Below, piece after piece: positions 1 to 50,475 of a stretch of DNA of 50,475 bases. A program made the translations under genes and the position numbers. Origin of the DNA: Chitinophagaceae bacterium (GTDB lineage: Bacteria > Bacteroidota > Bacteroidia > Chitinophagales > Chitinophagaceae); contig JANWIY010000112.1 of assembly GCA_025449645.1 (NCBI GenBank), positions 1 through 50,475 of the forward strand. Reading direction: 5' to 3'. The stretch's first letter is position 1. Each line of letters starts with the position of its first letter. Below the pieces are notes generated by a model. That model was given only the letters and a program-made list of their open reading frames with translations, had not been told where the DNA came from and made no database searches.

Positions 1-7
1 GTCAACA

Positions 8-964
8 ATGAATAATATCCAAATTGCCACGGCCCAGTTCGAAAACAAAAGCGGGGACAAGGACTATAACCTTTCCGTGATTGACCGGCTTTCCCTGGAG
101 GCTTCATCTGCAGGCGCACAAGCCATCGCTTTTCATGAATGTTCCATTACAGGTTATACTTTTGCCATGCAGCTTTCCAAAGAACAGATGCTGGATCTGG
201 CAGAATATATCCCTGAAGGAAAAAGCATTTCTGCTCTCAGGGAGATCGCAGAAAAAAATAATATCGCGCTGCTCGCCGGGCTTTTCGAAAAAGATAAAGA
301 GGGAAATCTTTACAAAGCCTATGTATGCGTCGATAAAACCGGACTGATCGCGAAATACAGGAAGCTGCATCCTTTTGTGAATCCCCATTTACTTCCGGGT
401 GACCGCTATTGCATTTTCGATCTTTATGGCTGGAAATGCGGCATCCTTATCTGCTATGATAATAATATCATTGAGAATGTTCGCGCTACCAAACTCCTGG
501 GCGCAGATATTCTATTCATGCCGCACGTCACGATGTGTACGCCATCCACTCGACCCGGCGCGGGTTTCGTGGATCCGGCACTGTGGGTGAACAGGGAAAA
601 TGATCCGACTTCCCTGCGCCTGGAATTTGATGGTATGAAAGGACGGGGATGGTTGATGAAATGGCTGCCTGCGCGGGCCTACGACAACGCATTATATGTC
701 GTATTTTCCAATCCCATCGGGATGGACCATGACCAGCTTAAGAACGGCTGTTCCATGATCCTGGATCCGTTTGGAGATATTCTTGCCGAGTGCAGAAAAC
801 TCGGCGATGATTTCTGCATGGCCTCCCTGGGACCCGATAAACTCAAGGATGCCGGCGGATACCGCTATCTGAAAGCACGAAAGCCGGCGCTCTACAAAGA
901 CATTATTGGGCAGGATCATGTGTCTGAGCAAAAGGTAATCTGGATAAATATGAAAAAGGTTTAG
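8..964 (+). CDS. Carbon-nitrogen hydrolase (nitrilase superfamily) amidase
   Basis: A 318-residue protein with the nitrilase-superfamily Glu-Lys-Cys triad: E44 in FHECSITGY, K119 in KYRKLHPF and C149 in ILICYDN. The family hydrolyses amides or carbamoyl groups through a cysteine thioester. The length fits a stand-alone cytoplasmic amidase and there is no signal peptide. It lies 11 nt before nagB, so it is probably co-transcribed with the amino-sugar genes and may act on an amidated or N-carbamoylated compound from the same diet. That substrate is inference; the fold and triad are seen directly. The start is the ATG at 8, with only seven bases visible upstream, so earlier operon genes may lie outside the window. 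Confidence 0.85.
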   Translation: MNNIQIATAQFENKSGDKDYNLSVIDRLSLEASSAGAQAIAFHECSITGYTFAMQLSKEQMLDLAEYIPEGKSISALREIAEKNNIALLAGLFEKDKEGNLYKAYVCVDKTGLIAKYRKLHPFVNPHLLPGDRYCIFDLYGWKCGILICYDNNIIENVRATKLLGADILFMPHVTMCTPSTRPGAGFVDPALWVNRENDPTSLRLEFDGMKGRGWLMKWLPARAYDNALYVVFSNPIGMDHDQLKNGCSMILDPFGDILAECRKLGDDFCMASLGPDKLKDAGGYRYLKARKPALYKDIIGQDHVSEQKVIWINMKKV

Positions 965-975
965 ATCTCAGCTGA

Positions 976-1719
976 ATGACAATAAATATAAAAGAAGACC
1001 CCATCGCATTGGGTATTTCTTCAGGAAAGAAGGCAGCTGACCTGATCAGGGAATCCATAAAAGAAAAAGGAAGTGCCAATATCATACTGGCTACAGGAAC
1101 CAGCCAGTTTGAAACATTGAATCAGTTGATCATTGAAAGAGAAATTGACTGGAGTAAAGTGACCCTGTTTCATCTGGATGAATACCTTGATTTACCTGCA
1201 ACACATCCAGCAAGTTTCCGGAAATATATCCGCGAACGCTTCCTGGAGAAACTGTCTCCGCTTAAAGCTGCACACCTGATCGATGGCGAGGCAGGAGCAG
1301 ACCAGGAATGCAAACGCCTTGGCCAACTGATAAAGAAAAATCCCGTGGACGTGGCCCTGATCGGCATTGGCGAAAACGGTCATCTCGCATTCAATGATCC
1401 TCCCGCTGATTTTAATACAGATGAAGCCTTTATTACGGTCAGCATGGATGAACAGTGCCGGCGGCAACAAATGAATGAGGGCTGGTTCGGTTCCCTTTCT
1501 GCCGTTCCGGAAAAAGCCATCAGTATGTCCATAAAACAAATCATGATTTCCAGGCATATCATCTGCTCCGTGCCCGGCCTGCGCAAAGCGGCAGCAGTCA
1601 GGGATTGCCTCACAATGGAAGTGAGCAACCTTTGCCCGGCAAGCATACTTAGAAATCATTTATCTTGTTTCCTATTTATGGACACAGCGGCTGCATCGTT
1701 GATTTCCGTCCTGCCCTGA
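976..1719 (+). CDS. nagB: Glucosamine-6-phosphate deaminase family protein (NagB-like)
   Basis: A 247-residue protein of the NagB/RpiA/SugarP isomerase fold. NagB converts glucosamine-6-phosphate to fructose-6-phosphate and ammonia. Visible motifs are the phosphate-binding ATGTSQ (39-44), LFHLDEY with D68 and E69, and GIGENGHLAFNDP (130-142) with H136. Aligned to the E. coli motif GNDGHIAFNEP, the acid at position 141 is Asn here (N134) and E148 is Asp (D141), so the active site differs conservatively from the textbook enzyme. The next gene, nagA, encodes the preceding step, which strongly supports an amino-sugar-phosphate substrate. Length matches the family. The ATG at 976 follows the previous stop by 11 nt. 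Confidence 0.85.
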   Translation: MTINIKEDPIALGISSGKKAADLIRESIKEKGSANIILATGTSQFETLNQLIIEREIDWSKVTLFHLDEYLDLPATHPASFRKYIRERFLEKLSPLKAAHLIDGEAGADQECKRLGQLIKKNPVDVALIGIGENGHLAFNDPPADFNTDEAFITVSMDEQCRRQQMNEGWFGSLSAVPEKAISMSIKQIMISRHIICSVPGLRKAAAVRDCLTMEVSNLCPASILRNHLSCFLFMDTAAASLISVLP

Positions 1720-1742
1720 CCAGCCGCCAGTACAATAAAAAT

Positions 1743-2942
1743 ATGAAGACCCCAAGCATTAAAATCAGCAACGGCCGGATCATTACCCCTGCGGGCATTG
1801 TTCAAAACGGGAGCCTGTTGATTTCCGGCGGGATAATCACTGAACTCGGCGCTGCCCGGATTGACAAGCCTGCAGATCTTGCAATCGACGCCGGGGGAAA
1901 ATTCATTTCACCGGGATTCATAGATATCCATATTCATGGTGGCGGAGGATTTGATTTCATGGACGGATCGATTGAAGCGTTCCTGAAAATAGCGCAGATC
2001 CATTCCCGTTATGGAACCACGGCGCTCTTTCCAACCACGCTTACCGCCGAAAAAGAAGATCTCTTGCACACGCTGGATGTTTACAGGCAGGCGCTCAGAG
2101 AAAATGAACAGGGCGCACAATTCATGGGGATGCATATAGAGGGCCCGTATTTCGATATGGAGCAGAGGGGCGCCCAGGATCCCCGCTTTATCCGCAACCC
2201 TGATGAAAAGGAATATAAGGAAATCATTGCGCATGCAGGGGACCTGATCGCGAGATGGAGTGCCGCCCCCGAACTTCCGGGCGCTCTAGAGTTTGGCCGC
2301 TTTCTCGTGTTAAACGGAATTATGCCCGCTATTGCCCACACGAATGCAGTATATGAAGACGTGGTAAAGGCAGTTGAAAACGGATACAGGCTTGCCACAC
2401 ATTTTTATTCTGGTATGTCCGGCGTCATGCGAAAGAATGCTTACCGGTATGCAGGTGTAGTGGAAAGTGTTTATCTGCTGGATGAGATAGACATTGAAAT
2501 CATCGCAGACGGAATTCATTTGCCTGCGCCACTCTTAAAATTGATCCTCAAGATAAAAGGCATCAACCGGACGGCATTGATTACAGATGCCATGCGGGCA
2601 GCCGGCATGCCGCCGGGTGAGAGTATACTGGGGTCTAAAAAAAATGGTATAAAGGTTATCGTGGAAGATGCTGTTGCCAAATTGCCTGACCGCAGTTCAT
2701 TTGCAGGAAGTGTTGCCACTGCTGACAGGCTGGTAAGAACAATGATTAGCCAGGCAGAGGTCTCTCTTCAGGATGCTGTGCAAATGATGACCCTTGTACC
2801 TGCCCGAATCATGAAAATAGATAAGCAAAAAGGTTCAATCGCATTGGGAAAAGACGGAGACCTGATCATTTTTGATGATGATATTAAAATTGAAACAACG
2901 ATCATAAAAGGGAAACTTGTTTATGACCGGTCAAAATCCTAG
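1743..2942 (+). CDS. nagA: N-acetylglucosamine-6-phosphate deacetylase
   Basis: A 399-residue amidohydrolase-superfamily enzyme that removes the acetyl group from GlcNAc-6-phosphate in the cytoplasm, feeding NagB. Seen in the sequence: the metal-site DIHIHGGGG motif (H63, H65), the MHIEGPYF motif with the metal-ligand Glu, IAHTNA and LATHFYSGM supplying His ligands, DGIHLPAP, and ITDAMRAAG with the catalytic Asp. Length is normal. An in-frame upstream start exists at 1665 but lies inside nagB and adds 26 residues unlike the family. The ATG at 1743, which begins MKTPSIKI, fits the N-terminal beta-sandwich and leaves a 23-nt gap after nagB. Confidence 0.92.
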   Translation: MKTPSIKISNGRIITPAGIVQNGSLLISGGIITELGAARIDKPADLAIDAGGKFISPGFIDIHIHGGGGFDFMDGSIEAFLKIAQIHSRYGTTALFPTTLTAEKEDLLHTLDVYRQALRENEQGAQFMGMHIEGPYFDMEQRGAQDPRFIRNPDEKEYKEIIAHAGDLIARWSAAPELPGALEFGRFLVLNGIMPAIAHTNAVYEDVVKAVENGYRLATHFYSGMSGVMRKNAYRYAGVVESVYLLDEIDIEIIADGIHLPAPLLKLILKIKGINRTALITDAMRAAGMPPGESILGSKKNGIKVIVEDAVAKLPDRSSFAGSVATADRLVRTMISQAEVSLQDAVQMMTLVPARIMKIDKQKGSIALGKDGDLIIFDDDIKIETTIIKGKLVYDRSKS

Positions 2943-2958
2943 GCATTCAATTCAACTT

Positions 2959-3351
2959 ATGAACACGAATCCTCTAAATCTCTTTGTACGTTTTTTGTTG
3001 GAAATAGCCATGCTGATTATTTTTGGTTATTGGGAATTTCATCGGAACGTTCATTGGGAACGGTGGGCCGGAGCCATAGGATTACCTTTAGCAGCAGCTG
3101 CATTGTGGGGCATATTTCGCATTCCGGATGATCCGAAACCCGCACCCATAGAAGTTCCGGGAATAGTCAGGCTGTTATTGGAATGGGTATTATTCGGATC
3201 AGCGATCTGGGCTCTCCAGGATCTGAAACAAATCCAACTCAGCCTTGTCATGGCGATTATCATACTACTGCACTATATTGTTTCATACGATAGAACCTGG
3301 GCGATGCTTAGAAATAGAAAATATAAGGGATTTCTAAAAACCCCAGATTAG
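2959..3351 (+). CDS. Small YrdB-like (DUF2568) membrane protein
   Basis: A 130-residue hydrophobic protein with about four membrane segments, near residues 8-24, 36-50, 70-86 and 91-108. The pattern GYWEFH, then a hydrophobic ALWGIFRIPDDPKP turn, then LLLEWVLFGSAIWAL resembles YrdB-family (DUF2568) proteins, whose function is unknown. An in-frame start at 2917 overlaps nagA; the ATG at 2959 is preferred because it gives an ordinary charged N terminus and no overlap. It sits in line with nagBA and the downstream esterase, so it may belong to the same operon. Its link to sugar metabolism is unproven. Confidence 0.65.
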   Translation: MNTNPLNLFVRFLLEIAMLIIFGYWEFHRNVHWERWAGAIGLPLAAAALWGIFRIPDDPKPAPIEVPGIVRLLLEWVLFGSAIWALQDLKQIQLSLVMAIIILLHYIVSYDRTWAMLRNRKYKGFLKTPD

Positions 3352-3389
3352 TCATTTAATTTTTAAGAACTTCATCGAAAGGAGATTTT

Positions 3390-4502
3390 GTGAGCCATTG
3401 TAAAGCAAATAGCTGCTGCATGTATTCTGAAAAACTTATTTTATTTCTTGTTTTTGCTTTTGCATTTCATCCCGGTCCGTGCCAAACCCTGAAGATCAGA
3501 TTCAATGATCCACATATCCACTACATGGGCAGAGTGGCCAGGGATGCAGAGTCTGCCCAACTTTCCTGGACTGCGACATCGGTTAAAATAAACTTCAGGG
3601 GCTCTGAAGTAAAAGCTTTTTTGAAGGATGAGCGCGGAGAGAACTATTATAATGTTATTGTAGATGGCAAGACCGTCCGCGTTCTTCATCCGGATAACAC
3701 AAAGCAGCTTTATTTGTTAGCAACCCATCTTGGAGAGGGAAAACATGAGCTCGAATTATTTAAACGCACGGAATGGTCAATGGGGAAGACATGGTTTTAT
3801 TATTTCTTGCTGGATGGTCATGCGTCGGTTCTGGCAGCACCTTTTACCAAAAAAAGAAAATTGGAAATATTCGGCAATTCTATAACCTGTGGATATGCAG
3901 ATGAGGATTCCAGCGGGCAGGACCGGGGAACATCTCCTTATGAAAACGGTTATATCAGTTATGCCGCCATTCTGGCCAGGCATTTTGATGCCGAATATTA
4001 TTGTACCAGCAAGAGCGGAATAGGAATAACCATCAGTTGGTTTCCTTTAATTATGCCGGAAATGTATGACCGGCTGGTGCCCGACAATCCTGAAAGCAAA
4101 TGGAATTTTTCAAAATATACTCCGGATCTGGTTCTGATCAACCTCTTTCAAAACGATTGCTGGATTGTAAATCTGCCGGATAATGAACAATTCAAAGCAC
4201 GCTATGGTACAAAAGTTCCTTCCGCGACAACATTCATTGAAGCTTACCGGAATTTTGTGAAATCGGTAAGAAAAAAATATCCGGGAGCTGCGATCCTGTG
4301 TATGCTCGGAAACATGGACGCCATGCGCACCGGATCTCCATGGCCCGGTTATGTTGAAAAGGCGGTCGAAGCCATGCATGACAAACGTATTTATACCCAT
4401 TTTGTTCCATATAAGAACACGCCAGGCCACCCGAATGCCAAAGAGCAAAAAGCGATGGCTGATGATCTCATCAGATATATTGACGGGCATATAGCATGGT
4501 GA
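3390..4502 (+). CDS. Secreted CE2-type SGNH/GDSL esterase
   Basis: A 370-residue protein with a hydrophobic signal segment (residues 14-31), an N-terminal beta-sandwich domain (about 35-150) and a C-terminal SGNH hydrolase domain starting at LEIFGNSITCGY with nucleophile S164. The two-domain order is that of carbohydrate esterase family 2, which removes acetyl groups from polysaccharides. The C-terminal block has H347 in PGHPNAKEQ with no Asp two or three residues earlier, which fits the Ser-His dyad known in CE2. An AGGAG sequence at 3380-3384 points to the GTG start at 3390; an ATG at 3420 would give a more typical signal peptide. Downstream of nagBA, it probably deacetylates an extracellular glycan. 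Confidence 0.8.
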   Translation: MSHCKANSCCMYSEKLILFLVFAFAFHPGPCQTLKIRFNDPHIHYMGRVARDAESAQLSWTATSVKINFRGSEVKAFLKDERGENYYNVIVDGKTVRVLHPDNTKQLYLLATHLGEGKHELELFKRTEWSMGKTWFYYFLLDGHASVLAAPFTKKRKLEIFGNSITCGYADEDSSGQDRGTSPYENGYISYAAILARHFDAEYYCTSKSGIGITISWFPLIMPEMYDRLVPDNPESKWNFSKYTPDLVLINLFQNDCWIVNLPDNEQFKARYGTKVPSATTFIEAYRNFVKSVRKKYPGAAILCMLGNMDAMRTGSPWPGYVEKAVEAMHDKRIYTHFVPYKNTPGHPNAKEQKAMADDLIRYIDGHIAW

Positions 4503-4531
4503 ATGTAAGCGAACGAACATGCGTCAAAACC

Positions 4532-4567
4532 GTACACTAAAAATTCAGTCTCTGATTTTTAGTGTAC
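4532..4567. terminator. AT-rich 13-bp inverted repeat, possible terminator
   Basis: The arms gtacactaaaaat (4532-4544) and atttttagtgtac (4555-4567) are perfectly complementary around a 10-nt loop. It lies 30 nt after the esterase stop and 82 nt before the next gene. The descending arm contains TTTTT but no T-run follows the stem, so it is not a textbook intrinsic terminator. It could instead be a protein-binding palindrome. Confidence 0.45.
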
Positions 4568-4649
4568 TGATTAGCAGCAATTTGTCAAACTGGCATTTTT
4601 GTGGATGCCAGGTTAAGCAGGTATTTCAGTACCGGATCAAAATTCAGAC

Positions 4650-7049
4650 ATGATTAAAAACTATTTCAGGACTGCTTTCAGAAACCTTGTGCGTAGCAGG
4701 AACCAGTCGATCATTAATATAACCGGCCTTGTTGTTGGCATTTCCGCCTGCCTGCTTATTTTCCTGGTTTTGCAATACGAACAAAGCTTCGACAGCTTCC
4801 ACTCAAAAAAGGATCATATTTATCGCGTTGTGAGGGAAGGGAAAAATCCAGTTGGAAGAGAATATCGCACTGGTGTGCCTTTTCCTGTGACAAACGGTCT
4901 GAGGACCGAATATCCCCAACTGGAAAATGCAGCCGCAATCTGCGGAGATGCCGGAGTTCAGGTGCTAATCGCAGGCAGCAAAGACCAGCCTGCAAAAAAA
5001 TTCAAGGAGAACAGGGTTTTTTTTGCAGAACCTCAGTTTTTTGAAATGTTTGATTTCCCGATGTTGAGAGGAAATTCTAAGAGTGATATTGAAGAACCAA
5101 ATATGGTATTGCTATCCAGGGCTACAGCTGAAAAATATTTCGGTGACTGGAAAATTGCGACTGGCAAAACGATCACGCTGTATAATCAGCCAATGAAAGT
5201 GACCGGTATTCTGGATGATCCACCAGCAAACACGGATTTCCCTCTGAAGGTGGTGATATCTTATGCAACCCTGGTGAAACAGGTGAATATGAATAATTGG
5301 GTGAACATTTCTGATGACAATTATTGTTTTGTTCTTTTGCGTCCTCAATATTCGGCTACTCAATTTGATAATCTCCTGCCAGCCTTTATTTCGAAACACA
5401 TGCCTCCGGATCATGCAGGCTACAACATAAAGCTTCAACCGCTTAAGGAGATCCATTATGATGAACGCTTCGGAAATTTCAACGGCCGCACATTCAGCAG
5501 GGAACTGATTACAGCCCTAAGCCTCATCGGGCTATTCCTGCTCATCATAGCCTGTGTCAATTTCATAAATCTTTCCACAGCTCAGGCAATCAACCGGGCA
5601 AGAGAGGTTGGAGTTAGGAAAGTACTGGGGGGAAGTCGCGGGCAATTGCTGCTTCAATTCCTGGGAGAAACCAGCCTGATATGTTTTATTTCGCTAATCC
5701 TGGCGATGACTATGGCGGCAATTACGCTGCCTTTTCTCAATGGATTACTTGAAACCAGGTTAGCCATTGACGTTTTCCAAAATCACGGCATCCAGTTATT
5801 TATGATTGTGGTATTTCTTTCCGTAACTGTTTTGTCGGGATTCTATCCTGCCATGGTTTTATCTGGCTTCAATCCGATCAACGCTTTAAAAAGTAAGATC
5901 ATTGCGCATTCAGCAAAAGGCATTTCACTCAGGAGAGCATTGGTTGTTCTTCAGTTTGTAATCGCCCAGGCACTTGTTATCGGAACCCTGGTTGTAGTTT
6001 CCCAGATGAATTATTTCAAGAATGCAGATCTCGGATTCAATAAGACGGCGATCATCAATGTTCCGTTTCCTGGTGATAGTCTGAGCCGGACAAAACTAAG
6101 CATGCTCCGCGATCAGTTGATCCGCGAACCAGGGATCAAAGAAGTCAGTTTCAGCGCGGGAGCACCAACCGGAGGCGGCGACTGGTATACGGATCTGCAA
6201 TTACCTACTAATCATACTGAAAAGGCAGATCTGATCGTCGGCATGAAGGTTGCCGATACTGCATATTTTGGTATTTATAAACTCCAGATGGCTGCGGGCC
6301 GGATTTATTTCCCATCAGACACAATGAAGGAGTTCGTCGTAAATGAAACCCTGCTGAAAAATCTGGGCCTTGGAAGTCCGCAGGAAGCAATCGGTAAAAA
6401 TATCCGGGTTGATGGCAGGATGCGTCCCATCGTCGGTGTGGTCAGGGATTTTCATGTCAATTCGTTGCGGGACCCCATCGGCCCCATTGTGATGACAACG
6501 ATTCAGGATGCTTACGGCAGTGTAAATATCCAGCTGCAGCCAGGTAAAACAAATGCATCTGTTGCCGCGGTTGCATCGGTCTGGAACAAAATTTACCCTG
6601 ATTTTGTATTTGAATACAGCTTTATCGATCAGGCCGTTGCAGATTATTACAAACAGGAAAATCAGCTATCACAACTTTATAAAATATTTTCAGGTATTGC
6701 GATCTTCATTTCCTGCCTGGGCCTATACGGTCTCATCTCTTTTATGGCCGTGAGGCGAAACAGGGAAATCGGTATCCGAAAAGTACTTGGTGCCACGCCG
6801 GGAAATATTGTATTCCTGCTTTCCAGGGAATTCACGCTGCTCATCACGATCGCTTTTCTGATTGCGTGCCCGTTCGCCTGGTATTTCATGGTAAAATGGC
6901 TGCAGCAATACAGTTTCCGGATTGATCTGGGCGCAGGCTTTTTCATCCTGACGATCCTTGCCTCACTCATCATCGCCTGGCTCACGGTCGGCTATTCCGC
7001 TATCCGCGCCGCTACTGCCAACCCGGTAAAGAGCCTGCGCACAGAATGA
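4650..7049 (+). CDS. FtsX/MacB-type ABC transporter permease
   Basis: A 799-residue inner-membrane protein with the duplicated layout common in Bacteroidota: an N-terminal membrane helix (about 20-43), a MacB-type periplasmic core domain, three helices forming a first FtsX domain (REVGVRKVLGG motif near residue 320), a second core domain, and a C-terminal FtsX domain with NREIGIRKVLGAT near 705. Family members act with an ATPase in lipoprotein handling, antimicrobial export or mechanotransmission. No ATPase is encoded nearby, so the partner must lie elsewhere or the permease works alone. The ATG at 4650 is followed by the usual MIKNYFRTAFRNL start of this group. Confidence 0.9.
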   Translation: MIKNYFRTAFRNLVRSRNQSIINITGLVVGISACLLIFLVLQYEQSFDSFHSKKDHIYRVVREGKNPVGREYRTGVPFPVTNGLRTEYPQLENAAAICGDAGVQVLIAGSKDQPAKKFKENRVFFAEPQFFEMFDFPMLRGNSKSDIEEPNMVLLSRATAEKYFGDWKIATGKTITLYNQPMKVTGILDDPPANTDFPLKVVISYATLVKQVNMNNWVNISDDNYCFVLLRPQYSATQFDNLLPAFISKHMPPDHAGYNIKLQPLKEIHYDERFGNFNGRTFSRELITALSLIGLFLLIIACVNFINLSTAQAINRAREVGVRKVLGGSRGQLLLQFLGETSLICFISLILAMTMAAITLPFLNGLLETRLAIDVFQNHGIQLFMIVVFLSVTVLSGFYPAMVLSGFNPINALKSKIIAHSAKGISLRRALVVLQFVIAQALVIGTLVVVSQMNYFKNADLGFNKTAIINVPFPGDSLSRTKLSMLRDQLIREPGIKEVSFSAGAPTGGGDWYTDLQLPTNHTEKADLIVGMKVADTAYFGIYKLQMAAGRIYFPSDTMKEFVVNETLLKNLGLGSPQEAIGKNIRVDGRMRPIVGVVRDFHVNSLRDPIGPIVMTTIQDAYGSVNIQLQPGKTNASVAAVASVWNKIYPDFVFEYSFIDQAVADYYKQENQLSQLYKIFSGIAIFISCLGLYGLISFMAVRRNREIGIRKVLGATPGNIVFLLSREFTLLITIAFLIACPFAWYFMVKWLQQYSFRIDLGAGFFILTILASLIIAWLTVGYSAIRAATANPVKSLRTE

Positions 7050-7314
7050 ATTTGCTCCGCCAGAATTGATTTAGCGAAGGCTGCCTCGATTCAATTAAGG
7101 CTCTCTGTTGTTCAATCGATAAACCCGGCTCTGAATTTGAAACGCAATCTCGCTCTGAGTATATTAAGGCCTGAACTAAAATACCCAATAAGAGTTCATA
7201 ATACATGATGGTCGGAACTATATTTATTCCACCCGAAAGGCGAGCATTATCCAGCAGAGATATTATCTGTCGTTTTACTTTTCAGTATATTTACCCTTAC
7301 TTAATTCATCAATT

Positions 7315-8070
7315 ATGAAATCAATCATTCTTGGAGTGCTGTTTGCAACCGGTATTTATTCTGCATCAGCGCAACGCAGCGCTCCCGATGTGCTACAAAC
7401 GAAAATGGGCCCGCTTACCATACAACCGATCCAGCATGCGAGTCTGATACTAACGGTGAATGGACTTACAATTTACGCAGATCCAACAGGCGTCGCCAAT
7501 TATAAGGGGTTACAGCCTCCTGACATCATATTGATTACAGATATACATGGTGATCACTTTGACGTCAATACCATTGATTCAATTAAAAAACCAGGCACCC
7601 TCCTTATAGTTCCCCAGGTAGTAGCTGACAAATTACCTGCTGCTGATAAAGACCACATGGTAGTGCTTAAAAATGGCGACAACACAACTCAATCCGGAAT
7701 ATCAATAGGAGCAATCCCGATGTATAACCTTCCTGAAAGTCCGACTGCCATGCATACCAAAGGCAGGGGCAATGGCTATGTGCTCGGCATAGGAGGCAAG
7801 CGGATTTATTTGTCCGGGGATACACAGGGCATTCCTGAAATGCGCTCATTGAAAGATATTGATGTTGCCTTTGTTTGCATGAACCTTCCCTATACCATGG
7901 ATGTGAAGGAAGCGGCCGATGCAGTGCTGGCATTCAGGCCCAAAATTGTTTACCCTTATCATTATCGCGGCCGGAACGGGTTGAGTGATATCAATGAATT
8001 TAAAAATCTTGTGGAAACCGGAGATAAGAATATAGATGTTCGGTTGCGAAACTGGTATCCTGGAAAATAA
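7315..8070 (+). CDS. Secreted metallo-beta-lactamase-fold hydrolase (UlaG-like)
   Basis: A 251-residue protein with a signal peptide ending near residue 20 (SASAQ). The mature part follows the UlaG-like MBL fold: QHASLIL (H41), the metal motif TDIHGDHFD (75-83), a later SGDTQG and a final YPYHYRG. In the canonical THxHxDH motif the first His is replaced by Asp (D76), while H78, D80 and H81 are kept, so metal site 1 is altered. The substrate is unknown; UlaG itself is a lactonase, but no ascorbate genes are nearby. A periplasmic location is inferred from the signal peptide. It starts at the ATG at 7315 after a 265-nt noncoding gap. Confidence 0.8.
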   Translation: MKSIILGVLFATGIYSASAQRSAPDVLQTKMGPLTIQPIQHASLILTVNGLTIYADPTGVANYKGLQPPDIILITDIHGDHFDVNTIDSIKKPGTLLIVPQVVADKLPAADKDHMVVLKNGDNTTQSGISIGAIPMYNLPESPTAMHTKGRGNGYVLGIGGKRIYLSGDTQGIPEMRSLKDIDVAFVCMNLPYTMDVKEAADAVLAFRPKIVYPYHYRGRNGLSDINEFKNLVETGDKNIDVRLRNWYPGK

Positions 8071-8099
8071 ATCTATTGGTTTATTAAAAGTAATCACAA

Positions 8100-9032
8100 G
8101 TGCAAACAATATTAGGAGCAGGCGGTGCTATTGGAATTGCGCTTGCCAAAGAGCTACCTGCGTACACAAACAAAATCCGCCTTGTAAGTCGTCATCCGAA
8201 AAAGGTAAACGAGACAGATGAATTGTTTAGGGCTGATATCACTAAATATGAAGAGGTCGTAAAAGCAGTTGAAGGTTCTGAAATCGTTTATCTGACGGTA
8301 GGTTTGCCTTATAACACCAAATTATGGCAGAACACCTGGCCTGTTATCATGAAAAATGTTATTGAAGCCTGTAGTGTGAACAATGCCAAATTAGTGTTCT
8401 TCGATAATATTTATTTGTACGCGCCTGAAAAATTAAATCCGATTACGGAAGAACATCTTGTTAAACCAATAAGTAAGAAAGGAAAAGTAAGGGCAGCTAT
8501 AGTTCAAATGCTGTGGGATGCTGTAAAAAAAGAAAAAATTAAAGCCCTAATCGCAAGGTCAGCCGATTTTTACGGTCCATCAATTAAAGGTACCAGTATA
8601 CTAACCGAAATTGTAATCAAACCATTAAGCGAAGGCAAGAGATCAAATTGGTTAGGGGGTACTGAGTTTAAACATTCCTATACTTATACTGTTGACGCTG
8701 GCCGAGCAGTTGCATTGCTTGGAAATACTTTCGATGCGTTCGGACAAACCTGGCATCTTCCTACTGCACCTGACCCTTTCACGGGTAAGGAATGGATAGA
8801 AGCCATTGCAAAAATGTTAGGGACAAAGCCCAAATATTTGGTATTAAATAAGTTTTTTGTGAGGTCAATCGGACTCTTTGTTCCAATTATGAAAGAAATG
8901 GTGGAAATGATGTATCAATACAATCAACATTATGTGTTCAATAGTGACAAGTTTGAAAAAAGGTTTGATTTTAAACCAACTTCTTATATTGATGGAATCA
9001 AGGAAATCGTAAAAATCGATTATCAAAAATAG
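8100..9032 (+). CDS. NAD-dependent epimerase/dehydratase family (atypical SDR)
   Basis: A 310-residue Rossmann protein beginning directly with the nucleotide-binding turn ILGAGGAIG (4-12), followed by NTWPVIMKNVIEAC and the FFDNIYLYAP strand typical of extended or atypical SDRs. A classical YxxxK pair is not obvious. The start must be the GTG at 8100 because a stop codon lies three codons upstream in frame, giving an unusually short N terminus. The gene is visibly richer in A and T than its neighbours (Lys, Asn and Ile codons dominate), which could reflect recent acquisition. The substrate is unknown. It lies 29 nt after the hydrolase gene and before another SDR. Confidence 0.75.
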   Translation: MQTILGAGGAIGIALAKELPAYTNKIRLVSRHPKKVNETDELFRADITKYEEVVKAVEGSEIVYLTVGLPYNTKLWQNTWPVIMKNVIEACSVNNAKLVFFDNIYLYAPEKLNPITEEHLVKPISKKGKVRAAIVQMLWDAVKKEKIKALIARSADFYGPSIKGTSILTEIVIKPLSEGKRSNWLGGTEFKHSYTYTVDAGRAVALLGNTFDAFGQTWHLPTAPDPFTGKEWIEAIAKMLGTKPKYLVLNKFFVRSIGLFVPIMKEMVEMMYQYNQHYVFNSDKFEKRFDFKPTSYIDGIKEIVKIDYQK

Positions 9033-9066
9033 CAGGCTGTGATATATATTTAGAATCGAATCAAAC

Positions 9067-9897
9067 ATGATGATACTTCAAAACAAGAACGCAATTATAT
9101 ATGGCGGCGGTGGCTCCCTCGGAGGAGCGGTAGCCAGGGCGTTTGCCGCTGCCGGGGCAAGCCTGTTTTTAACAGGCCGTAATCTTAGTTCCGTTCAAAG
9201 GGTGGCAAATGAAATTCAAATTTCAAACGAAAAAGTGGAAGCTGAGGAAGTGGATGCATTTGATGAAAATGCAATTCTTGGCCACCTGGATAGGGTCATA
9301 CAAAAAGCAGGTAAAATTGATATTTCATTCAATGCTGTCGGCGTTGATGTTATACAAAACATTCCCCTGGTCGATATCCCGATGGAGGATTTTTTACGAC
9401 CAATAAGACTGACCATGCAAACCCGGTTTCTAACCGCAAAAGCTGCCGGCAGGCAAATGATGAAACAGGGCTCCGGAGTCATTTTATTTCTTACAGCAAC
9501 ACCGGGAGGAATAGGCTATCCATATACTGCAGGCTTTGCGCCGGCATGCTGCGCCGTAGAAAGCTTGTCGAGGAACCTGGCTTCTGAGTTAGGTGTGTAT
9601 GGCGTGCGGGTAGTAAACATCAGGTCCGGCGGCTCCCCGGATTCAAAGGTATTTAAAGAGGCAATCGAAACTAACCCTGCAGGTATGCAGGCCATCCTAC
9701 GAATGATGGAGGACGATACAATGCTGAAAAAGCTGCCTCTGATGGCTGATATTGCCAATGCAGCGGTATTTCTGGCATCCGATATGTCTTCCAAAATAAC
9801 CGGTGTTACCATTGATGTAACCAGCGGCACAACTGAAGGATTAAATTATAGAGTGCAATCGCAGGAATCGAAGTTTTCAACTTTTAATTCACCATGA
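9067..9897 (+). CDS. SDR-family protein with altered catalytic residues
   Basis: A 276-residue short-chain dehydrogenase/reductase fold. The cofactor motif is YGGGGSLGG (12-20), the NAG position reads FNAVG, and the C terminus carries AVFLASDMSSKITG and DVTSG. The active-site helix, usually YxxxK followed by ALESL, reads FAPACCAVESL here, with F157 at the Tyr position and C161 at the Lys position. The nearby Ser position is Thr or Ala. By SDR chemistry it should be poor or inactive in ordinary keto reduction, so it may bind a nucleotide as a sensor or catalyse a different reaction. It lies 34 nt after the AT-rich epimerase gene, probably in one transcript. Confidence 0.8.
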   Translation: MMILQNKNAIIYGGGGSLGGAVARAFAAAGASLFLTGRNLSSVQRVANEIQISNEKVEAEEVDAFDENAILGHLDRVIQKAGKIDISFNAVGVDVIQNIPLVDIPMEDFLRPIRLTMQTRFLTAKAAGRQMMKQGSGVILFLTATPGGIGYPYTAGFAPACCAVESLSRNLASELGVYGVRVVNIRSGGSPDSKVFKEAIETNPAGMQAILRMMEDDTMLKKLPLMADIANAAVFLASDMSSKITGVTIDVTSGTTEGLNYRVQSQESKFSTFNSP

Positions 9898-9939
9898 ATT
9901 GGCGTTCTGAGAACCTGCGATAAAATGGTTTCCATTAAA

Positions 9940-9964
9940 AAAACCCGTTCGATGAACGGGTTTT
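9940..9964 (-). terminator. Rho-independent terminator of tRNA-Pro
   Basis: An 11-bp perfect stem (9940-9950 with 9954-9964) around a 3-nt loop, GC-rich at its centre. Read on the minus strand it ends in a run of Ts (complement of the A-run at 9937-9943), 20 nt after the tRNA 3' end. On the plus strand the stem is followed by only a short T-run, so it may also weakly stop the SDR transcript. Confidence 0.8.
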
Positions 9965-9984
9965 GAAATTTAAATTAAAAATAG

Positions 9985-10059
9985 TCGGGGCGGCAAGATT
10001 CGAACTTGCGACCTCCTGGTCCCAAACCAGGCGCGATGACCGGGCTACGCTACGCCCCG
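9985..10059 (-). tRNA. tRNA-Pro (anticodon TGG)
   Basis: A 75-nt cloverleaf read on the minus strand. The 7-bp acceptor stem pairs 10053-10059 with 9986-9992, with discriminator A at 9985. The anticodon arm CCTGG-TTTGGGA-CCAGG carries TGG, and the T arm contains GTTCGAATC. The 5' end CGGGGCG is typical of bacterial proline tRNA. CCA is not encoded. It is flanked by a terminator and stands alone between convergent protein genes. Confidence 0.95.
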
Positions 10060-10212
10060 AACGGTGTTTTATCGCGGGGAGCAAAAGTAAGCTTTACTGC
10101 CCAATTATCATAGACACAGGGACAATTTTTCAGCAAACACCCATCCATCGAATCATTGATCTACAGCCATTTGAGTCTCCTTTTTACTTTTTAATTTTTA
10201 ATTTTTACTTTT

Positions 10213-12615
10213 TTACTCATTCTTCAAACTGCTGACCGGATTGGCAAGGGCCACTTTCAAACACTGCGCACTAATAAGCAGGAACGAAACAGAAAACACA
10301 ATTGCGCCCACGAGGACATAGTACCCGGCATGCTGCCCAATCCGATATGCATATTGTTCCAGCCAGCGGTTGGTTAAAAAGTAAGCCAGTGGCCATGCAA
10401 TCAGAATAGCTATTCCAATGAGGCTGGCATACTGCTTTAAAAAAAGCATGATAATATGGTAAATTTCAGCACCCAATACCTTCCTCACGGCAATTTCTTT
10501 TGTCCGTTTGGCGAGTGCGAGGGTTAGTACACCAAAGATGCCAAGCAAAACGATCAGACCCATCAGACCAGTCGCTATCCCTGCCGCTTTTTTGAGGTGA
10601 AGTTCCGTTTCATACATGGATTGGAATTTCTCATCCATGAAAAAGTATTCGAAGGGAGCGCCGGGAGAAAGTTCTTTCATTTTCCTTTTTAGCAGATCAA
10701 TGCTGCTGTTCAATTGCCCGCCCTGCAATTTCACTGATATGTAACGATAGGTGAGCGCGTCTCTCACATGAACAAATGCCAGCGGGCCAATGGCTTCATG
10801 CAGTGAAGAATAATTAAAATCCCTGACCACACCCACTACTGTAAAAACCCCTCCTCCGGGTGAGCGCAGCTTTTTTCCGAAGGCGTCTTTCCAGCCAAAG
10901 GATTCCATCGCGGCCTCAGAAATCACCATTTCGCCAGGAATATATCCTCCTTCATTCTTCCCAAAAAACCTTCCTTCAATCAATTTTATTCCATAGGCAT
11001 TGGCATAATTTTGATCTACGATAATAGTCGGAATAATCAGTGGCTGATTATCCTTTGAGCCGTCAGGTATCAGCGAACTCGCCATTGGCGTACGTTCCGG
11101 AACATCGAAAGAGAGGCTTGCATCCTTAACCGCAGGTATTTCCAATAAGCCATTGCGGATAGTCTCCATCTTCGCCACGCCGACTGAATCCCATTGTTTC
11201 GGAAAGGCAGAAATCACCATGAGCCGGTCCTTATTATATCCGAGGTCCTTTTCAAAAAAATAATTGACCTGTTCCGATATCGTCAGGGCCAGAATAAAAA
11301 CTACAGTGGCTATCATAAATTGCAGAACCAGCAGGGATTTTCGCATCCATGTCCCTTTTTCACTCAAACTGATCTTACCCTTCACGGAAGCGACTACTTC
11401 AGAAGCACTGAGTATAAAAGCGGGATAGATACCTGCAAGGGATCCGACAAAAACAATCATCAGACAAAGGAGTCCGGTCTGCTGAAAACTGAATTGAATC
11501 ACGGGCGGGATGGAAGTTTGTAATATCTCATTAAAAGGCGGACGCAGGAAGCTATAAAGAAAAAGAGATAATACTGCTGCCACAAAAGTAAGAACAATTG
11601 ATTCTGTGAGGTATTGGAAAACCAATTGCTGTTTTCTACCTCCAAAAACCTTTCTCAATCCAATTTCCCTGATCCGGTAACCAGAAGTGCCGATCATGAT
11701 ATTTACGAAATTAATGATCGCCAGCAGCAGTATCCCTACTGCCACGAGCGAAAGGATAACCAGCGTTTTTTCGACGGCCGCCCCATTAGCGGTTAAGTAA
11801 TAAGTGTCCAGGGGATTCAATTGAACTTCGAGATTTTTACTGATATTTTCCGGCGCATTTAATGAAATTAATTTTCTAACCGGGCCTGAAAGCTGTGATG
11901 GCTGCACTCCTGGTTTTAGCTCCAGGAACCCAACCAGCAGAGCCATATTCCATGAATCATCGCCTGCACCTGTTTGGTAATATCGATTCCCTTCAAAGGG
12001 TACAAAAACGCCATACCCCTTCTTATCAATAAAATTGTTTACTGTGTTATATGAAGTTGTCTGCAATACTGCAGAAACCTTGAAATCCTGCGTAGGGCCG
12101 ATGGTGTTTGTTATCGTAATCGTTTTCCCAATAGCATTTCTGTCCCCGAAAAGCTTCAGCGCCAATTCTTCTGTAACAACAGCTGAACTATTATTAATAA
12201 ATGCATGGTGCGGGTCTCCAAATAGTAATGGGTAGCCATACATCGACACCAGGGTTGTATCTCCAATAGCAATATCTTCCTGAAAGTGCCTGTCGCCTGC
12301 GGATACCACATTGGTTACAGGATTGTAGCGGTAATAATTTTCCACCAGACCGGTGAATTGCTGTTTCAGGGATTTAGGCAGCACACCGATGGTAGTAAAA
12401 TCCAATCCCATGTTTTTTATTTTCCATTTACTGGTCACCAGGTACTGGCGGTGAACATTCCTGAGGCCTCCATTCATTGACCCTTCATGCAATACGTATT
12501 GACCAATCAGCAGGCAAAAACAAATCCCGATCGCCAGGCAAAATATATTCAGTGCAGAGAACAATTTATGTCTGCCGAGTTGCCGGACGGCAACGAGAAT
12601 GTAATTTTTTATCAT
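10213..12615 (-). CDS. FtsX/MacB-type ABC transporter permease (second copy)
   Basis: An 800-residue inner-membrane permease with the same two-module design as the gene at 4650: an N-terminal helix (about 19-40), a periplasmic core domain, an FtsX helix bundle with YRIREIGLRKVFGG, a second core domain, and a final FtsX domain with RTKEIAVRKVLGAE. The two proteins share the architecture but are clearly diverged, so they are paralogues rather than a recent duplication. No ATPase gene is adjacent. Its start lies 13 nt after the stop of the MmcQ/YjbR gene on the same strand. Export, signalling or envelope roles are all possible. Confidence 0.9.
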   Translation of the reverse strand: MIKNYILVAVRQLGRHKLFSALNIFCLAIGICFCLLIGQYVLHEGSMNGGLRNVHRQYLVTSKWKIKNMGLDFTTIGVLPKSLKQQFTGLVENYYRYNPVTNVVSAGDRHFQEDIAIGDTTLVSMYGYPLLFGDPHHAFINNSSAVVTEELALKLFGDRNAIGKTITITNTIGPTQDFKVSAVLQTTSYNTVNNFIDKKGYGVFVPFEGNRYYQTGAGDDSWNMALLVGFLELKPGVQPSQLSGPVRKLISLNAPENISKNLEVQLNPLDTYYLTANGAAVEKTLVILSLVAVGILLLAIINFVNIMIGTSGYRIREIGLRKVFGGRKQQLVFQYLTESIVLTFVAAVLSLFLYSFLRPPFNEILQTSIPPVIQFSFQQTGLLCLMIVFVGSLAGIYPAFILSASEVVASVKGKISLSEKGTWMRKSLLVLQFMIATVVFILALTISEQVNYFFEKDLGYNKDRLMVISAFPKQWDSVGVAKMETIRNGLLEIPAVKDASLSFDVPERTPMASSLIPDGSKDNQPLIIPTIIVDQNYANAYGIKLIEGRFFGKNEGGYIPGEMVISEAAMESFGWKDAFGKKLRSPGGGVFTVVGVVRDFNYSSLHEAIGPLAFVHVRDALTYRYISVKLQGGQLNSSIDLLKRKMKELSPGAPFEYFFMDEKFQSMYETELHLKKAAGIATGLMGLIVLLGIFGVLTLALAKRTKEIAVRKVLGAEIYHIIMLFLKQYASLIGIAILIAWPLAYFLTNRWLEQYAYRIGQHAGYYVLVGAIVFSVSFLLISAQCLKVALANPVSSLKNE

Positions 12616-12628
12616 GGAAGTAAAATTA

Positions 12629-12976
12629 TCAATCGTACGAAGTGTATTTCTCTGCCAGTTTCAACGGGGCCACATTGCAATAAGCTGTTGTCAGCGCATC
12701 TTTGAAAAAAGCTTTCGTCGTTTTAGGGAGCTGTATCGTTGTCATGCCCATTCTGCCCCAGCCTCCGGCAACCGGATGGATAAGTTCCACGGGACCCGCT
12801 TTACACAAAATAGCCTGTTCATGGAGTGACAGTTTTAAATTAACATCTTTATTCACTTCAGAAAGGGTGCAAAATATTTTACCCTTCACCCGGAAAGCAA
12901 ACCGGTCAAAATGCGGTTTTTCGTCCGTTTCTTCAAAACTCAGTGCGAGCTCGCGGGCAGCTTTTACCGTTACCAT
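12629..12976 (-). CDS. MmcQ/YjbR family protein
   Basis: A 115-residue protein matching the MmcQ/YjbR (DUF419) family: an N-terminal helix with LALSFEETDEKPHFDR, a beta strand FRVKGKIFCTL, and a late GGWGRMGMTTIQL segment that is highly typical. Members have a CyaY-like fold and are often annotated as DNA-binding, although the biochemical role is unsettled. It is full length and probably cytoplasmic. It lies 55 nt after the helical-repeat gene and 13 nt before the FtsX permease, all on the minus strand, so co-transcription is likely. Confidence 0.85.
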   Translation of the reverse strand: MVTVKAARELALSFEETDEKPHFDRFAFRVKGKIFCTLSEVNKDVNLKLSLHEQAILCKAGPVELIHPVAGGWGRMGMTTIQLPKTTKAFFKDALTTAYCNVAPLKLAEKYTSYD

Positions 12977-13031
12977 AAAAATTCTTTTAATGAATATAAG
13001 AAATTCTACAGGTGGGGCATCGGGGCAGTTC

Positions 13032-13541
13032 TTATATTTTATTTAAAATCCTTTTTGCCCTGCTGCGGAAGGCAGGCGTTTCCTGTTCCCATCGGGTGTT
13101 TATAATCGTTTTTATCTCCGGGAGAATTTCCGGGTATTGCTTACATAAATTCTCTAGGATGGTCAATGAAAAAGCTTTAACCGCAATCGCCTCTTCGGGG
13201 GACTCAATAAAACCAAAACAAATACTCATCAGCCGGCCCTGGTATCGTTTGGGTATTTCAACAAATTGAAACAAGCGTACAATATTTCTTTTCGAAGCCG
13301 GATTGCCGTTTGTTTTTGAAAGCAGATCCAATAGTCTTTTAGTATAAGGATAAACGAGTGCTGGATGATGTCTCACACAATAACTCATGGGCCACGCAGC
13401 CCGCTGAGTGATCCGGTATTCGCCCGAAAAAAACAAGTTCATCAGTTCCGAAAAGCGGTGTTTGTTGTTTCCGATGTATTTAACAATCCTGTCGCACTGC
13501 GATTTACTATGCTCTTTCCGCAGTGTCAGTTCCAGGTTCAT
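13032..13541 (-). CDS. HEAT/ARM-like helical repeat protein, function unknown
   Basis: A 169-residue, all-helical protein with a regular spacing of amphipathic helices (near residues 28-42, 46-57, 60-72, 78-92, 97-112 and 116-130). The pattern resembles a short HEAT/ARM superhelix, as in DNA alkylation repair-like repeat proteins, but no catalytic residues are recognisable. Its ATG overlaps the stop of the DUF2252 gene in an ATGA arrangement (13538-13541). That implies translational coupling and a shared task, possibly as an adaptor for the DUF2252 protein. This is inference. Confidence 0.65.
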   Translation of the reverse strand: MNLELTLRKEHSKSQCDRIVKYIGNNKHRFSELMNLFFSGEYRITQRAAWPMSYCVRHHPALVYPYTKRLLDLLSKTNGNPASKRNIVRLFQFVEIPKRYQGRLMSICFGFIESPEEAIAVKAFSLTILENLCKQYPEILPEIKTIINTRWEQETPAFRSRAKRILNKI

Positions 13542-14767
13542 TTTACTGTCTTTTTCTTCTTCAATTTCAGGGGATTCTTTCCCAGGCTGGCCTCGCAGAA
13601 TTCAGCATAATACAACTGCATCGTCCTCTTGTATCGCCTGGCATATTCCAGAATGGACTCCTGCCATTGCTTGTTCTCGCCAAATGCGCTTAGCTCATCC
13701 ACTACGCTGGCGCCTTTCCATCCGGAACTCCTGATCTGTGCGGAAGCAGTCAGGGTAGCCATATCATCAATTATCTGAAACAGGTCGCGGTAACGATCCC
13801 GGACAAACTTAAAATCAAAGCTGTCTTTCATGGGTTGCATCTCCTGGACAATAAAAGATTCTTTTCTGAAAATTGTATAACTCAGGAGGGCGGGAGGAAT
13901 ATTTTGCATCCGTTGCTGGATATTTACGATCCGTTGAGCTTCGGATTCCCATTCGGGTTGTTGTAAGCCAAGGTATTTTTTGAGTGCTGGGGGAGCAGCC
14001 TGCTTCATCTCCATCAGCATGTATTTGTTTTTCCTGTTCGTACTTTTCAATAAAAACATATAGCGCTTCAAACCCAGGCTACCTGTTCCTGCAAGCCGGA
14101 AGGCGACATCCAGCACTTCGAAATTATAAGGACTGTAACTGTTATGCGTGATCCATTCATTAATATGCCGGGTCAGTTCAGATTTCAATTCATTATCCAA
14201 TTTGAAATGCCGGGGATGTTCCAGCAGGATGGCGAGGCTGTCTTTTTTTCTGACGGTCCTCTTCTCCAGGATTTGTTTTTCCTTTCTTTTGCTGACTGCC
14301 ATTAAAAAAGCCTGTACAATTCCTTTAGCGGTCTGCGGTTCAATATAATAAGATTTGCCTTTACTCAAAATCTGCGCATAATTTTTGAGAAAGAGTTGTG
14401 CCATTTTAATCGCCTTGTTTTCTTCTACCTTAAGAGAATCAAATGCAACAAATATGCTGCAGGTCATACGTGCCAACTCAACGCTGGCAGGTGCAAGCAG
14501 GGCGTCATCAAAATCATTCATGTCAAAATAAACCAGCCGGTTGTCTCCTTTATAACTCCCGAAATTCTCCAGGTGAAGATCTCCGCAAACCCATACAAGT
14601 GGTGAAGAAGGAAGGATGTCATTCCCATGGAGGTCCTCGTAAAACAAATGACCTGTGCCCCTGTAAAACCCGAAAAGGTTTTCCCGCATCAGCTCATATT
14701 TCACACGAAGCATTTCTGGTATCCTTCCCTGATTAAAGACCTCGATTCTTTCAAAACAAGTAAGCAT
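13538..14767 (-). CDS. DUF2252 family protein (kinase-like fold)
   Basis: A 409-residue protein with the DUF2252 signature VCGDLHLENFG (60-70), followed by YFDMNDFDDA (80-89). The HLENFG and FDxND motifs resemble the catalytic loop and metal-binding Asp of aminoglycoside/choline-kinase-like phosphotransferases. The family's substrate is unknown. The protein is cytoplasmic and about the usual length. It is the first gene of a minus-strand group with the helical-repeat gene (4-nt overlap) and probably the MmcQ gene. A 59-nt gap separates it from the divergent small gene at 14827. Confidence 0.85.
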   Translation of the reverse strand: MLTCFERIEVFNQGRIPEMLRVKYELMRENLFGFYRGTGHLFYEDLHGNDILPSSPLVWVCGDLHLENFGSYKGDNRLVYFDMNDFDDALLAPASVELARMTCSIFVAFDSLKVEENKAIKMAQLFLKNYAQILSKGKSYYIEPQTAKGIVQAFLMAVSKRKEKQILEKRTVRKKDSLAILLEHPRHFKLDNELKSELTRHINEWITHNSYSPYNFEVLDVAFRLAGTGSLGLKRYMFLLKSTNRKNKYMLMEMKQAAPPALKKYLGLQQPEWESEAQRIVNIQQRMQNIPPALLSYTIFRKESFIVQEMQPMKDSFDFKFVRDRYRDLFQIIDDMATLTASAQIRSSGWKGASVVDELSAFGENKQWQESILEYARRYKRTMQLYYAEFCEASLGKNPLKLKKKKTVK

Positions 14768-14826
14768 AAGCTGTGTTAAGATTCCTAAAGATCATCTTTA
14801 AATCTGAAATTGTAATTTTACCGGCC

Positions 14827-15054
14827 ATGCGAAATACAACAAAACTAAAACAGATTTTATTGAAATATGACCTGGCCCTGTCCATGGAAGAAGATTCCCT
14901 GATGAAGCTGACCCTGGTTGACAAAACCACGGGCCGCATGAAATCATTCGAACATGAATCCTATAGCCAGCTGATCAGCCAGGCATACGGGTACCTGTTG
15001 AAGGAACTAAAATCTGATTTAAATTTCCTCAAAAATAAAAAGATAGGTTTTTAA
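14827..15054 (+). CDS. Small conserved-looking protein, unknown function
   Basis: A 75-residue protein of mixed helix and strand with a charged N terminus and a LSMEEDSLMKLTLVDKTTGRMKSF beta region broken by the helix SYSQLISQAYGYLLKEL. No motif is recognised and there is no signal peptide or membrane segment. An in-frame start 18 codons upstream (14773) would reach close to the divergent DUF2252 start, so the ATG at 14827 is chosen. It ends 4 nt from the stop of the convergent YncE gene. The even amino-acid composition suggests it is real, but there is no independent support. Confidence 0.5.
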   Translation: MRNTTKLKQILLKYDLALSMEEDSLMKLTLVDKTTGRMKSFEHESYSQLISQAYGYLLKELKSDLNFLKNKKIGF

Positions 15055-15058
15055 GCGC

Positions 15059-16072
15059 CTACTCTTTCACCACCAATACCTGAAATGTGCCTGGAACCAG
15101 GGGTGGTCTTCTTTCTCCAGGTGCGGCCGTTTTTTCAAATTCAGCGGCAGGTAAAAAGGCGGTATGGTTTAATGGATCTTCGGCAATTGTTCTCGCACTT
15201 CTTTTGGTTGGCACATCAGCAACCAACACAAATTTATCGGCATTCTCTTCATGAACGATGCTCAGCTTGCCTTCGCCGCAACTCGCAAACACTTCTTTCA
15301 ACTCCGGATCAAATGCCACGCCATCACACCCATCTCCGATGGTTACCCGGGCAACCACTTTGCCGTTATCTGCATCCATGACCACCAGGGTTTTATCGCA
15401 GCCGGAAAATAATCTGCGCGTTTTTGTGTCCATGGCCAGGCCAGTAGGTCCTCCTGAAGGAGCCAGGGTCCAGCGGTTCATCAGCTTCCGGCTATTGATA
15501 TCCACTTCAGCAATTTCGCCCTTGTCCTCAATATTTACATAAAGTTTTCCCATCCCGTCTGATGCAGCAGTTTCGGGTTTGCCTCCGACCGGAATTGTTG
15601 CCACTACTTTTTCTGAAACCGGATCAATCAGGCTGAGATCACTGCTGCGGCCATTACAGGTGATGATAAGCTTAGAGAACTCATCATACATTATGGCGTC
15701 CGGATTCTGTCCGGCAGCAATTTGCCCCAACACCTGGTTTGTTTTCAGATCAAAAACGGTGACGGTGTTTATGCGTCCGTTGCTGGTATAGCCTTTGCCC
15801 AGGGAAGGAACGAATGCAATACCATGAACACCCGTTGTGTTTGGAATAACACCGACGGAATCTCCTGTTGTTTCATCCAGTACGTTCACCTGTGTACCAT
15901 GGGAAACATATATCCGGTTATTTCCCGGGCCCACAGCAATATAATCCCATCCGCCGCTGCTGACTATTGGAAATGTTTTGACAACCCGAAATCCGGAACC
16001 CTGCTGGGCATAAAGATTGCTAAAAGCGCAACTGCTTGTAAGCAGAAAGAGAATCAATGCATGCTTTTTCAT
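15059..16072 (-). CDS. Secreted YncE/YVTN-type beta-propeller protein
   Basis: A 337-residue protein with a signal peptide (LFLLTSSCAFSNLYAQ) and about seven 40-residue repeats of the form 'xDxxxxKVVATIPVGxxPxxxxxD'. Examples are VLDETTGDSVGVIP, VFDLKTNQVLGQI, LIDPVSEKVVATIPVGGKP and VMDADNGKVVARVTIGDG. This is the YVTN/YncE beta-propeller, usually a periplasmic ligand- or protein-binding scaffold without catalysis. It starts 12 nt after the RND permease stop, so it appears to be the last gene of the efflux operon. It may be an accessory to export or sensing; its ligand is unknown. The start is preceded by an A-rich tract rather than a Shine-Dalgarno sequence. Confidence 0.85.
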   Translation of the reverse strand: MKKHALILFLLTSSCAFSNLYAQQGSGFRVVKTFPIVSSGGWDYIAVGPGNNRIYVSHGTQVNVLDETTGDSVGVIPNTTGVHGIAFVPSLGKGYTSNGRINTVTVFDLKTNQVLGQIAAGQNPDAIMYDEFSKLIITCNGRSSDLSLIDPVSEKVVATIPVGGKPETAASDGMGKLYVNIEDKGEIAEVDINSRKLMNRWTLAPSGGPTGLAMDTKTRRLFSGCDKTLVVMDADNGKVVARVTIGDGCDGVAFDPELKEVFASCGEGKLSIVHEENADKFVLVADVPTKRSARTIAEDPLNHTAFLPAAEFEKTAAPGERRPPLVPGTFQVLVVKE

Positions 16073-16084
16073 TTTTTTTAATTT

Positions 16085-19000
16085 TTAATTTTTATTTTTC
16101 ACCCCATAGAACACCCTGAGTAAACTGGGGAATACTATAAGCAATAGTGGCAAAGCAATGATGAAACCGCCAATCACGGCGATAGCCAGTGGTTGGTGAA
16201 GCTGGGCTCCGGCACCTATTCCCAATGCCAGGGGCATCAGGGCAAAAATGGCGCCCAGTGCGGTCATTAGTTTTGGCCTGAGCCTGGTTGAAATCGCATA
16301 GATTATGGATTCATCAGCTGACCTGGTGATCAAGGACTCTTTGAATTGCAGAAATGTGAAAATTGCATTTTCGCCAATGATCCCGACAATCATGATTAAG
16401 CCTGTATAACTTCCTACGTTCAGCGGCGTTCCGGTAATATATAAGGCCAGATAACTTCCTGAAATGCCGAGGACGGCAACCACCAGGATCAGAAGAGCGA
16501 CTTTAAAATCTCTGAACAAAAACAGGATCGTTCCAAAAACCAATAAGCAGGCACTGATCAGTATCATTAATAATTCCTGAAAGGATTGCTGCTGGTCAGC
16601 ATAAGCTCCGCCATATTCAATATGATATCCTGCAGGTAGAATTATCTTCTGCTTAATCTGCGCCTGGATACCTTTGATAACTGTTCCCAGGTCACTGTTT
16701 TCGAGCCTTGCAGTGACCACGCCCATGGATTGCAGATTTTCACGCTGAATTTCGGCATCGCCGGGATTTACCTGAATCCTTGCGAGCGAAGAAATGGGAT
16801 TCAATTTACCGTTGGGCAGGAACAATTGGAGCGCCCCTAATTCCGCCACGCTGATCTTCCTGTTGCCCGGATATACCATCCGGATCGGTGTCAGCTGCTC
16901 CTTCTCCAGTAATTGTCCGACAATATTACCTTCCATATGCGTTTGCATCTGAAATTGCATATCAGCCGGAGTAATTCCAAACTGCGCCAGCCTGGAGTAA
17001 TCCGGATCTATACTCACTGAAGGTCCGGCAATTACGATGCCGTCGAATACGTCAGCTGCACCCTTGACTCCGGAAACTACGGAAGCAACCTGGGTGGAAA
17101 TCGAGTGCAATTTCTGCTGATCGTCTCCGAAAATCTTAATTTCTATGGGTTGTACGGAGGTCATCAGATCTCCCAGCATATCGGTGATCACCTGGCCGAA
17201 GTCAATGCGCAAGGCCGGCTGGGATGCCTCAATTTTAGCACGCAGGTCTGAGATTACTTCATCAGTAGTCCGGTTCCGTTTCTCATTTAACTGGATCAGG
17301 TAATCTCCTGTATTCGGTTCAGTTATGAAGAATCCCATCTGGGTTCCGGTGCGGCGGGAGTAAGCGCTGACTTCCGGAATAGTTTTTATTATTTTTTCCA
17401 CTTGTCTTAGAATACCGTCTGTCTCTTCCAGCGAGGTTCCGGGCGGCGATGCATAGTCCAGCACGATACTTCCTTCGTTCATTTCCGGAAGAAATCCCGT
17501 TTCGAGCCGGGGCAAAATGAGAATTACCGCAACAATCAATCCTGCCACTATGATCAGGCCGATCAGGGGGCGGAAAATAAAAAAAGATACCCAGCGCTGT
17601 CTCTTTACGGGATGTGCAACAACCGGTTCTGCAGATTGCCGTTGTTTTTTTCGGGTGAGGATTAAATAAATGACAGGGAGACAGATCCATGTTACAAAAA
17701 AAGAGCAAACCAGGGTGATGATCATAGTATCCGTCAGCACTTTAAAATAAGCTCCTGCAACGCCGCTCATTAATACAAAAGGAAGGAAGATGACAATAGT
17801 GCTGATGGAAGATCCCACCATGGCCGGCAGGAGGTAATGAATGGCTTTTTTAATCAGGGGCGCAGTCTGTTCCCCGGGATTTTCTTCATGCGTGCGATGG
17901 ATCTGTTCCACTACTACAATCGCGTCATCAATGATGAGTCCGATGGCTGCAGCAATTGCGCCAAGCGTCATGATATTAAATGTAAATCCTACTGCGTACA
18001 GTACGATCAGGGTAAGACAAAGCGTTATGGGAATCGTGATGAGGATGGTCGCACTGGCTTTCAGAGAACGTAAAAAAATAATCGCAACGATCATGGCGAG
18101 GATCAGGCCGACCCACAAGCTATCTGTTACGCTTTTTATCGAAGCATTCACAAAATCGGCCTGGATGTAATAAGGTTGAATCGAAACGCCCCCGGGAAGG
18201 ATCTGTTTTAGTTCTCTGATTTTTTGCTCCATCAGGCCGGAAAGCATTACAAGATTTGCATTTGGCTGCTTAATGACTGCGATCAGTATCCCTTCTTTAC
18301 CGTTGGCGTTTATTTTAGTGTATTCTACGGCCTCATCTATGCTTACTTCGGCAATATCCTGTACCCGCACAATCCTCTTCCCATTGTTCCGGATAATTAT
18401 GTTCCTGATATCTTCGATGCTATGCACCTGAGCATCCGTGGTACTCAGATAAAGGAATTTATAGTCCGAAAGGAACCCATTGGCTTTGATAAAATTTGTT
18501 TGAGCCAGGGCCTGACTGATCGTATCAGGCGTCACCATAAGCGCGCTCATCTTCCGGGCGTCCAGCTGCAACCAGTATTCTTTTGATTTACCTCCTATAA
18601 CCCGCACTTCTGAAACGCCTTCAACCTGTGATAAAAAAGGCTTTATCGTATACATGGCGAGCAATTTCAATTCAATGGGTGATTGCTGCCGGCCTTCCAA
18701 AGTATAGCCCATGACGGGGAGAATAGACGGATTCATTTTTTCGACAGTGATCTGCGTCTCAGGCGGCAGAAGATTTCTGACCTGCGAGATTTTGGATTCA
18801 ATGCGTTGCTGGCTCAGGTCAATCGCTGCATCCCAGTTCATAAATGCGGAGATCTCGCAGGTGCCCCTGCTTGTGGTGCTGCGGATCATCTTTAAATCAG
18901 GAACCTGCTTGATGGCATTTTCAAGTGGTTTCGTAACAGTTACCATCATTTTATCCACCGGCTGAAGGCCCGCGTCTGCAATGATCTTAATTTTTGGGAA

Positions 19001-19117
19001 AGTGATCTCGGGAAAGAGCGAGGTCTGCATTTTATTATATGCCAGCATGCCTCCCGCGATAATCAGCACCAGCAAAACAGCAACCGGGTTTTTATATGCT
19101 AAAAAGAAATTTTTCAC
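16085..19117 (-). CDS. RND efflux permease (AcrB/CusA superfamily)
   Basis: A 1010-residue inner-membrane proton antiporter with the full RND layout: one N-terminal helix, a large periplasmic porter loop (about 35-330), six helices, a second loop (about 550-830) and five final helices. TM4 carries the paired Asp residues D397 and D398 in GLIIDDAIVV. In TM10 the sequence GIIGENAIF places Glu (E916) where AcrB-type drug pumps have Lys, a feature also seen in heavy-metal RNDs. Substrate class is therefore uncertain. The start is GTG at 19117, 10 nt after the adaptor stop. It forms a tripartite pump with the adaptor and TolC genes upstream. Confidence 0.93.
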   Translation of the reverse strand: MKNFFLAYKNPVAVLLVLIIAGGMLAYNKMQTSLFPEITFPKIKIIADAGLQPVDKMMVTVTKPLENAIKQVPDLKMIRSTTSRGTCEISAFMNWDAAIDLSQQRIESKISQVRNLLPPETQITVEKMNPSILPVMGYTLEGRQQSPIELKLLAMYTIKPFLSQVEGVSEVRVIGGKSKEYWLQLDARKMSALMVTPDTISQALAQTNFIKANGFLSDYKFLYLSTTDAQVHSIEDIRNIIIRNNGKRIVRVQDIAEVSIDEAVEYTKINANGKEGILIAVIKQPNANLVMLSGLMEQKIRELKQILPGGVSIQPYYIQADFVNASIKSVTDSLWVGLILAMIVAIIFLRSLKASATILITIPITLCLTLIVLYAVGFTFNIMTLGAIAAAIGLIIDDAIVVVEQIHRTHEENPGEQTAPLIKKAIHYLLPAMVGSSISTIVIFLPFVLMSGVAGAYFKVLTDTMIITLVCSFFVTWICLPVIYLILTRKKQRQSAEPVVAHPVKRQRWVSFFIFRPLIGLIIVAGLIVAVILILPRLETGFLPEMNEGSIVLDYASPPGTSLEETDGILRQVEKIIKTIPEVSAYSRRTGTQMGFFITEPNTGDYLIQLNEKRNRTTDEVISDLRAKIEASQPALRIDFGQVITDMLGDLMTSVQPIEIKIFGDDQQKLHSISTQVASVVSGVKGAADVFDGIVIAGPSVSIDPDYSRLAQFGITPADMQFQMQTHMEGNIVGQLLEKEQLTPIRMVYPGNRKISVAELGALQLFLPNGKLNPISSLARIQVNPGDAEIQRENLQSMGVVTARLENSDLGTVIKGIQAQIKQKIILPAGYHIEYGGAYADQQQSFQELLMILISACLLVFGTILFLFRDFKVALLILVVAVLGISGSYLALYITGTPLNVGSYTGLIMIVGIIGENAIFTFLQFKESLITRSADESIIYAISTRLRPKLMTALGAIFALMPLALGIGAGAQLHQPLAIAVIGGFIIALPLLLIVFPSLLRVFYGVKNKN

Positions 19118-19127
19118 TATGGATGAT

Positions 19128-20063
19128 CTAAGGCTGAATAATTTTCACTTTTGCAGTATCCGGTAACCCGTAGTTCCCCGTCAATAAAATTTCATCCTTT
19201 GGAGAAAGCGGGGGAGAAAGAATTTCCACCCTGTCTTTCGTCTCGATGCCTTTTTTGACCAGAACTTTAACGGCTGTTGTGCTGTCCGTCATTTTCATGA
19301 TCCAGAAATCTGACTGGGTTTCGTCAGTTAACACCGCGGCTTTGGGAAGGGAAACAACCCTGGTCTTGATGGTTTTTGCAATGCGCACTTTGGCAATCAG
19401 GTTTTCCGGAATGGAATGGGCACTATTTACTTTTATAACCATGCTCTGCGTTTGGGAAACCGGATCCACACTGGGCATGGCGGAACTGATTTTCCCGGAA
19501 AGCGCCGTTCCATCTGGAAGCAAAACCTGCACCTCTTTCCCAACGGGCGCGTAGGACTTTAATTCAAATGGCAGTTCCATTAAGAAAACAAAACTGTTCT
19601 CATCGCTGATAACTGCCAGTTGTTCCCCATCCTGAACATAATCACCTGCCTGATGATTTAATTGTGTGATGAAACCTTTGGCTCCTGCCCTGATCCTGTT
19701 TGTTCCGGAAAACTTAAAAGAAGAATCCAATATATTTACCGCATTCCCGATGCTCTGCGCCTCTTTGGTTTTTATGGAAAATAGAAGTTGCCCCGGAGTT
19801 ACGAATTGACCGGGCTTGATATCGGCAGATTGGAGATATCCATTCGCGTTCGCTTTAACTATATTCTTAAGCAGAAATACGGAAGTCGCGTTCAATTCAA
19901 TATAATCCGTCATCGGACCACTGGATATGCGGGTAACCGTTACAGGCGTTTGGACTATTGCCGGTGCCGGCGCATCATCTGCATCTGCCTGGCGGTTCCT
20001 GCAGGAATCCGCCATCAGAAAGAGAAGGACGATGACAGCGCAGGATCTTATCCCTCTAACCAT
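19128..20063 (-). CDS. RND periplasmic adaptor (membrane fusion lipoprotein)
   Basis: A 311-residue adaptor bridging the RND permease and TolC channel. The N terminus (MVRGIRSCAVIVLLFLMADSC) looks like a lipoprotein signal with the Cys at residue 21. It continues with a lipoyl/barrel-sandwich hybrid region (KANANGYLQSADIKPGQFV and GAKGFITQLNHQAGDYVQDG), a short hairpin and a beta-barrel domain (LPDGTALSGKISS). The ORF extends to a TTG at 20087, inside the TolC gene; the ATG at 20063, 11 nt after the TolC stop, is preferred because it starts the signal peptide. The alpha-hairpin is short, as in CusB-like adaptors. Confidence 0.9.
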   Translation of the reverse strand: MVRGIRSCAVIVLLFLMADSCRNRQADADDAPAPAIVQTPVTVTRISSGPMTDYIELNATSVFLLKNIVKANANGYLQSADIKPGQFVTPGQLLFSIKTKEAQSIGNAVNILDSSFKFSGTNRIRAGAKGFITQLNHQAGDYVQDGEQLAVISDENSFVFLMELPFELKSYAPVGKEVQVLLPDGTALSGKISSAMPSVDPVSQTQSMVIKVNSAHSIPENLIAKVRIAKTIKTRVVSLPKAAVLTDETQSDFWIMKMTDSTTAVKVLVKKGIETKDRVEILSPPLSPKDEILLTGNYGLPDTAKVKIIQP

Positions 20064-20074
20064 GATAACGAGGT

Positions 20075-21313
20075 TTATCTGTTCCAATAATTAATTTGAT
20101 TGATGATTTGCAAACGGCTCACTTTGTTTTGGGTAAGAAGATTTCTAGCCGTTAAATAATTATTGAGAGCAATAACCAGGTCCGCAATCTTTGCATCTCC
20201 CGTCTCAAGTAATTTGGCGTTTACCTGAATGAGACCTTCTGAATATTTAATCTGATCATTGATATCACCTATGAGTGATTCCGTTGCCTGCAATTGCTGC
20301 TTAAGCTGGGCAATCTGCTGATAGTATTGGGACTGGTAAAAATTTTTATAATTCGTTCTCGTTCTGTCGGCAATATCCAGCTTAGTATATTGAAGTTTTT
20401 TCTGTCTGCCATCGTAAATCGGTACGGTAAGGTCCAGGCCAAAACCGGTTCCGAAATTCTTATAGGCATGGTAAGCAAGAGAGGATATGTATCCGCCATT
20501 GGCATACAGGCTAAGCTTTGGCTTATAGCTGAAATCAATCAGTATCCTGTTGTGGGCCAGTTGCAGGCTGTCAATCGTATATTTTTGAAAGAAAATAGAA
20601 TTGTCGGGATCCGGCAAGGATTGAATAGCGAGGGCGGGTTCCTGAAGAATGACTGCAGCCGTATCAACCACTCCACTTAAGTAATTCAGGCCGGCATAAT
20701 CATTTCTAAATTGGATCGCCAGTTGTTTCATGGAAAGTTCCTGCTGCTGAACGGTGACCAGCAGTGTAAGGTAATCTGTTTGCCGGTACACATTACGTTG
20801 CGTAAGCGTTTTCAATACCTCCACTTCCTTTTTCAGCAGGGTATTGATTTCCCTGGCCAGGTCAAGTTCCTGCAAGGTTCCGAATGCAGTGAGATATTGA
20901 GCCGTTATAGTACGGATCAGATCCTGTTCGGATATTTTAGCGCTATTGGCTATCCCCTCATTTTCAATCTGCAGGTTTTGAAATTGTGCGGAAAGATTCT
21001 TTTTACTTACGATGGTCTGATTGACCGTGACCACGGCGCTCAGTTCACCGATATTCGTAATTATGCCATCGTAACCGAATCCGCTGATCACCGGAAAATA
21101 AGAATTACTACTATTCCCCGTCACCTGCGGTTTGTATCCGGCCCTGATCCGGAGACTGTCAACATGATTCGATTGAATTTGATTCCGGTAATCTTTCAGC
21201 AGGGGGCTATTTCCCAGTGCCTGTTGGATATAAAAATCAAGACTGGTCTTCTGGCAGAAAGACCATTCGCCCATTAATAAATAAAGGGCCAGCAATATAA
21301 AATTTCTTCTCAT
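20075..21313 (-). CDS. TolC-family outer membrane factor
   Basis: A 412-residue outer-membrane channel subunit. A signal peptide (FILLALYLLMGEWSFC) precedes two TolC repeats rich in long helices and ending with NYLTARNLLTQNKVSRLQIINQINYWNR. The internal motif LDLTVPIYDGRQKKLQY marks the start of the second repeat. It heads the minus-strand efflux operon, with the adaptor 11 nt downstream. The ATG at 21313 is preferred over an in-frame TTG two codons upstream. A 198-nt gap separates it from the divergent DUF6496 gene and should hold its promoter. Confidence 0.9.
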   Translation of the reverse strand: MRRNFILLALYLLMGEWSFCQKTSLDFYIQQALGNSPLLKDYRNQIQSNHVDSLRIRAGYKPQVTGNSSNSYFPVISGFGYDGIITNIGELSAVVTVNQTIVSKKNLSAQFQNLQIENEGIANSAKISEQDLIRTITAQYLTAFGTLQELDLAREINTLLKKEVEVLKTLTQRNVYRQTDYLTLLVTVQQQELSMKQLAIQFRNDYAGLNYLSGVVDTAAVILQEPALAIQSLPDPDNSIFFQKYTIDSLQLAHNRILIDFSYKPKLSLYANGGYISSLAYHAYKNFGTGFGLDLTVPIYDGRQKKLQYTKLDIADRTRTNYKNFYQSQYYQQIAQLKQQLQATESLIGDINDQIKYSEGLIQVNAKLLETGDAKIADLVIALNNYLTARNLLTQNKVSRLQIINQINYWNR

Positions 21314-21517
21314 GAACAAACAAAAGTTGCTCCCAAATCTGTTTATATTCTGAATTCAAAGGCCATTGCAGGTTTTTGGGGAAAATATTCATCATGGGTC
21401 GTATCCGGAAAGGAATATCCGATACCCCTAAAATCCGGAGAAGCAAAGGATTGGGCTTGCGATGGCAAGTAATTTGATACAATCATTTCATCATTATTCA
21501 TTTTTAAAAATGCAATT

Positions 21518-21811
21518 ATGGACAGGTATTCAAAAGGGAGTCAGAAGAAAGTGGAAAAAGCAATGCATGAAATGAAAAAAGGAAAATTAAAAAGCGGCAG
21601 AAGCGGCAAATCTGTCAAGAACCGGAAACAGGCAATTGCGATTGGGTTGTCCGAGGCAAGAAAACAAGGAAGCAAGGTTCCAAAAAAGAAACCGGCTGCC
21701 AAAAAAAATAGTGGCAGGAAAAAGAAATCAGTCCCAAGTAAAAAAAGCGCTCCGGGAAAGAAAAAAGCAGCCAAAAAAAGAAGCGGAAGACCAGGAAAAA
21801 AAAGGAAATAG
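21518..21811 (+). CDS. DUF6496 protein with histone-H1-like Lys-rich tail
   Basis: A 97-residue, extremely basic protein. Residues 1-53 form a conserved DUF6496-like head (VEKAMHEMKKGKLKSGRSGK, then KQAIAIGLSEARKQG). Residues 54-97 are almost only Lys, Ala, Ser, Pro, Gly and Arg, like the tail of histone H1 or bacterial H1-like proteins such as HctA and Hc1. DNA binding or compaction is a reasonable inference. The tail is encoded by an A-rich, low-complexity stretch, so its length may vary between strains. It begins a plus-strand stretch that continues to the sigma factor. Confidence 0.85.
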   Translation: MDRYSKGSQKKVEKAMHEMKKGKLKSGRSGKSVKNRKQAIAIGLSEARKQGSKVPKKKPAAKKNSGRKKKSVPSKKSAPGKKKAAKKRSGRPGKKRK

Positions 21812-21865
21812 TTCTACCTTTAATCTGGGACAAAAGGAATCATTTCCCAAGCAGGAGAGTATGTG

Positions 21866-21958
21866 GCCGGCAAATTGCCGGCTTCCGTTTTATATGCAAC
21901 CCGGCACAGATCCGGGTAGTATCCGGCCTTTAGGGGGTTACCACGCAACCCCTGCCGG
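21866..21958 (+). other. Three consecutive GC-rich hairpins
   Basis: Between the DUF6496 stop and the sigma-factor start lie three inverted repeats in 93 bases. They are gccggc (21866-21871) with gccggc (21877-21882); acccgg (21899-21904) with ccgggt (21912-21917); and a two-part stem with ccggc (21923-21927) pairing gccgg (21954-21958) and ggggtt (21934-21939) pairing aacccc (21947-21952). The first is followed by a short T-rich stretch and could terminate the DUF6496 transcript. The others may be a structured leader of the sigma-factor mRNA or a small RNA. Confidence 0.5.
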
Positions 21959-22008
21959 AATTCCCGCGTTTATTACATAAACTATTCACTTCAGTATAAT
22001 CCGCCAAA

Positions 22009-22584
22009 TTGGAAAAACTTCTCCAAATAATATCCGGTTGCGCTGTTCAGGATCGCAAATGCCAAAAAATCCTTTATGAACAATATTACGGAACCTGCCT
22101 GAAAGTGGCTTTCAGATACATGGATACTTATGAGCAGGCCGTAGAGGTAACGAATGATGGTTTTGTTAAGATATTCAGAAATTTCGGTAGGTTTGAGATC
22201 AGGGACAGGGAGAGAATGGAAATTGTGATGTTAGGCTGGATGCGCCGGATCGTAATCAATGCAGCCATTGATTACAGGAGGAGAGAAAAAAATACACCGG
22301 AAACGAGTGAATTGTCACAAACAGGCAACGAATACAAAGATGACAGCCTGTTATCAGACAATAGTTTGAAGTTTAAAGAAATTATTTGTATGGTGAGGGA
22401 GCTGCCTCCGGTTTACCGCCTGGTATTTAACCTGCATGTGATTGAAGGATATTCGCACCAGGAAATTGCAAACATGCTGGGCATTATGGTGGGCACATCC
22501 AAATCCAATCTTTTCAAAGCCAAAGCGAATCTGCAAAAAAAACTTGCCCAGGGTAAAACATCATTTGCCACATGTTTATTATGA
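22009..22584 (+). CDS. ECF-type RNA polymerase sigma factor
   Basis: A 191-residue sigma-70 family protein with only regions 2 and 4, as in ECF factors. Region 2 spans about 22-95 (LYEQYYGTCLKVAFRYM, AVEVTNDGFVKIFRNF, then WMRRIVINAAIDYRR). Region 4 spans about 130-182 with the helix-turn-helix LHVIEGYSHQEIANMLG. The start is a TTG at 22009, since a stop lies four codons upstream in frame; this rare start suggests low expression. It overlaps the next small gene by ATGA (22581-22584), indicating translational coupling to a likely regulatory partner. Its target genes cannot be read from sequence. Confidence 0.9.
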   Translation: MEKLLQIISGCAVQDRKCQKILYEQYYGTCLKVAFRYMDTYEQAVEVTNDGFVKIFRNFGRFEIRDRERMEIVMLGWMRRIVINAAIDYRRREKNTPETSELSQTGNEYKDDSLLSDNSLKFKEIICMVRELPPVYRLVFNLHVIEGYSHQEIANMLGIMVGTSKSNLFKAKANLQKKLAQGKTSFATCLL

Positions 22585-22784
22585 ACGAAAATGACTTGAA
22601 CCAATTATTCAGGCGGGCTTCTGAAAAATACCCGCTCAGAATAAAAACTGCTGAATGGGATGAGGTAGCGCGTGCACTGGATGAACAAGGGAAGCACTCC
22701 CTTATCAGGCTTTTGCCGGAATACATGAATGGCCGGTTAAATAAACTTCGTTTTATTAACCGCCCATCTAAAAAATGCAACTGA
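22581..22784 (+). CDS. Short coupled partner of the sigma factor, possibly truncated
   Basis: A 67-residue cytoplasmic protein starting MNENDLNQLFRRASEKYPL and containing AEWDEVARALDEQGKH. This opening resembles the short N-terminal cytoplasmic segment that, in related Bacteroidota genes beside ECF sigma factors, is followed by a membrane helix and a larger extracytoplasmic domain. Here the protein stops soon after, with no membrane segment, so it may be a degraded anti-sigma-like or membrane protein, or a genuine mini-regulator. The ATG at 22581 overlaps the sigma stop codon. A slightly earlier ATG at 22572 is also in frame. Confidence 0.55.
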   Translation: MNENDLNQLFRRASEKYPLRIKTAEWDEVARALDEQGKHSLIRLLPEYMNGRLNKLRFINRPSKKCN

Positions 22785-22802
22785 TGCCGCCAAGCCCGCA
22801 AA

Positions 22803-24233
22803 ATGAAAAGAAAGATCATTCTTGATATTTCTGCCAGTTCTGTCCAGGTCTTTATTAATCAGATCTGCGGCATCCTGATCTTTTATATCCTTTCCAAATA
22901 CATTTCAAAATCCATTTTCGGGGAAATCAGCTGGTGCCTGGCCGTATTGATGCTATCATTTGCCGTTCTTGGCTTTGGTATGGACCAGGTTATCGTCAGA
23001 AAAACCGCAGCCGGAAATGAAGCTTCACATCTGGCATCCCTTTATTCCCTGCATCTCCTGCTGACCGGCGTTTTCTTCTTAACGCTATTGTGGCTGATCA
23101 AGGTTTTCACAGGGGGGGCAGCCTCCACTACAACGACCCTGTTCTTATTGGCCACAGGCCAGTTTTTGATCTTTCTATCAATGCCTTTCAAGCAGATCGC
23201 GAACGGGAAAGAATTATTCAGGCCTTTATTAGCAATGTCAGTTATTGCAAATATCCTCAAAGTGGCCGGATTGCTCATTCTGGCTAAGATCAACCGCCTG
23301 AGTCTTCATTCTTTTATTGGCTTATATATTTGTGCGTCTGCCATTGAATTGATGACCTGCTTTTATATAGGAAGGCGTTTTCTCAACCTCCGTCCGCGGT
23401 TATCCTTTCACCTGAAACAATACAGGGCCCTGATCAGAGAATCCCTGCCCCAACTGGGCGTGATTGTGTGCAATGCCGGAATCGCCAGGTTTGACTGGGT
23501 TTTGCTTGGCCTCATCTCGACAACTTCCATATTAGCAGAATACAGCTTCGCTTATAAGGCGTTTGAGGTTTCTACATTGCCCCTGTTTATCATTGCACCA
23601 CTTTTGCTGCCCAGGATAACCAGATGGTTCCATCGGGATCCGGGCGATGCGATGAATAAAAGGAATCATTCCCTGATCACCCTTGTCAGATTCGAAGTGA
23701 TTCTTGCCTGCCTCGGTTCGCTTGTTTTGAATATTATCTGGTCACCATTTGTAGACAGCATCACAAATAATAAATATGGTAGTGTCAATCAGCACACGAT
23801 CCTCGTTTTATCTGCCTGCGTGCCATTTTTATACGTTAATAATGTGCTCTGGTCTATAAACTTTGCGCAGAATCAAATGAAATTGATTCTTTCCGTTTTT
23901 ACCGTTACTTTTCTAATCACCTGCGGGGGGGACCTGATCCTGATTCCTTTCTTTCATGCGGAAGGTGCCGCCTTTGCCTATTTTATTGCCATTGGTGCGC
24001 AGACAATCCACTTCCTCAGGAAAACCCATTTGGAAAATGCAGGCAGGATTCAATATTATTTATTCCTGGGGATTGGCAGCGCGCTGGTCAGCGGCTTCCT
24101 CGCAACATACGCCAGCAGTATCCTCTGGTTGCAGGTTTTGATATCTGTTTCCATATACCTGTTTATTTTAGTCCTTAGCCGTCAACTCCGTTTTAATGAT
24201 TTATTCAGGCTTAAAAGAATTGTGTGGGCCTGA
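22803..24233 (+). CDS. Wzx-type oligosaccharide flippase
   Basis: A 476-residue polytopic protein with about 12 to 14 membrane helices, opening with IILDISASSVQVFINQICGILIFYILSKYISKSIFGEISWCLAV. This is the typical start of a polysaccharide_synt/MVF-family flippase: helix, short loop, then FGxxSW. Such proteins move undecaprenyl-linked glycans across the inner membrane. It is the first gene of a long glycan locus, 18 nt after the small sigma-partner gene, and is followed by an O-antigen ligase-like gene, which matches a Wzx/Wzy-dependent pathway. Substrate identity cannot be told from sequence. Confidence 0.9.
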   Translation: MKRKIILDISASSVQVFINQICGILIFYILSKYISKSIFGEISWCLAVLMLSFAVLGFGMDQVIVRKTAAGNEASHLASLYSLHLLLTGVFFLTLLWLIKVFTGGAASTTTTLFLLATGQFLIFLSMPFKQIANGKELFRPLLAMSVIANILKVAGLLILAKINRLSLHSFIGLYICASAIELMTCFYIGRRFLNLRPRLSFHLKQYRALIRESLPQLGVIVCNAGIARFDWVLLGLISTTSILAEYSFAYKAFEVSTLPLFIIAPLLLPRITRWFHRDPGDAMNKRNHSLITLVRFEVILACLGSLVLNIIWSPFVDSITNNKYGSVNQHTILVLSACVPFLYVNNVLWSINFAQNQMKLILSVFTVTFLITCGGDLILIPFFHAEGAAFAYFIAIGAQTIHFLRKTHLENAGRIQYYLFLGIGSALVSGFLATYASSILWLQVLISVSIYLFILVLSRQLRFNDLFRLKRIVWA

Positions 24234-24265
24234 ATTCAGCATTTCGGAAAAAAATTTAACTAGGC

Positions 24266-25912
24266 ATGAAGTCGCTCCGCCAATATGAGAAAATCCGGTC
24301 TTCAATCACTCAAAATCTGTATCAGCAGGTTGACTGGAAATTATTCGTCTTTCTTTCCCTTCTACTCGACGTTAAATTATGGATGAAGATTCTTGCGCTC
24401 CTGTTCATATACTGCCTGCGCTTCAATTTCAAATTTGGATTGAGGTGGAGAAAATCCCGGCTGCCTCTTTTTTATATTATGGTCATGGGGATTGCCGTGC
24501 TGGACTGGCTATTGTATGGGCTTTATTCAAATTTATCCTACGGGCTTGTGCTGGTAAACGGCTTGTTCTTCTGGACATTTTGTTTACTGGCTATACACCA
24601 GTTAAAGTTATCCGTTGACCGTTCATCAGCAGTCGCACTGCGTAATACCCTGCTGCTGTTCTTTATATTCAATATGGTCATTTCCCTTTCCAATTTCCTG
24701 GCCATCGTCATAGAAACGGGTGCATGGAATCCATACCTGTACCAGGGGCTGTTTCAGAAATATTTTATCAGTACAGGCGACTACATTAAGGGGCTTTCCT
24801 TTGATACCTCCACTACAAACGCCCTGATCAATGCTTTTGGCGTGGTATTTTTTCTGAACAATAAAAAGATCGCGCTTACTCTATGCTGCATGGTCGCGCT
24901 GATCCTTACCGCCAGTAACCTGACAAATATCATCCTGGTCATCGCCCTGACTTTTTCATTCCTATTTCAAAGTGACCGTGATCAGAAAAGTACCATTGTC
25001 CTTTGCCTGGGATTGATCGCACTTTTTCTTGTCAGGGTGTCTCCGCAGAATAATGAGTATGTGATTTCGGCTGCGAAAAAAATGTTTACCCGGGAAGCGG
25101 CCCTCAATAATTTAAGGCCTGCAATAAATACAACGGATACCCCAACACTGGAAGTGAGACGGATTCGTTTTGCGATAAAATATCTGGATAGTGCAAGAGA
25201 AACCTGGGCATCAGATAAACTAAAAGGAGCCTCAATAAATAGCTGGATGAAACCTGTGATTCCCGGACCGGATATTAATGGGAAGGAATACCAGAGTTCC
25301 ATGGATACGACTCCATTCCAAAGAAAAATGATCAATTTCGCCAATACACATTACAAGGATACGGCTGATTATTTCAAAAAAATGCGCACCACCAGGCTTC
25401 CCGGCAAGGTCATAGCCATGCAGGAAACCATGCGATTCCTGCAAAACCATCCCTCCCGGATATTTACGGGTGACGGCGTTGGAAACTTCTCTTCTAAACT
25501 GGCATTCAGGGCAACGGCGTTGAATATCGGAGTTAAATATCCGGAAGAATACAGCTATATCGATCCGGATTTTCAGAATAATCATCTCCGGCTTTATTTG
25601 TTTTATTTCACCCAGCACAAAGATGTTCATTCCATCATTCATACACCCGATTCGGAATTTAATCAGCTGCTGGGAGAATATGGACTTGCGGGCCTGATCA
25701 GTCTGCTGGTTTTCTATCTCGGATGGTTTACCGTATACTTCAGAAAAACGTCTTGCAGTGCACCGCTTCTCGTGATTATGACATGTGCATTTTTTACAGG
25801 ATATTGGTTTGAGCAATTATCTGTAGTCGTATTTTTCGAATTACTGATGCTGCTGGATATGAAATTCAAAGGTGAAAGTATATTTGCCACTGCATTAAAA
25901 CAGGAAAAATAG
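24266..25912 (+). CDS. O-antigen ligase/polymerase-like membrane protein (Wzy/WaaL superfamily)
   Basis: A 548-residue protein with about ten membrane helices and one large soluble loop (residues about 265-470). The loop includes GDGVGNFSSKLAF and ends at HTPDSEFNQLLGEYGLAGLISLLVFYLG, the typical closing motif of the Wzy_C/O-antigen ligase family. Such proteins polymerise repeat units or ligate the glycan to its acceptor in the periplasm. The loop is longer than usual. The second family member, at 41595, suggests one polymerase and one ligase, but sequence alone cannot assign which is which. The stop is 1 nt before the next gene. Confidence 0.85.
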   Translation: MKSLRQYEKIRSSITQNLYQQVDWKLFVFLSLLLDVKLWMKILALLFIYCLRFNFKFGLRWRKSRLPLFYIMVMGIAVLDWLLYGLYSNLSYGLVLVNGLFFWTFCLLAIHQLKLSVDRSSAVALRNTLLLFFIFNMVISLSNFLAIVIETGAWNPYLYQGLFQKYFISTGDYIKGLSFDTSTTNALINAFGVVFFLNNKKIALTLCCMVALILTASNLTNIILVIALTFSFLFQSDRDQKSTIVLCLGLIALFLVRVSPQNNEYVISAAKKMFTREAALNNLRPAINTTDTPTLEVRRIRFAIKYLDSARETWASDKLKGASINSWMKPVIPGPDINGKEYQSSMDTTPFQRKMINFANTHYKDTADYFKKMRTTRLPGKVIAMQETMRFLQNHPSRIFTGDGVGNFSSKLAFRATALNIGVKYPEEYSYIDPDFQNNHLRLYLFYFTQHKDVHSIIHTPDSEFNQLLGEYGLAGLISLLVFYLGWFTVYFRKTSCSAPLLVIMTCAFFTGYWFEQLSVVVFFELLMLLDMKFKGESIFATALKQEK

Positions 25913-25913
25913 T

Positions 25914-26888
25914 ATGTGCCTGGTAACCGTTCTGATGCCCGTTTATAATGCTGAAAAGTATATCGGCGAAGCCATTCAGTCGGTATTGGACCAAACATAT
26001 ACATCTTTTGAACTCCTGATTGTGAATAATGGATCAACTGACAACACAGTAAATATCATTCATTCAAATCCCGACCTGCGCATCCGGCTGATCGGGGAAG
26101 AAAGAAGAGGGATTTCCTTTGCATTGAATACAGGATTGCACGCTGCAAAAGGCAATTATATTGCGCGGTTTGATGCTGATGATATTTGTCTTCCCCGGCG
26201 CCTTGAAAAACAGGTTGGTTTTTTAGACGCGAACCCCGACTACGTGCTTACGGGCACTGATGCGGAATACATTCAGGAAAACGGCGATCATCTTTTTGAT
26301 TTCAGGAGCATAAGCTATTCTTATGACCAGATCCTGCACCGTTTATACCGGTATTGTCCCTTTATCCATTCTAGTGTCATGTATCGCAAGGATGCCGTAT
26401 TGAATGCCGGTGGATATTCTCATCTTGCTCATCATTTTGAAGATTATTTTCTTTGGGTAAACCTGGTCAAATCTGGAAAATGCTGCAATCTTCCTGAGCC
26501 CCTTATAAAAGTAAGGTTCAATCCGGGTTCACTTACTATCGATGAAAAGTGGAAGGGGGAAGTTTTCCGAAAACTAAAGATGAAGATTATCCGGAAAGGA
26601 ACAATTACTGAAAAGGAAGCCAATACCCTGCGTAGAATAATTACAAAACAGGAGGGCAGAAAAATAAAGGAAGGCTCCTATCATGCTTTGTGCTGCAAAA
26701 AATTCCTTGCAGATAATTACCAGCCTTCAAAAGCGAGGTGGCACGCTACAAAGGCCATTTATTTCAATCCTTTCCGGGTGGAAAACTACGTTATGCTGAT
26801 TGCCAGTTATTTCCCGCATAAATGGATCCGGAGCATGAAGGGAAAACCGGCAAAGAACATAAAAATAATAAATGAACAAAGCAGGTAA
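25914..26888 (+). CDS. Family 2 glycosyltransferase
   Basis: A 324-residue GT-A fold glycosyltransferase. The N-terminal domain starts VTVLMPVYNAEKYIGEAIQSVLDQTY, with the nucleotide-binding NNGSTD (38-43) and the metal-binding motif in ARFDADD (DAD at 87-89). A catalytic region around HHFEDYFLWVNL (EDY/W motif) follows. It transfers a sugar from a nucleotide donor to a lipid-linked glycan at the cytoplasmic face. There is no membrane segment. Its end overlaps the start of the next glycosyltransferase gene by 17 nt, so the two are translated together. Confidence 0.93.
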   Translation: MCLVTVLMPVYNAEKYIGEAIQSVLDQTYTSFELLIVNNGSTDNTVNIIHSNPDLRIRLIGEERRGISFALNTGLHAAKGNYIARFDADDICLPRRLEKQVGFLDANPDYVLTGTDAEYIQENGDHLFDFRSISYSYDQILHRLYRYCPFIHSSVMYRKDAVLNAGGYSHLAHHFEDYFLWVNLVKSGKCCNLPEPLIKVRFNPGSLTIDEKWKGEVFRKLKMKIIRKGTITEKEANTLRRIITKQEGRKIKEGSYHALCCKKFLADNYQPSKARWHATKAIYFNPFRVENYVMLIASYFPHKWIRSMKGKPAKNIKIINEQSR

Positions 26889-27927
26889 AACCCTGGTTAT
26901 CCTAAGCCCCGGTTTTCCTGAAAATGAGGGGGATACTACCTGTCTGCCTGCCCAACAGATATTCGTCCGTGCACTCAACCGTCAGTTTGAATCCTTAAAC
27001 ATCATCATCCTCTCGTTTCAATATCCGTTTATTTCCAATTCATATACCTGGAACGAAAACCTGGTCATTCCCCTGAACGGAAGGGAAAGGGGAAAAATAA
27101 ACAGGCTTTGGACCTGGTTCCGGGCATGGCAAACCCTGAAGAAAATAAAAAAGGAATATGATATCATCGGCCTGCTCAGTTTCTGGTGCACAGAATGCTC
27201 GCTGGTGGGAACCCGTTTTGCCAAAAAATATTTAATCAAACATTATAGCTGGATCCTGGGCCAGGATGCGCGCAAGGATAACCGGTTCATCCCATGGATA
27301 AAGCCCGCAGCAGAAAACCTGATGGCCATGTCTGTTTTTCTTTCTAAGGAATTTTATAAAAATCACCGCATAAAACCCGGGTATATTGTCCCGAACGGGA
27401 TAGATATTTCATCCTATCCGCACCAGGTTGAAAAACGGGATATTGATATTATCGGGATAGGCTCGCTGATACCTTTAAAGCAATATGAAATTCTTATCCG
27501 TGTAGTTAAAAAATTGAGCAGTTCCATTCCTGAAGTTTCCTGTATTATTTGCGGGAAAGGCCCCGAGGAAGAACATCTGAGGAAAATGATACTGGATAAC
27601 AATCTTCAAAAAAATATTTCCTTACCAGGAGAAAAGCCGCACAGAGAAATTCTGGAATGGATGGCAAGGAGTAAAGTACTGCTCCATCCTTCCTCATACG
27701 AGGGATTCAGCACAGTTTGCCTTGAGGCTCTCTATTCCGGTGCCCATGTAACCAGCTTTTGTGATCCGATGGGAAGCCGGATTGCCCATTGGCATGTCGT
27801 GGACAATGAAGAAGAAATGGCAGTGGTTGTTAGTAAAATAATTCAGAACCCGGACGCAGATTATGGGCGAATCCTGGTTTATTCCATGGAGGATAGTGCC
27901 AGACAGGTAATGAAATTATTTGAATAG
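26872..27927 (+). CDS. Family 4 glycosyltransferase (GT-B)
   Basis: A 351-residue GT-B glycosyltransferase. The C-terminal donor domain has GSLIPLKQYEILIRVVKKL, ICGKGPEEEHLRKMI and the E-x7-E retaining motif in SSYEGFSTVCLEALYSG. The N-terminal acceptor domain opens with LVILSPGFPENEGDT. It presumably adds a sugar to the lipid-linked glycan. Its start overlaps the upstream GT2 gene by 17 nt. Its end overlaps the convergent GT9 gene by 12 nt, so the two strands meet here with no intergenic terminator. Confidence 0.92.
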   Translation: MNKAGKTLVILSPGFPENEGDTTCLPAQQIFVRALNRQFESLNIIILSFQYPFISNSYTWNENLVIPLNGRERGKINRLWTWFRAWQTLKKIKKEYDIIGLLSFWCTECSLVGTRFAKKYLIKHYSWILGQDARKDNRFIPWIKPAAENLMAMSVFLSKEFYKNHRIKPGYIVPNGIDISSYPHQVEKRDIDIIGIGSLIPLKQYEILIRVVKKLSSSIPEVSCIICGKGPEEEHLRKMILDNNLQKNISLPGEKPHREILEWMARSKVLLHPSSYEGFSTVCLEALYSGAHVTSFCDPMGSRIAHWHVVDNEEEMAVVVSKIIQNPDADYGRILVYSMEDSARQVMKLFE

Positions 27928-28962
27928 AGCGGACCCTGAAGGCTGCTTTAATTGCAACAGGGGAATCGATTTTTCAAAAATCATTTCTGCGCTGTACCTC
28001 GTCAGGCAATGCGTGTCCCCATATCTGCAACGGGGCTGCATACAGCCGCCGCATTCCAGATCGGCAGAATCAACAAACCCGGTTGCTTCACCGAGAGGTC
28101 TCGCTTTTTCACTCTGCGTAGAGCCGAACAACGCCATGGTTGGGATACCTGAAACCCAGGCCATATGCATGAGGCCAGAATCTTCCGACAAAACAAATTT
28201 CACTTCCTGTACTATGGCAAAGGCCTGGGCAGGCGTGGTTTTATTCACGAGATTGATCATTCGGTTTCCCAAATGTTTTTCCATGCAGGCCGACCTGGCA
28301 GCGATGAATTCCGTACCCATGACCAGGAACTGGGTATCAGGAAAATTTTTAAGCCATAATGCCGCAAACTGCACATAATTATCAATCGGCCAGTTTCGCG
28401 ATTCGAAAGCACCGGCCGGATTAAGTACCACGAGCTGATGGTCTTCCTTCCAACCGTTTTCTCTTAGCAATTGAATGGCCTCCTGCCTGTTGACCATTGA
28501 AAAAACAGTGTGTGGAAAACACTTTCCCAATCCGATAGCTTCAATCGTCGCCCGTGTGCGTTCTCCTGCGGCAACGGGCGATAACCGATCAAATAAAGAC
28601 CATGCTTTCGGCATCAGGCATTTACTGACCAGCCGGCTGACGATATTATCCTGAAGATCTATTACTACATCATACTTTTTTAAAAAGAGTTGCGGGATCA
28701 GCCAGCAGGTATGCAGCAATTGTTTTTTTACGCTTCGTCCTCCGCGAATGGAATAAACCCGGTTGAACAAGTGCATATGCTTTGGGATTGCATCCACTTC
28801 TTCCCGCGTAAGGAGATCCAAAACGGTATCAGGCGGAAGGGTATTTCTCAGTTGCTGTAAATAAGGAAGAGTTATGACAAGGTCGCCCATGGCTTGCAAC
28901 CGGATAGCGAGCACCCTTTTCGGAGCAAAGGCCTTCTTCCATTTTATGGCTAAAATGTCCAT
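27916..28962 (-). CDS. Family 9 glycosyltransferase (heptosyltransferase-like)
   Basis: A 348-residue GT-B protein of the ADP-heptose:LPS heptosyltransferase family (GT9). Visible marks are VLAIRLQAMGDLVITLPYL (the family G-D near the N terminus), LNPAGAFESRNWP, SEDSGLMHMAWVSGIPTMALFGST, and a Cys-rich end (ECGGCMQPRCRYGDTHCLT). It may transfer a heptose or another sugar to a lipid core. It is transcribed opposite the preceding genes, and its end overlaps the GT4 gene by 12 nt. The amidohydrolase and methyltransferase genes lie upstream on the same strand. Confidence 0.9.
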   Translation of the reverse strand: MDILAIKWKKAFAPKRVLAIRLQAMGDLVITLPYLQQLRNTLPPDTVLDLLTREEVDAIPKHMHLFNRVYSIRGGRSVKKQLLHTCWLIPQLFLKKYDVVIDLQDNIVSRLVSKCLMPKAWSLFDRLSPVAAGERTRATIEAIGLGKCFPHTVFSMVNRQEAIQLLRENGWKEDHQLVVLNPAGAFESRNWPIDNYVQFAALWLKNFPDTQFLVMGTEFIAARSACMEKHLGNRMINLVNKTTPAQAFAIVQEVKFVLSEDSGLMHMAWVSGIPTMALFGSTQSEKARPLGEATGFVDSADLECGGCMQPRCRYGDTHCLTRYSAEMIFEKSIPLLQLKQPSGSALFK

Positions 28963-28994
28963 GGGAATAAGCAGGTTTTATTTTCCAATAAGGA

Positions 28995-30161
28995 TCATGA
29001 GGCAGAAATAGGGAAATTGACGGCCGGAAAATAACTCCGGATTTGCTGCATCAATCCGGGCAAATCTCCCTCAACAAATTTTGTTTCTCCATGAATGGAA
29101 ATCTTACTGAATTTTTTCAGCGGAAAATTAAATAATCGCAATTGATCAGACAGCTTCGCATCGAACATCCTGATATTTCCTTTATGAAGAACCATTAATA
29201 AATCCTCCGGATTCAGGGCGTAAAAATTATCCATGCCATTCTTATCGGTTTTGCATCGCGCTACAACAATATCTGCCTGCAGGCCGGCTGAAATACTGCC
29301 GCGATTATCAAAGCACCACGCGGCCGCCGGTATGCCCGTGAGCATATCCAGCAATCCTTCATCGGAAACCATCTTTTGCTTCCTGGCAAGCCGCAGGTGT
29401 TCCCAGAGGTTCCAGCTTGCAGTTAAGGTTGAATCTGTTCCAAGCGTCACAGCAGTTTTTTTACTCAGGCTATTGACAGGGGCCGTTTTGTTCAGCAAAA
29501 AATAATTGGATGCGGGGCACCATATCAGCGCCCGGAATTCGGGAGCCTGTTTATCATTCATGGCAACACAGTGCACTGCAATTATCTTTCTTCTAAAAAG
29601 ATTCCACCTGATAATGCTGTCAATTTCCCGGCAGGAGGCATGGTCTGTTCCTTCGCCCAGATGAATGACGAATGGCCGGTTTTTGGAAAAGGGAGAATTA
29701 ATCTTCCATCTCCAGTTTTTTTCGAATGCGGGTGAATGGAGGGACCTGGATCGCTGGAAAACCGATATCAATTCGCATTCCACCGGCAAGGGCTTTCCAT
29801 GATTAATTACTGTTGTTACCCCGTTCAGAAGATTTTTATAGACCCCCCACTGTACACGAAGTGCCAATGGCACCTGCATCACTCGTGAAATCTCCTCTTT
29901 GTTGACACTGTGGATGTCTTTTCCCCACTCGGTATAGCTATTGTAAATTTTATTTCCTAATTGGGGAAATAAATTAAAATCCAGGTGATCATGAGAATTG
30001 ATGAATCCGGGAAAGGCAACCGAATCTGCAAAAGATAAAGACAATTCCGACCGATGATTTTTTAAGGCGCCAGCAGAAAAAACCTCCTTTATTTTCCCGT
30101 CCTCTATCCGGATATCCGAAAATCCCTGGGTGCCGATAATGTGAACATTATGTACCAGCAT
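28995..30161 (-). CDS. Metal-dependent amidohydrolase, unknown substrate
   Basis: A 388-residue TIM-barrel amidohydrolase. Metal ligands are visible: HxH in FINSHDHLDF (H57 and H59), FVIHLGEG, AVHCVAM and the terminal Asp in LGTDSTLTA, in the order typical of the guanine/cytosine/chlorohydrolase-like branch. There is no signal peptide. Within a glycan locus it could hydrolyse an amide or amidine on a sugar or lipid, but the substrate is unknown. Its start overlaps the end of the upstream methyltransferase gene by 14 nt (30148-30161), suggesting a coupled pair. A 32-nt gap precedes the GT9 gene. Confidence 0.82.
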   Translation of the reverse strand: MLVHNVHIIGTQGFSDIRIEDGKIKEVFSAGALKNHRSELSLSFADSVAFPGFINSHDHLDFNLFPQLGNKIYNSYTEWGKDIHSVNKEEISRVMQVPLALRVQWGVYKNLLNGVTTVINHGKPLPVECELISVFQRSRSLHSPAFEKNWRWKINSPFSKNRPFVIHLGEGTDHASCREIDSIIRWNLFRRKIIAVHCVAMNDKQAPEFRALIWCPASNYFLLNKTAPVNSLSKKTAVTLGTDSTLTASWNLWEHLRLARKQKMVSDEGLLDMLTGIPAAAWCFDNRGSISAGLQADIVVARCKTDKNGMDNFYALNPEDLLMVLHKGNIRMFDAKLSDQLRLFNFPLKKFSKISIHGETKFVEGDLPGLMQQIRSYFPAVNFPISAS

Positions 30162-30894
30162 CCGCTTTTGTTAGATGAATGCCATAAATAATAGGCGTTC
30201 CATAAAATTTTTCATAAATCGCTATCGCCTGCTGCTTTTCATAATAGGACCTCACCTCTTCATCAATTTTCCTTTCTATAAAACGCTGGGTTCGAAGTTG
30301 CAGTTGCCCGGCCAGGTCTTTTAGTTTACCAATGGAATGAACATGATTCCGGATCGCTATCGTTTGATCGTTGATTTTGAATGTACGCTGGGCTCCTTTT
30401 GCCAGGGCAGCCGGGTGATAGTCTGTAATCACCATGCCTGCTCCCGGCTTAAGAATACGATACCATTCCTTTAAAGCCCCTCCAAGATCCTGAATATGTG
30501 CGATCGTTAATGTGGAAATGACGAGATCGCAGGATTCATTTTCCATCATGGGTAGTTGAATATCATTCACGAGAAAGGTTTCCGCCTCAGGATACTTCTG
30601 TTTTAAGACGGTAAGCATGCCTGCCGAAACATCGAATCCAAAAATTTTTGCCGGATCGCCCCTCCTTATTTTCTCCCAATGACGTCCGGTACCACAGCCA
30701 ATATCCGCAATAATTTTCGATTCCAGGCTGATTCCCTCCAATAAGGCCGTGGTTAGTTGTTCATCGAGCGCAAGCATAAGATTATCAGGCTGACTGTCAT
30801 ATGCTGATGACCATTGATCGTAAGCTTCTGGGGATGCTGTTTCCCTTCTGCGCTGGGGGAAATAGGATCGTTTTAGTCGCTCGAACAGAGGCAT
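30148..30894 (-). CDS. Class I SAM-dependent methyltransferase
   Basis: A 248-residue Rossmann methyltransferase with motif I IADIGCGTGRHWEK, motif II GFDVSAGML, and the LVISTLTIAHIQDLGGALKEWYRILKPGAGMVI region typical of Methyltransf_11 proteins. The substrate is unknown; O- or N-methylation of a glycan or lipid intermediate is likely from context. It is divergent from the radical SAM gene at 30964, with 69 nt between them that should carry both promoters. It overlaps the downstream amidohydrolase gene by 14 nt. Confidence 0.9.
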   Translation of the reverse strand: MPLFERLKRSYFPQRRRETASPEAYDQWSSAYDSQPDNLMLALDEQLTTALLEGISLESKIIADIGCGTGRHWEKIRRGDPAKIFGFDVSAGMLTVLKQKYPEAETFLVNDIQLPMMENESCDLVISTLTIAHIQDLGGALKEWYRILKPGAGMVITDYHPAALAKGAQRTFKINDQTIAIRNHVHSIGKLKDLAGQLQLRTQRFIERKIDEEVRSYYEKQQAIAIYEKFYGTPIIYGIHLTKADAGT

Positions 30895-30963
30895 CCTTTG
30901 ATATAATTAAAACGTTTATTATAGAAAGCAGAAACATAAAAGTAATCATTGTTTCAATTAAAT

Positions 30964-32463
30964 ATGGCTAAGGTTCTTTTGTTCAACCCGCGAAGCGCTC
31001 CTGCAAAATACCGCATACCCAATTCTATATTAAATATTGCTGCATCTGTAGAAGGAATTTATGATTGGGTGATTGTAGACGGCAACCGCGAAATTGATCC
31101 ATACGCAAAAATTGCGTCTTACTTAAGCACCGGGGAATACCGGTATATCGGGTTCACGGTGATGCCAGGTCCCCAGGCAAAACAGGCCATTCCTTTTGCC
31201 ATGCGGATCAGGGAGGATTTTCCGGGAACCACCATGATCTGGGGGGGATATTTTCCCACTAACCAGTTCAAGGTGATCCTGCAATCTGGCTACGTAGACT
31301 TTGTTATTAATGGGCCGGGCGATTACGCCTTCCCCCGCCTGGTAGATGCGCTGGAGAATAACAAGCCCTATGAGCTGATCAGGAACCTGATCTACCGTTC
31401 AGGGGATAAGCTGTTAAAGACTCCTAAAGATGACCTCATTGAACAGGACACATTACCTCCCCTTCCATACGATAAGCTGAATCGCCTCTATCCTATTGAG
31501 AAATATCTCGGCAAAACCTACCTGGGCGAGAAGACCCTGGCCTATCATTCCAGCATTGGCTGCCCTTTTACCTGTTCATTCTGTGCCGTAGTCCCCACCT
31601 ATGAAGCCAGGTGGAAGGCCAAATCGGCGCTACATACTTATCAGGATATCAAATTCATCAAGGATCAATGGGGTGCTGATGCCATTGAGTTCCACGATAA
31701 CAATTTTTTCGTTTCGGAGAAACGGACCGTAGAATTCTCCCGACTTATTAAATCGGAAAAGATGAGTTGGTGGGGCATGGCCCGCATCGATACTATGGAT
31801 CGTTTTAAGGATGCATCGCTGGCCCTGATCCGGGAAGCCGGCTGCAAGATCATTTTCTTTGGTGCCGAAAGTGGCAATGATAAGGTGCTGAAGCAGCTCG
31901 ACAAGGGTGGCACGCAGACGGGCGACCAGATCGCGCGCTTTGCAGAGCGGATGAAAAAATTCGATATCATTCCGGAATACTCTTTTGTACTGGGTACCCC
32001 TGCGCCCACAGAGGAAGAAGTTATGGAACAGATTGAATTCGATATCGGTTTCATTAAAAAAATCAAGGGGATCAATCCCAACACGGAAATCATCATGTAT
32101 ACCTACAGCCCTGTTCCCACAGAAGGTTCCGAGCTTTACGCCGAAGTGCTTTCCAAAGGATTTTCCTTTCCCCAGAAGCTGGAAGAGTGGATAAGTCCAC
32201 AGTGGGAGAATTTCGATATGCGCAAGAACCCGCTTACGCCCTGGCTGACTCCTGAGATGATCGATAAGATCCGGAATTTCGAAACCGTGCTGAACGGCTA
32301 TTATCCCACCGTCTCGGACATCAGGCTCGGCGCAATGAAGCGGAAAGTGGTCCGATGGGTATCGGGGCTACGATACAAAGCTAATTTCTATCGATATCCT
32401 TACGAGATCAAACTATTGCACAAACTCTGGAAATACCGGCGGCCGGAAACCCAGGGATTCTAA
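30964..32463 (+). CDS. B12-binding-domain radical SAM enzyme
   Basis: A 499-residue protein with an N-terminal cobalamin-binding-like Rossmann domain (residues 1-165; VLLFNPRSAP, IGFTVMPGPQAK, VDFVINGPGDYAFPRLVDAL) and a radical SAM barrel. The [4Fe-4S] motif is GCPFTCSFC with C200, C204 and C207, followed by FFGAESGNDKVLKQLDKGG. Such enzymes use SAM radicals with cobalamin for C-methylation, ring contraction or epimerisation. There is no base-on DxHxxG motif, as is usual for this class. A TTG at 30949 is in frame, but the ATG at 30964 is preferred. It is followed 8 nt later by a methyltransferase gene. Confidence 0.88.
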   Translation: MAKVLLFNPRSAPAKYRIPNSILNIAASVEGIYDWVIVDGNREIDPYAKIASYLSTGEYRYIGFTVMPGPQAKQAIPFAMRIREDFPGTTMIWGGYFPTNQFKVILQSGYVDFVINGPGDYAFPRLVDALENNKPYELIRNLIYRSGDKLLKTPKDDLIEQDTLPPLPYDKLNRLYPIEKYLGKTYLGEKTLAYHSSIGCPFTCSFCAVVPTYEARWKAKSALHTYQDIKFIKDQWGADAIEFHDNNFFVSEKRTVEFSRLIKSEKMSWWGMARIDTMDRFKDASLALIREAGCKIIFFGAESGNDKVLKQLDKGGTQTGDQIARFAERMKKFDIIPEYSFVLGTPAPTEEEVMEQIEFDIGFIKKIKGINPNTEIIMYTYSPVPTEGSELYAEVLSKGFSFPQKLEEWISPQWENFDMRKNPLTPWLTPEMIDKIRNFETVLNGYYPTVSDIRLGAMKRKVVRWVSGLRYKANFYRYPYEIKLLHKLWKYRRPETQGF

Positions 32464-32471
32464 AAACCGTT

Positions 32472-33236
32472 ATGAATCTCCCTGACTCATCCATTCTGAA
32501 GAATATACGTTTTGCCGGAAATCAAAGCCCCGGCAATTCATTATTCGAAAAAAAATATATTACAATCCGTTGCATGGAAAACAGGTTGTATTCGGACGAT
32601 GAAGTTGCGCATCTGCCCGATATATCGCCGGATCATACCCATTTCAACGAGTGGATCATCAGAAAAAAATCGAGCCAGCGCCTGATCCATTACCTGAGAG
32701 AGAAAAAAAAACGATTGCAAATACTGGAGACCGGTTGCGGAAATGGCTGGCTTGCACACTGCCTGTCGGAGATTCCGCATACTGAAGTGATTGGTCTCGA
32801 TATTAACTTTACGGAACTTCAGCAGGCGGCCAGGGTGTTCAATGAGAGTGAACGTTTAAGCTTTATATACGGGGATATGGCTTCAGAGGTACTGCAGGAA
32901 CGTTTATTTGATGTGATCGTTTTTGCAGCTTCAATCCAGTATTTCCCTTGTTTATCAGAAACATTAAACAACTGTCTTGCGCACCTGAAACCCGGAGGAG
33001 AAATTCATCTGATCGATTCACCGCTATACCTTACCCGGGAAATTCAAGGAGCAAAAGAAAGATCTTTCGAGTATTATGATTCCCTTGGATTTCCGGAAAT
33101 GGCGGATTACTATTTTCACCATGATATAAAAATCCTGCGGGAATTCCATCACAGCATTTTGCAGAACCCTAATTCCTTACTCAATAAACTTTGGGGAACC
33201 AAAGATTGCTTCTATTGGATCTGTCTCAAAAAATGA
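32472..33236 (+). CDS. Class I SAM-dependent methyltransferase
   Basis: A 254-residue protein. Motif I is LETGCGNGWLAH (about 78-89), then VIGLDINFTELQQA, IYGDMASE and VIVFAASIQYFPCLSETLNN with LAHLKPGGEIHLID. The order is that of small-molecule class I methyltransferases. A basic N-terminal extension of about 70 residues precedes the Rossmann core. It lies 8 nt after the B12-radical SAM gene and 9 nt before the SPASM radical SAM gene, so it is part of one operon. Substrate unknown. Confidence 0.9.
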   Translation: MNLPDSSILKNIRFAGNQSPGNSLFEKKYITIRCMENRLYSDDEVAHLPDISPDHTHFNEWIIRKKSSQRLIHYLREKKKRLQILETGCGNGWLAHCLSEIPHTEVIGLDINFTELQQAARVFNESERLSFIYGDMASEVLQERLFDVIVFAASIQYFPCLSETLNNCLAHLKPGGEIHLIDSPLYLTREIQGAKERSFEYYDSLGFPEMADYYFHHDIKILREFHHSILQNPNSLLNKLWGTKDCFYWICLKK

Positions 33237-33245
33237 GGGCCTGCC

Positions 33246-34298
33246 ATGTTCACGCAATCCATTTACCATACCATTCAACGATACCGCACGCTCCGGACAA
33301 ACAGGATTACCAGCCTGCCGATCGTGATCCTGATGCCTCATAGTGCCTGCAATTGCAGGTGCGTTATGTGCGATATCTGGAAAGGAAATAATAATCCAAA
33401 ACAACTTACCAAAGCAAATGTAGAAGCACTATTGGGCACACTCAAAAAACTGGAAACCCGCGAAGTGGTCATGTCTGGCGGTGAAGCTTTGCTAAATCCT
33501 AACTTCTTTGCCTTATGCAGGTTATTAAAAAATGAAAAAATAAAAGTTACCCTGCTCTCAACCGGTATCCTCCTGAAGAAGCATGCCGCTTCCCTGGTGG
33601 AATGGGTAGACAATATCATCGTTTCGCTAGATGGCGATGAAACTGTACACGATCAAATCAGGAACACACCTGGTGCATATCGCAAATTAAGTGAAGGCAT
33701 TGAACATGTGCGATCCGGAAATCCACATTTCAGGATAACAGGAAGAACTGTCATTCACCGGTTGAACTTCAGGCATTGGCCAGGTATCATAAAAAGCGCC
33801 GGAGAACTCGGCCTTAACCAAATTAGTTTCCTGCCGGCAGATGTGAGCAGTCAGGCCTTCAACCGCGAGCAGGGCTGGGATCAAACAAGGCAACAGGAGA
33901 TTCTGCCAGGCAAAGAGGAACTCACCGAGCTAAACCTGATCATTCAATTTCTTTTCCAGGAATTCGAACCGCTTTTTAAGAGCGGCTTCATCGCAGAATC
34001 GCAGGCGAAACTTGAAAAAATATACACTTATTATGCCGCATTTTACGGACTAAATCCATTCCCGTATAAAAAATGCAATGCTCCCTGGGTATCCACGGTA
34101 GTAGAAGCAGATGGTACGGTGAGACCATGTTTTTTTCATAAGGCCCTTGGGAATATTCATGAAAATTCCCTGTCAGCCATTTTGAATAGTCCCGAAGCCA
34201 TTAACTTCAGGAAGAATCTGGACATGAGCACCAACGATACCTGTATCAAGTGTGTGTGTTATTTGAATCTGCCACCTGGAAAGAATCTGGCCACCTGA
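33246..34298 (+). CDS. Radical SAM enzyme with SPASM-like C-terminal cluster
   Basis: A 350-residue radical SAM protein. The N-terminal cluster motif is CNCRCVMC (C35, C39 and C42, CxxxCxxC), with VVMSGGEALL and ISLDGDE-type strands. The C-terminal region has KKCNAPW, GTVRPCFFH and CIKCVCY, consistent with a SPASM-type auxiliary cluster. SPASM enzymes modify peptides or sugars, or drive dehydrogenation. No precursor peptide gene is visible, so a glycan or lipid substrate is more likely here. It is separated from the methyltransferase gene by 9 nt and from the GT39-like gene by 14 nt. Confidence 0.88.
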   Translation: MFTQSIYHTIQRYRTLRTNRITSLPIVILMPHSACNCRCVMCDIWKGNNNPKQLTKANVEALLGTLKKLETREVVMSGGEALLNPNFFALCRLLKNEKIKVTLLSTGILLKKHAASLVEWVDNIIVSLDGDETVHDQIRNTPGAYRKLSEGIEHVRSGNPHFRITGRTVIHRLNFRHWPGIIKSAGELGLNQISFLPADVSSQAFNREQGWDQTRQQEILPGKEELTELNLIIQFLFQEFEPLFKSGFIAESQAKLEKIYTYYAAFYGLNPFPYKKCNAPWVSTVVEADGTVRPCFFHKALGNIHENSLSAILNSPEAINFRKNLDMSTNDTCIKCVCYLNLPPGKNLAT

Positions 34299-34312
34299 CT
34301 GATCAACCAACC

Positions 34313-35818
34313 ATGTTCAATTCAACATTTATCCATATCAAATCTTCATCCTTCAGCAGGGCCTTACCATCAAGGCACAGTCTTCTCAAATCCCGCGTAT
34401 TACCCATTCTATTATTCATTGTTGCGTTACAATTGATTGCTGGATTTTTTACCTACGAGCATACCCTCGGTTTTGATGAAGCCATGTGGCAATATATTGG
34501 AAGGACTTGGTTTCGTAATGGCCTTGTTCCTTATTCGGGAGGAGTCGACAATAAATCTCCGCTGATCTTTGCTGTGTTTGGTTTCTCCGATAAATTATTT
34601 GGCGTAAACTATTGGTTCCCACGTTTGCTGGGTATTGGATTTCAATCGCTCGGTTTGTACTACGTATATAAGATCGTCCGCTATATTTCCACGCAGCAGG
34701 GCGCCTTAATGGCGCTTACGATTTACGGATTTTCACTTGTCTGGCACGGCACAGGTGGAAAATATGTTTCATTTACGGAATCGTATTGCGTCGCCTTCAT
34801 CATTATGGCTGTGTACTATTCTATTTCAGGTCACCGAAATAAGTCCTTTTTTATCAGTGGTGCCTTAGCAGGATTAGCTTTCATGTTTAATATTTTCGCA
34901 TTTTTTGGCATTTTTTCGATTTTCATTTATCTGGTATTGTCAAAAAAAAGTATGACGCTTAGTTTTTTAAGCGGACTATTGGCAAGTTTAGTTATGATTG
35001 CAGGATTGCTTTCCCTGGCCGGAATTCATATCCAGGATATTTTTCTTTACGCCCTGTATGACAATTTCGGAGCGGGCAGCGTAACCGATCATCCACTATC
35101 CTGGGAGCTGAATAATTTTTTTAATCATTTCTTCTACTCGGAAATGGTCCTTCTCCTGCCCGGTTTTATAGGTTATTTCTTCATTAATAAAAGAAATGAT
35201 ATTTTTCTTATCTGGCTTGCCTGCGAATTCATCGGCCTGGGTGTGATTGGAACATTTACTCCGCAACATTTCAAGCACCTGCTGCCGGCATTATCCATAA
35301 TGAACGCATTGTGCCTCTCTTTTTTGATCGAGAATTACGGGATACCATGGAAGCCCATTGTCATCATTCTGTGGATTTGCTTTATTCCGAAACTATTGGA
35401 ACCGATATTCAGCCTGAAAAACCAAATGGGTGCGAAAAAGGCGGTTGCTGATTACAATGCGCCCGATAATCAGGAGAGCGATTATGCAAAAAAAATGCTG
35501 GGCCTCTGGATCAAATCAAATACTGCAGCGAATGACCGGGTGCTGGTTGCGGGATATGGAGCCATAGCACAGGCTTATTCGGAACGGCAATCCCCTACCA
35601 TTTATTTTAATGTTACTCAAACGCAGTTGGCGAAGAAAATATTTTTCAATGACCTTCAACTTCACCAACCCGAAATGATATGCGTTCCCACTTTCGCGGG
35701 CTACCAGTTAAATGTGGATGCTGATATCCGGGATTTTATTAGCAGGCTGACGGCCCGTCAGTATGAAATGAAGAACCGTGTGCCGGGCTATGAGATTTAT
35801 CTGAAAAACAAGGATTAA
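34313..35818 (+). CDS. GT39-like membrane glycosyltransferase (GT-C)
   Basis: A 501-residue polytopic protein with about 10 to 12 membrane helices. After the first helix comes TYEHTLGFDEAMW with the acidic pair D55 and E56, matching the DE motif of GT-C enzymes such as PMT/ArnT/GT39. These use a polyprenyl-phosphate sugar donor on the outer face of the membrane. A soluble C-terminal tail (about 395-501) follows the last helix. An in-frame start at 34250 lies within the previous gene; the ATG at 34313 is chosen because it avoids that overlap. Probably adds a sugar outside the cytoplasm. Confidence 0.85.
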   Translation: MFNSTFIHIKSSSFSRALPSRHSLLKSRVLPILLFIVALQLIAGFFTYEHTLGFDEAMWQYIGRTWFRNGLVPYSGGVDNKSPLIFAVFGFSDKLFGVNYWFPRLLGIGFQSLGLYYVYKIVRYISTQQGALMALTIYGFSLVWHGTGGKYVSFTESYCVAFIIMAVYYSISGHRNKSFFISGALAGLAFMFNIFAFFGIFSIFIYLVLSKKSMTLSFLSGLLASLVMIAGLLSLAGIHIQDIFLYALYDNFGAGSVTDHPLSWELNNFFNHFFYSEMVLLLPGFIGYFFINKRNDIFLIWLACEFIGLGVIGTFTPQHFKHLLPALSIMNALCLSFLIENYGIPWKPIVIILWICFIPKLLEPIFSLKNQMGAKKAVADYNAPDNQESDYAKKMLGLWIKSNTAANDRVLVAGYGAIAQAYSERQSPTIYFNVTQTQLAKKIFFNDLQLHQPEMICVPTFAGYQLNVDADIRDFISRLTARQYEMKNRVPGYEIYLKNKD

Positions 35819-35850
35819 ATTGAAGCTTCTGAAATATTCAAAAGTGCGCC

Positions 35851-37311
35851 ATGGATAAGATTCTTTTCACGCATTCGTATTTTCTAAGATTCGACCCGAA
35901 ACAATGGGCCACAGGCCAGCCCTATCCTCCCCTGGCGACCTTGTATGCAGCTGCTGCGCTAAGGGAATCCGGAAATAATGTATCCCTTTTTGATACGATG
36001 TTTTGCCATAGTCCGGAAGAAATTGTTCCGGCACTGAACGAATGGAACCCCCGTTTTCTGGTGATCTATGATGACGGGTTCAATTATCTCACAAAGATGT
36101 GCCTGACCAATATGCGGGAAGCTGCATTCCGGATGTGCAGACTGGCAAAGGACCGCGGATGCATGGTGATTGTTTCAAGTTCGGACTCAACTGATCAACA
36201 CAAAAAATATCTCCATGAGGGAGCCGATTTTATTTTGCTCGGTGAAGCGGAAGAAACACTTAAAGAATTGGTCGACGCCATTCAAAACGGCAAGAAGGAA
36301 TTCAGGGAGATTAAAGGACTGGCTTTTAAGCAGGAGGATGATTTCATAAAAACAGAAAGGCGTGCTGTAATCCGTAATCTGGACGCGCTTCCGATGCCGG
36401 CCTGGGACCTGATAAATCTTAGCATGTACAGGCAAACCTGGATGGACCATGCGGGATATTTCTCTTTGAATATGGCCACCACCCGGGGATGCCCATACAA
36501 ATGCAACTGGTGTGCAAAGCCGATTTACGGGAACAGATACAATGCCAGGTCGCCCTGGCATGTTGTTCAGGAATTGAAATGGTTAAAGGCTAACCTTGGG
36601 TTCGATCACATCTGGTTCTGTGATGATATTTTTGGTTTAAAACCGGGCTGGGTAAATGAATTCGCCGGACTTGTTGAAAAGGAGAATTTGAAATTCAAAT
36701 TCAAGATACAGGCCAGGGCCGATCTGCTTTTGCAGGATAACAATGTGGCCGCACTTGCCCGCGCGGGTTGTGATAATATCTGGATGGGTGCCGAAAGCGG
36801 GTCCCAGAAAATACTGGATGCCATGGATAAAGGCATCACGGTTCAACAAATAAAAGAAGCAACCCAGATGATCCGCAAGCACGGAATGAATCCTTCCTTT
36901 TTTATTCAGTTCGGTTATTTGGGCGAAACTAAAGAAGATATTGAAATGACCATCAGCATGATCAACCAGCTGTTACCTTATGAAATCGGAATATCGGTAT
37001 CGTATCCTTTACCAGGCACGGTCTTTTATGAAAAGGTAAAGGAGGAACTGGTACAAAAAACAAACTGGACAGACTCTGATGAAATGGCGTTGATGTTCAG
37101 GAATACTTATCAACCTGCTTTTTATAAGCAATTGCACCGGTATGTGCACAAAACATACCGCAAGCATATTGCATTTGACAATTTCCGCCGCCTGCTCTTC
37201 CATCCGGCAAGGGGAAAGTTCATGCAGGTAAAGAAAGCATTGTCAGGTTTATATTATATCCCTGCAGCTTTCATTGAAAAGAAAAAATTAAACCAGCTGG
37301 AAAAACCCTGA
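35851..37311 (+). CDS. B12-binding-domain radical SAM enzyme (second)
   Basis: A 486-residue protein with an N-terminal B12-binding-like domain (about 1-150; YPPLATLYAAAALRESGNNVSLFD, IVSSSDSTDQ, DFILLGEAEETLKELV) and a radical SAM domain with the cluster motif GCPYKCNWC (C214, C218 and C221) followed by IWMGAESGSQKILDAMDKG. It is related to, but clearly diverged from, the protein at 30964, so the two probably act on different positions or substrates. The C-terminal part continues to residue 486 with a basic tail. It is followed after 13 nt by another class I methyltransferase, repeating the order seen at 30964-33236. Confidence 0.9.
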   Translation: MDKILFTHSYFLRFDPKQWATGQPYPPLATLYAAAALRESGNNVSLFDTMFCHSPEEIVPALNEWNPRFLVIYDDGFNYLTKMCLTNMREAAFRMCRLAKDRGCMVIVSSSDSTDQHKKYLHEGADFILLGEAEETLKELVDAIQNGKKEFREIKGLAFKQEDDFIKTERRAVIRNLDALPMPAWDLINLSMYRQTWMDHAGYFSLNMATTRGCPYKCNWCAKPIYGNRYNARSPWHVVQELKWLKANLGFDHIWFCDDIFGLKPGWVNEFAGLVEKENLKFKFKIQARADLLLQDNNVAALARAGCDNIWMGAESGSQKILDAMDKGITVQQIKEATQMIRKHGMNPSFFIQFGYLGETKEDIEMTISMINQLLPYEIGISVSYPLPGTVFYEKVKEELVQKTNWTDSDEMALMFRNTYQPAFYKQLHRYVHKTYRKHIAFDNFRRLLFHPARGKFMQVKKALSGLYYIPAAFIEKKKLNQLEKP

Positions 37312-37324
37312 TCAATTCAATCCC

Positions 37325-38170
37325 ATGCAAATGGAAACGAACGAGCAGCGTGCTGCAGCAGCCTTCACCAGGCAATCGGGCATTTTCGATGAACGTTTCG
37401 GGAGGAATACGATCGTTCAATATAAGCGTGAGAGAGTACGGAACCTTGTGCAAAAATATATTCCCTCTAAAGCGGCAATCCTGGAACTTAACAGTGGGAC
37501 CGGAGAAGACGCCATCTGGTTCGCGGAGCAGGGACACCGGGTGCATGCAACGGACCTTTCATCCGGAATGCAAACTGTGCTAAAGAATAAAGTGGAAATA
37601 AAAGGTTTGCAAGAGATGATCAGCACCGAGTGCTGCTCATTTACCCAATTGGAATCTTTAGCCCAAAAGGGACCATACGATCTGATTTTTTCAAATTTCG
37701 CCGGATTAAATTGTACCGGGGATTTAAGCAGGGTGCTGGAAAGTTTCCAAGGTTTATTAAAACCGGAGGGCCTTGTTATAATGGTCATCCTGCCCAAACA
37801 ATGCCTCTGGGAATTCCTTTTATTGTTCAGGGGAAAGTTTCGCACCGCCTTCAGGCGTTTTTTCGGCAGCAGGGGCAAAACTGCCCGTGTTGAAGGGGAA
37901 CAATTTACCTGCTGGTATTACAATCCTTCCTTCATTGCAGGAAAATTGAAAAAATCATTTCGCTTATTGTGTCTCGAGGGCTTATGCAGCCTGGTGCCTC
38001 CTTCATACATGGAGGAGTTTCCGGAAAAATATCCGTCCATTTACGGTTTTCTCAAGAAAGAAGAAAATCGTTTGAAAAATAAATGGCCCTGGAACCGGAT
38101 CGGAGATTATTATATTATTGCATTAAGAAGAAAGACTGAATCAGAGCAAAGCCGCATCCCAATGAACTGA
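37325..38170 (+). CDS. Class I SAM-dependent methyltransferase
   Basis: A 281-residue methyltransferase. Motif I reads AILELNSGTGEDAIWFA (about 55-71), with Asn-Ser in place of the first Gly-Cys/Gly-Ser of the usual DxGxGxG, then ATDLSSGM, DLIFSNFAGLNCTGDLSRV and LLKPEGLVIMVI. The C-terminal third contains a helix-rich segment, GKFRTAFRRFFGSRG, that may form a substrate lid. It starts 13 nt after the second B12-radical SAM gene. Its last 30 nt overlap the convergent nucleotidyltransferase-like gene. An ATG two codons later (37331) could also be used. Confidence 0.88.
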   Translation: MQMETNEQRAAAAFTRQSGIFDERFGRNTIVQYKRERVRNLVQKYIPSKAAILELNSGTGEDAIWFAEQGHRVHATDLSSGMQTVLKNKVEIKGLQEMISTECCSFTQLESLAQKGPYDLIFSNFAGLNCTGDLSRVLESFQGLLKPEGLVIMVILPKQCLWEFLLLFRGKFRTAFRRFFGSRGKTARVEGEQFTCWYYNPSFIAGKLKKSFRLLCLEGLCSLVPPSYMEEFPEKYPSIYGFLKKEENRLKNKWPWNRIGDYYIIALRRKTESEQSRIPMN

Positions 38171-39079
38171 TAGCTTCTTTAGCCGCTCATTATACAAGGC
38201 CAGGATTTCCTGCTGGAAAAAGACGGGGTTTGGCCTGGAGAAATGTTTGCTGGTATATAAGCTCATTCTTGTGCCTTTGACAGAGAGCTTTTGTTTTTCT
38301 TCTTTTCTTTTCCAGCGACGCGTGGTTACGCGCATGAAATAGTTATCAAGCCTGTCGCCCATCCTCCCGTCAAAAAAGGATTCCAGAAGTTTCTTGAATC
38401 CCGAATCTCCGGCGGATCTTTCGGGGCTTTTCATGCCAATCCTGTAATTTGGATAGAAGCGGCCTGCCCAATCATTTTTCAGAAAAAAATCATGAATGAC
38501 CCCGTTGCCCTGAACCGGTAGAAGGGTAATCAGTTCAATAGCCGTAAAAATATTTTTCTCTTCGATTTCGAGTGCTTCTTCATCTATGTAATAATTCATG
38601 CAGTACCAGTGCTGCCGGCCGAATAGAAAACTGAATTTCTTGAATAAATGCATTATGGTTCTGGCTATCCAGAGGCGATTGGCCTTGGTAATAATAAAAT
38701 AATCAATATCGGCATCCTCAGCCGCAAAATTCTTTGACAGGGATCCCGAAATGCCGATTACTCTTACATAAGGGATCTGATAAAGAAAATGGGAAATACG
38801 ATGGGCAATTCGCAATAATGCCTGTGCTTTGAGGTTGCCGGTAATCCTGCGGGCCGCAAGCGCGTCCCCAGGCCGGATAGTATAAAAACCATTACTTAGA
38901 AAAATGATTTTTCTGTCCAGGAGTTCGTGTAAAACAGCGGAAAGCTCCCCTATTTTCACCGGCCGTTCGAGATAGGACCATATTTCTTCCTTTGAAACCG
39001 GATAGTCAAAGAGATCGAAATAGGCCAACACCTTTAATATGCTATGGCTTAAATCCACCGGCTGGTAAGTTATATTCAA
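38141..39079 (-). CDS. Winged-helix plus nucleotidyltransferase-like protein
   Basis: A 312-residue protein. Residues 1-70 look like a winged helix (HSILKVLAYFDLFDYPVSKEEIW, then two helices and a beta wing). Residues 107-130 carry the nucleotidyltransferase signature GISGSLSKNFAAEDADIDYFII, with GS at 112-113 and DxD at 124 and 126. The fold resembles minimal nucleotidyltransferases that AMPylate proteins or modify small molecules, but no function is known. The start is a TTG at 39079; the codon just upstream in frame is a stop, and no ATG occurs nearby. It is convergent with the upstream methyltransferase gene (30-nt overlap) and divergent from the GT4 gene. Confidence 0.75.
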   Translation of the reverse strand: MNITYQPVDLSHSILKVLAYFDLFDYPVSKEEIWSYLERPVKIGELSAVLHELLDRKIIFLSNGFYTIRPGDALAARRITGNLKAQALLRIAHRISHFLYQIPYVRVIGISGSLSKNFAAEDADIDYFIITKANRLWIARTIMHLFKKFSFLFGRQHWYCMNYYIDEEALEIEEKNIFTAIELITLLPVQGNGVIHDFFLKNDWAGRFYPNYRIGMKSPERSAGDSGFKKLLESFFDGRMGDRLDNYFMRVTTRRWKRKEEKQKLSVKGTRMSLYTSKHFSRPNPVFFQQEILALYNERLKKLSVHWDAALL

Positions 39080-39411
39080 CTATAAAACGCTTTTTATGCG
39101 ATATCAGTTGCGTCTATGCTAAAGCTGTTACATAAATAGCCAAATGCTCCAACAGTCAGGCAACCCCTCCTTTTTGCAATGCGTTTTAATTGTGTATTTT
39201 ATTCGACGACTTAAGGTCTGCCGATTCCGGAATGGTTAAAAGATAAATTCTGAAAAACGATTTCCCCTACTTTTTTAAGGCAGGAATGCCCGGAACAAAT
39301 CCATTGCCGGAGCCGCATTCAAAAAAATAGATGCATATCCATGGAATGTCCTATACGTTCGAAAAACCTATTTATTACCGGATTCCGGATTATACGGGAG
39401 GGATATAAATT
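39080..39411. other. 332-nt divergent intergenic region
   Basis: No protein-sized gene is present. The stretch lies between the divergent nucleotidyltransferase-like gene and the GT4 gene, so it should hold promoters for both. It contains a palindrome TTCCGGAA-type sequence near 39225. The longest plus-strand reading frame is only 31 codons (39144-39239) and looks like noise. A purine-rich GGGAGGGA sequence lies just upstream of the GT4 ATG, one of the few clear ribosome-binding-site candidates in the window. Confidence 0.6.
39173..39202 (+). promoter_or_regulatory. Possible Bacteroidota-type promoter for the GT4 operon
   Basis: TTTG at 39173-39176 and TATTTTAT at 39195-39202 are spaced 18 nt apart, close to the Bacteroidota consensus of TTTG then TAnnTTTG with a 19-nt spacer. 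The last two bases of the second box do not match. It lies 210 nt upstream of the GT4 start, so a long leader would result. Weak prediction. Confidence 0.25.
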
Positions 39412-40551
39412 ATGAAAGTAGCTTTCATCACCAGGGCAACGTTACATACAGTTAAGGGAGGGGATACGATTCAGGTATTACAAACGGCAAAACAGCTCGC
39501 TCAGCTTGGCTTTTCGGTGGACGTAAAACTAACCCACGAAAGGATCAACTACGCCAGCTACGATTTACTTCATTTTTTTAATATCACAAGACCCGCAGAT
39601 ATTCTTTTTCATATCCAGAAAGCAGGAAAGCCCTTTGTCATTTCCACCATATTGATTGACTACAGCGATTATGACAACCATTACAGAAAGGGTCTTCCCG
39701 GTATGTTCATGCGATTTTTATCTGCAGACCACCTCGAATATGTAAAAGCAATCGCCCGGTTCCTGAAGGGTCAGGATAAATTGATGACAAGGTCCTATTT
39801 ATGGATGGGCCAGCATAAATGCATCCAGGAAATCCTCCGCCGGGCTTCGGTGCTTTTTTCGAATTCCTCTCTGGAAACTATAAGACTCATACAGCGGTAC
39901 GACTGCAATACCCATTGCATCCCCGTGGCCAACGGCATAGACCCCGAGATATTCTCCTATGACAAGGAAGTTGAAAAGGATGAGTGCCTCGTATTGTGTG
40001 TGGCGCGCATTGAAGGCATTAAAAATCAAATAAATCTGATCAGGGCACTAAACAATACCAGGTATACTTTACTGATCATTGGCTCGGCGGCCCCCAATCA
40101 GCGATCTTATTACAGGGAATGCCGGCAGATTGCAGCACCCAATATCCGATTCATGGAATATATTGACCAGGCCGAACTGGCACTATACTACCAGAGGGCA
40201 AAAGTGCATGTATTGCCGAGCTGGTTCGAAGCCTGCGGATTATCTTCCCTGGAGGCTGCAGCTATGGGATGCAATCTCGTGATCACGGCCAAAGGTTATA
40301 CGCGTGAATATTATGAGAACCATGCTTTCTATTGTGAACCCGGATCCCCGGAATCCATTTTACATGCAGTGGATGAAGCTGCGAAAGCAGGTTTCCCTGA
40401 AGCGCTCAGAGAAAAGGTTTTATTGCATTACACCTGGCCGAAAGCCGCTATTCGAATAGCAAAAGCCTATCATCATTTACATAAAACACATGAGTATCCG
40501 TATCGGAATAATAGGATCAAGGGGTATTCCCAATCATTACGGGGGCTTTGA
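39412..40551 (+). CDS. Family 4 glycosyltransferase
   Basis: A 379-residue GT-B enzyme. The donor domain contains LVLCVARIEGIKNQINLIRAL, LLIIGSAAPN and the E-x7-E motif in SWFEACGLSSLEAAAMG. The N-terminal domain begins MKVAFITRATLHTVKGGDT. It is cytoplasmic and likely elongates a glycan on a lipid carrier. It starts a plus-strand three-gene set. Its 3' end overlaps the next gene by 62 nt in a different frame, which is long for a bacterial overlap and indicates tight coupling. Confidence 0.92.
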   Translation: MKVAFITRATLHTVKGGDTIQVLQTAKQLAQLGFSVDVKLTHERINYASYDLLHFFNITRPADILFHIQKAGKPFVISTILIDYSDYDNHYRKGLPGMFMRFLSADHLEYVKAIARFLKGQDKLMTRSYLWMGQHKCIQEILRRASVLFSNSSLETIRLIQRYDCNTHCIPVANGIDPEIFSYDKEVEKDECLVLCVARIEGIKNQINLIRALNNTRYTLLIIGSAAPNQRSYYRECRQIAAPNIRFMEYIDQAELALYYQRAKVHVLPSWFEACGLSSLEAAAMGCNLVITAKGYTREYYENHAFYCEPGSPESILHAVDEAAKAGFPEALREKVLLHYTWPKAAIRIAKAYHHLHKTHEYPYRNNRIKGYSQSLRGL

Positions 40552-41635
40552 GCGTTTGGCTGAGCAACTTTCCCGCGGCCTCGTAAACAGAGGGCACGAG
40601 GTATACGTTTATAATTCGCATAACCACGCATACCGCGAACACAATTGGGAAGGAGTTCATGTCATTCATTGCTATGATCCGGAATATCTGATCGGATGCA
40701 GCGGACAGTTTATTTATGACCTGAATTGTATTCTCGATGCGCGGGTCAGGAAATTCGATATCCTCCTGATCCTCGGCTATACCAGCAGTTCCGTCTGGGG
40801 CCGTCTGCTTCCAAGAAGCAGTGTAATCATATATAATATGGATGGACTGGAATGGCAAAGGGAAAAATACACTTCAAAGACCCGGAAATTCCTGCTCTAC
40901 GCGGAAAAGCTGGCGGTTCAATTCAGCGACTTTCACATTTCAGACTCTCCGATCATCCAGGCTTATTACCTGGAAAAATACAATCTGACCACCGAATATA
41001 TTGCGTACGGAGCTTCCTTATCCAACAATGAAAAGAAAGAGATTCTCGATTCCTTCGGGGTCACGCCCTACAATTATTTTATCCTGATCGCCCGCCTGGA
41101 ACCGGAAAACAATATAGAAGCCATTCTGGATGGTTTCTCGATGAGTGATACGGAAAAGCAGTTCCTGATTGTGGGGAATGTCAAAAACAAATTCGGGAAA
41201 TACCTTGTCAAAAAGTTCGGCGGGGACCGTCGAATCCGGTTTACCGGGGCGTTGTATGATGATCAGATAACACATAGCCTGCGCACCTACTCCCAGCTTT
41301 ATTTTCATGGCCATAGCAGCGGTGGAACCAATCCATCCCTCCTGGAGGCGATGGCCAGCCGGTGCCTCATTGCTGCACACGGAAATATGTTCAACAGGAC
41401 CGTTTTGCAGGATGATGCCTTTTATTTTTCAAGCGCCGAAGAAGTAAAATACATGATTACCCAATCGGCTCCGGCCCCTATTAGGGAGCAAATGGTAACA
41501 AGGAACCTGGAAAAAATAAGAACCAGGTACAATTGGGGCGAAATCATAGGTCAATATGAAAGATTTATGATGCAATGCCTGTACATTCATACCCATGAAA
41601 GAAATATTCTCAGTAAGGCTTACTCTTGCGAATAA
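40490..41635 (+). CDS. DUF1972-type glycosyltransferase
   Basis: A 381-residue GT-B protein. The N-terminal signature IRIGIIGSRGIPNHYGGFERLAEQLS matches the DUF1972 domain of rhamnosyltransferase-like proteins. The C-terminal domain has YFILIARLEPENNIEAIL and the SGGTNPSLLEAMA segment with the conserved Glu of retaining GT4-like enzymes. It may transfer a deoxysugar, but the donor cannot be read from sequence. Its start overlaps the upstream GT4 gene by 62 nt, and its end overlaps the ligase-like gene by 41 nt, giving a compact three-gene unit. Confidence 0.9.
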   Translation: MSIRIGIIGSRGIPNHYGGFERLAEQLSRGLVNRGHEVYVYNSHNHAYREHNWEGVHVIHCYDPEYLIGCSGQFIYDLNCILDARVRKFDILLILGYTSSSVWGRLLPRSSVIIYNMDGLEWQREKYTSKTRKFLLYAEKLAVQFSDFHISDSPIIQAYYLEKYNLTTEYIAYGASLSNNEKKEILDSFGVTPYNYFILIARLEPENNIEAILDGFSMSDTEKQFLIVGNVKNKFGKYLVKKFGGDRRIRFTGALYDDQITHSLRTYSQLYFHGHSSGGTNPSLLEAMASRCLIAAHGNMFNRTVLQDDAFYFSSAEEVKYMITQSAPAPIREQMVTRNLEKIRTRYNWGEIIGQYERFMMQCLYIHTHERNILSKAYSCE

Positions 41636-42872
41636 GATAAGTTATTATCATTTACTGGTCTTTCTGATCGCTTTGCCATTCGACCGGTTTTACAGTGAGC
41701 TGGTACTGATCAGTTTCCTTATCCATGCAGCTATCCAGCTTGCCGGACCCGCCAGGATCCGTATACATGCCGCATTATTTATCCCTACCCTGCTTTATGT
41801 ACTAACGGTCATGGGCACCGTTTATTCAAGCGACAAATCACAGGCGTTTAAGGACTGCGAAAAGCAGCTTGGCCTCTTATTGTTTCCCCTGATATTTTGT
41901 GTCATTCCCCTGGATTTCGAAAAATATAAGATTCGATTGCTGAAAGCGTTTGGTCTGACCTGTGCTCTGCTGATCCTGTATCTTTTCTATGATGCCTTGC
42001 AGGTGATACAATTTAACAAACTGCCATTTTCTACCATCCTCACACATGCGTTTACAAACCATAATTTCTCATCACCGGTAGAATTGCATGCCACTTATTT
42101 TTCAATGTATATTTCTCTATCGCTGGCGGTTTTCTTGTATTTGTTGATTTTTTCAAAAAAACGAAATGAACGCATCTTTTACATCATCGTTTGCCTGATC
42201 CTGTTTTCAGGCCTTCTCCAGCTTGCTTCGAGGTCAGTTTTCCTGGCTACGCTTTTGATATTTAATTTATCTATTCCCTTCTTTTTACTGAAGGGAAAAA
42301 AACGCAAAAAATTCACTTTTTTTTCGGTTTGTTTCTCACTGATCGTCATTGGCCTGCTTACGGCAAGCGGTTCACTGAGATCCAGGTACCTGACAACATT
42401 AAAGCAGGATTTAACCATTGCGGGTGTTCCACAGAATTTATCAGAATCCCGTATGAGGCGCTGGCATTACATGGGAGAACTGATCCTTCAGCGACCTGTG
42501 CTGGGCTACGGGAGCGGGACCGAAGTGAATCTGCTGAAAGATAATTATTTCGAGCATGGATTATACAATTCATTTCTCCATGAATTGAATGCAGACAACG
42601 AATATATCAGCCTGCTCTTAAAAAACGGAATCTTAGGTTTATTCGTTTATGTCACTGTTCTATTTCTCGGATTCAGATACGCGGTCAGGTCCAAAGATTT
42701 CTTTTTTTTCAGCTTCCTGCTGATCATCTCGGTGGTTTCAATTTCCGAGAACATACTGGATGTAAACAAGGGAATCTTTTTCTTCAGTTTCTTTTTCTCT
42801 TTTTTTATGAAAGCAATCACTTCCCACGGGGAGTCAACTGATCCCGGAGCCCAGATCAGGCCCGCAAGCTGA
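41595..42872 (+). CDS. O-antigen ligase/polymerase-like membrane protein (second)
   Basis: A 425-residue protein with about 11 membrane helices. The periplasmic loop near residues 260-335 includes RPVLGYGSGTEVN and LNADNEYISLLLKNGILGLFVYVTVLFLG, the characteristic O-antigen ligase/Wzy_C region. It has fewer soluble residues than the homologue at 24266. As the last gene of the GT4-DUF1972-ligase set, it may finish a second glycan or attach the product to its final acceptor. It overlaps the upstream gene by 41 nt. Ten nt later the convergent SDR gene ends. Confidence 0.88.
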   Translation: MKEIFSVRLTLANKISYYHLLVFLIALPFDRFYSELVLISFLIHAAIQLAGPARIRIHAALFIPTLLYVLTVMGTVYSSDKSQAFKDCEKQLGLLLFPLIFCVIPLDFEKYKIRLLKAFGLTCALLILYLFYDALQVIQFNKLPFSTILTHAFTNHNFSSPVELHATYFSMYISLSLAVFLYLLIFSKKRNERIFYIIVCLILFSGLLQLASRSVFLATLLIFNLSIPFFLLKGKKRKKFTFFSVCFSLIVIGLLTASGSLRSRYLTTLKQDLTIAGVPQNLSESRMRRWHYMGELILQRPVLGYGSGTEVNLLKDNYFEHGLYNSFLHELNADNEYISLLLKNGILGLFVYVTVLFLGFRYAVRSKDFFFFSFLLIISVVSISENILDVNKGIFFFSFFFSFFMKAITSHGESTDPGAQIRPAS

Positions 42873-42882
42873 GTGTTTTCAA

Positions 42883-43671
42883 TCATGCATTTGCCAAGGC
42901 ACGATCCAAATGAACATAGCCGCCGTCAACATGAATCTGCTGGCCGGTAGTGTGGCTTGACTTTTCAGATAATAAAAAAGCGACCGTTTGGGCAATTTCG
43001 GAGGGGGTCGTCATCCTGTTCCCCAATGGGATCTTTGACCTGATCTCACGCAACTTTTCTTCCGGATCACTGAGGGTCTTTATCCATTCCGAATAGGCCG
43101 GCGTCCAGCACTCGGCCACCACCACGGCGTTTACGCGAATCCCATATTTCAATAATTCTACGGCCCACTCCCGCGTAAGCGCGTAACGTCCGCCATTGGA
43201 AGCAGCATAAGCCGAGGTATTTCCCTGACCTGTTTCTGCCGTTTTTGAAGTTATATTAACAATGCTGCCATTAGCTCTCTTTAAATAAGGCAGGGCATGA
43301 TGGGCCATCAGATAATAATGAACAAGGTTTTGATGCAGGCTGGCAATAAATCTTTCGTAAGTTCCATTTTCAAGATCCACGCCATCATTTATCCCGGCAT
43401 TGTTTACCAGGCCATCAATTCTTCCGGCCTTGGCAACGGTTTCCTCAATCGCTTTTCGGCAATGATCCGGATCGGATAATTCGGCAGTTATTGTGAAGGC
43501 GAGGCCGCTTTTCGATGCGATACTATCCGCGACTAATTTATTATCCTCCGCATTGCGCCCGATGATTACCGGGATCGCTCCTTCTCCCGCCAGAACATGG
43601 GCAATTGCTTCGCCGATTCCCTTGCCGCCACCGGTAACAATAATTATTTTATCCTTCAGCAGTAAATCCAT
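42883..43671 (-). CDS. SDR oxidoreductase with YxxxN active site
   Basis: A 262-residue classical SDR. Cofactor motif TGGGKGIG (13-20), NNAG (90-93), Ser S142, and active-site segment SAYAASNGGRYALTREWAVELL in which Y155 is followed by N159 where the catalytic Lys normally stands. The C-terminal region GNRMTTPSEIAQTVAFLLS and TGQQIHVDGG is standard. The TREWAVELLKYGIRVNAV stretch resembles L-fucose dehydrogenase-type sugar SDRs, but the missing Lys makes activity uncertain. It is separated by 17 nt from the zinc alcohol dehydrogenase gene, so the pair probably oxidises a sugar or sugar acid together. Confidence 0.85.
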   Translation of the reverse strand: MDLLLKDKIIIVTGGGKGIGEAIAHVLAGEGAIPVIIGRNAEDNKLVADSIASKSGLAFTITAELSDPDHCRKAIEETVAKAGRIDGLVNNAGINDGVDLENGTYERFIASLHQNLVHYYLMAHHALPYLKRANGSIVNITSKTAETGQGNTSAYAASNGGRYALTREWAVELLKYGIRVNAVVVAECWTPAYSEWIKTLSDPEEKLREIRSKIPLGNRMTTPSEIAQTVAFLLSEKSSHTTGQQIHVDGGYVHLDRALANA

Positions 43672-43688
43672 AAAATGATTTAAGAGCG

Positions 43689-44711
43689 TTAATTCGGAGT
43701 CATCATCACCATGGGCTTAATTGCACCGCCTGCGGGATCGAGCCAGTGCTTAAATTCATTTCCCACTTCATTGAATGAAACACGGTGACTTATATAAGGT
43801 GCAGGGTTTATCCATCCACGCCGGATAGAAGAAATCACCCATTCGAAATCCTTCCGCGTGGCATTCCTGCTTCCCATCAATGTCGTTTCGCGCTTGTGAA
43901 ACTCAGGATGATTAAAACAAATATCTTCCTTTTGCAATCCGATCAGAATATACCTCCCGCCATGGGCCAGCCAATCTATTCCTCCGGAAATCGCTTTCTT
44001 ATTCCCTGTGGCATCAACAACAACCAGGGGCATATCACCATGAGTAATTTCCATCAGCTGATCATTTATGTTGGAGGATGTCGCATCAATAATCTGTTCT
44101 ATATTTAATACTTCCCTGCAAAATCGAATCCGCTGCTCATTCATATCCATGGCGATTACCCTGCCACCGGCTATACGGGCGAATTCCATCGCACCCAAGC
44201 CGATCGGTCCGGCACCAACAACCAACACGAATTCACCGCCGGCGACCGCTGCACGCGAAATCCCATGCGCGCCGATTGCAAAAGGCTCCAGCATGGCAAG
44301 CGCATCATAGCCCAGGCCATCTCCGTGAACAAGGGCATATTCAGGAACCTGCAGGTATTCTACCATTCCCCCATCCAGATGAACTCCGCAGACCTGTATG
44401 GTCACACAGCAATTTGGTCTGCCGGAACGGCAGGCGATGCATTGCCCGCAATAAAAATACGGAATAAGTGTAACGGGTTCCCCCACGGAAAAGCCATTTG
44501 TTCCAGATGTATCCATTAAATCGCCTGAAAGTTCATGGCCCAATATGCGGGGATAGTTAAAATAAGGCTGGGTGCCCTCGTAGGCATGAAGGTCCGTTCC
44601 GCAAATTCCAATGCGTTTTATTTTGATGATGGCATGCCCCGGTTTTAGATTCGGCTCTTCGATTTCTTTGTATTCTAAAAGTCCCGGCCTTGCACAAACC
44701 AACGACTTCAT
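43689..44711 (-). CDS. Zinc-binding alcohol dehydrogenase family protein
   Basis: A 340-residue medium-chain dehydrogenase. Catalytic zinc ligands C37 and H59 with E60 are visible in GICGTDLHAYEG and ILGHELSG. The structural zinc site has C88, C91, C94 and C102, and the Rossmann motif is VVGAGPIGLGAMEFA. Members with this sequence style sit next to SDRs in L-fucose or other deoxysugar-acid oxidation gene sets of Bacteroidota. That role is inferred from memory of the family and its neighbour. A dehydratase or sugar permease is absent from the window. An inverted repeat lies just upstream of its start. Confidence 0.88.
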   Translation of the reverse strand: MKSLVCARPGLLEYKEIEEPNLKPGHAIIKIKRIGICGTDLHAYEGTQPYFNYPRILGHELSGDLMDTSGTNGFSVGEPVTLIPYFYCGQCIACRSGRPNCCVTIQVCGVHLDGGMVEYLQVPEYALVHGDGLGYDALAMLEPFAIGAHGISRAAVAGGEFVLVVGAGPIGLGAMEFARIAGGRVIAMDMNEQRIRFCREVLNIEQIIDATSSNINDQLMEITHGDMPLVVVDATGNKKAISGGIDWLAHGGRYILIGLQKEDICFNHPEFHKRETTLMGSRNATRKDFEWVISSIRRGWINPAPYISHRVSFNEVGNEFKHWLDPAGGAIKPMVMMTPN

Positions 44712-44733
44712 TGATAACCTTTATGTTTAATTT

Positions 44734-44751
44734 TTCAAAAGTGCACTTGAA
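44734..44751. promoter_or_regulatory. Imperfect palindrome upstream of the zinc dehydrogenase gene
   Basis: The sequence ttcaaaagtgcacttgaa contains the 10-bp perfect palindrome aagtgcactt (44739-44748) with matching flanks ttcaa and ttgaa after a 2-nt bulge. It lies 23 to 40 nt before the start codon of the minus-strand gene, a plausible place for an operator. No regulator gene is adjacent. It could be chance. Confidence 0.25.
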
Positions 44752-44808
44752 AGATGCCCTGAGAGAGCAAATTAGGTATAAAAGTTCTAATGAAATAAAA
44801 GGGGATAA

Positions 44809-45837
44809 CTATTCCGCGATCCGGGCTTTAGCATAATACTTCTTCAAAAATTCTTTTTTTGAATCATTGTAAGAAGAAACCATGCCCAGCTTAAACAGGC
44901 AGTAAATATATATCCATGCAAGGTCCAGCTGATAGGGCAAAAAGCCGGCCCGCGCACTGCCTGGAAAAAGATGGTGATTATTATGCCATTCGCCGGAAAA
45001 CAAGCCCGGCCGGGTCTGATTGATTGAAAGATTAGACTTATCGAAGTCAATTCCATCAATTTGCTTGTTCTTTCCCTTGCCATGGCCCGTGTAATTGAAA
45101 GCTCTTACGAGCATTTGCCACAAAAAAGCTCCGCTGAAGCAAGCACAGACCAACCCATTCCCGCCGATAAAGTACAAAATGAAATACCAGACGGTCCAGT
45201 TAAGCAGCAACAAAATGATAACATAAGCCGGCCGGGAAACGGATCCCCAGGTCAGGTAATCCTTATATGAGTTCAGTGCTACCCCGGTATGATCCAAAAA
45301 ATGGCGGACCCGTTGATATTTTTCCTGACTGAGGTTTCTGGAAATAGCCTGATGGTTAATATCTGCAAGCATGCAGTACATGAACCCTCCCTGCGGATTA
45401 TAAGGGTCCCCGGGTTCGTCAGATTTAACATGATGCACGTGATGGGAGATCACATAGAGCTCTTCAGGGAATGTTCTGATCACCAGGTTTTGCGTGATGA
45501 ACCGCCAGATCTTCTGACTAAAGCGATATGATCTGTGCGTGCAGAACCGATGGAACCAGATGGTTCCGTGCGTGCTCATAACGATCATCGCATAAACAGT
45601 CAATACGATAACCAATTTCCAGGAGATAAAATCAATTAGAAAAAAAAGGAAGAATGGCAACATACAGGCAGCCATAGCCCAGCTAAAGAGGGAAATCCAG
45701 TTTTTTTTGCTTTTGAAGATATTTATGCGGGAAAATGCTTCGGCATACAATTGTCGCAGTGTCGGCCTTATCAACAATCCCCGGTCATCCATCCAGCCAT
45801 AAGAAGGTTGCTGAAGAATCTCGTCAATAAAAGCCAT
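44809..45837 (-). CDS. Membrane fatty acid desaturase
   Basis: A 342-residue membrane enzyme with three His boxes: HRFCTH (H96 and H101), HHVHH (132-136) and HNNHH (285-289). This is the diiron-binding pattern of acyl-CoA/acyl-lipid desaturases that use O2 to introduce a double bond. About four to five membrane helices surround the boxes (near 52-70, 74-92, 204-222 and 226-245). It may tune membrane fluidity; its fatty-acyl substrate form is unknown. It is a monocistronic-looking gene with 97 nt before the zinc dehydrogenase start and a 358-nt gap on its other side. Confidence 0.9.
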   Translation of the reverse strand: MAFIDEILQQPSYGWMDDRGLLIRPTLRQLYAEAFSRINIFKSKKNWISLFSWAMAACMLPFFLFFLIDFISWKLVIVLTVYAMIVMSTHGTIWFHRFCTHRSYRFSQKIWRFITQNLVIRTFPEELYVISHHVHHVKSDEPGDPYNPQGGFMYCMLADINHQAISRNLSQEKYQRVRHFLDHTGVALNSYKDYLTWGSVSRPAYVIILLLLNWTVWYFILYFIGGNGLVCACFSGAFLWQMLVRAFNYTGHGKGKNKQIDGIDFDKSNLSINQTRPGLFSGEWHNNHHLFPGSARAGFLPYQLDLAWIYIYCLFKLGMVSSYNDSKKEFLKKYYAKARIAE

Positions 45838-46195
45838 AAAAAAAGAGCAATTAAATGATTAAATATGATACTACGCTGAAGTAAATTCCAGCGCCATTCA
45901 AACAAGTTACGGAAAAATATGGAAATAGATCTTATATATTGAGTTAATATCCTTCGTTCTTAAAACGTTCACTTGCTTTCTGCAATTAAAAAAACAACCG
46001 ATCTTCAGGAACGGAAATCGCTATGCCGCCAACCCGGGGAGCCCCATTAGCTTTTATAGATGGATAATTCAATGCGCCCGGCACCTGAGGCGCATTGCCC
46101 TATACATAAACGTACCCGGAAAAATTGCAGATGTCATTCCCCGTCAATCCATGCAGATAGTAATTCGTGCCCGGCCCAAAATTCCTGCGAATCGC
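45838..46195. other. 358-nt intergenic region with a decayed reading frame
   Basis: No intact gene. On the minus strand, the frame that continues past the DUF4846 stop runs for about 66 codons (46195 down to about 45989) with a single internal stop, encoding GPGTNYYLHGLTGND and later NYPSIKANGAPRVGG. This looks more protein-like than random and may be the 3' remnant of a lost gene. The part nearest the desaturase gene is AT-rich and should hold its promoter. No repeat, tRNA or terminator is evident. Confidence 0.4.
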
Positions 46196-46960
46196 CTACT
46201 CAAATTTTCTCAAATAATAATTTTTGAAAATGCAACTGGCAGTTGCGATAGATGATTTGGATAAATGATACCATGGACTTAGAGAGGGTTCATAGGGATT
46301 CGACAATATATATATGGATTGAGCCGGCATATAACCTTCAACCAGTTTATAAACCGTGTCTTTGTTTCCATTGATGGCTTCATCCATAATCATGCAACAG
46401 TGACCCGGACTTCCGGGAAAAATGATTACGGAACCGACCTGTAGTTTTTCAGCCGGTTTTAATTCCTTACAAAGTGAAATGGTATTTGCGTAGGCATAAA
46501 CGATATCCAGGTATTTCCGGAGCGACTGATGGGATTTGCCGGACTGCCCTGCAATCCTGAGAAACCTTAATCCATTTCCAGACGAAACGGGCCGGATCCC
46601 TTTGCAGTAATCAGTCCAGGAATAATATCCCCCACTCGTAAAATGGAAGCCAATTTCGTCGAACATGAGCTGGCTGAAAAGATATTCTGCCCGAATCCGC
46701 ATCAGGGCGTCCGCGCATTGTTGCAGGTCAGATTTTCCCACATCATAATTAATAATCGCTGCGTGCTTACCCTGATTGGAAACAAGATTTCCCCGGAAGT
46801 CCAAAATGGGGCCATTTTGAGCAGGAAGATGTTGCAGGAAATAAGGCCATGAGTGTACAGGAAAAGTAAGTGGTCGTAAATCATACAATGATTCGTTCAC
46901 ATCAGCCGTTGTAGCATGGCAACCAAAAAAAGAAAACGCGAGAACGATGAATGTCCGCAT
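46196..46960 (-). CDS. DUF4846 lipoprotein
   Basis: A 254-residue protein with a short hydrophobic leader (VLAFSFFGC) that may be a lipoprotein signal with the Cys at residue 14. The body carries the DUF4846 marks: AAIINYDVGKSDLQQCADALMRIRAEYLF, GYYSWTDYCKGIRP, VGSVIIFPGSPGHCCMIMD and a final SPWYHLSKSSIA. Function is unknown; the GHCCMIMD segment looks like part of an NlpC/P60-like papain fold with a possible Cys-His pair, which is speculative. It is 56 nt from the E1 gene upstream on the same strand. Confidence 0.8.
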   Translation of the reverse strand: MRTFIVLAFSFFGCHATTADVNESLYDLRPLTFPVHSWPYFLQHLPAQNGPILDFRGNLVSNQGKHAAIINYDVGKSDLQQCADALMRIRAEYLFSQLMFDEIGFHFTSGGYYSWTDYCKGIRPVSSGNGLRFLRIAGQSGKSHQSLRKYLDIVYAYANTISLCKELKPAEKLQVGSVIIFPGSPGHCCMIMDEAINGNKDTVYKLVEGYMPAQSIYILSNPYEPSLSPWYHLSKSSIATASCIFKNYYLRKFE

Positions 46961-47016
46961 TAAATAAGGACTCCTGTATTCATGTTTTCCATAAACATTT
47001 ATAGAAAATCAATAAC

Positions 47017-49062
47017 CTAGGCTTCCAGCAAAGCTTTCAGCCTTGCCTCAGTCTTAAGTGCACCGGGGAGCACTTCATTCTCCAGCAGCATATTCATCGG
47101 AATTGCCGGCACATTCAGTGCACCTAATACTTCAACGGCATTGTCCAGCCATTGAAAGCAGACATTGGAAATCCTGCCCGCAAGTGCTTCGGCAAAGGAA
47201 TTATTCTGAGCTTCTTCCGTCAGCACCAGGCACTTGCCGTGTTTCTTTACGGTTTCAAATATCAGTTCTTCGTCAAGCGGAAACAAACTGCGCAGGTCAA
47301 TGATTTCGATTTGACCATTAAATTTTTTAGAAGCCGCCAGGGCCCAGTAAACCCCCATTCCATATGTGATCACACAGCAGGTATTTTTCTGTACCAGCCC
47401 GGAAGAAGAGACAGCGAGCGCTACCCGGGCTTTGCCAAGCGGAATGATATAATCCCTGGAAGGTTGCGTTGTTTGTGCATCTTCCGTCCCCGGCACCTTA
47501 CTCCAGTACAGACCTTTATGCTCGAGCATCAGTACGGGATTCGGATCCAGGAACGCTGCTTTCATCAGACCCTTCATATCCGCCGCATTCGACGGATAAA
47601 CAATTTTCAGTCCTTTCACTGACAGCAGTGTAGTTTCCATGCTTGCGCTATGATAAGGTCCTCCGCCCCCATATGCTCCTACCGGAATCCTGATCAGGGC
47701 CTGTACCGGAAATTTTCCACAGCTGAGGTAGGATGATTTGGCCAGTTCTGTAACGAGTTGATTAAATCCGGGATATACATAATCCCCGAATTGTATTTCC
47801 ACAATGGGTTTTAATCCCGCTGCACTCATACCCACCGTAGATCCGATCAGATAGGCTTCCTGAATGGCCGTATTAAAAACACGATGATCACCAAACTGTG
47901 CCGCAAGGGTAGCTGTTTCACGAAATACGCCGCCAAGCCTCCGGCCTATGTCCTGCCCGTATAAAACGGCTTCCGGATATTCTTCGAGAATCTCCCTCAA
48001 GGCATAAAGTACGGCATCCACCATCATTATTTTCCTGGCACCTTCGGGCGATCTTTCTCCGCCCTCTTCCGTTACGGATGTCGGAACAAAAATATGTTCA
48101 GCAGCAGTCCGCACATCTGGTTCCGGTGAAGCAACTGCTTTCTCAAATTCCGCAGACACGTACGCGCCGGCTTCTTTTTCAATTTCCTTCAACTGACCAT
48201 CGCTGAATCCTTCCTGGAATAACTGTCTTTTTAACACTTTTAACGGATCCAGCGCGCGGTGAATGGCAAGGTCTTCTTCACTGCGATAGCTTTCCATGCG
48301 AACACCACTGGTATGATGGCCGAGCAAAGGAACGCGTGCATGAACCAGGTAAGGGCACCTGTTTTTTCTAACGCAGCCGAAGACCGTTTGCATACATTGG
48401 AAAGACTGCTCAAAATCCGCACCATCTATTTTAATTCTTTCCATACCTGCAAAGCCGCCGGCATAGCAGAATGCATCCATGGTGCGCACTTCGTCGGCAG
48501 TTGCGCTGATACCCCAGCTATTATCCTGAACCAGATAAATAACTGGAAGTTTTTTTAAAACAGCAAATTGAAATGCTTCGCTTACTTCTCCTTCCGTAAG
48601 GCTTGCATCACCCAATGAACAAAGTACAACGGCACCTGGATCCGCCTTTCCGGATTGTTCCCGGAATGCGATACCCTGGGCGACACCTGTTGCAGGAATG
48701 GCCTGCATGCCGGTAGCACTGCTTTGATGGATGATGGTGGGTTTGCAGGCAGACCTGTAATTCGGGTGCGAATAATAGGATTTGCCTCCCGAAAAAAGAT
48801 CATTTCCCCTGGCTAGCAATTGTTCCATCAGGTCATATGGGGAGAACCCAAGACCAAGCAGCAGACTTTCATCGCGGTAATAAGGGCTCACATAATCCCC
48901 GGGCTGCAGTTGAAAAGCGGCGGCCAGCTGAATGGATTCATGTCCCGACGATACCGAATGAACATATTTACATGTGGATCGGTTATTCTCGTAAATAGCA
49001 GCCATTGCCCGGGCAATGCAAATACACCGGTACGCCTTGAGAAGAATTGCGGGATCAGTCAT
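47017..49062 (-). CDS. Fused alpha-beta 2-oxoacid dehydrogenase E1
   Basis: A 681-residue thiamine-diphosphate enzyme. Residues 1-330 are the alpha half, with the ThDP-binding motif GDASLTEGEVSEAFQFAVLKKLPVIYLVQDN (G151, D152 to N181). Residues 342-681 are the beta half, opening MMVDAVLYALREILEEYPEAVLYGQDIG and ending with the transketolase C-terminal domain. The fused order matches the branched-chain or pyruvate E1 of Bacteroidota. No E2 or E3 gene is nearby, so the complex partners lie elsewhere. Decarboxylation of a 2-oxoacid with acyl transfer to lipoate is the expected reaction; substrate preference is unknown. Confidence 0.9.
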   Translation of the reverse strand: MTDPAILLKAYRCICIARAMAAIYENNRSTCKYVHSVSSGHESIQLAAAFQLQPGDYVSPYYRDESLLLGLGFSPYDLMEQLLARGNDLFSGGKSYYSHPNYRSACKPTIIHQSSATGMQAIPATGVAQGIAFREQSGKADPGAVVLCSLGDASLTEGEVSEAFQFAVLKKLPVIYLVQDNSWGISATADEVRTMDAFCYAGGFAGMERIKIDGADFEQSFQCMQTVFGCVRKNRCPYLVHARVPLLGHHTSGVRMESYRSEEDLAIHRALDPLKVLKRQLFQEGFSDGQLKEIEKEAGAYVSAEFEKAVASPEPDVRTAAEHIFVPTSVTEEGGERSPEGARKIMMVDAVLYALREILEEYPEAVLYGQDIGRRLGGVFRETATLAAQFGDHRVFNTAIQEAYLIGSTVGMSAAGLKPIVEIQFGDYVYPGFNQLVTELAKSSYLSCGKFPVQALIRIPVGAYGGGGPYHSASMETTLLSVKGLKIVYPSNAADMKGLMKAAFLDPNPVLMLEHKGLYWSKVPGTEDAQTTQPSRDYIIPLGKARVALAVSSSGLVQKNTCCVITYGMGVYWALAASKKFNGQIEIIDLRSLFPLDEELIFETVKKHGKCLVLTEEAQNNSFAEALAGRISNVCFQWLDNAVEVLGALNVPAIPMNMLLENEVLPGALKTEARLKALLEA

Positions 49063-49123
49063 GCGATGGAGGTTCTTAAATTGAGACCCCTGATGGGAAG
49101 AGAGGCCCTTCCTTTAGCAGGAA

Positions 49124-49735
49124 CTATTTTATTTCGAGGGCCAGCAGACTTTCATCCTCTATGAAAGCTTCCAGCTCGTCTCCAACTACGCATTCACCCA
49201 CGCCAGCTGGAGTGCCGGTATAGATCAGATCACCTATATTGATAGAAAAGAATGTAGAAATATAAGCGACAATTTTATCAAAATTGTTCAGCATAAGGGT
49301 TGTATTACCTTGCTGGACAAGCTCTTTATTTTTGTAAAGGCAGAAATTAATCTCCTTTTTGTTCTTAACGTTTTGAAACGGAATCCATTTGCCCACTGCC
49401 GCGGAATTATCCCAGGCTTTTGCTTTTTCCCAGGGCAAGCCTTTTTCTTTCAATTCATTCTGGATGTCCCGTGCTGTAAAATCAATTCCTGCACTGATGG
49501 CGTCATAGTATTTCGAAGAAAAGCGCTCCTGGAGGTACTTCCCGTTTTTTGAAATACGCAATACCAGCTCGCATTCATAGTGCAACTCATTAGTAAATTC
49601 CGGATAATAAAAGGGAGTATGAGCCTGAAGCAGGGCGCTCTTGGGTTTCATGAAGATTATAGGTTCCTCAGGCACCTCATTATTTAATTCAGCCGCATGT
49701 GCAACGTAGTTTCGACCAACGCAGAATATTTTCAT
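49124..49735 (-). CDS. Fumarylacetoacetate hydrolase family protein
   Basis: A 203-residue FAH-family enzyme with the compact single-domain length. Typical marks are IFCVGRNYVAHAAEL, IFMKPKSAL, the metal-binding HYECELVLRI, a ISAGIDFTARDIQ segment and SINIGDLIYTGTPAGVG. The family cleaves C-C bonds of acylpyruvates or decarboxylates oxaloacetate; the substrate here is not determined. The frame opens at a TTG (49741), but the ATG two codons later gives the usual N terminus. It sits 61 nt before the E1 gene and 138 nt after pth on the same strand. Confidence 0.88.
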   Translation of the reverse strand: MKIFCVGRNYVAHAAELNNEVPEEPIIFMKPKSALLQAHTPFYYPEFTNELHYECELVLRISKNGKYLQERFSSKYYDAISAGIDFTARDIQNELKEKGLPWEKAKAWDNSAAVGKWIPFQNVKNKKEINFCLYKNKELVQQGNTTLMLNNFDKIVAYISTFFSINIGDLIYTGTPAGVGECVVGDELEAFIEDESLLALEIK

Positions 49736-49776
49736 ATTCAATTAGGGTTTTAGATAAAGATATTAACTCTGACATG

Positions 49777-49846
49777 CATGCCTGGACAGGCATGAAATAG
49801 TATCATAGGAGATTGAATATGAACATCCACAGCAGAAACTGTGGAT
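49777..49846. other. Two small hairpins in the pth-FAH gap
   Basis: Catgcct (49777-49783) pairs with aggcatg (49788-49794) around a 4-nt loop. Atccacag (49825-49832) pairs with ctgtggat (49839-49846) around a 6-nt loop. Neither is followed by a long T-run on the minus strand, so they are weak terminator candidates for pth. They may be attenuators or structured spacer. Confidence 0.3.
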
Positions 49847-49879
49847 TTAACCGCTAAAATAATGATTCCCAATTACAAA

Positions 49880-50458
49880 TCATAGTGTTACCTCTATTTT
49901 GTTGTAATCATTCATGGTCCTTTCAAGGCCTGAAAGAACAAAGCTTTCGATCATTTGCAATGCTTTTTCATTCTTTGCCCTGACCATGGGCAATTCTTCA
50001 GGATTCCATTTACCCAGTACATATTCAATCTGCATGCCACGCGGAAAATCGTTTCCGATTCCATACCGCAGCCGGGCATACTGGTCTGTTTGCAATTCAT
50101 CAAATATGCTTTTCAGTCCATTATGTCCTGCATCGCTCCCCGAGGCTCTTAGCCGGAGCCGGGATAGTGGCAGGGCAATATCATCCGTTACCACTAACAA
50201 GCGATCCAATGGAATTTTCTTGCGATCCAGCCAATATTTCACAGCCTTGCCGCTTAAATTCATGTAGGTAGAAGGCAGGATGCAGGTGAGCATCTTTCCT
50301 TTGAATTTAATTTCCGCGCACGCTGCAAGCCGCTCCATGGAAAATGAACCCTGATATTTGGCCACCAGAGCAGCCACTACATCGAATCCGATATTGTGGC
50401 GGGTGCCTTCATATTCAGAACCGATATTACCCAGTCCGGCAATCAGGAACAATGACAT
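49880..50458 (-). CDS. pth: Peptidyl-tRNA hydrolase
   Basis: A 192-residue enzyme that releases peptides from prematurely dropped peptidyl-tRNAs. Signature residues are visible: GLGNIGSEYEGTRHNIGFDVV with N11 and catalytic H21, STYMNLSGKAV, VVTDDIALP with the conserved Asp, and SDAGHNGLKSI with the conserved Asn. Length is normal. The ATG at 50458 lies near the end of the window, so upstream neighbours (often rplY/ctc) cannot be seen. It is housekeeping and expected to be single-copy. Confidence 0.95.
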   Translation of the reverse strand: MSLFLIAGLGNIGSEYEGTRHNIGFDVVAALVAKYQGSFSMERLAACAEIKFKGKMLTCILPSTYMNLSGKAVKYWLDRKKIPLDRLLVVTDDIALPLSRLRLRASGSDAGHNGLKSIFDELQTDQYARLRYGIGNDFPRGMQIEYVLGKWNPEELPMVRAKNEKALQMIESFVLSGLERTMNDYNKIEVTL

Positions 50459-50475
50459 ATACCAAAATTAGCGGA

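Follow-up and report, generated by a model that had tools for sequence, protein, structure and literature searches.

The analyzed window, i.e., the whole 50,475-nt stretch of Chitinophagaceae DNA, holds a surface-glycan gene set into which radical SAM and methyltransferase genes are interleaved. All genes named here are open frames at the coordinates given, and the named set and its order recur in relatives, i.e., above chance. Gene calls correspond to Pfam profiles over curated cut-offs among the 30 window proteins scanned (positions 1–9897 and 49124–50458 lay outside the scan). The outer genes, all on the forward strand, comprise a MOP-type, Wzx-like flippase (wzx, 22803..24233; PF01943 Polysacc_synt, 56.3 bits, cut-off 28.2), the membrane protein gene lig1 (24266..25912), a GT2 glycosyltransferase (25914..26888; PF00535, 117.5 bits, cut-off 23.3), and the GT4 glycosyltransferase GT4a (26872..27927; PF00534, 77.8 bits, cut-off 26.4) on one side, and a second GT4 enzyme, GT4b (39412..40551; PF00534, 67.2 bits, cut-off 26.4), a DUF1972, Cps2T rhamnosyltransferase-like glycosyltransferase (40490..41635; PF09314, 75.2 bits, cut-off 25; 214.7 bits against NF046071, under its cut-off of 500), and lig2 (41595..42872; PF04932 Wzy_C, 56.6 bits, cut-off 31.7) on the other. 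The first-pass annotation had counted two O-antigen ligase/polymerase-type proteins, a clear call for lig2 but a tentative one for lig1: the latter, a possible polymerase or ligase located 3′ of wzx in four loci (L029, L049, L052, and L059), matched nothing in Pfam up to E = 1, while orthologues (n = 5) match Wzy_C weakly (E 0.025–0.3).

Between these outer genes, three reverse-strand genes encode a GT9 heptosyltransferase-like protein (27916..28962; PF01075, 72.2 bits, cut-off 22), an MTA/SAH-deaminase-type amidohydrolase (28995..30161; PF01979 Amidohydro_1, 39.2 bits, cut-off 25), and the SAM methyltransferase MT1 (30148..30894; PF08241, 70 bits), the last two overlapping by 14 bp. They are followed on the forward strand by rSAM1, a class-B, BchE/HpnJ-like radical SAM protein (30961..32463; PF04055 Radical_SAM, 42.0 bits, cut-off 29.5), the SAM methyltransferase MT2 (32472..33236; PF13649, 53.1 bits), a SPASM radical SAM enzyme (33246..34298; PF04055, 61.2 bits, cut-off 29.5; PF13186, 51.6 bits, cut-off 21.5), a PMT_2/GT39-like membrane glycosyltransferase (34313..35818; PF13231, 43.5 bits, cut-off 26.1), a second class-B, BchE/HpnJ-like protein, rSAM2 (35851..37311; PF04055, 79.6 bits, cut-off 29.5), and the SAM methyltransferase MT3 (37325..38170; PF13649, 46.3 bits, and alignment). 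The probable start of rSAM1 is ATG 30961, with TTG 30949 possible, and the PMT_2/GT39-like frame is open from GTG 34250. A Pol-beta-type nucleotidyltransferase with an N-terminal helical domain (NTase, 38141..39079, reverse strand), called from alignment and a structural model, converges on MT3, their 3′ ends overlapping by 30 bp. The earlier gene list was essentially right; apart from lig1 and the NTase, which has no Pfam match, its exceptions are the B12-binding domains assigned to both class-B enzymes, for which the Radical_SAM part stands but PF02310 (29.8 bits in rSAM1 and 28.1 in rSAM2) falls under the cut-off of 32.1.

The order rSAM1-(MT2)-SPASM-rSAM2-MT3-NTase, set among glycosyltransferases, is kept in Chitinophagaceae, Mucilaginibacter, and Dyadobacter. 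This synteny was seen in 25 family loci and in 80 named loci, the best 80 of at least 547 confirmed stretches in named genomes, and named strains that carry the block include members of Mucilaginibacter, Pinibacter, Dyadobacter, and Niastella. Among 117 genomes of the family, 23 carry rSAM1, 16 the amidohydrolase, 34 rSAM2, and 36 the NTase. rSAM2 occurs in 22 of the 23 rSAM1 genomes (Fisher p = 3e-14) and in all 16 amidohydrolase genomes (p = 1e-10), and the NTase in all 34 rSAM2 genomes (p = 2e-27), these p values ignoring kinship; rSAM2 and the NTase share a contig in 33 of the 34, with a gap of ≤11.5 kb. Across the phylum (395 sampled genomes), 24 genomes carry rSAM2, which was found in 14 of 16 rSAM1 genomes.

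Glycosyltransferases accompany the radical SAM genes, as the first-pass annotation had supposed: one lies within ~10 kb in 70 of 74 rSAM1 loci (counted after removal of 5 duplicates and of loci whose flank on either side was <7 kb), and at ≥30% identity GT4a has a match in 53 of the 74, an ABC transporter (u1) in 46, and a PF02397-type priming transferase in 28. Near the GT9 position, many relatives have another GT4 (u2/GT4c): among the best 80 of at least 547 stretches, u2 is present in 38 loci, GT9 in 4, and a PMT_2/GT39-like homologue in 8. For 15 genes of the module, among them glycosyltransferases, distances track those of rSAM1 (Mantel r 0.56–0.80, with 0 of 999 permutations as high, ignoring kinship), and both co-occurrence and Mantel values in part reflect shared descent. 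In Dyadobacter frigoris (locus L079), the best match of all 17 genes from GT4a to lig1 was to Mucilaginibacter, in a database rich in Mucilaginibacter loci, suggesting an apparent block transfer. The neighborhood comparison did not refute the one-locus reading, and the view of the radical SAM genes as independent passengers found no support in synteny or in the 22/23 and 34/34 co-occurrence. rSAM1 is, however, not strictly tied to the glycan locus, since rSAM2 was absent at 1e-60 from the genomes of L114 and L110 (10 chosen genomes tested) and at 1e-130 from genomes G130 and G422, and no glycosyltransferase was found in four of the 74 loci (L108, L114, L130, and L137). Plasmid carriage was also considered and set aside, since a search of 72,556 plasmid records for rSAM1 gave no match at 1e-60.

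Within the block, NTase, rSAM2, and MT3 form the core, and rSAM1 is an add-on that comes with either MT1 and the amidohydrolase or a HemK-like methyltransferase as partner. None of 81 rSAM1 loci carries both partners (97 non-redundant loci less 16 with too little flank; 5 duplicates and loci without an rSAM1 match of >55% identity were also dropped); the amidohydrolase is lacking in 36, and in 32 of these the HemK-like gene lies 3′ of rSAM1. This exclusion does not amount to strong statistics, as two switches suffice on the rSAM1 tree (82 sequences, quick search, no bootstrap) and the independent-pairs test gave p = 0.5.

All three radical SAM proteins combine PF04055 with a CxxxCxxC motif, whose cysteines are invariant in rSAM1 (C201, C205, and C208; 23 sequences), rSAM2 (23 sequences), and the SPASM enzyme (16 sequences, in which C277, C295, C333, C336, and C338 of the C-terminal domain are invariant as well). 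Assignment to a named radical SAM family of NCBIfam was set aside, as none of the three scored above the cut-off of any listed model (the best 25 of 31 models for rSAM2 and the best 25 of 71 for the SPASM enzyme). The best curated family names are HpnJ for rSAM1 and BchE for rSAM2, with scores of 104.2 and 135.5 bits, respectively, against the HpnJ cut-off of 577.6, and of 102.5 and 160.1 bits against the BchE cut-off of 481.35. By sequence, the top solved relative is AprD4 for rSAM1 and MgmA (9ccb) for rSAM2, followed by AprD4. By fold, the predicted rSAM1 model matches the cobalamin-type enzymes TsrM, MgmA, and OxsB (TMq 0.55–0.64, best E = 1e-16), along with AprD4, which is not known to require cobalamin.

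These relationships bear on what the block may produce. The earlier proposal of a glycan with branched C-methyl sugars, in which rSAM1 and rSAM2 would be methylcobalamin-type C-methyltransferases, draws on the methylases TsrM and MgmA that lead the rSAM1 fold matches and on the rank of MgmA for rSAM2, but we regard it as rather unlikely: AprD4, a diol dehydratase with an aminoglycoside substrate, ranks first and second among solved relatives of the two enzymes, their best curated names both denote non-methylases, and the B12 domain is under cut-off in each. Same-superfamily relatives also do something other than C-methyl or epimer decoration, i.e., diol dehydration by AprD4 and cyclitol formation by HpnJ, whose substrate is a glucosamine-bearing hopanoid (PMC12583986). 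The lipid and pigment enzymes among the curated relatives (HpnJ, BchE, and a ladderane-type B12-radical SAM family), the four loci lacking a nearby glycosyltransferase, and a fatty acid desaturase gene at 44809–45837, outside the locus, would fit a block whose product is a lipid or another small molecule (similar to a hopanoid or polyene, or a cofactor) and which adjoins the glycan genes for regulatory or transfer reasons. Yet we consider this improbable, given glycosyltransferases in nearly all loci, the recurrence of GT4a, the ABC transporter, and the priming transferase beside the block, Pfam matches of the block genes in the window that include no polyketide, terpene, or fatty-acid gene, and HpnJ and BchE matches that are all far under cut-off. 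Hopanoid gene names were likewise absent from Pfam matches of the 30 scanned proteins.

In the amidohydrolase, H57, H59, H167, E170, H197, and D243 are invariant (16 sequences) and align to 4f0r and 1p1m; we take these to be the metal ligands (HxH, H, and D) and the HxxE of an MTA/SAH deaminase-type amidohydrolase. Its best solved match is the MTA/SAH deaminase 4f0r, then TM0936 (1p1m), presumably of the same activity, and its best NCBIfam match is an aminofutalosine-deaminase model (49 bits, cut-off 320). Together with the presence of rSAM2 in every amidohydrolase carrier, this makes it quite conceivable, if somewhat short of even odds, that the enzyme would act as a house-cleaning deaminase of 5′-deoxyadenosine or S-adenosylhomocysteine released by the neighboring radical and methyl-transfer enzymes, with no glycan substrate; its frequent replacement by the HemK-like methyltransferase and low similarity to deaminases (~45 bits) speak against such a role, which would in any case be compatible with a glycan locus. 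The MqnE–aminofutalosine-deaminase pair belongs to menaquinone synthesis. By analogy with it, a radical SAM enzyme might couple the 5′-deoxyadenosyl radical to a lipid-linked sugar or carrier, and the amidohydrolase might then convert adenine to hypoxanthine; this is a very long shot, which if true would mean a surface with nucleoside-bearing or carbon-rebuilt sugars.

At E = 0.01, neither Pfam nor NCBIfam gave a match for the NTase, and by sequence no PDB entry matched it significantly (best E = 0.7). Its G-S-x-S-K and D-x-D residues are nonetheless invariant, with G112, S113, D124, D126, and D166 conserved in 21 orthologues, and the position of D166 on its strand in the model (pLDDT 88) suggests that it is the third catalytic carboxylate, so that the GS motif and all three carboxylates of Pol-beta enzymes would be present. 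The model matches ANT/MntA weakly (best E = 0.04, TMq ~0.25, with 0 of 662 matches reaching E = 0.001).

The scan of 30 window proteins turned up no priming transferase, Wzz, or Wza, which bears out the first-pass annotation; of its two explanations, genes elsewhere or a different carrier, we favor the former. Beyond the window, the genome (86% complete) has five PF02397 priming transferase matches and one Wzz match (contig C182). Of the priming transferases, the one on C141 comes closest to the copy inside a same-genus relative's cluster, with 61% identity over 184 residues, which argues for missing steps encoded elsewhere in the genome. A different carrier need not be invoked for want of a priming transferase, as 15 of 25 family loci keep a PF02397-type enzyme. 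A Wza-dependent capsule locus was set aside, since PF02563, the Wza-type outer-membrane export protein, had no match in this 86%-complete genome. Nor did the source genome give a match at 1e-30 to the ABC transporter that many relatives have, so that the export route differs here or is missing from the incomplete assembly.

Taken together, co-occurrence, synteny, correlated divergence, and the apparent block transfer to Dyadobacter support the earlier view of one glycan locus to which both the radical SAM genes and the glycosyltransferases belong. Our preferred reading, to which we assign a probability of roughly 60%, is a surface-glycan locus of two co-inherited blocks, in which the second makes or remodels an unusual building block of the first block's glycan. 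Gene content, kept order, co-occurrence, intact radical SAM motifs, and conserved deaminase-type and NTase-type active-site residues are the observations behind it. Block A (wzx, lig1, GT2, GT4b, the DUF1972 transferase, and lig2) would assemble, flip, and polymerize or ligate an undecaprenyl-linked glycan, while block B (MT1–amidohydrolase–GT9 on one strand and rSAM1–MT2–SPASM–PMT2–rSAM2–MT3 on the other, with the convergent NTase at its end) would provide a single modified component. A priming phosphoglycosyltransferase from elsewhere, the nearest being that on C141, may load the carrier, probably undecaprenyl phosphate, after which GT4a and GT9 would add sugars. rSAM2, MT3, and the NTase would then introduce an obligatory change, with a carrier-linked sugar as the likely substrate, and rSAM1 with MT1 and the amidohydrolase, as well as the SPASM enzyme with MT2, lineage-specific ones. 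Our best guess for the radical chemistry, by analogy, is sugar-ring remodeling or deoxygenation on the HpnJ/AprD4 precedent, or C-methylation. Bacteria with this block thus probably make a surface sugar with a chemically altered carbon skeleton.

To our knowledge, most examples of radical SAM enzymes acting on sugars come from antibiotics and hopanoids, and no description of this module was found in the literature, as judged by titles and abstract openings. The block described here is conserved, combines two class-B radical SAM enzymes with a SPASM enzyme, as many as three methyltransferases, and an NTase, and is located with surface-glycan genes. Should the glycan be its target, surface sugars with modified carbons would be more common in Bacteroidota than the literature we found suggests.

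Among known systems, AprD4 offers a sugar-containing substrate, paromamine, but comes from an antibiotic (apramycin) pathway and shares only 15–17% identity with rSAM1 in the structural match. TsrM, MgmA, and OxsB resemble the predicted rSAM1 model in overall fold but act on non-glycan substrates, tryptophan and protein glutamine for TsrM and MgmA by their record names. The amidohydrolase resembles MTA/SAH and aminofutalosine deaminases in active-site residues and best matches, but weakly (45–49 bits) and in a glycan-locus context, and the NTase appears to share the catalytic carboxylates and core of Pol-beta nucleotidyltransferases (ANT(4′), MntA) but has extra helical N- and C-terminal parts. 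The HpnI–HpnK–HpnJ pathway transfers GlcNAc to bacteriohopanetetrol, deacetylates it, and converts it by a radical SAM enzyme to a cyclitol ether, and so likewise pairs a glycosyltransferase and a hydrolase with a class-B enzyme on a lipid-linked sugar; a polysaccharide deacetylase is present in 18 of the 80 named loci (best 80 of at least 547 stretches), but the locus differs in its two class-B enzymes, SPASM enzyme, and NTase. Wzx/Wzy-type exopolysaccharide and O-antigen loci are matched by the MOP flippase and the Wzy_C protein with GT2, GT4, and DUF1972 transferases, and by the priming transferase of family loci; here, in contrast, the cluster lacks priming, Wza, and Wzz genes and has a radical SAM/methyltransferase/NTase block built in.

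Our analysis upheld most of the first-pass annotation of the glycan locus (22803-42872): open frames lay where it had placed them and nearly all exceeded curated Pfam cut-offs. Three of its calls fared less well: the B12-binding domain scored slightly under the Pfam cut-off in both class-B (BchE/HpnJ-like) radical SAM enzymes, rSAM1 and rSAM2; the possible polymerase/ligase lig1 (24266-25912) had no Pfam match, with its orthologues matching Wzy_C weakly; and the Pol-beta-type nucleotidyltransferase (NTase) was recognisable solely via an orthologue alignment and a structure model. rSAM1, methyltransferase MT2, the SPASM radical SAM enzyme, the PMT_2/GT39-like membrane glycosyltransferase PMT2 (read from the ATG at 34313), rSAM2 and methyltransferase MT3 share one strand with intergenic gaps of 8-32 bases. 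Divergent from them, on the opposite strand, are methyltransferase MT1, then the amidohydrolase, then GT9, and NTase runs towards MT3, the two genes overlapping by 30 bases. This block is flanked by Wzx, lig1, GT2 and GT4a on the left and by GT4b, DUF1972 and the Wzy_C protein lig2 on the right, at a G+C of 0.42-0.47 across the region. The genome comprises 3.59 Mb in 190 contigs and is 86% complete, with the window as contig C112 (50,475 bases). Directly beyond the locus, 42883-44711 (reverse strand) carries genes for an L-fucose dehydrogenase (412 bits to NF052481, whose cut-off is 300) and for a Zn-alcohol dehydrogenase, which look like sugar catabolism rather than glycan synthesis; a small lysine-rich, histone-H1-like frame, read by eye, lies at 21540-21810, 5' of an ECF sigma factor.

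We then evaluated how often the block genes occur together across a sample of 117 family genomes, the window's own included. rSAM1 was present in 23 (the 22 relatives' copies being 61-81% identical to the window's), rSAM2 in 34, NTase in 36 and the amidohydrolase in 16. rSAM2 accompanied rSAM1 in 22 of 23 genomes, the sole exception (G112) being 69% complete with a contig ending ~0.8 kb past rSAM1, and was found in all 16 amidohydrolase genomes. NTase occurred in 34/34 rSAM2 genomes vs 2/83 genomes lacking rSAM2, and the two shared a contig in 33/34, never more than 11.5 kb apart. Among 395 genomes sampled across the phylum, 24 carried rSAM2, 16 rSAM1 and 14 both. The best 80 of 547 loci in a scan of named genomes included Mucilaginibacter, Puia, Pinibacter, Niastella, Longitalea and Dyadobacter, as well as uncultured Aquimarina, Saprospiraceae and Ignavibacteriota. 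One record (L104) is labelled Beijerinckiaceae, yet holds a Bacteroidota-type locus with an rSAM1 69% identical to the window's, and is probably a misassigned assembly.

The loci closest to the window read rSAM1-(MT2)-SPASM-(PMT2)-rSAM2-MT3-NTase with MT1-amidohydrolase divergent; in remoter loci NTase-rSAM2-MT3 stays together, and rSAM1 and the remaining genes shift position. The complete block is present in Pinibacter soli (L076) and Mucilaginibacter pineti (L088). When ten genomes picked for an rSAM1 locus without a nearby rSAM2 orthologue were checked, eight encoded rSAM2 elsewhere, and it was not found at 1e-60 in the other two (those of L114 and L110). Coordinate comparison placed rSAM2 on the rSAM1 contig, ~10-16 kb off, for L134, L137, L138 and L139. 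A PMT_2 gene sits between SPASM and rSAM2, as in the window, in 7/8 named loci carrying one (L070, L072, L073, L074, L080, L090, L107). A second rSAM2-like paralogue, ~33-37% identical to the window's rSAM2, directly follows MT3 in L140, L043, L113, L121 and others; the window's genome has a single rSAM2 match at 1e-70.

Two versions of the rSAM1 partner genes emerged from 81 non-redundant loci with enough flank. A HemK/MTQ2-like methyltransferase (u3) directly follows rSAM1 in 32/36 loci that have neither MT1 nor amidohydrolase, but in 0/45 with the amidohydrolase, 44 of which also carry MT1. One further gene displaces u3 from rSAM1 in L126, and u3 adjoins NTase in the L137 genome. Since the exchange amounts to only two switches on the rSAM1 tree, we regard this exclusion as a pattern, not statistical proof. 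At L130, the methyltransferase after rSAM1 (9403-10113) is HemK2/MTQ2-like (TIGR00537, 91 bits, cut-off 87). A carbamoyltransferase (PF02543, PF16861; L134:12795-14549) adjoins rSAM1-u3, with a similar-looking frame, judged by eye, in L129.

The association extends to glycan assembly genes. Where rSAM1 is flanked by 7 kb or more in both directions (74 loci), matches of at least 30% identity were found for GT4a (53 loci), a second GT4 (51), an ABC transporter family (u1) that we take to resemble the flippase PglK (46), DUF1972 (32), lig2 (32) and a PF02397-type priming transferase (28). Direct similarity identified a glycosyltransferase in 59 loci, and profile searches added 11 of the remaining 15, including L105 (a GT2 alone, at the locus end) and L123 (a weak GT4 alone, E 1e-5); neither approach found one at L108, L114, L130 or L137. 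Divergence of 15 module genes follows that of rSAM1 (Mantel r 0.56-0.80, shared descent uncontrolled). A ~310-aa protein without Pfam match (u4; e.g., L107:910-1854, L026:6645-7595) recurs in 20 of the 80 named loci (best 80 of 547) and 9/25 family loci.

In Dyadobacter frigoris, which belongs to another family and another order, each of the 17 genes spanning GT4a to lig1 is closest to Mucilaginibacter in a comparison database rich in that genus, and the priming transferase immediately outside is not, which suggests that the block moved together with its glycosyltransferases. On the rSAM1 tree, the Dyadobacter copy nests among sequences from Mucilaginibacter and unnamed Bacteroidetes, in a clade with support.

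Some steps appear to be encoded outside the cluster. The priming transferase is indeed missing from it, as first noted; five PF02397 genes lie elsewhere in the genome, the one on contig C141 being 49-61% identical to the seven relatives' cluster copies compared. One Wzz-type gene lies on C182, and PF02563 had no match in this 86%-complete genome. A search at 1e-30 did not detect the ABC transporter of the relatives in this genome, so Wzx is probably the flipping protein; an ABC protein of 29% identity is on C141.

Against HpnJ, BchE and other class-B models, both rSAM1 and rSAM2 score far under cut-off. The rSAM1 structure model (pLDDT 85, poor at residues 200-216, the stretch with the cluster motif) matches the folds of TsrM, MgmA, AprD4 and OxsB. 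In the amidohydrolase, the metal ligands and HxxE of MTA/SAH-type deaminases are retained, the likely catalytic carboxylates of NTase are conserved across 21 aligned sequences, and the DUF1972 protein is Cps2T-like, scoring under that model's cut-off.

The best reading is that the locus would build a surface-bound glycan on an undecaprenyl carrier, with one residue modified by radical chemistry, for which C-methylation is one of several candidates. The literature searched, with most subscription papers outside its coverage, held no description of this module. Its closest precedent, in logic, is HpnI-HpnK-HpnJ, in which a radical SAM enzyme, together with a glycosyltransferase and a deacetylase, converts bacteriohopanetetrol to its N-acetylglucosamine form, then the glucosamine form and finally a cyclitol ether (PMC12583986).
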